A DNA stretch of 64,000 nt from Halichondria panicea (lineage: Eukaryota > Porifera > Demospongiae > Suberitida > Halichondriidae), in contig NC_087382.1 in the NCBI RefSeq assembly GCF_963675165.1, forward strand, positions 3,945,963-4,009,962, in the 5' to 3' direction. The notes under the pieces were generated by a model, which saw only the letters and a list, made by a program, of their open reading frames with translations, did no database searches and was not told the DNA's origin. Position numbers and translations under genes: made by a program. This document shows positions 1 to 64,000 of the stretch, piece by piece; positions within the stretch are counted from its first letter, which is position 1, and each line of letters starts with the position of its first letter.

Positions 1-99
1 CAAATTTTAAGTATGATGACCCTTACCAATTATCTTGTTTTACCTTTTGCCTTTTTTATTTTTTATTGGGATGATCTTTACCTATTATTCGTTTCCCAG

Positions 100-3000
100 A
101 TTCAGGAACAGATGTTGAGCCGAGGTCTGGAGTTGGTTGGTTGGTACCACAGTCATCCCGTTTCCCTACCTAATCCCTCCCACAACGATATCCTCTCTCA
201 GCGCATGTACCAGTACAAGATGATGACGTCAGGGGGAGAGGAGCCGTGTGTGGGGGTTGTCGTTGGTGAGGATGTGTGGGTGGTTGTTAGTGAGGGTGTG
301 GAGGGTGTGTGAGGGTGATTGTTAGTGAGGGTGTGTGGGTGTGTATGTTGTTAATGAGGGTCGTTAACTGTAGTGATACTGTCATTCTTGTAACTATTAC
401 CTACTGCCCAGGTATTCATTATAATACATGTACTGCATTGAATCATTAATAATAGTGTCATACTGTAACTGATGATCCATGCCTTTATTATGGTACAAGC
501 ATAATTATGTACTAATGTACAGGGCACAGTTGCATCTTTGTATTAACTCTGTCATACTATAGTGAATTTGTCTCTTCACCCACCGTCTCTGTGCAGGTCC
601 TAACCACGGTGGTAAGAGAGAGGGAGAGGTGTCCTTGTTTGAGATGTTCTGGGTGCTCATGGTCCAGGGGGACGACCTCAGGGTATGTTAATAATTATGT
701 CTGTATGTATGTATGTATGTATGCAACCCGTGCGTGTCCGCATGATTAAAGCTAGGTTTTTGCTTAGGACTGATACTTATGTTGAGTACCCATAATTGAG
801 ATTGGAATGGTGTGTAAGTAAGCTTTATACACCAAGAGCAAAATAATTATTGGCCCCACTTTTACTGTTTTTGAGTCAAAAGGGCGTATCAACTCACAAA
901 GTATGACTGTGAATACTGTCAACTAGGACAAAAACAGTAAAATTGGGGCCAAGATTTTGCTACATAGTATGATATTGTGAATCCATCCTGGGTGTCCTCA
1001 TTCCATCTTCTCAAAAAGCCATCAATGGCACAATAGAATGTATTTATCATTATACAAACGTGTAGCCCTGCACACATTCAAATGTGTATACTGATCAATG
1101 GTCAAAGATTACCGAAATAATGATCATGCTGTCTCCCTAGAAACGAAATTCATTCACACTTTTATTATGACCTGACGGACTGCCTATGTATACTGATGTG
1201 TTGTACCCATGTGCCTGCAGGCGTCCCCAATGAAACTGAGCTACTCCACCCAGTGGGAGCAATACCTTACTCAGGAGATAGTGGACGAAATGGTGGGTGG
1301 AGCTTGTTGCTACTGGATACCTAGCTGTGTGTATATGCAGAACATGCAGTCAATATTCATAGCGTTTTTAGTACCGTATAGCGCAAAATGTTCGAGGCAC
1401 TTATATTTCGTGGATTTTGCCTCTAAAAGCATTTCGTTGCACAATTTTCGTAGAATAACTACTTACCGGAAGCTACGCCTTTAAATCTTTGCACGTTATA
1501 GCAGATAATTCTAATTAAAGAACAATTTTTATGAACTTAATTTTCGTGTAGGATTGCTAACCCACGAAATCTGCGAGATTAAGCCCCTTGAAAATTTCGC
1601 GCTATACGGCATGTAGAGTGTGGGATACGTGCACTTGTACTTCCTGAGCTGTACGTAATAAAGCAAAAACAATGTGTTATTGAATGTCCACTGCTTTGTG
1701 GGGTGTTAATCAATCCAAGTGTACATGTTACCTTTAATTAGGTCTGTGATATGTACTGATAGTTGAGTGTACCCCAATTAAGGGGGTGCTCCTGCTAGCT
1801 GGACCCATTGCCATATACCCCTCTGACACCATGTATCAGTCTTCTTGTAGTTAGATAATTATTTTTGTTGTTATAAGGACTCTAATGCTCCTGCATATAT
1901 AGGAGATTGGCTAGTGCACATTATATACACTGCGTTTTACATTGTTATGGTCAGGTGTGTATTCATACAGTACACATCAGGGTGTCATACAGCAGGGGAG
2001 GAAAGGGGGAATATCCCCCCCCCCCCCGGCTCAAATTCCCTGCCCCTGAACATTTCCAGGGGAACATGCCCCTGGGTTCCCTTAGCCAGCGACACACTCT
2101 GCGTGCCTTATTCCCCCCATGTAAGTATAACACCCTGCATATGCATATACTTACACTGACAAGTACACTATATATTGGTGGCGGATCTTATTAGTAAACC
2201 CATGCACTGCCATAATTATAATTTGATTTTGTACCATGATGTGTTCTGACACTGAGGAATATCCATTGAAACTCTCAGGATACTCCAGGGTACACAAAAA
2301 ATGGTCAGCCTAAAGCCCTCCCTCCACCTCTCTTTTAAAGAATACTACCCTGACAACAATTGTGGAAAGCACAAAAATTTTTCAGTATCCACTACCCACC
2401 CTCATTGTAAATGTGGTTTGTCAAGTGCAAGTGCATAATGCACCAGAGGAGGTACCACATCCGCGTGTCATCCACACACACATTCTTGAACTTTGACCTA
2501 AGGAATGTGTGTGTAAACATTTCCTTTAATTGACACGCGGATGTCGTACCTCCTCTGCATATGCACGGCACAGATCAAAGAGTGTTTACTACTACTCATG
2601 CCAGTTGTAAATGGGTTGGATAACAGTTTCTAATTGCAATTAGAAACTGTTATCCAACGTATAGGTGTTCATAGTACAAGCTACCTGTACCGTGGACATC
2701 TGCGTGGACATCTGCGTGTGTATTGTTCTGCGTGTGTATTGTTCGTATGAACCTCGTGCAGTTGTATGTATTCCCTCGGGGAATACATACAACTGCCCTG
2801 TTACACCCTTGATATCCATGGTACAATACTGACTGATACATGTACTTTCCCATTACAGAATGCACTGGTGGCCTACTACAACACCAAACAAGCTACTCCC
2901 GAAATGAAGGCCGTCTGGAAGGAGAACATATTCTTTGTCAATAAGTTAAAGGTCAGTTATGCATGGTATCTTATTTACTGTAGCTCTATATATGAACACT

Positions 3001-3730
3001 GTTGACTGTACTTCATACATACATGTAGGTGTCATAGAATACATTTTCTGGTCAATTAACGTGGTATTACAAGATTGTACAAGTTTACAGGTTTTACATT
3101 GCTGTGCCTTACTTTTCTTGGAAGACATATATAATTATAATTATATAGGTGTAGTCTCATGCATGTCCTTCTTGTCAGTGATAGTAATTATTACAATTAC
3201 CACCCTTTCATATCAATTATCATAGCCCCACAGTGAGCAACATAATATCTTGACTATAAAATGAACGAGCATCCAATATTCTACATGTATAGTACTCAGA
3301 CAAGTGAATATAAGTGCAAGCACAGAGTGAGTATTTTCTACTTTGTGTGGGTGCTACTACTTAGTGTAGTGACCTGCATACCTATAAGTGACATATTTTC
3401 GCGGGTATTAATTTCTGCATGCTATCTCTGTGAATGAGAGTAAAATCACAAATACTTATACTCGCAGATAATAATGAATACTACTTGCGAGTAATTAGAT
3501 TAATTTCATGAGCAGAATTTAATACCAGCAAAATGAGTTAAACAGTCAAAAAATAATTATGTGTCACCTTATAATTATGGTAGTATGCAAATCAATGTAC
3601 TGATGACTTTGCATTCTTTCTTTCTCCCTTCTCTCAGAAATCGTTGGGGGAAGTGCGGCCACGATTCCCTGGGGAGAACTTTGGTGACTCTTTTCTGACT
3701 TATATTGACCAATTAATGATGCCCAAATGA
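100..3730 (+). CDS. MPN+/JAMM domain metalloprotease, MPND-like, 3' part of gene
   Basis: Five exons join in phase: 100-265, 597-682, 1221-1292, 2859-2951, 3638-3730 (stop TGA); each intron is GT-AG. The first exon holds GWYHSHPVSLPNPSHND, a complete JAMM zinc signature (HxH, seven residues, S, two residues, D), so the zinc site of an isopeptidase-type domain is preserved. The following exons (PNHGGKREGEVSLFEMFWV, then KLSYSTQWEQYLTQEIVDEM, then VVAYYN-type helix and a KLKKSLGEVRPRFP end) follow the layout I know for vertebrate MPND rather than BRCC36 or AMSH. The family cleaves ubiquitin-type bonds or reads modified DNA; function here is inferred. The 5' half, with the upstream glutamate of the active site, lies outside the window. 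The first exon could begin at 106 instead, using a second AG. Confidence 0.85.
837..961. repeat. MITE-like inverted repeat in MPND-like intron
   Basis: About 33 bp arms face each other: the left reads AGCAAAATAATTATTGGCCC and continues into an ACTGTTTTTG run, the right is its reverse complement with small differences. It lies in the intron between 683 and 1220. No coding content. Confidence 0.6.
1373..1611. repeat. MITE-like inverted repeat, ACCGTATAGCG family
   Basis: Ends are ACCGTATAGCGC and GCGCTATACGG, with internal 'TTTCGTGG' and 'CCACGAAA' words. Relatives occur at 57788-57991 and, more diverged, near 16855-16925 and 20580-20745. It lies in the intron after 1292. Confidence 0.55.
2431..2566. 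repeat. Short hairpin MITE in intron
   Basis: Arms of about 38 bp: left contains GAGGAGGTACCACATCCGCG, right is its near-perfect reverse complement. The loop carries CA-rich sequence. Intronic in the MPND-like gene. Confidence 0.6.
2615..2658. repeat. Perfect 44 bp palindrome
   Basis: Two 22 bp arms (GTTGGATAACAGTTTCTAAT plus TG, then the exact reverse complement) with no loop. Intronic. Could be a tiny foldback relic, an excision product or a hairpin RNA source. Confidence 0.7.
2758..2796. repeat. Perfect 18 bp-arm hairpin with 3-base loop
   Basis: GCAGTTGTATGTATTCCC, loop TCG, then the exact reverse complement. It lies about 60 bases before the exon at 2859 of the MPND-like gene. Confidence 0.7.
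3384..3572. repeat. MITE, GTGACATATTTTC family
   Basis: Left end GTGACATATTTTCGCGGG, right end GTGTCACCTTAT, with internal GCAGA/AATAC words shared with copies at 25094-25687, 61580-61800 and 62874-63059. Confidence 0.6.
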
Positions 3731-3875
3731 TCAATCAATGTTCAATTCAACTTTCATAAGTGTGACGACTCTTGTATTCATGAAGTGCATGTATTTTACT
3801 ATATACAATAATGCTACCGTGACGATTAATATTAAACAGCTGAGCCTCACGACACTAAGGTGGTTTCTGCATAAA

Positions 3876-5501
3876 CTAAATCGTTAATTTGGTTTTGTCC
3901 CCGTTTAATTCATTTGCAGTCTCATGATAACTTGCAGGGTTCGAACCTTCGGGACCCTTAAGCTTGACATTATTCTGATGTTGCGGACTAAGCACTTTGA
4001 AAAAGAGGATCGATGATATTACAATTGCGATTGTGATCGTGATTGCTTCCAAAACAGCCAATACAATTGTAGCATGATCTGAAATAAGACAATAGACTCA
4101 CTTCCTATTGATGTATGTGCACAAAGAATTAGCCCCTGCTCAGTGTAATTATAATAATAGACTCACATACTTATATATATGTAGCATGCAATAAGTTTTG
4201 ACTTACAATAATAATTATCTCCAGGGGGGCAGATCCCTCCTATAGCTATGCCCATCGTAGCTATATAATAAATGAAGGTGCCAGTAATTAATTCACGTAG
4301 GGCATGCAGTATATTGTACAATGACTCACTGTAATCAATGTAGGTGCTTGTGGGTCTTATTAATGTGGGGCCTGTATCTGTCAGGTCTTGAAAAGGTATA
4401 TATATATTATTATCAATTCAAGGCAGCCATTATAATTATTGATATTGCATGGTGCAATGACTCTGACACTATAATCAATGGAGTTGTATGCTTGTATGTC
4501 TGGGGCCTGTATCTGCTTATTAAGGCATGCATGCAGACATTAATTATTGGTTGCAGGTGCAATGACTCACTATAATGAATGGTGCTTGTGGGGACTGTAT
4601 CTGTCACATCTATATAATTGGGAAGGTATCAAGGAAATCATAATTATTGATTAGTGCACTGACTTTCAGGAGCTGCTTCAACACCAACATATATAATAGC
4701 TCTGGAGGCATCCACACAGTCTTCAGGGACAGTAATAACAGTACCATCCATTCTTGTAGCCAAGCAAATAATCGACAGATTATGGTGCTCCGGCATAACA
4801 TTTAAAATTAATACTTCAATTTTTTCGTTATTTCTACGGAAGTGAATGTGCTCATCGTAACGATGCCAAACGTTACCAGTTTCTGTTTGAAATCTGACAC
4901 ACCGTTCGCTATTAGGTGGGTAGAAAGCAATTTTTGCTCTGTTAAACATATTTTGGTTTGTATTCTCTGGCACAGTACACTCTGCGTAAGCATCCATACC
5001 AGGTGTCAGAGTGATAGCTGGCCTCAAGCATCTTTCATAACCTGTAGCCATAATACATTATTTGATGCATACACTGCATGAATATCTGCAGAGGGTTTTC
5101 TCGACTCTTTTCACTTTATTGAAGGAAAATATTTGGTATAGAAGTGCATGCTTATTATAAATTTACTATTTAGCAGTAAATTACATGTATATATACATGT
5201 GCATGCATATAGGCTAATACACTAGACTTACATGATGTCATATTGCTTGAAAAAGAACAATTCGTCTCGGTGAAACTCTCAGCTTGTGCGAAACTAGAAT
5301 TGTCTGATGCAGGTAGTGGTACTGTGTCAGTACAATTTATAATCTGAGAGTTTACCGTCCCCGAAAAGAGGACCTGAAAAGAAGCCGAGACATGGTAATA
5401 TCGTTATAATTACATATAGTTATTCTAAGTTTAAATAGTTGCAACTGGCTTACCAGTGCACTGAGTGCTAGCAATAGATACAATTTCATGTACACAGCCA
5501 T
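3876..5501 (-). CDS. Unrecognised type I membrane protein, four exons
   Basis: Exons on the reverse strand in order: 5501-5454, 5373-5232, 5041-4664, 4078-3876. All three introns are GT-AG and phases agree, giving 257 codons including the stop (about 256 residues). Residues 1-16 (MAVYMKLYLLLALSAL) form a signal peptide. The ectodomain has several cysteines and N-glycosylation sites (NCT, NCS, NMT); the part encoded by the large third exon (CLRPAITLTPGMDAYAECTV onward) is compatible with a beta-sandwich domain but matches no family I can name. A hydrophobic segment (ATIVLAVLEAITITIAIVIS) is followed by a short tail with SYHETA. It is convergent with the MPND-like gene, 145 bases away. The splice model is inferred from sequence only. 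Confidence 0.65.
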
Positions 5502-5827
5502 GATGATTCACATGCACAGTGACAGCCACAGCATGCAGATCAACTTGTGCTAACTTGACTCTAGAAGTAAGATTATACATCTAGGTATGGTGTAATGTGG
5601 AACTGCACATTCCACAGATTTTATCTACTCTCGAATTCCAGCCTCTTTGCAAGACAAATTTGGGAGGGCGTGGCCAGACTAGTGACAGAGGTGTGTGCTG
5701 GCTGAACACCCATGCGCGCACAGAAATAAAATTATAAAAGTACCTAGCCTAGGCTAAAAAGTACCGTACTGGCAATTGCATGTGAATCTCAAATTTAAGA
5801 TCTTTATTCTTAAGTATGCATGGAGTA

Positions 5828-6108
5828 ATGGCCTTGGCTCAGCTTTTTGTGATAACATCTGTGTGTGGAGCTGCTTTTGGATCATGTGAGTTCAAGTCTT
5901 CACTAATTCATGTATATCGTATAGTTAGCATAATTATAATTATAGTTTTATATACCTGAAGGATCTTAATAACTAAATACCTTGTATTTTAGACGTATAT
6001 ATATATCTGTTATATTAACTTCATGCAGGCATCACTTCAGGTCCGCAAACTGCAATCGGATATGCCGGGCAGAGATTAACGTATAGCTGTGAGTCTTCTT
6101 GCGGGGAG
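5828..6108 (+). CDS. 5' end of a secreted or surface protein, cut by the gap
   Basis: Exon 1 is 5828-5885 and codes for MALAQLFVITSVCGAAFGS, a typical signal peptide; it ends at a GTGAGT donor in phase 1. Exon 2 starts at 6029 after TTCATGCAG and reads GPQTAIGYAGQRLTYSCESS before running into the assembly gap. The pattern 'G-Q-x-L-x-Y-S-C' resembles the first strand and cysteine of an immunoglobulin-like domain; that is a guess from about 27 residues. Transcription is divergent from the membrane-protein gene, whose start lies 326 bases away. No continuation was recognised beyond the gap, where a transposon-like element follows. Confidence 0.5.
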
Positions 6109-6308
6109 NNNNNNNNNNNNNNNNNNNNNNNNNNNNNNNNNNNNNNNNNNNNNNNNNNNNNNNNNNNNNNNNNNNNNNNNNNNNNNNNNNNNNNNNNNNN
6201 NNNNNNNNNNNNNNNNNNNNNNNNNNNNNNNNNNNNNNNNNNNNNNNNNNNNNNNNNNNNNNNNNNNNNNNNNNNNNNNNNNNNNNNNNNNNNNNNNNNN
6301 NNNNNNNN
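6109..6308. other. Assembly gap, 200 N
   Basis: Run of N. The round length suggests an estimated or placeholder scaffold gap. The right edge coincides with the outer end of a terminal inverted repeat, so the gap probably reflects repeat-driven assembly failure. Confidence 0.98.
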
Positions 6309-7328
6309 GAAACTTATCCAACTGATAGCCTACTTCACATATACAGGGCAATATTCTATTAACAGATATACACTGGAGAGGGTATAGTGGATCAACCAAT
6401 CCTTATTATATATATAATATGCAAGAACTATATACTCCGACCATGCACTTCTTAGTTTTATTCTGTCTCACAGCCAACTATATAATTATAAGCCGCCTAT
6501 TCGATCCACATGCAAATAACAATAACTTCTTTTTTTTTACAATTCAAGCTGTAACTTCAGCAATATGATTTTAATAATGGACTTCTACCCAATCATTTCC
6601 CCAAGCCTCCCAAAATGTGAAAACTGCCTGGTTATAATTATATAGAACTAAAAACAGACATAACACCATCTATTATACAGACATGTATACCAACGGCCAC
6701 AACAGCGTCCTTAACTGGTTCACCAAGGAATAAGACATAACATTAAAAACTTGGATTCACTCTCTGAAAAGGAAACACGCTACTATCAAGCTATGCAAAC
6801 TAGAGGAACTGCAATTACAAAACCAATCCCTGATCCTAAAATTGATTATGACACAAACATAATTATAGCACAAACTCTATAGCAGCCAACCCCAAAAGCT
6901 GTTTCTCTAAATCCATGCACTATATACCTATATGCATGCCCTTGTAACAGATGTATCGTGAACTGCATGCATATAAGAACTTACCAGAACTATAGCGTTA
7001 ACAATCTGTCTAATAATTATGTTATGTGTTTGCAATACAATTATATACATGTGTTTTACACTCAGCGGCATCATATTAGTGATTCCTGTCTGTCTGTCAC
7101 AACTTTCCAAGCCATCCCCTTATATCATCACCTCTAAATTGAATAATCAGAGAAGACGAGGGAATCCGTACACGAACAAATTCTTTGTTCCAAAGTCGAT
7201 TATACCTATAGTATAATTAATTATTATGGATTGGTTGATCCACTATACCCTCTCCGGTGTATCTGTTAAAATAAATCTAGAATATTGCCCTGTATATGTG
7301 AAGGAAGGCTATCAGTTGGATAAGTTTC
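6309..7328. mobile_element. Element with ~95-100 bp terminal inverted repeats
   Basis: 6309-6402 (GAAACTTATCCAACTGATAG at the outer end) is the reverse complement of 7229-7328 with a few differences and one small indel. The ~830 bp interior has no ORF over 65 residues that looks coding, so the element is non-autonomous or decayed. The left end abuts the gap, so it may extend outward and its target duplication cannot be read. Confidence 0.7.
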
Positions 7329-7431
7329 AACAACACAACATTTAACACCCCATATTAAAGCCTGTCTGGTATGTACGTTGTATTATTATCTTGCTTTGTA
7401 TGTCTACGGGATAGTCCATGCATTATAATTA

Positions 7432-7588
7432 TTATTGAGTCAAGAAGTATTGATTTTGCACCTCATCTTCGCTAATGTCAGAACACTTCATGGAATCTCT
7501 TTCTTTCCTCGTCTCCCTTTGATCTATCGTAATAATTATAGAATTTGCAGCAAAATGAACTTCAATTCTTGGTCGTCGCTTTGTTTTC
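7432..7588 (-). CDS. Possible terminal exon of an unknown gene
   Basis: Reverse-strand reading after a TACTTTTCCAG acceptor gives KTKRRPRIEVHFAANSIIIT followed by charged sequence ending NQYFLTQ and a stop. The basic start would suit a membrane-proximal cytoplasmic tail. No partner exon was found, so this may be chance. Confidence 0.2.
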
Positions 7589-8754
7589 CTGGAAAAGTAT
7601 GATTGTACTTTTTTCTGGTTGAACAAATCAGACGACAGACTCTTCGTCAATGGTTGAAACACCTGCGGCTTGGTGTATTTATGGTGTAAAAAATTATGAC
7701 ATATATATTAATTTTACGTACTGACAGATTAATTGTCACGGTATGTGTATATCGACAATAGTATAAGTCTTTTTTATTGGGGCGCTCTGATCGTTGGTAG
7801 GGATATAATTATGCTTGCCTTCTATAAAATGTAAACAACATAATGTATGGAAATTACTGTTCAGGAAGTGCTTTGGATGCATCAAAATCACTTGTAAATA
7901 GCCCTGCATGCATGGGGGGCTTCAGCCTCACTCCCATTTTCCTATCGCCTATATATATATATAGGCCTTGCATTACAGCTATAGGACATATACATCTAGA
8001 GACGATGGTGTACAATCTACAAGCTTAACTATAGCGATTATCATCTACTTGCAATATAGTTTATGTTGTAACTATATATATACGCCTGTATTTATCCAGT
8101 GAGTTTTCTTCACTCTCTCTCATAACTGTCTTTCAATCGCAGCATCATCACTGCCTACTTCATTGTCACTGCTTGTCTATATACCTATAAATCTATTGTA
8201 TATAGGACTGGTGCATATAGACTATACGTATAATTATATATACACTTCCAGGACTTAACTATAATGAGGATTGTTTGTGTATACTGTGTTGGATCGTGGT
8301 ATAGAATCTACACCTATCAAATTAATGTAAAGATCAAGACAATACACAGTATACTACATCTATTAAGCAAAACCTGTAGTAATTACTGCTGACAACAGAC
8401 TATATATAGATAGTCATGCAACAAACCAGGTACACACCATGCAAGACATCAGCTCGCCCAGCGAAATGAAATTATATAGTATAGAGTCTACATATATAGT
8501 CTGTACACTTTGATTCAATCTCTAGTCAGAACTCAATATAGTTTCTCTATAATTATGATTGGACCTTCGATCTGTCATGAACTTACTCAAAAGGCTTATA
8601 TCTTATTGGCACTGAGCCTTGAATAATAATCTTGCATAGTGAAATTGTAATCAATATTTGAGAGTCATGAATTACTGCCCATGGAACGTCATAAGTCGCT
8701 CTATAGTTGACAATACCTGAAGGTATGGAATGACTAACTGCCTGCATTGCTTGT
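7589..8754. other. No gene seen
   Basis: AT-rich sequence with TATA runs and no exon-like reading frame that I can support on either strand. Confidence 0.5.
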
Positions 8755-10870
8755 CCGAGAAATGCTTTTTATATGAATTACCGTTGAACTCATGGAAAGT
8801 CTGAAAAGTTGCTCAGGAAGTTCCATGCAGTCAATTAAAGGGGCCTCATAATTGTAAACTTAGGTATATCAACATAATTATTGGCTGATACCTGCTTGTC
8901 TAAGACCAGCATTGAATATATTTTCAGGGTTTCCGTTTACGAATCACAGCTCTCGGAAAGTCAGAAAAATTTTTCAGCAAGTTCCCAGTCGATTAAAGTA
9001 ACCTCAGAACAACATATTGGCTGCTATACCTGTGCATGTATAAGACCATGCAGCATTAAATATATTTTCTGGGTTTCCGTTAACGAACCACAGCTCTCGG
9101 AAAGTCAGAAAAGTTTCTCAAGTTCCAGTTGATTAAATTAACCTCAGAATTGTAAACTTGAGTATAATTATATCAACATATTATTATAATTATACTGGCT
9201 GATATCATGCATGACCAGCACTGAATATATGTTATTTTTCAGGGTTCCGTTCACATGCAGCTCTCAGAAAGTCAAAAAAGTTGCTCAGCAAGTTCCAGTC
9301 GATTAAAGTAACCTCAGAATTGTAAACTTGAGTATATATATCAACATACTGGCTGATATATCTGCATGCATATCTGAACTAGCACTGAATATATTATTTT
9401 TCAGGGTTACCGTTAACTAACCACTGCTCTCGGAAAGTTGTTCCAGTCGATTAAAATTACCTCAGAATTGTATATTAAGCCTTATATCAACATAATTATA
9501 CTGGCTGATATTTGCATGCATGTCTAGATCAGCACTGAGTTTCAGGGTTCCCGTTAACAAACCACAGCTCTCGGAAAGTCAGAAAAATTTCTCAGCAAGT
9601 TCCAGTTGATTATAAAAGTAACCTCAGAATTGTAAACTTGAGTATAATAATATCAACATATCTGCATGCATGTCTAGACCAGCACTGAATATATTATTTT
9701 TCAGGGTTCACGTTAACGAACCACTGCATGTTCTTGGGAAGTCAGAAAAGTTGCTCAGCAAGTTCCAGTCGATTAAAGTAACCTCAGAATTGAGTATAAT
9801 TATATCAACATACTGGCTGATATCTGCATGCATGTCTAGACCAGCACTGAATATGTTATTTTTCTGGGTTCCCGTTAACGAACCACAGCTCTCGGAAAGT
9901 CAGTAAAGTTGCTTAGCAAGTTCCAGTCGATTAAAGTATACCTCAGAATTGTAAACTTGAGTATATATATCAACATACTGGCTGATATCTGCATGCATGT
10001 CTAGACCAGCACTGAATATGTTATTTTTCTGGATTCCCGTTAACGAACCACTGCTCTCGGAAAGTCAGAAAAGTTGCTCAGCAAGTTCCAGATTCCAGTC
10101 GATTAAAGTAACCTCAGAATTGTAAACTTGAGTATATATCAACATACTGGCTGATATCTGCATGCATGTCTATAGACCAGCACTGAATATGTTATTTTTT
10201 GGGGTTCCCGTTAACAAACCATGCACTGCTCTCGGAAAGTCAGAAAAGTTGCTCAGCAAGTTCCAGTCGATTAAAGTAACCTCAGAATTGAGTATATATC
10301 AACATACTGGCTGATATCTGCATGCATGTCTAGATCAGCACTGAATATATTATTTTTCAGGGTTCCCGTTAACGAACCACTGCTCTCGGAAGTCAGAAAA
10401 GTTGCTCAGCAAGTTCCAGTCAATTCAAGTAACCTCAGAAGAGTATAATATACTTATATATAATTATAAGTAACCTGATCAAGAATTGTAAACTTGAGTA
10501 TATATCAACATATTATACTAGCTGATATCTACATGTATGTCTAGACCAGCACTGAATATATTATTTTTCAGGGTTCCCGTTAACGAACCACTGTTCTCGG
10601 AAAGTCGGAAAAGTTGCTCAGCAAGTTCCAGTCGATTGAAGTAACCTCAGAATTGTATATATCAACATACTGGCTGATATCTGCATGCATGTCTAGACCA
10701 GCACTGAATATGTTATTTTTCAAGGTTCCCGTTAACGAACCACTGCTCTCGGAAAGTCAGAAAAGTTGCTCAGCAAGTTCCAGTCGATTAAAGTAACTTG
10801 AGTTCGAGTATATCTATAATCATGGCTCTCAAAAAGTCAGAAAAGTGGCTCGGCGTGTTTCAGTATATAG
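8755..10870. repeat. Satellite-like tandem array, about 160 bp period
   Basis: About 12 clear and 2 degenerate copies in direct orientation. Landmarks in order in each copy: CAGCACTGAATAT, TTATTTTTCAGGGTTCCCGT, TAACGAACCACTGCTCTCGG, AAAGTTGCTCAGCAAGTTCC, GTCGATTAAAGTAACCTCAG, GTATATATCAACATACTGGC, TGATATCTGCATGCATGTCT. Period varies by small indels (about 140-210 bp). The outermost copies at 8755-8870 and 10820-10870 are the most diverged, as expected for array edges. The ORFs in it are repeat by-products. Confidence 0.85.
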
Positions 10871-11805
10871 AGCCAAATAACCTCTGGACAATAAATTAGG
10901 GAGTATAAGTAGGAGTTTGGTGACTGGCTGAATTAAAAATGATAATGTTAAATTCATACTAAATCTAGCTCCGCAGTGTACAGACATAATTAATTCAGTC
11001 ATTGTGCATGTAGCTATAGCTAGAGTAGAGTCTACTGCAGACATGTGCAAGTAGCTAGCTATTATATCAAGTCTATACTGCAGACAATGGAGAGCCTACT
11101 TAAAACTAGGCTGGCCAGCTTTCTACTTACTTACATAGACTAGTAGAGTGTGCAAAGTCAAGGGTTAACCTTGGAATGCATTGCCCTGCTACGCCCACTC
11201 ATTTACCTTTCACTTCCGCCTTTTCCGATTTCTGGCTTTCTGGTCCTACATGCGCATGTACAATTAAACAGTAAACATTACAACACAGGAAACATTAAGA
11301 ACAGGAAATGACTAAGTGAATAACTAACTAGCAAAGTCATTACACTCACTTACTGCAATTTTTAAAATGAAAATATTCATTCATTAAAATGTTTATGGAT
11401 TATGAAATGAGAGATACAAAGAGAGAAAAGGCTAAATAAACTTATCTGTTCAGCCAGTTTCTTGATGTGGCCTTTCCCTGCAGAGATAGAACAGTTTGAA
11501 CATGAGAGAAAAATAATTGAAATATTGCTAAACACAGGCAAACCCACTGCCAATCCTATGTAAAACCTACTGGTTTTACTAATGGGGAGCCCCCTGAGAC
11601 TACAAAAATAAATCGATTACATGAAGGACATCTAGATCTAGTCTACTGCGCATGCTCAACCGTCCAAACACAGCCTCTGGACAACTGCTGACCTGAAAAG
11701 AGTAATAGCACTCGATTTGGTCTAGTCTCTAAACATCGACCTCCTTGGTATAGGTAAACATCGACTGTTTATTAGTTTTGAGACAAACGGCACCCCATAC
11801 ATACT
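10871..11805. other. No gene seen
   Basis: Non-coding by inspection; includes TAGCTAGC-rich stretches. It may contain the promoter of the small ORF that follows, but no motif was recognised. Confidence 0.4.
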
Positions 11806-12111
11806 ATGGGAGATGATGATCATGATATTCGCGATCGCTCACCGTTAGTGTTTATAGAGAACTACAAGGACAGAAAGAGAATAGAATTTCCAGCCAATTC
11901 ATCCTTGAGCTATATTGTTAAATGTGTAGAAGATGCATTTCCTGACATTCTTCAGAATGAACGTGTGTCTCAACTGTACATCTGGAACAAGGAGCAGGAA
12001 GAGTATGTGGAACTGTATGAGCCCCCACCACCAGATATACAAGAAGGGTCGCTGATTATGGTATTAAATAATAATTATGATTTAGATGTGCGCTATCCTC
12101 TTTTATACTAG
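11806..12111 (+). CDS. Small acidic protein or first exon, unrecognised
   Basis: A 101-residue ORF starting MGDDDHDIRDRSPLVFIENY. The body alternates hydrophobic strand-like and charged segments (KRIEFPANSSLSYIVKCVED, then VSQLYIWNKEQEEYVELYEP, then GSLIMVL), a pattern reminiscent of ubiquitin-like or PB1-like folds; I cannot name a family. The coding-like composition ends near GSLIMVL, and an ATG/GTATTA boundary there could be a donor. An exon-like segment at 12411-12469 (after GATATTCAG, before GTAAGT) codes for AKKRNPVSDKNKPDTSQRR in a compatible phase and may continue the gene. Without transcripts the 3' structure is open. Confidence 0.45.
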   Translation: MGDDDHDIRDRSPLVFIENYKDRKRIEFPANSSLSYIVKCVEDAFPDILQNERVSQLYIWNKEQEEYVELYEPPPPDIQEGSLIMVLNNNYDLDVRYPLLY

Positions 12112-12410
12112 ATCTATCTAGTAGTATAGTCTCCTGTTTAACATGTCTTAGACACTGTTGCATCCTACACACCCCTATACAAGTTACCGTACTTCTAAAT
12201 AACCGTGCTTTTTAATAATTACATTTTTGAGGCTAGTGTATGCAAACAAGAAATAGCCAATGATGGTGCCTTATGGGAGAAATCTCCAAGTGGTGCCAAG
12301 GGGGAGTATTTACAGTAAAACTATGTACGTATAGCAGACTTCAAAATATAAACCTATTATTATTTTCTGAATGTGCGTATGCTGATGAAAAACATTTATT
12401 TGATATTCAG

Positions 12411-12469
12411 GCAAAGAAACGAAATCCTGTGTCTGACAAGAATAAGCCAGATACTTCCCAACGAAGGGT
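12411..12469 (+). CDS. Candidate exon downstream of the small acidic ORF
   Basis: Bounded by a GATATTCAG acceptor and a GTAAGT donor; reads as a basic, hydrophilic segment AKKRNPVSDKNKPDTSQRR. Attribution to the 11806 gene is inference. Confidence 0.25.
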
Positions 12470-14100
12470 AAGTTGTTTAACCCGGTGCTATGCCATGCTA
12501 CAAATTATAGTAGTCTGTCAGTGTGTGTTTTAAATCTGCTCAAACACTCTGTTTTAGCGTCAAAACAATGTCACAGCCTTTGCTTCGTTATCAAATAAAA
12601 GCGAGCAAACACGTTAGCTATAGAGCTATACACACAAGCTGACAGTGCATTTTTACCAATGCATATAGGTCAATAAAAGGGAAAAGCTGCAGCTAGCTAG
12701 CTAGCTAGCTATAGGGTAAGCTCTCTTTTCTAAGAACCCCAGTAAGACTCCCTACTGCAAAAACAAAACGCTAGTATGGTTAGTCTAGGTCTAGCCTCGA
12801 TTCCAGGCCGCTCTCAATTGAGAAAGACGGCCTGGTATACACTGTGTTTGAGCCCTTTCTCGGTATAGACAAATAGTTAGATAAGTGATACTAGACAGGC
12901 TAGATCTAAATAGAAACAGGTTCTATTCCGCTATATGCAATTGAAATACTGTAGCTAAACTATAGCAAGCATTCATGCAAATTGACTTCACTATTGCTGT
13001 GCCAACAATTCTTAGATAGAGAGCAAAGTGAGTACAAAATGGCTGCAGGAGCACAAAATACAGTGATGGAGGCCCTGGGTGGGGCTCACATGAACAAAGA
13101 GAGGAAATGTTAACAATAGTGAGGCTAAATACTAGAGTCCAAAAGTACAACTTGACAGCAGCAAATTATGGTTTAAATTGTAGTAAATATTACATAATAA
13201 GGTATAACATGTATGCACCAACACACTGTCTGCGCATGCGTCAATTGCCCCCAGGAATCTTGGGGGGGTCGAGATATCAGTCAGTATACTGTATATTTTA
13301 CAATGATGTCATTGCACAAATCATAGCAGTTTTAATATAATAACACAGATATATACTTGCAACATTTATGGCCTAGACTAGTGACTAGCTTTGTTGTGAT
13401 TGCTTCTACTTCTCTTCTGCTCTTGCTCACGCTCTCTCCAGTATTGAAAAGTCAGGTTTTGTCTTCTTTTATACTGTGGTAGAGTGGTGGGCGTTTTCTG
13501 TCAGTGCCGACCGGCTCTGGTAGGTCTACTTGCTTCCAGACGCTTGTTTGAAGCCATCTCAGTAAGATCAGTGCTCCTCGTATGAGCCTAGAGTTGTGAT
13601 GGTGATTTCTCTCTTTTGACACTAAAAGTTTAATCAACCACGTGAGTGACCATAGTGCAAAAGGTTAATTGATAAATTGAAAAGAGTTTTACTAACAAAT
13701 TTAGTATTGAATCCACCCACGTGCAAACGGTGGTTACCAGGCCCTCTAGTGAGAGGGGCTGGGATCGAGGCTAGTCTAGCACTAGAGGGCCTGCATGGGA
13801 TCAAGGCTAGTCTAGGTCTAGCAAACTTTCTCTTTACACATGCAAGTAATTGGATATGCCCTCTTAGAATTTTCTGTACCTCACCAATGACATTCTCTTC
13901 CATGATGTATACCAACATCCATCTCAAAGACCTAGCTATTCATTTTAGCTCTCTCTGGCTGAACCTAGTTCTCCTATATACATACAAAATCCATTCATAA
14001 TGATATTCACAGGCTGACCGCGGTCTGTAATTTATGTACACAGTATATACTTACACACTTTTCTTATAAGGCAATGCGGCGTTTAAGAACCCATACAGAA
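12470..14100. other. No gene seen; scattered repeat fragments
   Basis: Contains fragments with TAGCCTCGATTCCAGGCCG near 12793 and GGGATCGAGGCTA near 13760, words that also end the TIR element at 30678-31765. No supported exon. Confidence 0.4.
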
Positions 14101-14109
14101 ATAACTACC

Positions 14110-14330
14110 TTGTGGCAAATTGTTGAAACAAGCAAGTATTACAAGGTTGTGGCAAGGTTGCAGCAACCTTGCCAGAACCATGGATTTGAAATTGTTTCAA
14201 GCTTGTTTCAAGGTTGTAGCCAGGTGGTTTTAACCCGGTTATTAAGGTTGCAACAAGGTGGTTTCAACCTGGTTACTAACAGGGTTGCAACAAGGTAGTT
14301 TCAAGGTAGTTTCAACCTAGTTCAACAGTG
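14110..14330. repeat. Degenerate short tandem repeats, CAAGGTTG/CAAGGTGG type
   Basis: Many imperfect copies of CAAGGTTGCA, CAAGGTGGTTT and TTTCAACC in both orientations within 220 bases, so the stretch can fold on itself. Confidence 0.6.
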
Positions 14331-14979
14331 AAATCCATTAAGAGTGAGATAAAAAATAAATAACAGAACAAAGTATACTAGTGTTCAAGCTGGCGCTGTG
14401 CTAATGCCTCTCGCCATGTTTTTGCTTTCACTCAAAAGTATTAGAGTGTTATATGAAAGTTTGCTTATCTATATAAAGTCACTGAGAAGAAAAGACTTAT
14501 TTACATGCATCTATTGTTGTATGTGGCTTACCAGGATCTCAAGAAAGAAGAAAATTAATTCTTCCAGGATCTGTAGTTCAGTGTATATAATATCTAAGAA
14601 GAAAAGACCTGTGTACATGCATATTGTTATCTATAATTATTGTTATATAGTAGTGTTTTGTGGCTTACCAGGCCCTCAAGACAAAAACGATTCTGCCAGG
14701 AGCATCTGGATCTGGATCTTGGATATTATTTTCTCACACGTGGGGAATGAGCGCGCATGCGCATTACATCCACAGGAATAATTAAAGGGTGTGTCCAAAG
14801 AGATTAATTTCACAAATGGCTACTGCTAGCTAGCTGTTTTAACAGATATTTTCTGAGTCTTGTAGCTAACAAAAGCTAGCGCTTTAGTGCAAGGCTAACT
14901 CATAATTATGTTGAATAGAAAGTTTGTGCGAACAGATGATCCTATGAAAGATTCTGAAGAGACTGCAACAGCCTTCAAT

Positions 14980-15190
14980 ATGAGTCAAACTAGCCATAAC
15001 TCGAGAAAGAAGCTTTAGTTTGCTAATCCACGAATCAAAATCCAAGAGAACGTGGCTAGAAGCCTATAGAAGCTGTTAGTTTTCGTCGCATTGCAATCGT
15101 TGAGCAGTTACTGCTGGAATACACACACACACACACACACACACACAGTCAGCTTTACCGTATCCCTCCTGCGGCTACGCCTCGAGGTAT
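14980..15190. repeat. Dispersed repeat with (CA)n and a conserved GC-rich end
   Basis: Contains ACTAGCCATAACTCGAGAAA, GGCTAGAAGCCTATAGAAGC, TTTTCGTCGCATTGCAA, a (CA)n tract at about 15121-15147, then CAGTCAGCTTTACCGTATCC and GCGGCTACGCCTCGAGG. A closely matching copy lies at 22418-22615 and a partial one at 17885-17990. Confidence 0.7.
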
Positions 15191-16370
15191 AAATATTAAG
15201 CAAACTATATTATAGTCTCTTCAAGTATCGATTAATGATGAGAGATTGATTGAGTTCCAAACAGTATACACCACTACGCTGCCTTCTCATGGCACGGCGA
15301 CATGATGCACATTTGTCATTAATTTTTACTGCATCGATTAACCAGTGCATGGACTACACAGCTTTCTCTGCGTGCTGGCGGCCTATACATAATTATAAGT
15401 GTCATAATTATAAGACCATATCTATCACTAATTATTTATTCTTCGTGATGAGCAAGAGGGGTGGACGTATAGAGGTATAGGGGATGATGATTTGTACAAA
15501 ATCTTAGAGACATACATTCAACATTGTTATGCCTCAAGGCAAATCAATTTTTCTGCTAATTTGGCTCATTCGCAGGTTTTTCACCAGCAAATATTCTTGT
15601 AATACGGTAGAGGGCTAAAATTTTTGCTATTTGAAACATGTCTGAGTTGACAAGGGGGGAGTAAGCAATAATAATAATAGCATATACCATATTATTACTA
15701 TATAGAATGTTTTGTGAGCATCATACATTTGCGAACTCAGGCTGCGAGGGTTGATCAATTCGCAACAACGCAAAACCTAATTATTACTAGTAAATACACA
15801 TGATCCTTGCCAGAACGCAATAGTTAGATCACAAAGGGTCAACTTTTCTGCTGATTTGGCTCATTCGTAAAGGTTTTTCACCCGCAAAATATTCTAGTAA
15901 TACACGGTAGCAAATCCAAGTTAAATGTTTAGAAATACATGTAGCAATAATAGCAATAATAGCAATAATAGCAAATCCAAGCAATAATAGCATTAATATT
16001 AGCATGTGTTAAAAGCCAATACTGCACCTTAATGGGCTAAGTCTACATAAAAAACTCACATTGAAGGCCATTTCCGTCTCTTGAGAATCATGCATAGCAA
16101 AAACTGCTAATAGAAAGTTGCTATTCTACTTAGTAGTTAGCTCTGCACTAGAGCACTATAGCTACTGGTATATAGCTGCCAGAGTGAGATAAAAGCTGCA
16201 AAGCTGCACTGAAAAACTTTAAAAAAATTAAATGCACTGCATCATGGTTACTATGACTTCAACATAAATTTCCATAGGCAAGTACATATAATCATAGATA
16301 AACGAACAGAAGGGATTGGAAACGCCTCACTTCAATCTCGACGTGTGACGTCACACCCTCAGAATACACT
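15191..16370. other. No gene seen
   Basis: Includes an AGCAATAAT microsatellite-like stretch near 15945-15990 and two related segments (15540-15600 and 15840-15905) sharing TTTTTCACC(A/C)GCAAA, probably old MITE copies. Confidence 0.4.
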
Positions 16371-16374
16371 GTAA

Positions 16375-16545
16375 AAACTGGAAAGTGACCGTCACCACCA
16401 AAAGGTAGTGAAATGCCTGCCACAATAGTCACCGCAAATCGACTGGTGACCTTCACCACTTTTTCAAATCACTACATTTAAGTAGTGACGATCACTACAT
16501 TTAAGTAGTGAACATCACCAGAGCTAGTAAAAATCACTATGAAAA
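16375..16545. repeat. Clustered CACTACATTTAAGTAGTGA palindromes
   Basis: CACTACATTTAAGTAGTGA occurs twice in tandem (about 16470-16512), surrounded by GTGACC/TCACCA words. Self-complementary, non-coding. Confidence 0.6.
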
Positions 16546-17884
16546 TGTGCACAGAAAATTATAACAAGCATTATGCTTAGCTACTAGCCTAACATAATTA
16601 TAATAATAACAGTGTCTAATGGCTTGAGTTGATCATCAGTTCTTGGCTGTTTTTACATCCCAACCTCCTCCCTCCTCCTGTATATGCATGAAGGAGAAAG
16701 TATGTTTATTTTATTGACAAATAATAGACAAATATAAAGTCATAATAAGTAATTATGTAGGTTGGAAGTGTGTACAAATTAGATTATGTGCCGGGGGATA
16801 TCGCATGATTAACAAAAAAACTTTTGCATACCTACTGAGCTTCATTATACGTGCATACGTACCGGTAAACCACGTTTACGTTTTCGTTGGTAAATTTTCG
16901 TTGGGTAATTACCTGCTATGTTACATAAGCCAAATAAAGTAATCCATGATGTTACAAATACTGGAGTATGTGTGAAGCTGAGCCAATTATAGCTACAGAA
17001 AATAGCAGGCACAATTATGTTTACAAGAAGAAGGATCGGCCCGGACTAGTGATATACCTGAACAGCACACTGGAGAGCCAGGGAGACTATGCAAATTCTA
17101 TATAGAGCAGCAATCTTAGGAATCAATTATTGTGAGCAGAACAATAACGTTTGGAAGAACTGCTGTACTGCAAGCCTTGTCAGAACAATTAATAGCTTGC
17201 TATAAATAATTCAAAATAAATGTTAACAATGGGTCTGCCTAAAACTCTGAAGAGGAACAGCTATATATACAACTTGCTATCATAATCATACTGAAAATTA
17301 AGGTCAATGTGTTATATACAGGTGGCAGATTCAATTGCATACCATAATTATTAATTTTGCGTGATCAGAGGCCGCGGTTACTTATTTTCCTGGCAAAAGA
17401 TGCTACAATTCGTAAGGCCAATGTTTAAATTCAGGTACAGTTTTCTTTCATCTGCACACATTCAAACTCAGCCATGGGACAGTCTCTTAACTAAAGCACT
17501 AGCGATCTGCTACCAAGCTAACTGGTACATATAGATACCGTGCAGTAACAATATGCAGTATCAATAAGCATGGCTCCCACTGCAAATATGTCTCAGTGAG
17601 GGTCAAAGTTCACTGAGGCTACCAATAAAGATGCAATTGAGATCCTACTATTCAACCTTTATAATTGTAAGAGCAGCCTCTGATCAAGCATAATTTATAT
17701 ACATGCAGATTAGGGGGTGTTTAGTAACCAAACAAATCTAGTAACAACAATTCTACAAATCTTTTGCTGACTTTATAGGCTAAGTACAAAGATGTGATAC
17801 GAAGAGAGGTTGAAGTAAGACAATTATTTTTTTGGAACAGTTACACTGTCTTGTGTGCAAAAGTAGGACTAACAGAACGAGTGT

Positions 17885-17990
17885 TGCAAGCGTGCGCTTG
17901 CTAATGCCTCTGCCAGACAGACAGACAGACAGACACACACAGTCAGCTTTACCGTATCCCTCGTGCGGCTACGCCTCGAGGCATAACTAA
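17885..17990. repeat. Partial copy of the (CA)n dispersed repeat
   Basis: GCTAATGCCTCTGCC, CAGA/CACA repeats, then CAGTCAGCTTTACCGTATCC and CTACGCCTCGAGGCATAA, as at 14980-15190. Confidence 0.65.
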
Positions 17991-19975
17991 CATATTAATC
18001 ACTGACAACAAATTGTGGCAATACGGCAGCAGCACATACCTTGATTTATGCCTATACTTTAGGGTGTCCAGTAATATAGTTGCTCCACACGTTGTTTTTT
18101 TACTTCATATCCTGCAAGTCAATTACAACAGTTACTGAACGCAATAAAGTGTGTAACAAGAATAACAGTATAAATAAACAGCAGGTGCTGATGCCTTGGT
18201 GGGTGTGTCAAAACTATTGTCCACTATTTATGGCAGTAAACCTCCGAGGACGAGGGCGAAGTCTCGAGGCCAAGGATGGTTTAATGTTGCCATAAATTTT
18301 ATAATTATAATTATACCCACTGAAATGAAAAATGCTTGCTGTATACCTAAGCTAACTCACCTTGCAAGGACTAGTAAACAGTCTTAAAAACTATTGAAAA
18401 TGAACAAAAAGCTTGTGCGTATATAGCTTGTATAGCCAGTGCTAAACTTCTAGCGCTACGCTCTAACTTGTCCATGTGTGTAACGAGCCTACCCATCTGT
18501 CCTGCCATTGCTAACTTATTTTTGGCTCTTTGTGTATATAGATCTAACAAAATCAGTGCGCCCTTAAGGCAACGGAGTTATGTTAGTGAAACTACACCCA
18601 GTTGCTATGATACAAACCCCAAGCGGGACATAAAGCTACTAGCTATTGCTATAAATACATTATGATGACATGATTGCTGCGACACTTAAAGAGAAAACAC
18701 TACATGCAACGGCATTCCAAGTATTAGAGCAAAATTACCCATAACTCGGGAACGATGCTATAGAGCTTTTACATTATACTTGCACTTTGTGCTCATTGGA
18801 ACAGCTATGGCAATCTACACACAGACAGACAGTCACATACACACACAAACACAACTACTGTTATGTCGCTCATCTGTATATGTATATAGGCTTGTTACGC
18901 TCCAGAATCTATGCACTGGTTGAGCTCTGCCCACTTTTCTCTTCAGCTGATCTCTACAGGGGAAAATCCAGGTATGTACTGGGCTTCTAGCATCCACATG
19001 GTTTCCCAGATAGCTCCAGCTGATGTTCTAGCACGCTCACTGGCAGTTGTGCTTGGATTTGTGCTCAAAACAGCTACATTTCAAGGTTTTGTTCCTATAT
19101 CTCACTTTTGCAAGTCTATTTCTTACTGAATGCTGCATTATATGAAAGCCCATATTCAATAGAATGGGAATAGCCATCAATGCTGGCATTCTATTATAAA
19201 AATAATAATTGGTAACTACTTGTAGTAAATTTTCTCTATCATGTTTCCGTTCCTCCACAGTGACTTCTAAGTTAGCGTGAGTAGCCTTTAATGTGTTTTC
19301 TAATTGTTTATGCATAGTAGAGCAGGAATATGACATTTATTTTTGGTATTGCTTTAATACCTGGATATAAGCCATGTGTACCTTTCATTACATATACATT
19401 TTTGACTAAACACGGGCAAACCCACTGCCAATCCTACTGGTTTTATAATGTGTAGATGTGATGTTTGTCATGGAATTGACCACATGCATTATATTACATG
19501 CAGTTTCACTCTAAGAATCCCTTGAAAGATGATCCTGGCAACTATTCCCAACACGTTAGTGTCATTGATCGATGTGGAGGAAAAGTCAGTCAAGAAAAAC
19601 AGTAACAGGTTATGACCTACAGGTTCCCTTTATGAAATAGGTTCTAGGATGCTAACATTTGTGTAATATTTGCTGTATAATTGCACGTTGTCAGAATACA
19701 TCGATAAATGTCCCATTTTAGGACAGCGGGATAATAATAGTTTTACAGATGTTAAATATCGTTCTTTTTTCACTATAGTATAGTTAGTCAGAGTTAAATT
19801 TTTCATCTTTTTCATTTTTTTCATCTTCAAAACCGGCCATTGAACCTGGAAAATTATTGAGAAAGAATAATTTACAATTGTACAAATTTGCACAATTTTT
19901 AAATTGGGAAATTGTACAAATTTGTATACATTAATTAAACAACGAGTCTCTCATAATTATATTTTCACCTATACG
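17991..19975. other. No gene seen
   Basis: Several ORFs of 60-100 codons occur on both strands but none has a convincing splice context or recognisable domain. Another CA/CAGA-rich repeat fragment lies at 18815-18865. Confidence 0.35.
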
Positions 19976-20540
19976 GTGGCCGAGAAGGGTCACTCATCTA
20001 CGCCTATGCTGCGCGTGGCTTTGTTATGCACCTATCAATGCAAAGTCCCACTACCCCCCTCCCGGGACAAGGGGGGGATTTCTGGGAGCTTTGTTAGTAA
20101 AACCTAGCCCTGGAGGTGGGAACTTTGTACGTTAGTACTATCATAGCCGTTTGTCTCTATATTGTATTGCAATTATTATTGTGTCAAACTGTCATGCCCT
20201 GGGGTATTTGCCAAGGGTTTGTCAAATGAAATTGCCCAGGGGGGAGAGTTTTTTGCACCTCCAAATTGACAAAGTCCCCCATTGTCCTGGGAGGGGGGTA
20301 GTGGGGCTTTGCATTGATAGGTGCATTAGCCACACGCGTTAAAAATTAAACGCTTGCGGTAAGCACATTAAACGTAATTAAATTATTTCTAATGCCCGCG
20401 CAGTTAAACAAATAACCGCTAACAATTTTTCAGGTAAGTCTGCACAGAGTCAAAAACATAACCGGTCACGCCACCGCGAGCGCAGCTAGCAAAGCTTCTT
20501 GTGGCAATAGGCGGACGTGGGTGACCCTTCTTGGCCACTA
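19976..20540. mobile_element. Long-TIR MITE-like element, about 565 bp
   Basis: Left end GGTGGCCGAGAAGGGTCAC and right end GGGTGACCCTTCTTGGCCAC are inverted copies. A second inverted pair lies inside (TATGCACCTATCAATGCAAA near 20025 and its reverse complement near 20310) with C-run/G-run arms. No transposase. Confidence 0.6.
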
Positions 20541-22417
20541 TACACTTCTGATATGTAAATGCTTGTATAATTATAATCATACGTATAGCGGGTTATTTTT
20601 GTATGGTGGAAATTTTTGTTAATTTCATATTGAAGAGCATTATGAAAATTAAAACTACGAAATTATTCTACTGCAATAGATTCAACGTCACTATCCTGAG
20701 CTGTATACAAAAATTTCCCTCAACGAAAATTACCTGCTATATATATGGTATCATGCTTGTATAAAAATTAATTAGCTGTATACACAACTTACCACTGCGG
20801 ACATTTTGTCCACTGTACAATTATGTCATCTATTTATGTCATTGTCTTCATTGACAAATTGCTTGTCCACCTTCTTTAGCAAATGATGTGTTTAGGTGGC
20901 TCGCCACAGTTTTGAATAAGAATGTCCTTTAAACCTGCAATTTAAAACGGACAGACATTCATGTAAATGTCATCTGTCATATTATATACATGTAAGTGGG
21001 TTAGATTGAATTAGAGAGATTTGCAACAGAGTGGTGCACGTTATGCTTTTAGCATTCGTGTTATGCCCTATAAACGAGGCTATTAAACTTTTTGATGGGT
21101 AGCTATAATTCTTTTAAAATAAGAAAGTTGTGTTTCTTCGAGACATCTCTTTCAGGGCTGTATAACATGCCTATGTATACTTGCTACTGACTGATCAGAC
21201 CCAGTAAAAAAAGATATTTCCAAGGTAGGCGTACTGGTGGGCTGAGCACATGCAGTTATATACTTGTAGTTTATTAGGCACTGTGTGTAGAAATAGGTAG
21301 TGTTGTGATGGCCTCGATTAAGCCGCAGCATAGCGCAGATGTTATATACCTTTGTTTCCAATCCCTCTAACTTTTCAATCTATGGTCAAACATACCAATT
21401 TTCTTTGTGTCGATGTGTGCTCCCATTTCTTTTTCTTCTTCTTTATAATTATGCATGCATGTGCATCGTTCTTCTTTGCCTTTTTGAAATCGGTGATTGA
21501 ATGTCTTTTTAATTCTTCCTAATGTCATATTCATGCCAGCAAAAGAGAATAACTCTTCTCCTTTCGGAGTAGGTAAATCAGTTTTCCCTGGTTTCAAGAA
21601 ACCATAGTCTCACTTGTTGTTGGAGATGTGATGTGACTCGACTAGGGTGCCACCTTCTGCTTGGATGAAGGAGTGATGACCCATTTCTCACTTGTGGGAA
21701 GAGTATATAGCTGCAACAAAAGCTTCACTGTATATTTTCAGCTTGCTTAATTGAGCTGAACTAGCTATATTCTTGCCAGCTGCACATGGTGTTGCTATAG
21801 CTTTATGATGTTGCAAACTTGTCCAGCTACATGCAGCTGTCTGTTATCTAGCTAGATAGATTATAGCTAGTAGCTAGCTATAGCTACTCTTTTAGGACAA
21901 CCACGTATCAACTTGCTGTCAGCACTGACCGTACCATTTATAGAAGGTATGTTAAGATCTATAATATGCACTCAAAAATAATTATAATGAGGGGGTATGA
22001 TTTATTCTAGACTTATTATAGAATGCAATTGCTAATTTTCTCCTTTGTTTACCTCGCAGTGTCCCAAGCTAACAAGTAAATTGTTCCATAGCTACCTCTG
22101 CACAAGAATCACCTACCAGCAGTCATGTTTGTCGAATGTAAATATCTGTCCTAGACTCTAGAACATAATTATTTGGTTGTCCGATGATTCTTATTTCAAA
22201 TGGGAACAGTTTTTGGACACTGGAATTGGGATACAGTACCAACCTTACCTCTTCAATTTGCTCTGACAACGCTTCAGCAGGTACGTACTAATTGTGAAAA
22301 TGATGTACGATGTGACAGCTATGAATGCACATGTCACTTGCTTATGCTTTAATAAATGTGGAGCACCTTTGAGAGTGCTCTGGCTATATAAATAATCCCT
22401 TTTATTTTTTATTTAAC
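20541..22417. other. No supported gene
   Basis: A spliceable-looking segment at about 22200-22280 (ATG...CAG before GTACGT, reading MGTVFGHWNWDTVPTLPLQF) could be an early exon of the metallopeptidase gene downstream, but nothing confirms it. Confidence 0.3.
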
Positions 22418-22615
22418 TAGCCATAACTCGAGAAAGAAGCTTTAATGCTAAATCCACAAATCAAAGAACATGGCTAGAAGCCTATAGAAGCTTTTAGTTT
22501 TCGTCGCATTGCAACCGTTGAGCATGCAGTTACAGCTGGAACAGACACACACACACACACACACACAGTCAGCTTTACCGTATCCCTCGTGCGGCTACGT
22601 TCGAGGCATAATTAT
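22418..22615. repeat. Second full copy of the (CA)n dispersed repeat
   Basis: Same order of landmarks as the copy at 14980-15190: ACTAGCCATAACTCGAG, GGCTAGAAGCCTATAGAAGC, CATTGCAACCGTTGAGCA, (CA)n, CAGTCAGCTTTACCGTATCC. Confidence 0.7.
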
Positions 22616-23000
22616 ACAAGTTATTGTCCACATCAGCATTTCAATATGCCATGCCAGGGAGATAATGATAAATGCGCTAACCACATTTTCTAGTTGCTAT
22701 ATATGATACAGATGCCAAGTGGGGTATTTAAGTATGAAACTCCCATCAGGATCGAGTGCCAATGAATATAATAGGCTGGTTATTTTTAAAGCAAGCAGAT
22801 TCATTAGTATAATCACATGCATGATGTCCTATTATTCACTGGATTCGTACAGTGATTAATCGCGTATCAGTAATTGCACATCGTCATTAACGACATGCAA
22901 TTACTGCCTTGACGAATAACGGCCGCGGATAATTTTTTTTTACTAAAACTACGGCTAAAAATGTTATTAAAACTGCATCACAAACGATTAATAATCAATA

Positions 23001-23126
23001 GTATGGCTACTCGTGCAATAAGGGATTAATAGCACTCATAACAAGCACTGGCAAGGTTAATAGTTAGTATCCTTGCCATTGCTTGTTACTTGTGCTATTA
23101 ATCCTATATTGCACTCTTAGCCATAC
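23001..23126. repeat. Hairpin MITE
   Basis: Left GTATGGCTACTCGTGCAATA and right its imperfect reverse complement; inner arms GGATTAATAGCAC and GTGCTATTAATCC, AGCACTGGCAAGG and CCTTGCCATTGCT. Confidence 0.6.
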
Positions 23127-23162
23127 GTACCATACTAGCTGTATAATTATGTGTTAAGGCCA

Positions 23163-23268
23163 CCATAGACCAGGCAACTTTCAGGCAATTTGTTGCCTCA
23201 ACAACTGCCTCATGCATGTTACAAATTGCTTACAATCTGTTGTATGCAAGTTGTTGCCTGACCATGGT
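23163..23268. repeat. Hairpin MITE, GGCAAC arms
   Basis: CCATAGACCAGGCAACTT at the left is mirrored by TTGTTGCCTGACCATGG at the right. Confidence 0.5.
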
Positions 23269-23628
23269 CAATAGATTGCCTAAAAGATCAAAGGATTTAC
23301 TTTATCATTTATTTGTTACACTGAGTCCGGCACACTACCTATATATATGCTGTCATAATGAAAGGACGCGGGTGCTGATGCCTCGGTGGAGGTGCCAAAG
23401 CTACATAACATAAATCTTAAAAAAACACCTTATGAAGTTAACCTTCCCTTTATGATATGCGAATAAAAACAAAATATAGAGTAATAATTGACACAACTTG
23501 CCAATTCGCAACCTTTAGTATGTGTAGTACTTACATTGTGAACATAAATAAATAAATATGTTATCTTTCTAACACATAAACACACACATAAATACTATCA
23601 GAATAACGTGTCACTGGTCTTCACTCAG

Positions 23629-24763
23629 GGAAAAATGACTGTAACTTAGCATACAAACAGAGGAGTTTAGTTATCCACGAGTTTGGACATGCCTTAGGGA
23701 TTGAGTATGATGAACACCAGCGCTCTGACTTCTGGAAGGATGCCGAAAAGCTCTTAGATTTGGACGAAGGCCTGAAACCAATTCATAAGCCACAGAGTAA
23801 AAACACTTGTAAGTCATTTGAAATGCATCGTATTTTAGTGAGTCATTTGTATATTAAATTTAACGAATATATTTTTTACTGTGCACGCCAGGTGTCCGAG
23901 TCGATAGAAACAAAGCAGCGTCTGTAATCAAATCATCGATGCATGATCCCTCGAGCGTTATGCACTACTCATGGTGAGATTTTATGCACAATGTGATGTA
24001 TATAGTATATAGATATTGAGGTGTTTTAAGTTTTAGGTGAAAATTTTTTGTACAACTAGTACGCATGTAGCATCGTTTTCCGTCATCTTAAATATTATTT
24101 GGCTCAAATATGATATTCCCAGCTATCTTGACATCCCCTCTGTCTTTGGGAAAAAGTATCTCGATGAGAGAAGTGCATGGTTATGGAAGGAACCTTCAAA
24201 AATAAACTTCGAGAAACTGCTAGAAGCTTACAGTGAGTCGCACATTTTTAGTATGCATTGGTCAGTCATGCACTTATTGTGCTGGATTGGTATATTGGGT
24301 TTCGAATGCGTCGATTGTGAATTGCGAATTTTCGCATAAATCGCGATCGAAATAAACAGATCAGCGCATGATCATGCATGCTTTGTCATGCAATTCACAA
24401 AATGCAATCAGGCTTATACAGTGTCATTCGCAATCGATTAATCGCATTGCATTTTTTAAGCCCGATATACGGTATACTGCTTTCAACAACATACAGCAGT
24501 GTTATCTTTTCTGTACAGAGGATGTCAATCCACCCCGCAGCATTGATCTAAAGATGGTTCAAGCCTCACCTAGTATCCACAATTGTCAGCCTGATCAGAG
24601 CGATGTGCTTCAGGAGAGAAGATTGTTACCATGCTCTCCCATTCACACATGGGCAGGAAAAAAAGTTCTCCAAGTGTATTTCATCAACCCTGATATCCTT
24701 GAAAAGAGTGTTAGCATTGCCAAGATCATGTCGTGGGCATCTACCTGGAATTCTCCTGCATAA
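23629..24763 (+). pseudogene. Metallopeptidase gene fragment (HEFGH, Met-turn), broken at a duplication junction
   Basis: Four exons join in phase: 23629-23808, 23892-23973, 24123-24232, 24519-24763. Exon 1 has IHEFGHALGIEYDEHQRSDF, close to the 'HEFGHALGLIHEHQSP' core of astacin-like zinc peptidases; exon 2 has DPSSVMHYS, the matching Met-turn. Where the family has its third zinc histidine (HExxHxxGxxH) this protein has Y, or D if a one-residue insertion is allowed, so zinc binding may be altered. The last exon reads GKKVLQVYFINPDILEKSV then ASTWNSPA and stop, which resembles the START of a catalytic domain of the same family, as if a second domain followed and was lost. Three bases after the stop, sequence turns into a copy of the death-domain gene end. 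Earlier exons were not found. Confidence 0.6.
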
Positions 24764-24765
24764 GC

Positions 24766-24878
24766 GAGGCCACTGAACACACTGAGCAAGGTGAGACTGT
24801 CGGTTGTTGGTTGGTATATTTACTGATAAGTGTCTCCATGCAGTTCTCCCCAAGAAACCTCGGTCAGAGGAGCAGTGA
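24766..24878 (+). pseudogene. Duplicated last exons of the ankyrin/ROCO/death-domain gene
   Basis: GAGGCCACTGAACACACTGAG to a GTGAGA donor at 24791, then the final exon 24844-24878 (VLPKKPRSEEQ, stop). It matches 62540-62653 of the full gene with few changes (K to E twice). Homology starts abruptly at about 24766, directly after the metallopeptidase stop, and runs on to the right through non-coding sequence into array unit 1. Confidence 0.8.
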
Positions 24879-25093
24879 GGGAGGAAAATGAACTATACGT
24901 TCAGTTGACGTTCGCCTCCTCATATAGAGAATAGAAATACGTAGTACAATTTTCTCGTAAATTTTTCCCCTAACACAATTCATTAATTGTTATATAGACC
25001 GTTAATATTAACCTGTTGTTATCTCAAGTGCTTGCGCGTAGTTTAAGTGGTTTGCGGACGATGATCATGAAGCTATAATATTATATATAATTA

Positions 25094-25687
25094 CCTTAAG
25101 GTGACATATTTTCACAGGTAGATTTGTTTGCGTTTTTACACATTTTGCTGGTAAAATTTTTTGCGAAATGTCGATCTGGATACCGTATATGCTCGATCAG
25201 AGGCCGCTCTTGTATAAAGGCCGCACTCAAATAGTAGCCTCCCTTGCTAGCAAAATGAAACATTTAGTAGCCGCTCTCAAATAGTAGCCTCAGTGAACTT
25301 TGACTCTAGCATTTCTGCATGTGGCAGCCAAAAAAATTATTACTAGCAGCTAGCTAACATGTACGTAGCTACAAGTAGCAGCTTGTTAGTGCTTCACAAA
25401 GACTTTCTCATGGCAGAGTTCAAGTTTATGCAGGTGAAAACAACTTTTGATGACAAACTAAATTATCTGGAGTTAATAAACGCCGCTCTTGAACAGTGGC
25501 CTCTCTTGAATTGTAGCCTCCTCTTCCAGCAAAATGAAACATTTAGTAGCCGCGGCTCCTGATCAAGCATATACGGTACATTAAACAAGATGGCGGCCAA
25601 TTATTTGCGAGTACTAATTTTTGCGATTTTACTCTCATTCGCAGAAATAGCAGGAATTAATACACGCGAAAATATGTCACCTTAAGG
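25094..25687. mobile_element. GTGACATATTTTC-family MITE carrying a nested insertion
   Basis: Ends read TTAAGGTGACATATTTTC and GAAAATATGTCACCTTAA, so TTAA could be the target duplication. A 394 bp TA-site element sits inside it at 25183-25576. The duplicated copy at 62874 lacks that nested insertion. Confidence 0.75.
25183..25576. mobile_element. TA-target MITE nested in an older MITE
   Basis: Ends CCGTATATGC(T)CGATCAG and CTGATCAAGCATATACGG are inverted; TA flanks both sides. The empty site GGATACATTAAACAA survives at 62956-62970. TA duplication suggests the Tc1/mariner group. Interior carries repeated AAATAGTAGCCTC words. A diverged relative probably lies at 17362-17695. Confidence 0.8.
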
Positions 25688-25910
25688 TATAAGGGTTTCA
25701 TCTAAGGAGTATGCTACAGGTCCTGCACGAATAAACATCCTGTATGATAATTACATAATTAATCTTTGTGAGGCTGCAAGCACTATAGATCTGTGCATCA
25801 TGTTGATAGAATGCAAGGAGAGATCATCAATATCTCTCATCAAAATATATAGTTGTTAACCAGCTTAAGCTTATAGCTTATGTAGTTGCTGGACATTGAA
25901 CTACTACTGC

Positions 25911-27761
25911 ATGCTGCTGAGAATGAGTGTCCTTGTATTGTGTATGAGCTGCCTGTGTCTATGGCTGGGGAAGGTGAGTGGTATAATAAGTCAGTAGCTG
26001 CAGTTGAGAGTACCAATGCTTGCAGCTCAGTGTACTGGTGTCTGCAGACTATGTGGTGCAAGTGAAGATGGTCTCCTACAGTCATCCATCCAACACACTC
26101 CCTGGTGGCCGATGTTGTGATTCACCACGGGGATTCAACGGTGTAGTACCATGTAACGAAGGGGAACGCTGTGACACCTACTTCATCTACTGCCTGAGGC
26201 CACATGCCAGTACTGCTACACCTTGTCCCAGTAATGAGCCCGGATATACTGCAGTCAGTAACTATATCGTGGATGGGGCAGACATTGATTTCACACAACC
26301 TACTGTACTAGGACTCTCTAATCCATTCAATCTGACTGGAATATTGACAGCCTGGGAGGTAAGATACTGTAGACTATTTCAATATACTATTGCTTGTGAT
26401 TACAGGGAGCTCAGCTTTACATACAAGTGCTTGATTATGATGCCTATTCATCAGATGATACTATTGCAAGGTATCGATTAAATCTGAATCCCTCCGTGTC
26501 AGTGGGATCAACAATTACACTATTTGCCTCAAGTACCGCTACTACAAGATTTAGTGCTACTGTGTTGTGTGCTCCTTTCTACAATGGAAGCAGTTGTGAG
26601 ATCTTCAATTACTATAACTGTGAGTCCATATGCAGAGAAACGTGTGTGAATGAAATGGACAGTTTCACTTGCAACTGTAACCCTCCTTACTTTGGTGCAA
26701 ACTGTGAGGATCAAAACTTTTGCTACAACAGAAATTGCAACGAAAGAGGAACATGTACTAATAACCTTGACTCCTACACCTGTGTCTGCAATGCTGGCTA
26801 TACTGGTGCTGATTGTGAAGACATTGATGATTGTGAGGGGCCGAGCTGCAGTGGAAATGGTGTCTGTATGGATGAGGTCAACTCTTACACATGTGCCTGC
26901 AATGTTGGCTATACTGGTGCTGATTGTGAGGTGGATATTGATGAGTGCTTGCTAATGGAGACAGTGTGCAGTGGCCATGGTAACTGCTCTGGAATAGCCA
27001 CTTCCACCTGCTCATGTGATCTTGGCTACACTGGACAGAAATGTGAGACCGACATTGATGATTGTGTGAATAGGAACTGCAGTGGAAACCGTGTGTGTGG
27101 ATGGTGTCAACTCGTTCAGTTGTGAGTGTGTGTCTGGCTTCACTGGAGAGATGTGCAGTGTGGAGACACAAGGTAAACACTAACATCCTTAACACACATG
27201 ACAGCTTATTTAGTGAATGTTGATAAGTCTTTCATCATGTTTGCTTTCTATACTGTAGAGATGAGATCAGATGATGCAACAGCTACTATATAGCAGGTGG
27301 AGTGGTGGGTGGACTGGTGGGCGTTGTGCTGATTACAGTCATAGTCATTCTCTTTGTGATTATTATCAAGAACAAGAAAGAGTCATCTAAATACAACCGT
27401 AAAACTTTTTCAGTTGTGTGTACTGTAACTTATTGTTTGTTTCCCTGCAGTAACTGTTAGTGGAGGAGGAACTGCCAACAATGACATACCATGTCAGAAC
27501 AACGTGGTGTACGGTGTATGTGAGATGAACACAGCTCAACCTCAAACCAACACCCTCCCTACTGGCCTACCCCTGTCCTCTCTACAAGAGCAGCAGTATG
27601 GCTACCCCTTGTGTTCCTTCCCACCAGTGTACGAAAGTGTGGAGTCGAGGGACGAGAAACTCATGATCAGTGTAAATGTTAGCTATGCAATCGTTGCTGA
27701 GCGTGAGGATGGACTGGGACAGACTAGTGATATCTATGATGATGTCAGTACGAGGCAATAA
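25911..27761 (+). pseudogene. Array unit 1: Notch-ligand-like MNNL/EGF membrane protein, class A tail, frameshifted
   Basis: Exons: 25911-25973 (signal peptide), 26026-26358 (MNNL part 1, 111 codons), 26406-about 27173 (rest of the C2-like domain and 5 EGF repeats), 27259-27398 (transmembrane), 27451-27761 (class A tail). The MNNL exon has GGRCCD and CDTYFIYC, the cysteine pattern of Delta/Jagged N termini. A 2-base loss in a GTGTGT run near 27090 shifts the last EGF into a stop, and a 2-base gain (ACTATATAGC instead of ACTATAGC) near 27288 disrupts the transmembrane exon. The two changes would restore the frame but a stop lies between them. The final exon is intact with VSYATV-equivalent (VSYAIV) and DIYDDV. 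Confidence 0.8.
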
Positions 27762-27799
27762 CTTTATTATTTGCTTTAACGCAATTACTGCATGTACTA

Positions 27800-28114
27800 T
27801 AACCTCTTGTTATCTCAAGTGTTTGCTCGTAGTTTAAATGGTTTGCGGACCCTGCATGCATTGTCATATGTATAAACTAGGGGGGGGGGGGGGGGGTGAT
27901 TCATCTATGTATGGAAGAGTTATGTACAGGCTGTAGGTTATGAATGAACATCCTGTATGAAGACATATTTATGACTTCCCACAGGCTGCAAGTATTACAT
28001 CCATGCTGCATGTTGATGGAATGCAAGGAGGGTGCATGTGACATAGTACTAGCAGACATCTCTTCAAAATATAGTTGTTAACATAAAGATAATTGCTGGC
28101 TATTGAATTACTGC
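27800..28114 (+). promoter_or_regulatory. Conserved 5' flank of unit 2
   Basis: Shares the block repeated before every unit: CTCTTGTTATCTCAAGTG, TAGTTTAA(A/G)TGGTTTG, GAACATCCTGTATGAAGA, TTGATGGAATGCAAGGAGG, ATTGCTGGCTATTGAA. Nearly identical to 49316-49628 before unit 9. A poly-G run lies at about 27880-27895. Confidence 0.5.
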
Positions 28115-28164
28115 ATGCTGCTGAGAATGAGTGTCCTTGTATTGTGTATGAGCTGCCTGTGTCT

Positions 28165-28916
28165 TAGACTCGCAAGCCACTCCCTTTTCTCTGATTGGAC
28201 GGGGGCGGGAGAAAAGGGACTGGTGACTCTGGGACACATTTTGTGTCTCTACCAGAATTTGGGTAGAGATTATTCATTGATTTTTCCACGTGATCCAAAA
28301 ATTGCGTGAGGTTAAGTAGAATTGCGTAGCCTGCAAAAGTGATCGCGGGCTTCTTAGCTACAGTTTAAGAATGGATGCTAGTGCTAGAAAAGAGAAGATG
28401 ATGGAGTAATAACATCATCAGGCATTCAGCTAGGATATAGTCATCTAAGACACCAGCAGAGATTAGCTTGTTTTAGTTTTACGTGATGAGAACTGGCAGC
28501 CGAAAGTCATTGGTTGCCTAAAGCTTTTAATAACCTGTACAATACAAGACAGGTAATGGCAGACGGCAGCAGTTGAATTGAGAGTAGTCAGACTTGTACA
28601 AGCTGTCTTAAATCGCTGCCACTCCTCGGTTCAAAGAAGGACTGCCAAGATTTCTACGTTCATCATCTGTTCCATGCTAATCCACAAGTTGTGGCACAAC
28701 AGACACTGGTACAAGGATCTAAAGGCTGGCTAGATAGATCTGTATACTTGTCTTCTGTGTGTCTTTAGCTTTTGACGCATCAGAATAAATGGATAATTTG
28801 CACGTGACATTAATATTTAATAGCATTCCTGATTTACACAAGCTGTAGCCCAGAGTCACCAGTCCCTTTTCTCCCGCCCCCGTCCAATCAGAGAAAAGGG
28901 AGTGGCTTGCGAGTCT
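28165..28916. mobile_element. 752 bp TIR element in the unit 2 signal-peptide exon, 9 bp target duplication
   Basis: Terminal inverted repeats 28166-28233 and 28849-28916 are 68 bp and identical (outer end AGACTCGCAAGCCACTCCCT). CCTGTGTCT (28156-28164 and 28917-28925) is duplicated on both sides; other units have it once. A 9 bp duplication with long TIRs suits Mutator-like elements. No transposase in the interior, so non-autonomous. Identical TIRs point to a recent insertion. Confidence 0.9.
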
Positions 28917-29417
28917 CCTGTGTCTATGGCTGGGGAAGGTGAGTGGTATAATAGTCAGTGTAGCTGCAGTTGAGAGTCCCAATGCTTGCAGCTCAGTATA
29001 CTGGTGTCTGCAGACTATGTGGTGCAAGTGAAGATGGTCTCCTACAGTCATCCATCCAACACACTCCCTGGTGGCCGATGTTGTGATTCACCATGGAGAT
29101 TCAACGGTGTAGTACCATGTAACGAAGGGGAACGCTGTGACACCTTCTTCATCTACTGCCTGAGACCACATGCCAGTACTACTCAATGTAGTTAAGGACT
29201 GTCCCTGTGATTGTTAAGGACTTTTTTGTACAAGTGATCATATCTTTGAGATAGTTTCATATGAATCAATGAAATTTTGTAGGAATGTAGTCTCATAAAG
29301 AAGCTACATGCTGACATAGACTATCTATGAGCTGAACAAATTTGTAGGTCATGTGACCTTTGAGGGTGGTGTTACAGTGTAATTACCTTTAATTGAAAAT
29401 CCAGAATGCATACAAGT

Positions 29418-29670
29418 GCAGCCACACCCCCAAATTTTTTTAGGAAAAAGATCTTCATTTTATCTTTCGTGTGGTGCCTGGAAAAAATTGTCCAGCATTT
29501 TTAGTTCAGCGGATATTTTAAATACGCATATATAATAAGGGGGCTTTAAATAGAAAAAACAACAGTTTCCCAGATTTATGCGTGCCTGCAAACGCTGCAC
29601 AAATTTTACACCAAAACAAGAAAGATAAAATGAAATTCTTCTTACAAAAAAAATTTGGGGGTGTGGCTGC
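29418..29670. mobile_element. Hairpin element replacing part of unit 2
   Basis: GCAGCCACACCCCCAAATTT at the left and its reverse complement at the right, arms about 50 bp. The right end abuts TATCACTGTGTGTGCTACTG, which is unit exon 3 sequence. No clear target duplication. Confidence 0.65.
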
Positions 29671-30677
29671 TATCACTGTGTGTGCTACTGTGTTGTGTGC
29701 TCCATTCTTCATTGGAAGCAGTTGTGACATCTTCAATCACTGTGAGTCCAATGCTGTCACATGCAGTGACAGAGGAATGTGTGTGAATGAAATGGACAGT
29801 TTCACTTGCAACTGTGACCCTCCCTACTTTGGTGCAAACTGCGAGTATCAAAACTTTTGCTGCAACAGAAATTGCAATGAAAGAGGAACATGTACTAATA
29901 ACCTTGATTCCTACACCTGTGTCTGCAATGCTGGCTATACTGGTGCTGATTGTGAGGTGGATATTGATGAGTGCTTGCTAATGGAGACAGCGTGCAGTGG
30001 CCATGGTAATTGCTCTCATGGAACAGCCACCTTCACCTGCTCATGTGATCCTGGCTACACTGGACAGAGATGTGAGACTGACATTGATGATTGTGTGAAC
30101 GTAAACTGCAGTGGACAAGGCAACTGTACTGACAGAGTTAACAGTTATGATTGTGATTGTTTCCCTGGTTACATAGATGCAATTTGCCAGACTGACATTA
30201 ATGAATGCGATGGAATAAACTGCAGTGGAAATGGTGGTTGTGTTGACATGGTGAACATGTTCCTATGTGACTGTGAACCTGGCTACACTGGTGCTGATTG
30301 TGAGACCAACATTGATGATTGTGTGAATAGGAACTGCAGTAGAAATGGTGTGTGTGTGGATGGTGTTAACTCGTTCAGTTGTGAGTGTGTGTCTGGCTTC
30401 ACTGGAGAGATGTGCAACACCACTTCAGGTATAATAAATTGTTTCATGCTGTATAAATTATACCTCTTGCAGAGTTGAATGGTGGTCCAGGGGATCTGAT
30501 AGGAGGAGTGGTGGGAGGTCTTCTAGTGCTGATGATGCTGATACTCCTGCTCCTGATAGTGGTTGTGGTGGTGTGTGTACGAAGAGCTCATGATCAAGGG
30601 AAGACCATTCAAGACAATCAGTTGCAAGGTAAGCTGTTGTGTATGCCTAGTAACATTGAAGTAGTACACATGCGTAT

Positions 30678-31765
30678 TAGCCTCGATCCCAGGCCGAGTT
30701 TTCGCTTTTATAACGGTTAGGCGAACAACTGGGCCTGGTACTAGTTGTCTGCGCATGCGTCAATCGTTCGTCAGATTCTGACGAATGGATATTCTCGTTC
30801 ACTTTCGTGACATTTATATTCGTGTACTATCGTGTACTAGAAGTCAGTTCCCGTTTTATCATTATTGGAATCGATTGGAATGGCTCTTAGCTGAAGCTTC
30901 TCTCTTCTCTGAAGCTTATTCTGAAGACTGAACAACAAGGGAAGAGGTATAAAGCTTTGTCAAGCTTGTTAAGGTCAGATATTTTTGTGTGGGCCCTATG
31001 GCCGGCTATGCTATCAAGTCTTGTTCATGTTTGGCAAGAATGTAGGTAGACTATAGTTTCATCATTAATATGGTGGATCAAGTGAAGAGTGTGAGCTAGA
31101 GAACTTGGTGCTGCCATCATCAGCTCGTCGACAATGACACTATAACCGAGAAATTTAATATGTATAGATCTACACGTATTTAAAATGTCTACTTCTCTGT
31201 ACAGGAGCAATGGCTAATATCCAGCTATCCCAACAGTGCTCCTCTTGGCTATACTAACGGACGAGACTGGACAGTTTGAGGTAAGGGTTTAACCGTCTTT
31301 GGTTTCTTTTAATATTGTCCTATACTCACAGACACAGGACTGGAGTATGACCTGCTCATTCGAGCGTTGCTGGGTAGCTCAGAGACATCAAGAGAATCTA
31401 CGTTTTCTCAAGCAATGAGTTACGAGTTGGGGCCTAGAATCAGAGAAGTCCAGCAGCCTGCTAAATCTTTTTGAAACGTAATTTGAAGGCATTCAATCAT
31501 CCTGAAGTTGCCCTGGGTCACTGTAATTGTGCTGCAGCACAACTGGCAACTCCCCAGGCCTTTGTGAAGCAGCTCCCTATGTGCATCTTTTGTGTACTCA
31601 CTCTGTGCATTTTCTGTGTACAAATTTCCATTATTGATTTATTAAATATTTTTGCCGACCACAAATATACAATGAAAATTTGACGCATGCGCAGACAACT
31701 AGTACCAGGCCCAGTTGTTTGCCTAACCGTTATAAAAGCGAAAACTCGGCCTGGGATCGAGGCTA
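30678..31765. mobile_element. 1,088 bp Mutator-like TIR element in a unit 2 intron, 10 bp target duplication
   Basis: TIRs 30678-30763 and 31680-31765 are 86 bp with one mismatch; outer end TAGCCTCGATCCCAGGCCGA. ACATGCGTAT (30668-30677) and ACATGTGTAT (31766-31775) flank it, and unit 6 keeps the empty site near 42665. The interior has exon-like pieces: one reading EQWLISSYPNSAPLGY before a GTAAGG donor near 31281, and one reading DTGLEYDLLIRALLGSSETS to a stop near 31473 after a CTCACAG acceptor. No transposase seen. Confidence 0.85.
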
Positions 31766-32269
31766 ACATGTGTATATGACTTTTTACTGTTTATATTTCA
31801 CTTACTTTACAACATGATTGGGTGTTTATGTTTCAGTATATGCCTGAGCTGTGTTTTGTCTCGAAATTACGCCCACTCATTAAGCTTTATACTCATGGAC
31901 TGTTGTTTTCCACAGGAGACACCATTTCCTACATACTTGGAGACAATCCAGTGTATGGGATTCCTGATCTGAGAACAGAACAAACTCCATCACTTCAGAA
32001 ACAGCAGAGTTTAACAACCCATATGGCAGCCTGGAATCACTCAACGATGCAGAACTGCAATTTATGGAGATGCAGATTTCGAAGATGTACCTTATGAATT
32101 GGCCCCTGCAGTATCAGACTATGAGACACCTGTAGTACGCACCTGTGTATGACAATAGTATTACAGAAAATTAAGGGCAGAACAATATTAATTTGAAATA
32201 ATATTATGCTGATGCAGCACATTTTAATTTTGTACGAAGTAATTAGGGTAGTATAAGGTAGTGACATGA

Positions 32270-32354
32270 TGTTAGCTATGCAACCGTTGCCGAGTGTGAG
32301 GATGGACTGGGACAGACTGGTGACATCTATGATGACGTGTACACGAGGCAGTGA
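32270..32354 (+). pseudogene. Relic class A tail downstream of unit 2
   Basis: About 28 codons matching the class A C-terminus (VSYATVAE, then GDIYDDVYTRQ, stop), lying 118 bases after the class B stop with no matching upstream exon. Confidence 0.7.
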
Positions 32355-32668
32355 CTTTATTATTTGCCTCTAAAGCAATTGCTAATTCAATTTGCTTACG
32401 ATTATTTTATGTTGATAACCTCTTGTTATCTCAAGTGCCTGCTTGCATGTAGTTTAAGTGGTTTGGTGGACTGTGGTAAATCAGCAAGTACAGGCCATGC
32501 ATGAATAACATCCTGTTTGAAGATTTATCTTTGAGTGACTTTGCAAGCACTAGCATATTTATATCATGTTGATGGAATGCAAAGAGGATGCATGTCTAAC
32601 AGAGATCAGTAACATGTAGATTAACATATCAAGCATGCAAGAATAGTTGCTGTCATTTGAATTACTGT

Positions 32669-35038
32669 ATGCTGCTGAGAATGAGTGTCCTTGTATTGTG
32701 TATGAGCTGCCTGTGTCTATGGCTAGGGAAGGTGAGTGGTATAATAGTCAGTAGCTGCAGTTGAGAGTCCCAATGCTTGCAGCTCAGTGTACTGGTGTCT
32801 GCAGACTATGTGGTGCAAGTGGAGATGGTATCTTTCAGTCATCCATCCAACAGGCGCTCAGGCGGTCAATGTTGTGATCCAGCCAACAATGGTGTAGGAT
32901 GTACCCTTGGGGAGCGCTGTGACACCTTCTTTGCCTACTGCCTGATGCCACGTAGCAGTACTGCTATAGTGTGTCCCAGTAATCCCCCCGGATTTCTTGC
33001 ATATAGTTTACGTGCCACCAATATCACTGACGGGGCTGACATTGATTTCTCACAATCTACTGTACTAGGACTCTCTAATCCATTCAATCTGACTGGAAAA
33101 ACGACAGCCTGGGAGGTTAAGATTCACTGTTTTTTTTTGTATTCAAATTACCATTTATTGTATTTGCAGGGAGCTCATCAGCTTTACATACGAGTGCTTG
33201 ATCTTGATAGCATTAGACCATTTCGCTTTGATCGTATTATAACGTATCGATTTGATCTGAGTCTCTCAGTGGGATTGACAACCACAGCATTTGCCTCATC
33301 AGATACCGCTAATATCGCTGTGAGTACTACTGTGTTGTGTGCTCCATTCTTCATTGGAAGCAGTTGTCAGTTTTTCAATTACTGTCAGTCCAATGCTGTT
33401 ACATGCAGTGACAGAGGAACATGTGTGAATGAAATGGACAGTTTCACTTGCAACTGTAACCCTCCCTACTTTGGTACAAACTGTGAGCATCAAAACTTTT
33501 GCTACAACAGATATTGCAACGAAAGAGGAATGTGTACTAATAACCTTGATTCCTACACCTGTGTCTGCAATGCTGGCTATACTGGTGCTGATTGTGAGAA
33601 CTGTGAAGGGCAGAGTTGCAGTGGAAATGGTGTCTGTATGGATGAGGTCAACTCTTATACCTGTGTCTGCAATGCTGGCTATATATACTGGTGCTGATTG
33701 TGAGGTGGATATTGATGAGTGTTTGCTAATGGAGACAGTGTGCAGTGGCCATGGCAACTGCTCTCATGGAACAGCCACCTTCACCTGCTCATGTGATCCT
33801 GGCTACACTGGACAGAGATGTGAGACTGACATTGATGATTGTGTGAACGTAAACTGCAGTGGACAAGGCAACTGTACTGACAGAGTTAACGACTTTAATT
33901 GTGATTGTTTCCCTGGTTACACTGATGCAATTTGCCAGACTGAAATTGATGACTGTGATGGAATAAACTGTAGTGGCAATGGTGGTTGTGTTGACATGGT
34001 GAACATGTTCCTATGTGACTGTGAACCTGGCTACACTGGTACTGATTGTGAGACCAACATTGATGATTGTGTGAATAGGAACTGCAGTAGAAATGGTGTG
34101 TGTGTGGATGGTGTCAACTCGTTCAGTTGTGAGTGTATGTCTGGCTTCACTGGAGAGATGTGCAACACCACTTCAGGTATAATAAATTGTTTCATGCTGT
34201 ATAAATTATACCCCTTGCAGAAGAGTTGAATGGTGGTCCAGGGGATCTGATAGGAGGAGTGGTGGGAGGTCTTCTAGTGCTGATGCTGATACTCCTGCTC
34301 CTGATAGTGATTGTGGTGGTGTGTGTACGAAGAGCTCATGATCAGGGGAAGACTATTCAAGACATTCAGTTGCAGGGTAAGCTGTTTGTGTACCTAACAT
34401 TGAAGTAGCTATATACATGCATGCACACTGTTTACATTTCACTAGTGTACAATGTGATCTGAGTGTTTATGTTTCAGTATGCTCGAGCTCATGAAAGGAT
34501 TTACTAAAGTTTGCATGTCTTATTTCAGCTGGAGACAACCCAGTGTATGGGATTCCTGAGAACAGAACAAATACCATGCATCACTTTAGAAACAGCAGAG
34601 TTTGACAACCTGATATATGGCAGCCTGGAATCACTCAACAATGCAGAACTAGTCAATCCAATTTATGGAGACGCAGATTTTGAAGATGCACCGGCTTATG
34701 AATTGGCCCCTGCAGTATCAGACTATGAGACACCTGTAGCACGCAGAGCTCAGGGGAAGACCATTCAAGACACTCAGTTGCAAGGTAATAATTAAGTTGT
34801 TTGTGTACCTAACACATTGAAGTATAGCTGTATACTCACAATCATGCACGTCACACTGCTTACATTTCACTAGTGTATATTGTTTACTTGTGATTGGAGT
34901 GTTTATGTTCAGTATTCCTGAGCTTTGCTGTTGTTTTCCACAGGATATCTAGACACCATTTCCTATATCCCTGGAGACAACGAAGACGTACCTTATGAAT
35001 TGGCCCCTGCAGTATCAGACTATGAGACACCTGTATAG
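32669..35038 (+). pseudogene. Array unit 3: MNNL/EGF gene, class B tail, two 4-base insertions
   Basis: Exons: 32669-32731, 32783-33115, 33170-34176, 34221-34376 (transmembrane), 34529-34784, 34944-35038. The N-terminal type is CCDPANNGVGCTLGERCD. Seven EGF repeats. GGCTATATATACTGG near 33684 has 4 extra bases relative to GGCTATACTGG in all other units, shifting the third EGF. ACCATGCATCAC near 34578 has 4 extra bases in the tail. Otherwise splice sites and frames agree. The tail keeps NPVY, an altered DNLIY and NPIY, plus two YELAP...DYETP modules. Either a recent pseudogene or two assembly errors; both extra segments are short self-repeats (TATA, GCAT). Confidence 0.8.
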
Positions 35039-35171
35039 TACGCACCTGTGCATGACAACAGTAATACACAAATAGAGCGCAGAACGATATTTCAATGTGG
35101 TTGATGATTTTCATTTACTGAGACTCATGAAATATGCACATTTTATATGAAGTAGTAAGATAGTGAGTGAC

Positions 35172-35270
35172 ATGATAAATGTAAATGTTAGCTATGCAAC
35201 CGTTGCCGAGCGTGAGGATGGACTGGGACAGACTGGTGATATCTATGATGATGTCAACACGAGGCAGTAG
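35172..35270 (+). pseudogene. Relic class A tail downstream of unit 3, frame still open
   Basis: 33 codons from MINVNVSYATVAERED to DIYDDVNTRQ and stop, unbroken, 133 bases after the class B stop. Could be an unused relic or an alternative last exon; no strong acceptor precedes it. Confidence 0.7.
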
Positions 35271-35621
35271 CTTTATTATTTGCCCCAAACGCAATTACTG
35301 TAGATCTCGATATTAACCTGTTGTTATCTCAAGTGCTTGCTCATATATATAGTTTAAGTGGTTTGCGAGCCGTGCATGGTCATGTAGCTATAGGGGGTGA
35401 TTTATCTATTGGAGAATAATTATGTACAGGTTGCAGGTTATGAATGAACATCCTGTATGAAAACATAATTTAAGTTGACTTCCCACTGGCTGCAAGCACT
35501 CTGTGCTGCATGTTGATCAATAAGGGTGCATGTGATACAGTACTAGCAGACATCTCTTTAAAATATAGCTGTATATCAAGCAAGATAGTTGCTGGCCATA
35601 AACTACTGCATACTGCTGAGA

Positions 35622-37379
35622 ATGAATGTCCTTGTATTGTGTATGAGCTGCCTGTGTCTATGGCTGGGGAAGGTGAGTGGTATAATAGTCAGTAGCTGCA
35701 GTTGAGAGTCCCAATGCTTGCAGCTCAGTGTACTGGTGTCTGCAGACTATGTGGTGCAAGTGGAGATGGTCTCTTACAGTAATCCATCCAACACACGTTT
35801 AGATGGTCAATGTTGTGATCCAGACAATGGTGGAGAATGTAACAGAAGGGAGCGCTGTGACACCTACTTCATCTACTGCCTGGTGCCACATTCCAGTACT
35901 ACGGTGGGGTGTCTCAATACTGATACCGGATCTACTGCAGTCAGTAGCTATATCGAGGATGGGGCAGACATTGATTTCTCACAACCTACTGTACTAGGAC
36001 TCTCTAATCCGTTCAATCTGACAGGAATACTGACAACCTGGGAGGTAAGTGATACAGTGTAGCTAACAGTAGACTATTTCAATTCTGTAGGGAGCTCAAC
36101 TATACATACAAGTGCTTGATTATGATACCTTTACATTAAATGATGCTATTGCGAGGTATCGATTTGATATGAATCTTCTCTCGGTGGGATCAACAACCAC
36201 ATTATCTGCCTCATATACTGGGGCTAGTATCTCTGTGCGTGCTACTGTGTTGTGTGCTCCATTCTTTATTGGAAGCAGTTGTGAGATCTTCAATCACTGT
36301 GAGTTCAATGCTGTCACATGCAGTGACAGAGGAATGTGTGTGAATGAAATGGACAGTTTCACTTGCAACTGTAACCATCCCTACTTTGGTGCAAACTGCG
36401 AGCATCAAAACTTTTGCTACAACATAAATTGCAACGAAAGAGGAAGATGTACTAATAACCTTGAATCCTACACCTGTGTCTGCAATGTTGGCTATACTGG
36501 TGTTGATTGTGAGGTGGATATTGATGAGTGCTTGCTAATGGAGACAGTGTGCAGTGGCCATGGTAACTGCTCTCAATTAGGAATAGCCACTTTCACCTGC
36601 TCATGTGATCTTGGCTACACTGGACAGAGATGTGAGACTGATATTGATGATTGTGTGAATAGGAACTGCAGTGGAAATGGTGTGTGTGTGGATGGTGTCA
36701 ATTCGTTCAGTTGTGAGTGTATGTCTGGCTTCACTGGAGAGATGTGCAGTGTGGAGACACAAGGTAAACACTAACTTCCTTAACACACTTGACAGCTTAT
36801 TTAGATGCTTGGTGAATGCTGCTGTATATTTATTCTTTTAGCATGTTTGTTTTCTATACTTTAGACGTGAGATCAGATGATGCAATAGCTATTACAGCAG
36901 GTGGAGTGGTGGGGGGACTAGTGGGCGTTGTGATGATTGCAGTCATAGTCATTCTCTTTGTGATTATTGTCAAGAGCAAGAGAGAGTTATCTAAATACAA
37001 CCGTAAGACTTTTTCAGTTGTGTGTACTGTAACTTAAACTTAAACATAACTTGTTTCTCTCCCTGCAGTAACTGTTAGTGGAGGAGGAACTGCCAACAAT
37101 GACATACCATGTCAAAACAATGTGGTGTACGGTGTGTGTGAGATGAACACAGCTCAACCTCAAACCAACACCCTCCCTACTGGCCTACCCCCGTCTTCTC
37201 TACAAGAGCAGGAGTATGGCTACCCATTGTGTTCCCTCCCACCAGTGTACGAAAGTGTGGAGGCGAGGGACGAGAAACTCATGATAAATGTAAATGTTAG
37301 CTATGCAACCGTTGCCGAGCGTGATGATGGACTGGGACAGACTGGTGACATCTATGATGATGTCAACACGAGGAAATGA
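35622..37379 (+). CDS. Array unit 4: intact MNNL/EGF type I membrane protein, class A (ITIM-like) tail
   Basis: Exons: 35622-35672, 35724-36044, 36091-36763, 36865-37002, 37069-37379; all GT-AG, phases agree, 498 codons with stop. The usual start ATG is ATA here, so the in-frame ATG five codons on is used (MNVLVLCMSCLCLWLG signal peptide). Residues about 18-200 are the MNNL/C2-like domain of Notch ligands (DGQCCD, RCDTYFIYC, then LYIQVLDYD and IARYRF). The DSL domain is reduced to VLCAPFFIGSSCEIFNHC. Four EGF repeats follow, some calcium-binding type (DIDEC, DIDDC). Transmembrane segment GGVVGGLVGVVMIAVIVILF, then a 100-residue tail with VVYGVC, PVYESV, VSYATV (ITIM consensus V-x-Y-x-x-V) and DIYDDV. 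Known: the MNNL module in Delta/Jagged helps bind Notch; inferred: a surface ligand signalling through its own tail. Confidence 0.85.
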
Positions 37380-37643
37380 CTTCAATTTACCCCTAACGCA
37401 ATTGCTATTTATAAACTATACTTTTGTTATCTCAACTCTCAAGTGCTTTCTTGTAGTTTAAGTGGTTTGGGGGGACTGTGGTCACGTAGCTGTAGGTATC
37501 CTGATAGTGGGCTCATGCAAAACTAGAAAGTTAAAAGCACTAAGAGAATGCAGTGATGTCATTGTAATGATGTCATGAGATCATTGTAATTACTGTAATG
37601 GGTGTAATCACTGTAATGGGTGTCCTTGGAATGTGCAGGCGCA

Positions 37644-37790
37644 TGTTGCCCCACTAAACGAAACGCCATTAAAACGAAACAGCAGTCAATAATGGGCGTG
37701 GCACCTAACTTTATCCTTAATCCTAACCTAGCCCATTATTTGTTTCCGGTTGTTTCATTTTAGTGACGTTGCGTTTTAGTGAGACTACAT
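37644..37790. mobile_element. 147 bp MITE with 9 bp target duplication in the unit 4-5 spacer
   Basis: TGTTGCCCCACTAAACGAAA at the left and the complement of its pattern at the right (AGTGAGACTACAT). GCAGGCGCA occurs at both flanks (37635-37643, 37791-37799); the spacer before unit 8 has a single copy (near 47206). Confidence 0.8.
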
Positions 37791-38063
37791 GCAGGCGCAG
37801 GTCATGAATTAACATCTTGTACACACATGTGACAGTTACGAAGATTTTTATCTTTGAACGACTTCCCTCTTTTAAAATTGTAACTCACAATTTTGAAAAA
37901 GAGAAGTCGCTGAGGTTGCAAGCATCTATCCTGCATGCATGCATATGTACATGTATATCATCATTGTTTATGGAATGCAAGGAGGATGCATGTGACCAGT
38001 ATACTATTATAGTAGCTGTTAACAAGACAGTAGTAAGTTGCTGGCTATTCATTGAACTACTGT

Positions 38064-39826
38064 ATGCTGCTGAGAATGAGTGTCCTTGTCCTGTGTATGA
38101 GCTGCCTGTGTCTATGGCTGGGGAAGGTGAGTGGTATAATAGTCAGTAGCTGCAGTTGAGAGTCCCAATTGCAGCTCAGTGTACTGGTGTCTGCAAACTA
38201 TGTGGTGCAAGTGAATATGCTCTCCTACAGTAATCCATCCAACACACTCCCTGGTGGTCAATGTTGTGATCCAGGCATTGGTGGAGGATGTAACGGAAGG
38301 AAGCGCTGTGACACCTTCTTCATCTACTGCCTGATGCCACATGCCAGTACTACTACACAGTGTCCCAATAATGAGCCCAGATTTACTGCAGTCAGTGACC
38401 ATATCGAGGACGGGGCAACCATTGATTTCTCACAATCTACTGTACTAGGACTCTCTAATCCATTCTATCTGATTGGAATATCGACAGCCTGGGAGGTAAA
38501 TGATACAGTAACTGCATATAGACTATTTCAGTGTTATTGCAGGGAGCTCAGCTTTACATACAAGTGCTTGATTATGATACCACCTTTACATCAAATGATG
38601 CTATTGTAAGCTATCGATTTGATCTGAATCTCTTAGTGGGATCGACAACCATATTATCTGTCTCAAGTACCGGGGCTAGTATCACTTCAAGTACTATTGT
38701 GTTGTGTGCTCCTTTCTTCATTACAAGCAGTTGTTAGTTTTTTAATTACTGTCAGTTCTATGCTGTCACATGCAGTGACAGAGGAACGTGTGTGAATGAA
38801 ATGGACAGTTTCACTTGCAACTGTAACCATCCCTACTTTGGTGCAAACTGTGAGTATCAAAACTTTTGCTACAACAGAAATTGCAACGAAAGAGGAACAT
38901 GTACTAATGGCTTTTATTCCTACTCCTGTGTCTGCAATGTTGGCTATACTGGTGCTGATTGTGAGGATGATATTGATGAGTGCTTACTTATGGGGACAGT
39001 GTGCAGTGACCATGGCAACTGCTCTCATGGAATAGCCACCTTCACTTGCTCATGTGATCTTGGCTACACTGGACAGAGATGTGAGACAGACATTGATGAT
39101 TGTGCTGGAATAAACTGTAGTGGCAATGGTGTGTGTGTTGACATGGTGAACATGTTCCTATGTGACTGTGAACCTGGCTACACTGGTGCTGATTGTGAGA
39201 CCAACATTGATGATTGTGTGAATAGGAACTGCAGTGGAAATGGTGTGTGTGTGGATGGTGTCAACTCGTTCAGTTGTGAGTGGGTGTCTGGCTTCACTGG
39301 AGAGATGTGCAGTGTGGAGACACAAGGTAAACACTAACTTCCTTAACACATTGGTACATTTCATATAGTGAATGTTGATAGGTCTTTTAGCATGTTTGCT
39401 TTCTATTTGCAGAGATGAGATCAGATGATGCAACAGCTACTATAGCAGGTGGAGTGGTGGGGGGACTAGTGGGCGTTGTGATGATTGCAGTTGTCATAGT
39501 CATTGTCATAGTGATTATCGGCAAAAACAAGAAAGAGTCATCTAAACACAATGGTAAGACTATCTCAGTGTGCATGTGTGTACTATACATATACACTAAC
39601 TTAACTTGTTTCTCTCCCTGCAGTAACTGTTAGTGGAGGAGGAACTGCCAACAATGACATACCATGTCAGAACAACGTGGTGTACGGTGTGTGTGAGATG
39701 AACACAGCTCAACCTCAAACCAACACCATGATAAATGTAAATGTTAGCTATGCAACCGTTGCCGAGCGTAAGGATGGACTGGGACAGACTGGTGATATCT
39801 ATGATGATGTCAACACGAGGCAGTAA
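38064..39826 (+). pseudogene. Array unit 5: MNNL/EGF gene, shortened class A tail, one nonsense codon
   Basis: Exons: 38064-38126, 38175-38495, 38543-39326, 39413-39553, 39624-39826; all splice sites and phases agree. The only inactivating change is TAG at 38735-38737, where other units have CAG (SSCQFFNYC), just inside the DSL remnant. The last EGF has lost a cysteine (CEWVSG instead of CECVSG). The tail lacks about 34 codons in frame, including PVYESV, joining QTNT directly to MINVNVSYATV. Five EGF repeats. A single C-to-T change explains the stop, so an intact allele may exist. Confidence 0.8.
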
Positions 39827-40003
39827 CTTTAATTTGCCCCTAACGCAATTGCTAATACTATATGTTTGTTATCTCAACTCTCAAGTGCTTTCTCGTAGTT
39901 TAAGTGGTTTGGGTGGGACTGTGGTCATGTAGCTGTAGGTATATCCTGGTAGTGAGCTCATGCAAAGTGTATCTAGAAAGTGAAAGCACTAAGAAAATGC
40001 AGT

Positions 40004-40338
40004 ACTGTAAGACCTCGATTTAAGGCGACCCTCTAAATATGCGACACCCAGGAGCTTCAGCAATTTTCTGACCTCTAAAAGTAGCGACAGCTGCGTTGAC
40101 AATTATTTTTTAATGTCGCGTTGTAAATGTAGCCACTCCCTACCCTCGATTGTAGCCCACTGGAAAATCAATGTTTTTAAGCGGCCTGAAATCGAGGCAA
40201 GTAGACTCTGTAAAGTTACCTCCAATTAGATGCGACCCTCTAAATATGCGACACCAGGACTTCAATATAATTTTTCGACCTCCAAAACAAGCGACCTCTG
40301 GCTTCGTAATTATTAAAAAGTGTCGCTTTAAATTGAGA
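40004..40338. mobile_element. MITE in the unit 5-6 spacer
   Basis: Starts near TAAGACCTCGATTTAAGGCG and ends near GTCGCTTTAAATTGAGATC, an inverted pair. The unit 4-5 spacer has the uninterrupted sequence at about 37548. Confidence 0.65.
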
Positions 40339-40703
40339 TCTTCATTGTAATGATGTCATGAGAATTATTAATCATTGTAATCACTGTAATGGGAGTATTA
40401 TCACTAGCCTCTACACATGAAGGCTCTCCTTTTTCTTTTTTCTGTTCTTTATCACAGTCAATAAGCTGTATAATCGTTCAATGAGATAAAATACGGTATG
40501 AATAAAGAAAGAGGAAATAGACTTATAGTTTCTAAACTGTATGCCCATTTCTTTCTTTGCTGCCTATTTTTTTGCTAGCTACATTCTTCTGCTTCTTCTG
40601 GATGAACAATGACAACAGCAAGAATAAGTGATGTATGAAATCACCGTAACGAGTGTAAACAATGTAATCACTGTAATGGGTGTCCATGGAATGTGCAGGC
40701 GCA

Positions 40704-40860
40704 TGTTGCCCCACTAAACGAAAAACGCCACTAAAACGAAACAGTAGTCAATAATGAGCGTAGCACCTAACTCTATCCCCTTAACTCTAACCCAACCCTA
40801 ACCTAGCCCATTATTAACGTTTGTTCATTTTAGTGATGTTGCGTTTTAGTGGGACTACAT
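40704..40860. mobile_element. Second copy of the 9 bp-target MITE, at the same spacer position
   Basis: Same ends and same GCAGGCGCA flanks as 37644-37790, so insertion came before duplication of the spacer. Confidence 0.8.
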
Positions 40861-41075
40861 GCAGGCGCAAGGTCATGAATGAACATCTTGTACACTCATG
40901 TGACAGTGGTACAAAGATGTTTGAGCGACTTCCTTTTTCAAAATTGTGAGGTTGCAAGCACTTAGTATTGCATGTGTATGCATGGAATGCAAGGAGGATA
41001 CATGTGACCAGTACCTGTTAACAAGATGTAGATAGATAATTATAGTAAGTTGCTGGCCATTCATTGAACTACTGC

Positions 41076-43048
41076 ATGCTGCTGAGAATGAGTGTCCTTG
41101 TATTGTGTATGAGCTGCCTGTGTCTATGGCTGGGGAAGGTGAGTGGTATAATAGTCAGTAGCTGCAGTTGAGAGTCCCAATGCTTGCAGCTCAGTGTACT
41201 GGTGTTTGCAGACTATGTGGTGCAAGTGGAGATGGTCTCTTACAGTAATCCATCCAACACACTTTTAGATGGTCAATGTTGTGATCCAGGCAATGGTGGA
41301 GAATGTAAAGGAAAGGAGCGCTGTGACACCTACTTCATCTACTGCCTGGTGCCACATTCCAGTACTACAGTGGGGTGTCTCAATACTTATACCGGATCTA
41401 CTGCAGTTAGTAGCTATATCGAGGATGGGGAAACCATTGATTTCTCACAACCTACTGTACTAGGACTCCCTAATCCGTTCAATCTGACAGGAATAACGAC
41501 AACCTGGGAGGTAAATGATACAGTGTAGCTAACAGTAGACTATTTCAATTTTGTAGGGAGCTCAACTATACATACAAGTGCTTGATTATGATATCCTTAC
41601 ATCAAATGATGCTATTGTGAGGTATCGATTTGATCTGAATCTTCTCTCAGTGGGATCGAACACCATATTATCTGTCTCAGGTACCGGGGCTAGTATCACT
41701 GTGAGTGCTATTGTGTTATGTGCTCCATTCTTCATTGGAAGCAGTTGTCAGTTTTTCAATTACTGTGAGTTCAATGCTGTCACATGCAGTGACAGAGAAA
41801 CGTGTGTGAATGAAATGGACAGTTTCACTTGCAACTGTGACCCTCCCTACTTTGGTGCAAACTGTGAGTATCAAAACTTTTGTTTCAACAGAAACTGCAA
41901 CGAAAGAGGAATGTGTACTTATAATGGCTTTGATTCCTACTCCTGTGTCTGCAATGTTGGCTATACTGGTGCTGATTGTGAGGTGGATATTGATATATGA
42001 TGAGTGCTTGCTAATGGAGACAGTGTGCAGTGACCATGGTAACTGTTTTCATGGAATAGCCACCTTCACCTGCTCATGTGATCCTGGCTACACTGGACAG
42101 AGATGTGAGACCAACATTGATGATTGTGTGAACGTAAACTGCAGTGGACACGGCAACTGTACTGACAGAGTTAATGGCTTTGATTGTGATTGTTTCCCTG
42201 GTTTCACAGATGCTATTTGTCAGACTGACATTGATGAATGCGATGGAATAAACTGTAGTGGCAATAGTCGTTGTGTTGACATGGTGAACATGTTCCTATG
42301 TGACTGTGAACCTGGCTACACTGGTGCTGATTGTGAGACCAACATTGATGATTGTGTGAATAGGAACTGCAGTGGAAATGGTGTGTGTGTGGATGGTGTC
42401 AACTCGTTCAGTTGTAACTGTATGTCTGGCTTCACTGGAGAGATGTGCAACACCACTTCAGGTATAATAAATTGTTTCATTCTGTATAAATTATACCCTT
42501 TGCAGAGTTGAATGGTGGTCCAGGGGATCTGGTAGGAGGAGTGGTGGGAGGTCTTCTAGTGCTGATGCTGATACTCATGAGCTCATGATCAGGGGAAGAC
42601 CATTCAAGACAATCAGTTGCAAGGTAAGCTGTTTGTGTACACCTAGTAACATTGAAGTAGTACACATGCGTATATGACTTTATACTGTTTACATTTCGCT
42701 TACTTTACAACGTGATTGGGTGTTTATGTTTCAGTATACGCCTGAGCTGTGTTTGTCTCGAAATTACGCCCACTCATTAAGCTATATACTCATGGACTGT
42801 TATTTTCCACAGGAGACACCAATTCCTACATACCTGGAGACAACCCAGTGTATGGGATTCCTGAGAACAGAACAAACTCCATCACTTCAGAAATAGCAGA
42901 GTTTGACAACCCGATATATGGCAGCCTGGAATCACTCAACGATGTAGAACTGGTCAATCCAACTTATGGATATGCAGATTTCGAAGACGTACCTTATGAA
43001 TTGGCCCCTGCAGTATCAGACTATGAGACACCTGTAGTATGCACCTAG
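41076..43048 (+). pseudogene. Array unit 6: MNNL/EGF gene, class B tail, transmembrane deletion
   Basis: Exons: 41076-41138, 41190-41510, 41557-42461, 42506-42623, 42813-43048. Exons 1-2 are open; N-terminal type close to unit 4 (GNGGECKGKERCD, TVGCLNT). Exon 3 has a 7-base insertion near 41990 (ATATTGATATATGATGAG), shifting frame before the third of six EGF repeats. The transmembrane exon lost about half its hydrophobic core and the basic stop-transfer: LVLMLIL runs straight into TCATGAGCTCATG and a stop. The tail exon itself is open with NPVY, NPIY, NPTY, YELAP and YETP, so it decayed late or is under gene conversion. Confidence 0.8.
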
Positions 43049-43192
43049 CTGTGTATGACAATAGTATTACAGAAAATGGAGGGCAGAACAATATTTAAGG
43101 TTGATAATTTAACTTACGAAATAATATTATGCTGATGCAGCACATTTTAATTTTGTACGAAGTAATTAGGGTAGTATAAGGTAGTGAGTGAC

Positions 43193-43281
43193 ATGATGTT
43201 AGCTATGCAACCGTTGCTGAGCGTGAGGATGGACTGGGACAGACTAGTGACATCTATGATGATGTGTACACGAGGCAGTGA
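43193..43281 (+). pseudogene. Relic class A tail downstream of unit 6
   Basis: Reads VSYATVAERED to DIYDDVYTRQ and stop; nearly identical to the relic after unit 2, as is the spacer that follows. Confidence 0.7.
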
Positions 43282-43597
43282 CTTTATTATTTGCCTCTAA
43301 AGCAATTGCTAATTCAGTTTGCTTACGATTATTTTATGTTTATAACCTCTTGTTATCTCAAGTGCCTGCTTGCATGTAGTTTAAGTGGTTTGGTGGACTG
43401 TGGTAAATCAGCAAGTACAGGCCATGCATGAATAACATCCTGTTTGTAGATTTATCTTTGAGTGACTTTGCAAGCACTATAGCATATTTATATCATGTTG
43501 ATGGAATGCAAAGAGGATGCATGTCTAACAGAGATCAGTAACACGTAGATTAACATATCAAGCATGCAAGAATAGTTGCTGTCATTTGAATTACTGT

Positions 43598-46500
43598 ATG
43601 CTGCTGAGAATGAGTGTCCTTGTATTGTGTATGAGCTGCCTGTGTCTATGGCTGGGGAAGGTGAGTGGTATAATAATAGTCAGTAGCTGCAGTTGAGAGT
43701 CCCAATGCTTGCAGCTCCGTGTACTGGTGTCTGCAGACTATGTGGTACAAGTGAAGATGGTATCTTACAGTCATCCATCTAACACAGTTTCTGGTGGCCG
43801 ATGTTGTGATTCAAGCTATCGTGAACCATGTGATGGATGGGAGCGCTGTGACACCTACTTCATCTACTGCCTGAGGCCACATGCCAGTACTGCTACACAG
43901 TGTCCCAGTACTGCTCCCGGATATACTGCAGTCAGTAACTATATCGTGGATGGGGCAGACATTGATTTCACACAACCTACTGTACTAGGACTCTCTAATC
44001 CATTCAATCTGACTGGAATATCGACAGCCTGGGAGGTAAGATACTGAAGACTATTTCAATATACTATTGCTTGTGATTGCAGGGAGCTCAGCTTTACATA
44101 CAAGTGCTTGATTATGATACCTTTTCATCACATGATACTATTGTAAAGTATCGATTTAATCTGAATCCCTCCGTGTCAGTGGGATCAACAATTACACCAT
44201 CTGCCTCAAGTACCGCTACTGCAAGGTTTAGTGCTACTGTGTTGTGTGCTCCATTCTTCATTGGAGGCAGTTGTCAGTTTTTCAATTACTGTCAGTTCAA
44301 TGCTGTCACATGCAGTGACAGAGGAACGTGTGTGAATGAAATGGACAGTTTCACTTGCAACTGTGACCCTCCCTACTTTGGTGCAAACTGTGACTTTTGC
44401 TACAACATATATTGCAACGAAAGAGAAACGTGCACCAATAATGGCTTTGATTCCTACACCTGTGTCTGCAATGCTGGCTATACTGGTGTTGATTGTGAAG
44501 ACATTGATGAATGTGAGGGGCAGAGCTGCAGTGGAAATGGTGTCTGTATGAATGAGGTCAACTCTTACACATGTGCCTGCAATGCTGGCTATACTGGTGC
44601 TGATTGTGAGGATGATATTAATGAGTGCTTGCTAATGGAGACAGTGTGCAGTGGCCATGGTAACTGCTCTCACGGAATAGCCACTTTCACCTGCTCATGT
44701 GACCTTGGATACACTGGACAGAGATGTGAAACCAACATTGATGATTGTGTGAATAGGAACTGCAGTGGAAATGGTGTGTGTGTGGATGGTGTCAACTCGT
44801 TCACTTGTGAGTGTGTGTCTGGCTTCACTGGAGAGATGTGCAGCACTGCAGGTATTGTTACGGTGGCCCTGAGCGTTACTATTAGTTCACCTTAGCTACT
44901 TGATACTTCGCCTACCTTAGCTACTGAGTAGTTCGCCTACCTTAGCTACTGGGTAGTTCTACTTGATAGTTCGCCTACCTTAGCTACTGGGTAGTTCACC
45001 TACCTTAGCTACTGGGTAGTTCTACTTGATAGTTCGCCTACCTTAGCTACTGGGTAGTTCACCTACCTTAGCTACTGGGTAGTTCTACTTGATAGTTCGC
45101 CTACCTTAGCTACTTGATAGTTCACCTACCTTCGCTGCTTGATAGTTCACGTACCTACCTTAGCTACTTCGCAATTGACCTTTGAACTGCATGTTAATTC
45201 TATTTAATGCTGCTGTAGCCGTACTGCACTGTACATAGCGACTCGACTATAGAGATCAATAATGAGAGCTACATAGCACGTATACAGGTACTGAGGATTA
45301 TCTAACAGCAATGCAAGACTAGAGTACCACACCAGAACCATTGTATAGTACAGAATTCTTGTGCTGCGATGGATATAAACGTGAACAACTTGAACTGCAT
45401 GTGTTGTATTAGTCTGGGGCCAGACCTTTTCTCAGAGGGGAGGGGGAAGAGAAGAAAAAGGTCTCTTAATCCTAGCTCTATTGCCCCAAGCTATTAGACT
45501 AGCTAGTATTGTGAATAACATGTAACTTCCAAATGAATCAAGTGTGGTACTCTCATCTTGCATTGCTGTTACCCATAGGGTAGCACTAACTGGCTGCAGA
45601 TAATCCTCAGTACCTGTATATATACATGGAGCTCTCATTTATATTGAGTCGCATGGCTCCAGCAGCAGCATTAACATACAGTTCAAAGGTCAACTTCGAA
45701 GTAGCTAAGGTTGGCGAACTACCCAGTAGCTAAGGTTGGCGAACTACCCAGTAGCTAAGGTTGGCGAACTACCCAGTAGCTAAGGTAGGTGAACTACCCA
45801 GTAGCTAAGGTAGGCGAACTATCAAGTAGAACTACCCAGTAGCTAAGGTAGGCGAACTACTCAGTAGCTAAGGTAGGCGAAGTATCAAGTAGCTAAGGTG
45901 AACTAATAGTAACGCTCAGGGCCACCGTATATTGTAGTTCAAACTAATTCTGTTATAATTATACTGTAGTGTTATAGGTGGTGGTCCAGGGAGCCTCACT
46001 CTGATAGGAGGAGTGGTGGGAGGTCTCCTAGTGCTGATGCTGATACTCGTGCTCCTGATAGTGGTTGTGGTGGTGTGTGTACGCAGAGCTCATGATCAGG
46101 GGAAGACCATTCAAGACACTCAGTTGCAGGGTAAGTTGTTTGTGTGCCTAACATTGAAGTAGCTATACATGCACACATGCATGCACTGTTTACATTTCAC
46201 TAGTGTAGTTTACTTTACAATGTGATCTGAGTGTTTATGTTTCAGTATGCTCAAGCTCATGAAACGATTTACTAAGTTTGCATGTCTTAATTTAGCTGGA
46301 GACAACCCAGTGTATGGGATTCCTGAGAACAGAACAAATACCATCACTTCAGAAACAGCAGAGTTCGACAACCCGATATATGGCAGCCTGGAATCACTTA
46401 ACGATGCAGACCTGGTCAATCCAATTTATGGAGATGCAGATTTCAATGATGTACCTTATGAATTGGCCCCTGCAGTATCAGACTATGAGACACCTATTAG

Positions 46501-46806
46501 TATACGCAGAGCTCATGATCAGGAGAAGACCATCATTCAAGACACTCAGTTGCAAGGTAATAATTAAGTTGTTTGTGTACCTGACACATTGAAGTATAGC
46601 TATGCTCAAAATCATGCACACTGTTTACATTTCACTAGTGTATATTGATTGGAGTGTTTATGTTTCAGTATGCCTGAGCTTTGCTGTTGTTTTCCACAGG
46701 AGATCTAAACACCATTTCCTATATTCCTGGAGACAACAAAGATGTACCTTATGAATTGGCCCCTGCAGTATCAGACTATGAGACACTTGTAGGTACCTGT
46801 GTATGA
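43598..46806 (+). CDS. Array unit 7: intact MNNL/EGF type I membrane protein, class B (NPxY) tail
   Basis: Exons: 43598-43660, 43715-44035, 44083-44851, 45978-46130, 46296-46556, 46700-46806; all GT-AG, phases agree, 558 codons with stop. Signal peptide MLLRMSVLVLCMSCLCLWLG; MNNL/C2-like domain with GGRCCDSSYREPCDGWERCD and CDTYFIYC; DSL remnant VLCAPFFIGGSC; five EGF repeats (DIDEC, DINEC, NIDDC). Transmembrane core VVGGLLVLMLILVLLIVVVV followed by CVRRAHDQ stop-transfer. The tail has NPVYGIP, NPIYGSL and NPIYGDA (three NPxY), two YELAP/DYET modules and IRRAHDQEKT, a repeat of the membrane-proximal segment. NPxY is known to bind PTB domains and clathrin adaptors; role here is inferred. A foldback element lies in intron 3. 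Confidence 0.85.
44859..45929. mobile_element. Foldback-like element with tandem subrepeats in its inverted repeats
   Basis: Outer ends TACGGTGGCCCTGAGCGTTA and its reverse complement. Arms of about 390-470 bp are made of direct subrepeats (CCTACCTTAGCTACTGGGTA, TAGTTCTACTTGATAGTTCG) and continue inward to CAATGCAAGA. TATTGT flanks both sides (44853-44858, 45930-45935); unit 10 keeps the empty site GCAGGTATTGTAGTTC near 53243. No transposase. Confidence 0.85.
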
Positions 46807-46930
46807 TAATAGTAATAGAGAAATAGCGCAAAACAATAATTATTTCAATGTGGTTGATAACTTCATACTGAGACTCATGAAATATGCTGATGCAGCACAT
46901 TTTGTATGAAGTAGTAAGGTAGTGAGTGAC

Positions 46931-47031
46931 ATGATAAATGTAAATGTTATAGCTATGCAACCATTGCCGAGCGTAAGGATGGACTGGGACAGACTAGTGA
47001 TATCTACGATGATGTCAACACGAGGCAATAA
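46931..47031 (+). pseudogene. Relic class A tail downstream of unit 7
   Basis: Starts ATGATAAATGTAAATGTTA as in the unit 3 relic but has 2 extra bases (GTTATAGCTATGC), so its frame is broken. Confidence 0.7.
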
Positions 47032-47405
47032 CTTTATGTATTATTATTTGCCACAACACAAATTACTAATTCAGTTTGCTTGCAATTATAATTTTATTTT
47101 GATAACCTCTTGTTATCTCAAGTGCCTGCCAGCTTGCTTGTAGTTTAAAAGTGGTTTGGTGGACTGTGGTAAATCATGTATCTATACATGTAGGGGTTGG
47201 AATGTGCAGGCACCGGTCATGAATAACATCCTGTTTGAAGATTTATCCTCTGAGTGAATTTTTGCAAGCACTATCCATGCATGCATGCATATTTATATCA
47301 TGTTGATGGAATGCAAGGAGGATGCATGTCTAACAGACATGCAAAGTAACATATCAAGCATGAAAGAATAGTTGCTGGCCATTGAATTACTGTATTCTGC
47401 TGAGA

Positions 47406-49278
47406 ATGAGTGTCCTTGTTACAAGGCTTGTATTGTGTATGAGCTGCCTGTGTCTATGGCTGGGGAAGGTGAGTGGTATGATAGTCAGTAGCTGCAGTTG
47501 AGAGTCCCAATGCTTGCAGCTCAGTGTACTGGTGTCTGCAGACTATGTGGTACAAGTGGAGATACTCTCCTACAGTCATCCATCCAACACACGCTCTGGT
47601 GGTCAATGTTGTGATTCACCATTGGGATTCAATGGTGTAGTACCATGTAACGAAGGGGAACGCTGTGACACCTACTTCATCTACTGCCTGATGCCACATT
47701 CCAGTACTGCTACACAGTGTCCCAGTAATGAGCCCGGATTTACTGCAACCAGTAACAATACCACTGACGGGGCAGACATTGATTTCTCACAACCTACTGT
47801 ACTAGGACTCTCTAATCCGTTCAATCTGACAGGAATATCAACAGCCTGGGAGGTAAAAATGATACTACAGACTATTTCAATATAGATCAGTACCATTTCT
47901 TGTTATTGCAGGGAGCTCATACATACAAGTGCTTGATTCTGATACTTCATCATATGATACTATTGTAAGGTATCAATTTGGTCTGAATCCCTCTGTGTCA
48001 GTGGGATCAACAATTACACCATCTGCCTCAAGTACCGCTACTGCAAGATTTAGTGCTACTGTGTTGTGTGCTCCCTTCTACATTGGAAGCAGTTGTGAGA
48101 TCTTTAATCACTGTGAGTCCATATGCAGAGAAACGTGTGTGAATGAAATGGACAGTTTCACTTGCAACTGTAACCCTCCCTACTTTGGTGCAAACTGCGA
48201 GCATCAAAACTTTTGCCACAACAGAAATCGCAACGAAAGAGGAACGTGTACAAACAGCATTGATTCCTACACCTGTGTCTGCAATGCTGGCTATACTGGT
48301 GCTGATTGTGAGGTGGATATTGATGATTGTGAGGGACAGAGCTGCAGTGGAAATGGTGACTGTATGGATGAGGTCAACTCTTACACCTGTGTCTGCAATG
48401 TTGGCTATACTGGTGCTGATTGTGAGGTGGATATTGATGAGTGCTTGCTAACGGAGACAGTGTGCAGTGGCCATGGTAACTGCTCTCATGGAATAGCCAC
48501 CTTCACCTGCTCATGTGATCCTGGCTACACTGGACAGAAATGTGAGACTGACATTGATGATTGTGTGAATAGGAACTGCAGTGGAAATGGTGTGTGTGTG
48601 GATGGTGTCAACTCGTTCAGTTGTGAGTGTGTGTCTGGCTTCACTGGAGAGATGTGCAGTGTGGTGACACAAGGTAAACACTAACTTCCTTAACACACTT
48701 GACAGCTTATTTAGATGCTTAGTGAATGCTGCTGTATAATTCTTCTTCAGCATGTTTGTTTTCTATATATACTTTAGACGTGAGATCAGATGATGCAACA
48801 GCTACTATAGCAGGTGGAGTGGTGGGGGGACTAGTGGGCGTTGCAGTCATAGTCATTGTCATAGTCATTATCATTAAGAACAAGAAAGAATCTTCAAAAT
48901 ACAACGGTAAGGCTATATATCTCAGTGTGTGTACTACACTAACATAACTTGTTTCTCTCCCTGCAGTAACTGTTAGTGGAGGAGGAACTGCCAACAATGA
49001 CATACCATGTCAGAACAACGTGGTGTATGGTGTGTGTGAGATGAACACAGCTCAACCTCAACCAACACCCTCCCTACTGGCCTACCCCCGTCCTCTATAC
49101 AAGAGCAGGAGTATGGCTACCCATTGTGTTCCCTCCCACCAGTGTACGAAAGTGTGGAGTTGAGGGACGAGAAACTCATGAGATCAGTGTAAATGTTAGC
49201 TATGCAATCGTTGCCGAGCGTGAGGATGGACTGGGACAGACTGGTGATATCTATGATGATGCCAGTACGAGGCAATAA
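47406..49278 (+). pseudogene. Array unit 8: MNNL/EGF gene, class A tail, several frameshifts
   Basis: Exons: 47406-47468, 47520-47852, 47912-48673, 48778-48906, 48967-49278. First ATG is ATT, so the second in-frame ATG would start; a 12-base in-frame insertion adds VTRL to the signal peptide. Exon 3 lacks 4 bases at its start (GGAGCTCATACATAC against GGAGCTCAGCTTTACATAC), so exons 2 and 3 are out of frame. The second EGF has C to R (NRNRNERGTC). The tail exon has a 1-base loss (CTCAACCAACACC) and later small gains and losses. Five EGF repeats remain readable. Confidence 0.8.
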
Positions 49279-49628
49279 CTTTTATTTGCTTTAACGCAAT
49301 TACTGCGTGTACTATAACCTCTTGTTATCTCAAGTGTTTGCTCGTAGTTTAAATGGTTTGCGGACCCTGCATGCATTGTCATATGTATAAACTATGGGGG
49401 GTGATTCATCTATGTATGGAAGAGTTATGTACAGGCTGTAGGTTATGAATGAACATTCTGTATGAAGACATATTTTAAGTGACTTCCCACTGGCTGCAAG
49501 TATTACATCCATGCTGCATGTTGATGGAATGCAAGGAGGGTGCATGTGACATAGTACTAGCAGACATCTCTTCAAAATATAGTTGTTAACATATCAAGCA
49601 AGATAATTGCTGGCTATCGAATTACTGT

Positions 49629-51636
49629 ATGCTGCTGAGAATGAGTGTCCATGTGTATGAGCTGCCTGTGTCTATGGCTGGGGAAGGTGAGTGGTATAAT
49701 AGTCAGTAGCTGCAGTTGAGAGTCCCAATGCTTGCAGCTCAGTGTACTGGTGTCTGCAGACTATGTGGTACAAGTGAAGATGGTATCTTACAGTCATCCA
49801 TCTAACACAGTTTCTGGTGGCCGATGTTGTGATTCTATCTATCGTGAACCATGTGATGGATGGGAGCGCTGTGACACCTACTTCATCTACTGCCTGATGC
49901 CACGTTTCAGTACTACTACTGAGTGTTCCAATAATGAGCCCAAATATACTGCAGTCAGTACCAATATCGAGGACGGGGTAGCCATTGATTTCTCACAACC
50001 TACTGTACTAGGACTCTCTAATCCATTCAATCTGACAGGAATATCAACAGCCTGGGAGGTAAATTAGTTACAATTAAACTGTATAGCAATTTCTCTTGTT
50101 ATTGCAGGGAGCTCAGCTTTACATACAAGTGCTGGATTTTGATACCGTTACATCAGATGATACTATTGTAAGGTATCGATTTGATCTGAGTCCCTCAGTG
50201 GGATCAACAATCATATCATCTAGATCTATAGCTAGATCATCAGATACTGGGGCTAGTATTGCTGTGAGTACTATTGTGTTGTGTGCTCCATTCTATTTTG
50301 GAAGCAGTTGTCAGTTTTTCAATTACTGTCAGTCCAATGCTGTCACATGCAGTGACAGAAGAATGTGTGTGAATGAAATCGACAGTAGCACTTGCAACTG
50401 TAACCCTCCCTACTTTGGTGCAAACTGCGAGCATCAAAACTTTTGCTACAACAGAAATTGTAACGAAAGAGGAACATGTACTTTTAATGGCTTTGATTCT
50501 ACACCTGTGTCTGCAATGCTGGCTATACTGGTGCTGATTGTGAGATGGATATTGATGAGTGCTTGCTAATGGAGACAGTGTGCAGTGGCCATGGTAACTG
50601 CTCTCATGGAATAGCCATCTTCACCTGCTCATGTGATCCTGGCTACACTGGACAGAGATGTGAGACTGACATTGATGATTGTGTGAACATAAACTGCAGT
50701 GGACAAGGCAACTGTACTGACAGAGTTAATGGCTTTGATTGTAATTGTTTCCCTGGTTATACTGATATCATTTGCCAGACTGACATTGATAAATGCGATG
50801 GAATAAACTGTAGTGGCAATGGTCGTTGTGTTGACATGGTGAACATGTTCCTATATGACTGTGAACCTGGCTACACTGGTGCTGATTGTGAGACCAACAT
50901 TGTGATTGTGTTAATAGGAACTGCAGTGGAAATGGTGTGTGTGTGGATGGTATCAACTCGTTCAGTTGTGAGTGTGTGTCTGGCTTCACTGGAGAGATGT
51001 GCAGTGTGGAGACACAAGGTAAACAACACTAACTTCCTTAACACACTTGACAGCTTATTTAGATGCTTGGTGAATGCTGCTGTATATGTTTATTCTTTTA
51101 GCATGTTTGCTTTCTATACTTCAGACGTGAGATCAGATGATGCAATAGCTACTACAGCAGGTGGAGTGGTGGGGGGACTAGTGGGCGTTGTGATGATTGC
51201 AGTTGTCATAGTCATTCTCTTTGTGATTATTGTCAAGAGCAAGAGAGAGTTATCTAAATACAACCGTAAGACTTTTTCAGTTGTGTGTACTGTAACTTAA
51301 ACATAACTTGTTTCTCTCCCTGCAGTAACTGTTAGTGGAGGAGGAACCGCCAACAATGACATACCATGTCAGAACAACGTGGTGTACGGTGTGTGTGAGA
51401 TGAACACAGCTCAACCTCAAACCAACACCCTCCCTACTGGCCTACCCCCGTCTTCTCTACAAGAGCAGGAGTATGGCCTCCCATTGTGTTCCCTCCCACC
51501 AGTGTACGAAAGTGTGGAGGCGAGGGACGAGAAACTCATGATAAATGTAAATGTTAGCTATGCAACCGTTGCCGAGCGTGGTGATGGACTGGGACAGACT
51601 GGTGACATCTATGATGATGTCAACATGAGGCAATGA
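49629..51636 (+). pseudogene. Array unit 9: MNNL/EGF gene, class A tail, broken signal peptide and EGF frameshifts
   Basis: Exons: 49629-49686, 49738-50058, 50108-51018, 51125-51265, 51326-51636. The signal exon lost 5 bases (GTCCATGTGTATGAGC), turning the hydrophobic core into a different frame. Exon 3 lacks one base near 50500 (GATTCTACACC) and one near 50900 (AACATTGTGATTG). N-terminal type matches unit 7 (IYREPCDGWERCD). Six EGF repeats; one cysteine is Y (FLYDCEPG). Transmembrane and tail exons are intact and nearly identical to unit 4. Confidence 0.8.
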
Positions 51637-51679
51637 CTTTAATTTACCCCAAACGCAATTACTGTACTAATATTAACCT

Positions 51680-51976
51680 CTTGTTATCTTAAGTGCTTGC
51701 TCGTCGTATATATGGTTTGCGGATCGTGCATGGTCATGTAGCTAGGGGGTGATTCATCTATTAATTTATGTAGGATGCAAGGTTATTGATGAACATCCTG
51801 TATGAAGACATGACTTCCCACTGGCTGCAAGTATAATTATATCCATGTGATTTATGCATCATATTGATTTATGCAAGAAGGGGTGCATATGACACAGTAC
51901 TAGCAGACATCTCTTCAAAATATTACATAGCTGTTAACATATCAAGCAAGATAGTTGCTGGCCATTGAACTACTGT
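51680..51976 (+). promoter_or_regulatory. Conserved 5' flank of unit 10 (array-wide block)
   Basis: Blocks shared by all units in order: CTCTTGTTATCTTAAGTGCT, TATGGTTTGCGGA, GAACATCCTGTATGAAGACA, GACTTCCCACTGGCTGCAAG, CAGACATCTCTTCAAAATAT, TATCAAGCAAGATAGTTGCT, GGCCATTGAACTACTG, then ATG. Equivalent blocks: 32416-32668, 35317-35621, 37424-38063, 39870-41075, 43340-43597, 47103-47405, 49316-49628, 62797-63293, and 25007-25910 (split by the MITE nest). Conservation may reflect shared promoter use or simply recent duplication. Confidence 0.5.
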
Positions 51977-54327
51977 ATGCTGCTGAGAATGAGTGTCCTA
52001 ATTGTATTGTGTATGAGCTGCCTGTGTCTATGGATGGGGAAGGTGAGTGGTATAATAGTCAGTAGCTGCAGTTGAGAGTCCCAATGCTTGCAGCTCAGTG
52101 TACTGGTGTCTGCAGACTATGTGGTACAAGTGAAGATGGCCTCCTACAGTAATCCATCCAACACACTCCCTGATGGTCAATGTTGTGATCCAGGCAATGG
52201 TGGAGGATGTAACGGAAAGAAGCGCTGTGACACCTTCTTCATCTACTGTCTGGTCCCACATTCCAGTACTACTACACAGTGTCCCAGTAATGAGCCCGGA
52301 TATACTGCAACCAGTGACCATATCGAGGACGGGGCAGACATTGATTTCTCACAACCTACTGTACTAGGACTCTCTAATCCTTTTAATCTGATAGGAATAT
52401 CACCAGCCTGGGAGGTAAATAATGATAGTAAAGCTAATTGTAGACTAATCAATTGTTATTGCATGCAGGGAGCTCAACTATACATACAAGTGCTTGATTA
52501 TGATACCCTTACATCAAATGATACTATCGTAAGGTATCGATTTGATCTGAATCTTTTCTCAGTGGGATCGACAAGCACATCATCTGCCACAAATACTAGG
52601 GCTATTATCGCTGTGAGTACTACTGTGTTGTGTGCTCCTTTCTACATTGGAAGCAGCTGTCAGTTTTTCACTCACTGTAAGGACAATGCTGTCACATGCA
52701 GTGACAGAGGAATGTGTGTGAATGAAATGGACAGTTTCACTTGCAACTGTGACCCTCCCTACTTTGGTGCAAACTGTGAGTATCAAAACTTTTGCCACAA
52801 CATATATTGCAACGAAAGAGAAACGTGTACCAATAATAATCTTGATTCCTACACCTGTGTCTGCAATGCTGGCTATACTGGTGCTGATTGTGAAGACATT
52901 GATGAATGTGAGGGGCAGAGCTGCAGTGGAAATGGTGTCTGTATGGATGAGGTCAACTCTTACACATGTGTCTGCAATGCTGGCTATACTGGTGCTGATT
53001 GTGAGGTGGATATTGATGAGTGCTTACTAATGGAGACAGTGTGCAGTGGCCATGGTAACTGCTCTCAAGGAATAGCCACCTTCACCTGCTCATGTGATCT
53101 TGGCTACACTGGACAGAGATGTGAAACCAACATTGATGATTGTGTGAATAGGAACTGCAGTGGAAATGGTGTGTGTGTGGATGGTGTCAACTCGTTCAGT
53201 TGTGAGTGTGTGTCTGGCTTCACTGGAGAGATGTGCAACACTGCAGGTATTGTAGTTCAAACTAATTCTGTTATAACTATACTGTAGTGTTATAGGTGGT
53301 GGTCCAGAGGGTATCACTCTGATAGGAGGAGTGGTGGGAGGTCTCCTAGTGCTGATGCTGATACTCCTGCTCTTGATAGTAGTCGTGGTGATGTGTGTAC
53401 GAAGAGCTCATGATCAGGGGAAGACCATTCAAGACACTCAGTTGCAAGGTAAGTTGTTTGTGCATGTATCTAACAGTGAAGTAGCTATACATGCACACAT
53501 GCATGCACTGTTTACATTTCACTAGTGTAGTTTACTTTACAATGTGATCTGAGTGTTTATGTTTCAGTATGCTCGAGCTCATGAAACGATTTACTAAGTT
53601 TGCATTTCTTAATTTAGCTGGAGACAACCCAGTGTATGGGATTTCTGAGAACAGAACAAACACCATCACTTCAGAAACAGCAGAGTTTGACAACCCAATA
53701 TATGGAAGCCGAGAATCATTCAACGATGCAGAATTGGTCAATCCAATTTATGGAGATGCAGATTTCGAAGATGTACCTTATGAATTGGCCCCTGCAGTAT
53801 CAGACTATGAGACACCTATTAGTATACGCAGAGCTCAGGGGAAGATCGTCATTGAAGACACTCAGTTGCAAGGTATAATTAAGTTGTTTGTGTACCTAAC
53901 ACATTGAAGTACAGTAGACTCTCGTTAATCTGGTCACCCTTGGGACCATGCAGCTTGGCTGGAATAGCGAGGTAAACGGAATAGCGAGTGGCCATACTTC
54001 AGGGTGAGTTTTGTGCAGTAAATATATAGCTAGCATTCCGTGCCAAGCCAAATGGCCGGTATATCGCGGTGGCTGTACTTTAGAGAGCCGGAATAGCGAG
54101 AGTCTACTGTATAGCTACACTCACAATCATGCACGTCACACTGTTTACATTTCACTAGTATATTGTTTACTTGTGATTGGAGTGTTTATGTTTCAGTATG
54201 CCTGAGCTCATGAATAGATTTGCTCTTGTTTTCCACAGGAGACACCATTTCCTATGTTCCTGGAGACACCGAAGACGTACCTTATGAACTGGCCCCTGCA
54301 GTATCAGACTATGAGACACCTGTATAG
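51977..54327 (+). CDS. Array unit 10: intact MNNL/EGF type I membrane protein, class B (NPxY) tail
   Basis: Exons: 51977-52042, 52094-52414, 52469-53246, 53296-53448, 53618-53872, 54239-54327; all GT-AG, phases agree, 554 codons with stop. Signal peptide MLLRMSVLIVLCMSCLCLWM (one extra codon). MNNL/C2-like domain with DGQCCDPGNGGGCNGKKRCD and CDTFFIYC; LYIQVLDYD starts the second C2 half; DSL remnant VLCAPFYIGSSCQFF; five EGF repeats with DIDEC, DIDEC and NIDDC calcium-binding starts. Transmembrane VVGGLLVLMLILLLLIVVVV, then CVRRAHDQGKT. Tail has NPVYGIS, NPIYGSR, NPIYGDA, two YELAP modules and DYETPV at the end. Exons 2 and 3 read in one open frame through the intron. A TA-site MITE sits in the last intron. 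Last complete unit of the array. Confidence 0.85.
53912..54109. mobile_element. 198 bp TA-target MITE in the last intron of unit 10
   Basis: Ends CAGTAGACTCTCG and CGAGAGTCTACTG, flanked by TA on both sides; unit 7 keeps the empty site GAAGTATAGCTATG near 46593. A longer relative lies at 57270-57658. Interior words GGAATAGCGAG and GAGCCGGAATAGCGAG repeat. Confidence 0.85.
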
Positions 54328-54661
54328 TACGTACCTGTGTATGACAATAGCTAGTATAGAATGGAAGGCATGCAGAACAATTTCGATGTTGTGAATTCTC
54401 TTGTATAATTGCATTCCATCAGTTGAGAAATCAGCCCTTCCCCCTTTTGATTTACACCCACGCACAAATTGACATTGCAATTCACCATCTATTGTATAAC
54501 AGTAAACATCTCACAGTGTAACGTTTGTACAATCATGTATTATTTTTACACCATTATAATTATTTATTTGTAGACTGGTAATCACTTATAGACATTCACA
54601 ATCATATAATAGTTAAGTAATCGGGTTGCCACTAAGACTATATATCAATGTTAGCGTTTAC

Positions 54662-54908
54662 AGGAGCCCATAAAGAGAAGGAGCAGCTAACTACGGGGAT
54701 CACGTTTCGTAAGTGGTTATGACCGCATTTCCATATATGCAGAGTCACTATGTGGTTGAATCCCTACACGTGTTATACGCAATGCAGGGATGCGGTTTGC
54801 AAGCACTTAGTCGCTTCCATACAAGGAAGTGCGGTTTCACCGGCAATTACGAAACGCGATCCCCGAGTATACGTTGAAGTTAGCCGCTCCTTCTCTTTAT
54901 GGGCTCCT
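54662..54908. mobile_element. 247 bp hairpin MITE
   Basis: AGGAGCCCATAAAGAGAAGG at the left and its exact complement pattern at the right, with further inner pairing (GGGGATCACGTTTCGTAA and TTACGAAACGCGATCCCC). Confidence 0.75.
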
Positions 54909-57121
54909 GGCGTTTAGCTGTCAAGCTGACACAAAAGTGCCACCCCTTGTTCAACCCAGTGTTCCTCAGGCTTGTCAGTAGGGATCTTCATAGCGATGAC
55001 AAAGTTTGTAGAGTGGCCAGTAGTGGAGAGGGTACCTCTTTTGTTACTGGTTTTGTACACTGGGGCGGTGTAGGTGAGCTTGTCAGGATCTCATCTCTCT
55101 TGAGTGGCTTTAACCAGATCTGAACAGGGAGAGTCATACATCACAATCCTGTATGCAGCTACACACATACACGTGCATACACATCGACTCTATAGTACAG
55201 AGTGATGCCTTGCAACGCATCGAAATAAAAACTACAGGAATTTTAATAGACAAACATTAAGAGATTTGTGGATTTACAATTTGAAAGTTGTAAGTTTTAT
55301 TTGGTGTTAGTGAGGGCATAATTATTATTATAGGTAGGCCCATATATAGGATTTCAGAATGGTTAAATGCTAAAGTGTATAATGTAGCCAACCATAACTA
55401 TTGCTTTGGTGAGGTAAGCATACGAACGCAGTATGTACATAAGGTGATCATGATTGGCTGCACTTTCAACACTATAACTATAGCAACACAACCAATCTGA
55501 AATCCTCTGACTGTGCATGTATGTACCAAACGAGAGTACGTGCAAGTTCACTTACTTTAGGCATGGGGTCAGTGAGGATCTTTGGATGAGACTCGCCTAT
55601 TAGCTTAGTCTTTCTGCCTCACCTAGCACACATACACACATACGCACATACACACCTATACAGGGACAAGAGCGTACTAACACTACAAGCTTATACTATT
55701 ATATAGGTAGAGGGAATGAATAATCTGTTAGTCACACTGCACAACTAATTACTAACCATCTTCAGGTTTGGTTGTGCATGCATGCACTCTTCATCCTACA
55801 TCTCTGAGTCCATTCCAAACAAATCGGTACATGGGTCTTGCATAGTTTTAATACAATTTATATACTTTTGCTTTTAGTGTCAAAGGTATAGAGAGCGATT
55901 GCTTACCTTAAGCATCAGAAAAGATACTATATATCCTGCATGTACTTGATTTCAGTTGTTTTGGAGGGTTTATTCAGTTTTTAGCCTGCATGAACAACCA
56001 TCAGTTTGAAGATTATTCTCTAGAGAGGAGAGTTGAGCAAGCTTAGAGCATGTTGATGATCTTCCAATGCTTCTCTTTAAGGTGTGTGTTAATCAGGTGT
56101 CTTAATCTCAAAAGTGTATACACTTTGGACTATACTACTCCGATGATGCTTTAAATTTGGGGGTAGATAAGTTCACGAGCTTTCACTATAGGGTTGATTT
56201 GATGTAAGACCATTGCTGATCTAGTCCACTGAGCTGTTTTGTTAGTTTTAATAGGGAGAGATTTGGGTTTGTCTTTTTGTAGTTAAAAAGAAAAATTTTT
56301 CTCCGCTGACTGTGGGGTAATTCCAACAAGATTCCAGAGATCTTATATAGATTCCACAACATTCTGTATGAGATTCCTGGCCGTTGCGGACCCCTCGCAT
56401 AATTTGTATGCAGGGAATATTTTTCAAATCTCTAAAATACCATCGTTTTTATTTCGAGGCTTGGTGGGTTTTCACCATGCATCTTCTATGGTTCCCCCAC
56501 CATGCATGCAGGAAGTGCATTTCTAGTAAGGGCTGCATATAGTTAAAAGCATCTATCCATGTGTATGATGTACCTAGCTTGCTATATAATAATTATTGTT
56601 GCAGTCACTGTAGCAGCCTCACAATTATAGCTATGCACTACAGTTGGAGGTTGCTAGTATACAAGGACTTGGCATGAGATAATGGCTACTGGGCAAGACT
56701 CAGGGTGAGAGAACATGCACACCACATAATATTATATTGTGGCATGTCGATATAATTATTACTGTTTGACTATAAGAAAATTACGCCCCATTGGAAAGGT
56801 TATAATTTGACCCTTCTTGGAATTAGTTAGCTGCATGCAAGAAATAAACCCTGGGCCCGTGTGTCACGATCAAACACCTGAACACTAGTAGAAAATAAAT
56901 GCCCCTCTGCTTAATATTTGAAATACGTATAATAGGCATAATATCTAGCTATAGGCACTTTGTTGGTGCTACATCGTTTTCCAATAATACTGCAATTTGA
57001 TTGGCTAAAGGAAGTGTTCTATCCCAACTTAGAAAATCATGTACTTACTTAGAAAATCATGTAGCAAAGAACATTCAAATCTGATTGGCTAGAGAGACTC
57101 ATGGTTGCTATGATCTAAAAT
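54909..57121. other. No gene seen
   Basis: Spacer between the array and the ankyrin/ROCO gene. ORFs are short and uninformative. CA-rich repeats near 55630-55660; a likely short inverted pair (TTAGACACTGTTTAGGA and TCCTAAAAACAGTGTCT) at 57122-57252. Confidence 0.4.
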
Positions 57122-57269
57122 GCTTAGACACTGTTTAGGAAGTTTCCACATAATTTAGAAGCCCTCGCGCAGGGCTATTAGAACCCTCACTACGTTTGAG
57201 ATAGTACAACCAGCCTTTTGGGCTGTAGAAACGTCCTAAAAACAGTGTCTATAAAATATAATTATTATG

Positions 57270-57658
57270 TAGACTCTCGCTATTCCGGCTCTCTGAAGTA
57301 CGCCACCTCGATATACCGACCATTTGATTTGGCACGGATTGCTAGCTAGATATTTACTGCACAAAACTCACCCTGAAGTACGGCCACTCGCTATTCTGTA
57401 TACTGGCCAGTGCTGGCTGCCCCAAAGTAGGTTTTCAATGTACGTTTATTACGGCCAGATATGAAATTTTGGGTGTGGTTTGGCAGATAAAATGATTCAT
57501 TCCTTCATTATCCTCGAGACAAGAACTGCAAAATTAGTAATTACATTCGAGGTAAGGTCGTTTTTAAGCCACGGCTATTTCTTAAAATACAGCCAAACCT
57601 CGCTATTCCGGCCAGGCTGCACTGTTCCAAGGGTGACCGGATTAACGAGAGTCTACTG
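57270..57658. mobile_element. Longer relative of the unit 10 TA-target MITE
   Basis: TAGACTCTCGCTATTCCGGC at the left, GGATTAACGAGAGTCTACTG at the right; shares interior words with 53912-54109 (CCATTTGATTTGGCACGG in reverse, ACTGCACAAAACTCACCCTG). Confidence 0.7.
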
Positions 57659-57787
57659 TATATAGAGTCACCATGCACTCAGAAATGTCACGATGTTCAT
57701 TTCATGAAAATTGCTTTCACAGCATATGTATACAGCTATAGACTCGATCTGACAGTGAGCGCAAGTATATAATTATTGTTTCAGTAT

Positions 57788-57991
57788 ACCGTATAGCTGG
57801 TAAGTTTCGTGGGGTAAAAAATTCGTTCAACTCGAGAAACAGTGGTTTTCGTGAGTAAAAATTTCGTTTAGTCTCGTTGCCTGCACTGCATTCATACATT
57901 CAGGTAACCCACGCCTACGTTAAATTTCGTGGAGGTCAGCTTGCCCACAAAAATAACGAATATTTACCCCACGAAAATTACCCGCTATACG
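57788..57991. repeat. MITE-like inverted repeat, ACCGTATAGC family
   Basis: ACCGTATAGCTGGTAAGTTT at the left and ATTACCCGCTATACG at the right, with TTCGTGGGG and CCCCACGAA inside. Same family as 1373-1611. Confidence 0.6.
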
Positions 57992-58195
57992 TGACAGGCT
58001 CTGGGAAAACCAGACTATTGGAGCAGAATTTAGTATTGAGCTACAGCTAAATTTATGCCTACAGGGTAACTCACGTGCTGTATGTAGGACCCTGGGAGAG
58101 CAATTTCAGTCAGTTTTGGCACTTGTATTCATGGTATCATAGTGCAAGTAATTATAAGAATAATAATCACAGCTTACTGCTCCCAACTATTGTAG

Positions 58196-61100
58196 CCTAC
58201 AAGTCGAAGAGCAACTGGTAGTGGATTTGTGGGAGGCTGTTAGAGATGATGATGTCATCAAAGTGAGGTCCCTGTTGGAACAGGGGGCCAACCCCAATCA
58301 CCAACTGTATTGGAGGAAGGATTGGTGGAACATGCATATACTCCCTCCAGTACATGAAGCATGCAAGAAAGGCAATCTAGAGATCACCAAAGCACTCGTT
58401 AGTGGCGGAGCTGATATTAAGAGAGGTAATGAACTATACTGCATTTCACTGTGCTGTCAGGAAGGAAATAATTATGGAGCTTGTTGTGTTCTTGGTTATA
58501 TTAGTATTGGCCTCAGGCTATCATAAATTAATGTGAACTCTCACTGTTAATGTATACAACATGATTATTAGTTATACTGAAACAGGATTCCATGAGGTCA
58601 TGTATTTAACTTAATTAGTGTATCCCATGCAGCCTTCCCTTCCTGTTGGCCTATCCCATGCACTGACACCTTAATTCTCATGACCAGCTTTCTAATGTCA
58701 ATTATGACGTACATGTTTGAACAACATGACGTAAACTATATGCTAATTCTCGTGATGGAAAGTACAGGGCAGTGCAATGGCTAGTGCAAGTATTTTGTGT
58801 ATGATGCAATGACTCACTATAGTGATCGAAATACACACAGGTGAGAGGGATGGGAGTATCTTTACCCCACTGCACTTTGCTTGTTGGAGTGGACACAAAG
58901 ACACTGTACAGTGGTTGGTGGAAGAATGCAAGTGTGATGTTGGTGAGTAATTCTGTAGTGGGTATACTAACTGAATGGAAATGTGAGTTGTATCATGCAT
59001 GCATGCAGTCATGTATATAATAATGGCAACTGTAATACAATACACCACGGTTTGATTGTTGTGCTCCCTGAAGTACATGGTAACTGCATGTAACTCTGAT
59101 AATGCATGTATTGTAGGCATATTAATTGTACTCAGTATATGTGGTTGATTGTGTGCTGAATTTGAATGCATCATTACCGTCAGTATAATAATACAATACG
59201 TCTGTCCCTCATCACCTGTCCAGATGTGATTGATGTTGATGCCCCCACTCCTTTTGACTGTACAATACAGTATGGTTTTCATGAAGTTGTTGACTATCTC
59301 AATATAGTCAACAACTTCAAGTCTGAGCAAGCCCTTAATGAAGCCATGAAGGCTGGATTTGTCCGTGTGAAGACTACGAATATATTGTTCTTTGGAATGG
59401 CCGGTACTGGTAAAACCTCCACTAAGCATCTTCTTCTGGGACTGCCTCCTCTTGAAGATCGAAATAGCACTCCATTAGCTAGCACAGCAGAGAAGATATG
59501 TATTCGACAAATCCGTGACACTACAAAGCTGAAAATGGAAGCTCAAGAAGATCCCTCTAGAATATGGAGACCAGTATCTAGTGATGATCTACAACGCATT
59601 GTTGCTGATGTTATTAAATCTTATGTAACCAACTCAGATCCTAACTCTAAAGCATCTGCTATCCCACAAGAACTCAGCATTGCTCTGAAGCAACTTGAAT
59701 CTAGCAATGAATCGGGTACGCAAGTTGATGCAACTCCTTCGACTTCAAGAGCTAGTCCAATGGTAGCTGGAGCAAAAACAAGTAAACTTCTCAACACTGT
59801 TCGGAATGTAATGGAAAATATTCAGCAGTTTTGTGATGATGATCATACTGCACTTCAAGAAAAGTTTGAATCACATTGGATCTACATAATCGATAGCGGT
59901 GGGCAACCACACTTTCATAATTTACTTCCACTATTCATGCCCAGAATTTCTGTAGCTTTGTACGTTCTTCGTCTGTCTGACTGCCTAGACGATCATCCGC
60001 TGGTTGAATACTACAAGGACAACAAGCCAGTTGGTGAAGGTTTCAAGTCACATTTCTCAGTTCTGGATAACTTCAAGCATCTCGTGCAGTCAATTCAATC
60101 TCACAGTGAAAACTGCAAGCTTGTATGCATTGCTACTCACAAAGATTGTCAATCTGAATGCAAGGAAACATTATCTGACAAGAATATAACTTTGTTGAAC
60201 TTTGTGGAGAAGGATATTACTAAGAATTTGACCATGTTTTCTAATTTGGGCAAGAAAGAAATCATATTTCCTGTGGATTGCAAGCATTGCGATTCTGACA
60301 GTGAGAAAGTGGCAAAGACAATTCGTAAAGAATGTATACAATCTCAAGAGCTGAATAATAATGAAATCCTAGTTCCTTTATGGTGGTTTGTTTTGGAAAT
60401 TGTAGTCGAGAAAGTTTCAAACGATCATAACAGAAAAGTTTTAAGCAAGACCGAATGTGTAGAATTTGCGAAAGCATTTCAGAATTTTCACGAAGATGCA
60501 CTTGTTGAAGCCTTAAAATTCTTCCATGAGCATCACATATTTCACTACTATCCTGCCATTCTACCAAATGTGGTATTCTGTGATACTCAAGTGCTTCTTG
60601 ATAAAGTAACAGAGCTTGTCGAGTATGCTGCATATGTGCGAGGAAGTAATGATCCAGCATCTGGATGTGGAAACTGGTTAGATTTTATTAATAAAGGGAT
60701 TATTACAATTGAAATTTTATCTGAGAAATTTTTTGAAAAGCATTATATTGATGAACTCTTTGCACCTACGGATCTCATCAAAATATTCAAGCAGTTGCTG
60801 ATAGCCGCCCCATTTGGTTTATTCTCACTGGGGCAAGATAAGCGTTTCTATATGCCCTCACTTCTATCCCCATCAACTCAAGTCAATGACAAACGGGCTG
60901 ATTTGCTTAAGACTGGTTTAATCCCACTCGTTTTACAATTCAAAAGCAACTGGCAGTGCTGTGGAGTGTTTTGCTGTCTCCAAGTGTACTTAATTAAAGA
61001 ATGTGAATGGGAAATTGAAATGGAGGATTATCAGCCGAGTATAAACTTTGTACAATTGATTCATCAAAAGCGAGACTGTACTATCACGCTAATTGATGAA

Positions 61101-62653
61101 TTTTCGTTCCTCGAAATTCATTTTCTAGTAGTAATCGAAAAGAAATATTGTCTTTGATACATGAAAACGTTCACTCTGGTCTTCGATCTGCTTACAAAGC
61201 CCTGAAATACACGTATGAGGAGCCTGAAGTTGCATTTTTCCATGAATTTCCTGAGTCTCCAACTGAAATAAATCACCAAGTGCCCCGCCACCCAGCTCGT
61301 GTTCTGGCTGAGGATGATGTTATGAGGTGTACTCTATGCAAGAAGACGTATAAGCTAGAAGACGGTCATAAAGATTGGCTCTCTGCTTGTTGTAAGTATA
61401 AGACCATGATATAGTAGTCTATAAAGGCACATTCATTCTCTTGCCATATAACGAGCGAGAGGTTGGCGAATAAGCCATTTGAACCGATTTGGCGTGGCTA
61501 GTATTTTAATGGCATGCATCCACTGCTTAGTTTTAAAATTGGCAGTTTTAAGATTAAATGTGCTTTTTTGTGCATACCTGGTGACATATTTTCACAGGTA
61601 AATTTGTTTGCGAATTCACTGTTTAGCTTTTTTGCTGGTATTAAATTCTTGCTCCAGTTGTGAAATTAATATTATTCATAACGTTTCTAATTACTCACAA
61701 GTGCATTGCAATTTCCAATTATCTGCGAGTACACATTTTTGCGATTTTACTCTTATTTGCCAGAAATAGCAGAAATTAATACTCGCGAAAATATGTCACC
61801 TTAAGGTACTATCAATCATCCAGGTCTGAAAAGTCTTTAGCAAAAAATTAAAAATAAGTGGGGACTGACTTAGAAGTCAGTCCCCACTTATTTTTAATTT
61901 TTTGCGGTCAGCTATAGATCAGTGTGTGTGTAATTTGCTCTATGTGCAATCTATTGGTCATTCCGATCCTCAGTTAAATAGCAAATTTGGATGTCCTATT
62001 CTCTCTCTATACTATAGGCATTGCTGTACATGAGGATGATCAAGGGGGTGAAAATCAATTGTGTACTAACAACTTGCAAGACATTTTCTCTGAATTAATG
62101 GGTGCCATTAATGAATGGTTTGCATTGGGCCTTGCTTTAGGGATTCAAGATCCCATGCTTCAGGAAATAGAATCTAATAAAAAAAGCAACAAAGATCGTT
62201 TGCGTGAAATGCTGGCCCACTGGTTGCGAACTTCACCTTCTCGTACATGGCGTGACATTTGCAATGGCCTCAGAAGTAACACTGTCGAACACTACGTTCT
62301 AGCGGATAAAATTGAGAAGAAATACAACAATGGTAAAATTAGTGTGATCGTGTAAAGTTTACTATTATAGCCAAACACCATGCAGGTCAGCTATGTTGGA
62401 AGCAAAGAAAAAGTTGGTCTAATAATGCGTGACTGTGTTCGTATATTGAAACTTTCTTTTTACTCACTGACTTGCTTCCCATGCAGGTGACTCGTCCCGA
62501 CCACCGGGCCGTCATCCCCCTATCACTGGTGAGAAGAGAGAGGCCACTAAACACACTGAGCAAGGTGAGACTGTCGGTTGTTGGTTGGTCTATTTTACTG
62601 GTAAGTGTCTCCATGCAGTTCTCCCCAAGAAACCTCGGTCAGAGAAGCAGTGA
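58196..62653 (+). CDS. Ankyrin repeat - ROCO-type GTPase - death domain protein, 5' end not found, one frameshift
   Basis: Exons: 58196-58425, 58841-58942 (ankyrin repeats, e.g. TPLHFACWSGHKDTVQWLVE), 59224-61391 (GTPase and COR-like), 62018-62332 (death-like helical domain, LREMLAHWLRTSPSRTWRDI), 62487-62564, 62619-62653 (basic tail, stop). Phases agree throughout. GTPase motifs: P-loop GMAGTGKTST, DxGGQ as DSGGQPHF, and THKD in the G4 position. The COR-like part ends with SGLRSAYKALKYTYEEPEVA and MRCTLCKKTYK. At 61121-61124 one T is missing: ORF reads LEIH then must shift by one to FSSSNRKEILSLIH, restoring the family pattern; a T-run sequencing error or a true lesion. The start codon lies in an undetected upstream exon. 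Such proteins are cytosolic and thought to link stress or danger sensing to death-domain signalling. Confidence 0.75.
61580..61800. mobile_element. GTGACATATTTTC-family MITE in a ROCO-gene intron
   Basis: GGTGACATATTTTCACAGGT at the left, CGCGAAAATATGTCACC at the right followed by TTAA. Confidence 0.75.
61840..61905. repeat. Perfect 32 bp-arm hairpin with 2-base loop
   Basis: GCAAAAAATTAAAAATAAGT runs into GGGGACTGACTT, loop AG, then the exact reverse complement. In the intron before the death-domain exon. Confidence 0.8.
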
Positions 62654-63293
62654 GGGAGGAAAATAAACTATACGTGCACTTTCAGTTGACGTTCGCTTCC
62701 TCATATAGAGAATAGAAATACGTAGTACAATTTTCTCGTAAATTTTTCCCCTAACACAATTCATTAATTGTTATAATTATTGACCGTTAATATTAACCTC
62801 TTGTTATCTCAAGTGCTTGCGCGTAGTTTAAGTGGTTTGCGGACGGTGATCATGAAGCTATATATATAATTACCTTAAGGTGACATATTTTCACAGGTAG
62901 ATTTGTTTGCGTTTTTACACATTTTGCTGGTATAATTTTTTGCGAAATGTCGATCTGGATACATTAAACAATAGGGCGGCCAATTATTTGCGAGTACTAA
63001 TTTTTGCGATTTTACTCTCATTCGCAGAAATAGCAGAAATTAATACACGCGAAAATATGGGTTTCATCTAAGGAGTATGCTACAGGTCATGCATGAATAA
63101 ACATCCTGTATGATAATTACATAATTAATTTTAACCTCTTTGTGAGGCTGCAAGCACTATAGATCTGTGCATCATGTTGATAGAATGCAATCATCAATTA
63201 TCTCTCATCAAAATACATAGTTGTTAACCAGCTTAAGCTTATAGCTTATGTAGTTGCTGGACATTGAACTACTACTACTGTATACTGCTGAGA
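62540..63293 (+). repeat. Right copy of the segmental duplication flanking the array
   Basis: From GAGGCCACTAAACACACTGA onward matches 24766-25910: last ROCO-gene exons, TATAGAGAATAGAAATACGT, the MITE (62874-63059, right end deleted, no nested element), GGGTTTCATCTAAGGAGTAT and the unit 5' flank. Confidence 0.85.
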
Positions 63294-63648
63294 ATGAGTG
63301 TCCTTGTATTGTGTATGAGCTGCCTGTGTCTATGGCTGGGGAAGGTGAGTGGTATAATAGTCAGTAGCTGCAGTTGAGAGTACCAATGCTTGCAGCTCAG
63401 TGTACTGGTGTCTGTAGACTATGTGGTACAAGTGAAGATACTCTCCTACAGTAATCCATCCAACAGACGCTTTGATGGTCAATGTTGTGATCCAGACAAC
63501 GGTGAAGGATGTACCCTTGGAGAGCGCTGTGACACCTTTTTTGCCTACTGTCTTGTGCCACTTTTCAATACTACCATAGTGTGCCCCAATACTGCTCCCG
63601 GATTTTTTGCATTTAGTTCACGTACCATCACTGACGGGGCAGACATTG
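63294..63648 (+). pseudogene. Array unit 11: truncated MNNL gene copy
   Basis: Signal exon 63294-63344 (first ATG is ATA, as in unit 4), MNNL exon from 63406 with CCDPDNGEGCTLGERCD, the unit 3 type. Homology to the family stops at GGGGCAGACATTGA (63648), before the splice donor, and a TAG follows. The remaining part may be displaced beyond the window by an insertion or lost. Confidence 0.8.
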
Positions 63649-64000
63649 AGTAGCCCATTTATTTGTAAACTTACCAGAGAACTTTTAAAGCTAAGCTATA
63701 AAATTTTCAGAAGATATTACTCTAATCAAAAGTGTACCTAAAAACCAGTAAATGATGAATTATAGACACTGTGAGCATATGTAAGACCCATAAAGGGATG
63801 GTCAGGATACCTAAACCATTAATCTATTGTGTGATAAAAGTCTAAGACCTTAGCTGTTTAAGGTTAGTGTTTTATTACTCTAACCGGTTACCCACTATAA
63901 CAATTTGCTGTTGTTCTATTAATCACCACAAACCCACCACCTTATGTTTCAATGGAAACATTTTTGGATATGTTGTAGTTCAGTCATTCATCTACACACG
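63649..64000. other. Non-homologous sequence after the unit 11 break
   Basis: AT-rich, no gene or known element recognised. Could be the left part of an inserted element whose other end lies outside the window. Confidence 0.4.

Follow-up and report, generated by a model that had tools for sequence, protein, structure and literature searches.

The window, that is, the whole stretch of 64,000 nucleotides analysed here, carries at 25.9–54.3 kb a tandem array of ten units, with a truncated eleventh further along the same contig (C6), in which a Notch-ligand C2 (MNNL) domain is joined to EGF repeats and the DSL domain is lacking. In the reading that we prefer, and to which we give a probability of about 0.5, the products would be Delta-derived, variable cell-surface recognition proteins that went through a lineage-specific expansion and are not canonical Notch agonists.

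The units follow one plan: a signal-like exon, the C2, a C-x8-C hairpin, EGF repeats, one transmembrane (TM) segment and one of two tails (Table 1). EGF repeats were identified by Pfam matches, the hydrophobic TM segment and the tail exons by inspection. The first half of the C2 (C2a) was present 11 times in the window, partially so in units 2 and 11. A CDTYF-type codon motif occurred 11 times with at most one mismatch, against 0.6 expected and a maximum of 2 in shuffled sequence, which rules out a chance origin of the repeats, and a 300-nt repeat family had 10 copies with 64–94% identity to the reference copy. An earlier note on this DNA had counted ten copies plus a truncated one, all with C2 and EGF repeats. 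The ten units and the eleventh are indeed there, but their coding capacity had been overstated: seven of the ten (1, 2, 3, 5, 6, 8 and 9) are broken, an open frame reaches the end in units 4, 7 and 10 alone, and unit 2 is without the second C2 half (C2b), so that not all encode full proteins. Given the seven broken units, part of the array is decaying. Two further frames of the window, 59169–61157 (+) and 58743–59474 (−), gave no Pfam match at E ≤ 0.01.

Table 1. Units of the array and their parts, in window positions.
Feature	Tail	Positions	Strand	Remarks
Unit 1	B	25911–27761	+	last-EGF frame break, stop at 27123
Unit 1 exons		signal 25911–25973; C2a 26026–26358; C2b, hairpin and EGFs from 26406	+	
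Unit 2	A	28115–32134	+	pseudogene; signal exon interrupted, C2a partial (28992–29180), C2 second half lost
Unit 2 EGF frame		within 29522–30478	+	open
Unit 3	A	32669–35077	+	C2a 32783–33115, C2b from 33170; EGF frame break, stop at 33695
Unit 4	B	35622–37379	+	open to end; 497 aa counted from inner Met
Unit 4 exons		35622–35672, 35724–36044, 36091–36763, 36865–37002, 37069–37379	+	
Unit 5	B	38064–39826	+	in-frame TAG at 38735, inside hairpin
Unit 6	A	41076–43036	+	EGF frame break, stop at 41998
Unit 7	A	43598–46806	+	open; 557 aa
Unit 7 exons		43598–43660, 43715–44035, 44083–44851, 45978–46130, 46296–46556, 46700–46806	+	
Unit 8	B	47394–49278	+	short deletion at C2b exon start, frameshift; tail frame shifted too
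Unit 9	B	49651–51636	+	signal exon shortened; EGF frame break, stop at 50567
Unit 10	A	51977–54327	+	open; 553 aa, C terminus ETPV
Unit 10 exons		51977–52042, 52094–52414, 52469–53246, 53296–53448, 53618–53872, 54239–54327	+	
Unit 10 C2 (MNNL)		52094–52627	+	includes one intron
Unit 10 hairpin (LC-x8-C) and EGF1		52628–52777	+	at the usual place of DSL
Unit 10, the 16 codons favouring dN/dS > 1 (posterior >0.95)		within 52193–52600	+	
Unit 11		63282–63650	+	truncated; consists of the signal exon and a portion of C2a (63396–63650)

The C2 identity of the N terminus, proposed in the earlier note, was borne out by profile matches to Notch-ligand C2 domains. In the genome scan, MNNL exceeded its cut-off in units 4, 6, 7, 10 and 11 of the window (23.7–25.2 bits) and narrowly missed it in units 1, 3, 5 and 9 (21.0–21.5 bits), and no match was listed for units 2 and 8. 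When C2-only sequences were used, PF07657 matched all 15 DSL-less sequences submitted (of 24 collected) at E ≤ 1, with 29.2 bits for unit 10 against a cut-off of 22.5. With the EGFs included, Pfam showed MNNL in one of five DSL-less proteins (L017) and not in units 7 and 10, L007 and L016; possibly the long stretch of EGFs caused the loss of these matches through a filter effect. A profile of 15 of the 24 DSL-less C2-plus-hairpin sequences picked up only Notch ligands among PDB sequences at E below 1e-3 (10 sequences): fly Delta (3e-12), Jagged-1 (4.4e-11), Jagged-2, DLL1, DLL4 and Serrate. Aligned with hhalign against six of the seven DSL-bearing paralogs collected from the same genome, it gave 99.7% and E 3.8e-27, the alignment running through the hairpin. 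In open frames of these paralogs, too, the C2 seems to span two exons, with the junction in the same position. The structure prediction proposed in the earlier note, run on a window-only 16-row alignment whose first row runs on across one short intron, was of too low a quality for any conclusion (mean pLDDT 38.9, pTM 0.38), and the profiles counter the objection that the N terminus might not be C2-like. The best 24 Foldseek matches listed for this model were Notch-ligand chains, with TM-scores of ~0.3, and carry little weight.

As for the DSL domain, the main part by which known ligands hold Notch, PF01414 had 26 matches genome-wide at E ≤ 0.001, none in the window and none elsewhere on C6. 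The domain had been described as kept only as C-x8-C plus one cysteine, fused into the first EGF, and the cysteine strings agree with this: open frames show a C-x8-C-x5-C string and then cysteines spaced as in EGF, with the EGF repeats starting directly after the hairpin and shorter first-EGF loops in units 1 and 8. A DSL exon that had been overlooked was ruled out, since C2b, hairpin and EGF1 lie in a single open exon that leaves no room for it. A local DSL model gave 65–83 bits for the nine true DSL domains from which it was built, a score on its own training set, as compared with best-domain scores of at most 9.9 bits for the 24 DSL-less copies and −0.5 for an EGF control. The hairpin is the homologue of the loop that the first DSL disulphide closes, and the data support a DSL reduced to this hairpin and merged into an EGF.

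Across the genome, dozens of genes in tandem are assembled from the parts of a Notch ligand. The family continues beyond the window on C6, as far as about 4.035 Mb, and is found on C14, C9, C12, C15, C10 and C5; no DSL lay within 5 kb of 27 of the 39 above-cut-off MNNL matches. In the C2 tree, the 24 DSL-less copies formed one group (90/90). A scan of the prokaryote contigs with one peptide pattern gave 12 stretches and no relatives. No such family was described in the titles or abstract beginnings of the open-licence papers that literature searches listed. In at least one sponge survey of Notch ligands (PMC3482393), AmqDelta2-5 were found by DSL-domain search, and a DSL-less sister family would therefore be missed. 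For four choanoflagellate species, expression of one of the two Delta domains, MNNL or DSL, without the other is reported, and these single-Delta-domain proteins, unlike ours, are not described as an expanded tandem family in the part of that paper available (PMC6040629). The family suggests that C2 and the first DSL hairpin are a separable module, after which DSL, EGF or a mucin-like stalk can come.

The rates of evolution differed along the protein. Codon-site models were fitted with our own code, and both fits and null simulations leave out recombination, though the arrays recombine. M2a was preferred over M1a with 2ΔlnL of 187 (22 of 25 sequences kept, 210 codons) and of 141 for 17 of the 19 copies with long open EGF exons (209 codons), the third class having omega 3.7–4.0 and covering 13–18% of codons. 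On gap-free columns, with a separate tree each, 2ΔlnL was 50.9 for C2a and 28.3 for C2b (9–14% of codons) and a non-significant 1.3 for hairpin plus EGF1; the null simulations (n = 20) gave 0.0–5.3. All 16 sites with a posterior >0.95 for dN/dS > 1 were in C2 and none in hairpin or EGF1, and they align with Jagged-1 60–68, 87–102, 139–148 and 165–176. Thus, in this site model, the diversifying-selection signal is limited to C2. As dN/dS over the whole C2 was only about 1 (1.04–1.06, bootstrap intervals 0.82–1.36; 0.95–1.00 with gap columns removed), the case for diversifying selection rests on the site model. In the same copies, hairpin plus EGF1 was constrained (0.50–0.52). The divergent C12 subfamily (five copies) had a dN/dS of 0.55, a value that covers C2a, no C2b sequence having matched the search pattern; not every DSL-less copy, therefore, evolves fast. 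Only three copies made up the DSL-bearing control (C2a 0.82, interval 0.39–2.1; C2b plus DSL 0.49), which does not suffice to set the family apart from true ligands.

Tail A has what we take, as candidate motifs, to be NPxY and a PDZ-like end, and tail B likewise PPxY and YxxV. On the ectodomain tree, the distribution of the two types looks random: 8 changes were counted among 22 labelled units, the shuffled mean was 7.7, and 377 of 500 shuffles were as low. A duplicate of units 3–5 (L025) was 96–100% identical per 150-column block up to about 39313 of the window and 47–57% identical thereafter, the drop adjoining the end of the EGF exon at 39326; it has tail A, versus tail B in its near-identical window copy. 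Tails are thus shuffled among similar ectodomains. What is new here is the C2-restricted selection signal, together with two tail types scattered over the ectodomain tree, including a tail-changing duplicate.

A history consistent with these data would start from a Delta-type Notch ligand expanded in one lineage, in whose common ancestor the second half of DSL (cysteines 3–6, with the known Notch-contact loop among them) may have been swapped for a complete EGF repeat, the C2 and the first DSL disulphide hairpin being retained. The product would be a type I membrane protein with a C2 tip, the hairpin, a stalk of ~3–9 EGFs projecting the tip outward, one TM and a tyrosine-motif tail. The C2 loops would most likely touch a partner that keeps changing, be it a protein or the membrane of a different cell, conspecific or microbe; tail A or tail B may deliver the response, and recombination within the arrays would couple one tip type to either tail. 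Hydractinia Alr and vertebrate paired receptors are tandem type I proteins with Ig-type ectodomains, a variable membrane-distal domain and alternative signalling tails on similar ectodomains. Here too there are tandem arrays of type I proteins (topology by inspection), a membrane-distal C2 with a diversifying-selection signal (from our recombination-free models) and two tails, putatively signalling, on similar ectodomains; the difference lies in the Notch-ligand C2 and EGFs, known from the sequence of one genome. More tentatively, and with some doubt on our part, the family may be an allorecognition or immune receptor system made from a Notch ligand, its loop-diversified C2 tip recombined between two signalling tails in several dozen combinations per genome of an early-branching animal. 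If the C2 loops do recognise variable partners, these genes are candidate sponge self/non-self receptors, and a developmental ligand would have turned into a recognition receptor.

The earlier note had left a choice between ligands for something else, decoys and non-canonical Notch ligands; of these, the first agrees best with the selection signal and the tails, and all three are retained. We consider it unlikely that these are non-canonical Notch-pathway ligands, cis-inhibitors or decoys, which would bind Notch weakly by the C2 face (site 1), modulate signalling by the true DSL ligands and, through endocytic NPxY motifs in the tail, pull on the receptor or sequester it. Delta and Jagged, sponge Deltas included, do share the N-terminal C2, the first DSL hairpin, EGFs, one TM and a short-linear-motif tail, and FDNPIY of tail A also occurs in an open frame downstream of the true DSL ligand L002 (C15, 2.18 Mb), probably as its tail. 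However, an EGF stands here in place of the DSL cysteines 3–6 and of the loop that makes the contact, RPRDDSFGHSTC in fly Delta, and there are many tandem copies with C2 sites under the selection signal, among them positions aligned with Jagged-1 87–102, which we take to be part of the strand 2–3 loop forming site 1. The genome, moreover, has three Notch LNR matches at two places. To our knowledge, DLK1 and DNER have no MNNL/C2, whereas the window family keeps it as its variable part. For these vertebrate DSL-less EGF proteins, formerly regarded as Notch ligands, excerpts of two papers report that they neither bind Notch nor act as its ligands (PMC5021350, PMC12216052); in favour of Notch binding, an excerpt on DLL4 has its C2 supply one of two Notch contact sites (PMC5538765).

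Fast-evolving adhesion or gamete-recognition proteins, with no immune or allorecognition role, seem quite improbable to us. The C2-plus-EGF type I architecture would suit them, and diversifying selection on the tip with tandem expansion is usual in reproductive proteins, but the two alternative tyrosine-motif tails suggest signalling into the carrying cell, and no feature found here points to gametes. Least probable is a mostly neutral birth and death of a redundant family, with constraint relaxed after DSL loss and pseudogenes inflating dN/dS: the broken units and the mean C2 ratio would fit it, but the hairpin and EGF1 of the same copies are constrained, the site signal persists in copies with long open EGF exons (a filter that does not prove whole-gene intactness), and the cysteines and several core residues of the C2 are invariant in 15 sequences.

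The earlier note had proposed a tandem family of ten copies plus a truncated one, and this layout held: ten units lie head-to-tail on the + strand (window 25911-54327) and a truncated eleventh starts at 63282. The window itself covers C6:3945963-4009962. Units 4, 7 and 10 keep an open frame throughout, across GT/AG introns; units 1, 2, 3, 5, 6, 8 and 9 are broken. The exon plan, with the C2 (MNNL) domain split into halves C2a and C2b, is given in the table. Three inverted-repeat pairs were noticed inside or adjoining unit 2. Between units 10 and 11, a 663-codon open frame, stop to stop, spans 59166-61157 (+), and a Pfam comparison gave no match for it.

Exons, repeats, tail pieces, selected sites and variants of the DSL-less family
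Feature	Location or extent	Remark
Signal-like exon	first exon of unit	MLLRMSVLVLCMSCLCLWLGK type
Exon C2a	~110 codons	CC and CDTYF motifs; short intron next
C2b, hairpin and all EGFs		one single exon
TM exon, then tail exons	3' end of unit	
Inverted-repeat pair, arms 81 nt	window 28166-28916	breaks up unit 2 signal exon
Inverted-repeat pair, arms 55 nt	window 29418-29670	occupies expected place of unit 2 second C2 half
Inverted-repeat pair, arms 87 nt	window 30677-31766	in or beside unit 2
Last tail-B exon pieces	window 32268-32351, 35172-35267, 43195-43278, 46951-47028	downstream of tail-A units 2, 3, 6, 7
Selected sites, group 1	Jagged-1 60, 65, 68	
Selected sites, group 2	Jagged-1 87, 88, 93, 101-102	
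Selected sites, group 3	Jagged-1 139, 145, 148	
Selected sites, group 4	Jagged-1 165, 167, 168, 171, 176	
C15 variants	L014, C15 ~53.5 kb; L013 minus strand 7291-9470, C15 ~38-40 kb	open frames

By sequence, the N terminus of the units is the Notch-ligand C2. The MNNL search suggested in the earlier note, run over the whole genome (131 Mb, 39 contigs), passed the cut-off at five window places (23.7-25.2 bits) and came just under it at four (21.0-21.5 bits); units 2 and 8 were not among the matches listed. MNNL was detected at E<=1 in all 15 C2-only sequences submitted (of 24 collected), and gave no match in four of five DSL-less proteins with EGFs attached. A 15-sequence C2 profile found ten PDB sequences at E<1e-3, every one a Notch ligand, and aligned at 99.7% with the DSL-bearing paralogs of this genome (six of seven collected). 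These matches and alignments supported the MNNL/C2 assignment first made by eye. The predicted structure model was of poor quality and added little on C2 identity.

In true ligands, C2 is followed by VxC-x8-C-x3-C, a loop such as RPRDDSFGHSTC and two further cysteines. As the earlier note had described for a collapsed DSL merging into the first EGF, most window copies show VLC-x8-C-x5-C and then EGF cysteine spacing, the first EGF loops being shorter in units 1 and 8. A local DSL model separated DSL-bearing from DSL-less groups by 55 bits, its positives being its own training set. The first DSL hairpin (C-x8-C) is kept. Jagged-1 R203 and F207, both named as Notch-interface residues in PMC5538765, fall by numbering in a segment that has no counterpart in the window copies. 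Replacement of DSL by EGF was also found in divergent copies on contigs C10, C14, C12 and C15. Two further C15 variants carry C2 and hairpin, one with a Ser/Thr-rich stalk and one running into a type A tail; NPxY-bearing frames come next after both. Their open frames hold no DSL and no clear EGF, exons possibly having been missed, and they may be intermediates or offshoots. Because of these variants and the replacement in divergent copies, C2 plus hairpin behaves as a module. As anatomy and homology, the family is well supported as real.

The genome has Notch LNR, MNNL and DSL matches. By a crude, strand-blind distance test with matches counted exon by exon, 12 of 58 MNNL matches had a DSL match within 5 kb and 46 had none; the latter class included 27 of the 39 over the cut-off. 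A C2 tree was built from 33 rows: 24 were DSL-less, 7 DSL-bearing and 2 bilaterian. In it, the DSL-less copies formed one side of one branch (support 90/90), and several long branches made the deeper order unsure. Since a choanoflagellate protein with both MNNL and DSL is reported in PMC6040629, and both occur in bilaterians, it is simpler to suppose that DSL was lost once, in an ancestor of this family. Contig C12 (1.81-1.87 Mb, loci L006-L008) holds another cluster of DSL-less C2-EGF copies, separate and divergent, with numerous EGF repeats.

Selection was estimated on 25 copies, 24 from fetched loci readable by pattern plus unit 10; six were window units (3, 4, 6, 7, 9, 10). Nei-Gojobori dN/dS for C2 was 1.04 with 25 copies and 1.06 with the 19 having long open EGF exons (0.95-1.00 without gap columns), the intervals including 1; hairpin+EGF1 gave 0.52/0.50. 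In site models (our own implementation, fixed tree), run after dropping near-duplicates (3/25 and 2/19, unit 4 being represented by its near-copy in locus L025), 2dlnL of M2a versus M1a was 187 for 22 sequences and 141 for 17. With gap-free columns and separate trees, it was 50.9 for C2a (92 codons), 28.3 for C2b (46) and 1.3 for hairpin+EGF1 (51 codons); 20 recombination-free M1a simulations gave 0.0-5.3. Sixteen sites with posterior >0.95 were mapped onto Jagged-1, the numbering being verified against N53, K65, D140 and D144 of PMC5538765. By the residues named in that source, groups 1 and 3 fall within or next to the apical loops that recognise membranes. Group 2 is probably part of the loop between strands 2 and 3 that binds Notch. 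As counter-evidence, C2a dN/dS was 0.55 in five copies of the C12 subfamily. A DSL-bearing control of three copies only gave 0.82 for C2a and 0.49 for C2b+DSL.

The units carry two types of tail. Tail A (units 2, 3, 6, 7, 10) has DNPVYG, FDNPIYG and NPIYG; unit 10 ends in ETPV, unit 7 in TCV. In tail B (units 1, 4, 5, 8, 9) the motifs are LPPVYESV, VSYATV and DIYDDV. PTB/clathrin adaptors and Nedd4-type ligases are the usual partners of NPxY and PPxY motifs, and VSYATV matches the ITIM pattern. The two tails look like descendants of one, because one C15 copy and one C9 copy combine DNPVYG, FDNPLY, PPVY, YAT and IYDDV. On the ectodomain tree, 22 units labelled by hand (19/25 plus window units 1, 5 and 8; six with unassigned or mixed tails left out) needed 8 tail changes, indistinguishable from random labels (mean 7.7; 377 of 500 shuffles as low as observed). 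L025 (C6, 4.0115 Mb on) and window 32229-39313 were 96-100% identical in each 150-column block, and L025 had 114 additional bases, the length of one EGF. Around the end of the EGF exon (39326) identity dropped to 47-57%; the copy in the window has tail B and the L025 copy tail A. The switch may lie inside the EGF exon, since the last EGFs of L025, in BLAST pieces not opening the 114-base gap, were only 87% identical to unit 5 and 93% to unit 9. Wherever it lies, the difference is a recent tail change. The tail-B exon pieces downstream of tail-A units are consistent with exchange by recombination. Overall, the evolutionary reading of the family is strongly suggestive.

As a candidate mechanism, the C2 tip of the predicted surface protein would meet a changing partner, and the tail would give one of two outputs. 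Notch agonism seems less likely, because the copies no longer have the DSL contact, one of the fast-changing parts is a loop that probably touches Notch, and LNR matches occur at two places only in the genome, against the 46 MNNL matches lacking a nearby DSL. DLK1 and DNER, in which DSL is absent as it is here, offer a precedent: they are reported not to act as Notch ligands (PMC5021350, PMC12216052).

Other DSL genes were noticed. At 2.05 Mb on contig C2, ligands have DSL in open frames without EGF, resembling sponge AmqDelta4 as described in PMC3482393. There, locus L003 (contig C2, 2.054-2.064 Mb) holds tandem MNNL-DSL-TM frames without EGF, with DSL cysteine 2-3 spacing shortened in 2/3 copies and EEPxYS-like motifs repeated in the downstream frame. 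C4:5457205-5457588 and C4:5594023-5594406 each have three consecutive DSL matches within a 275-codon frame, with no MNNL match within 5 kb; cnidarian genes of DSL-only repeats are reported in PMC2770060.
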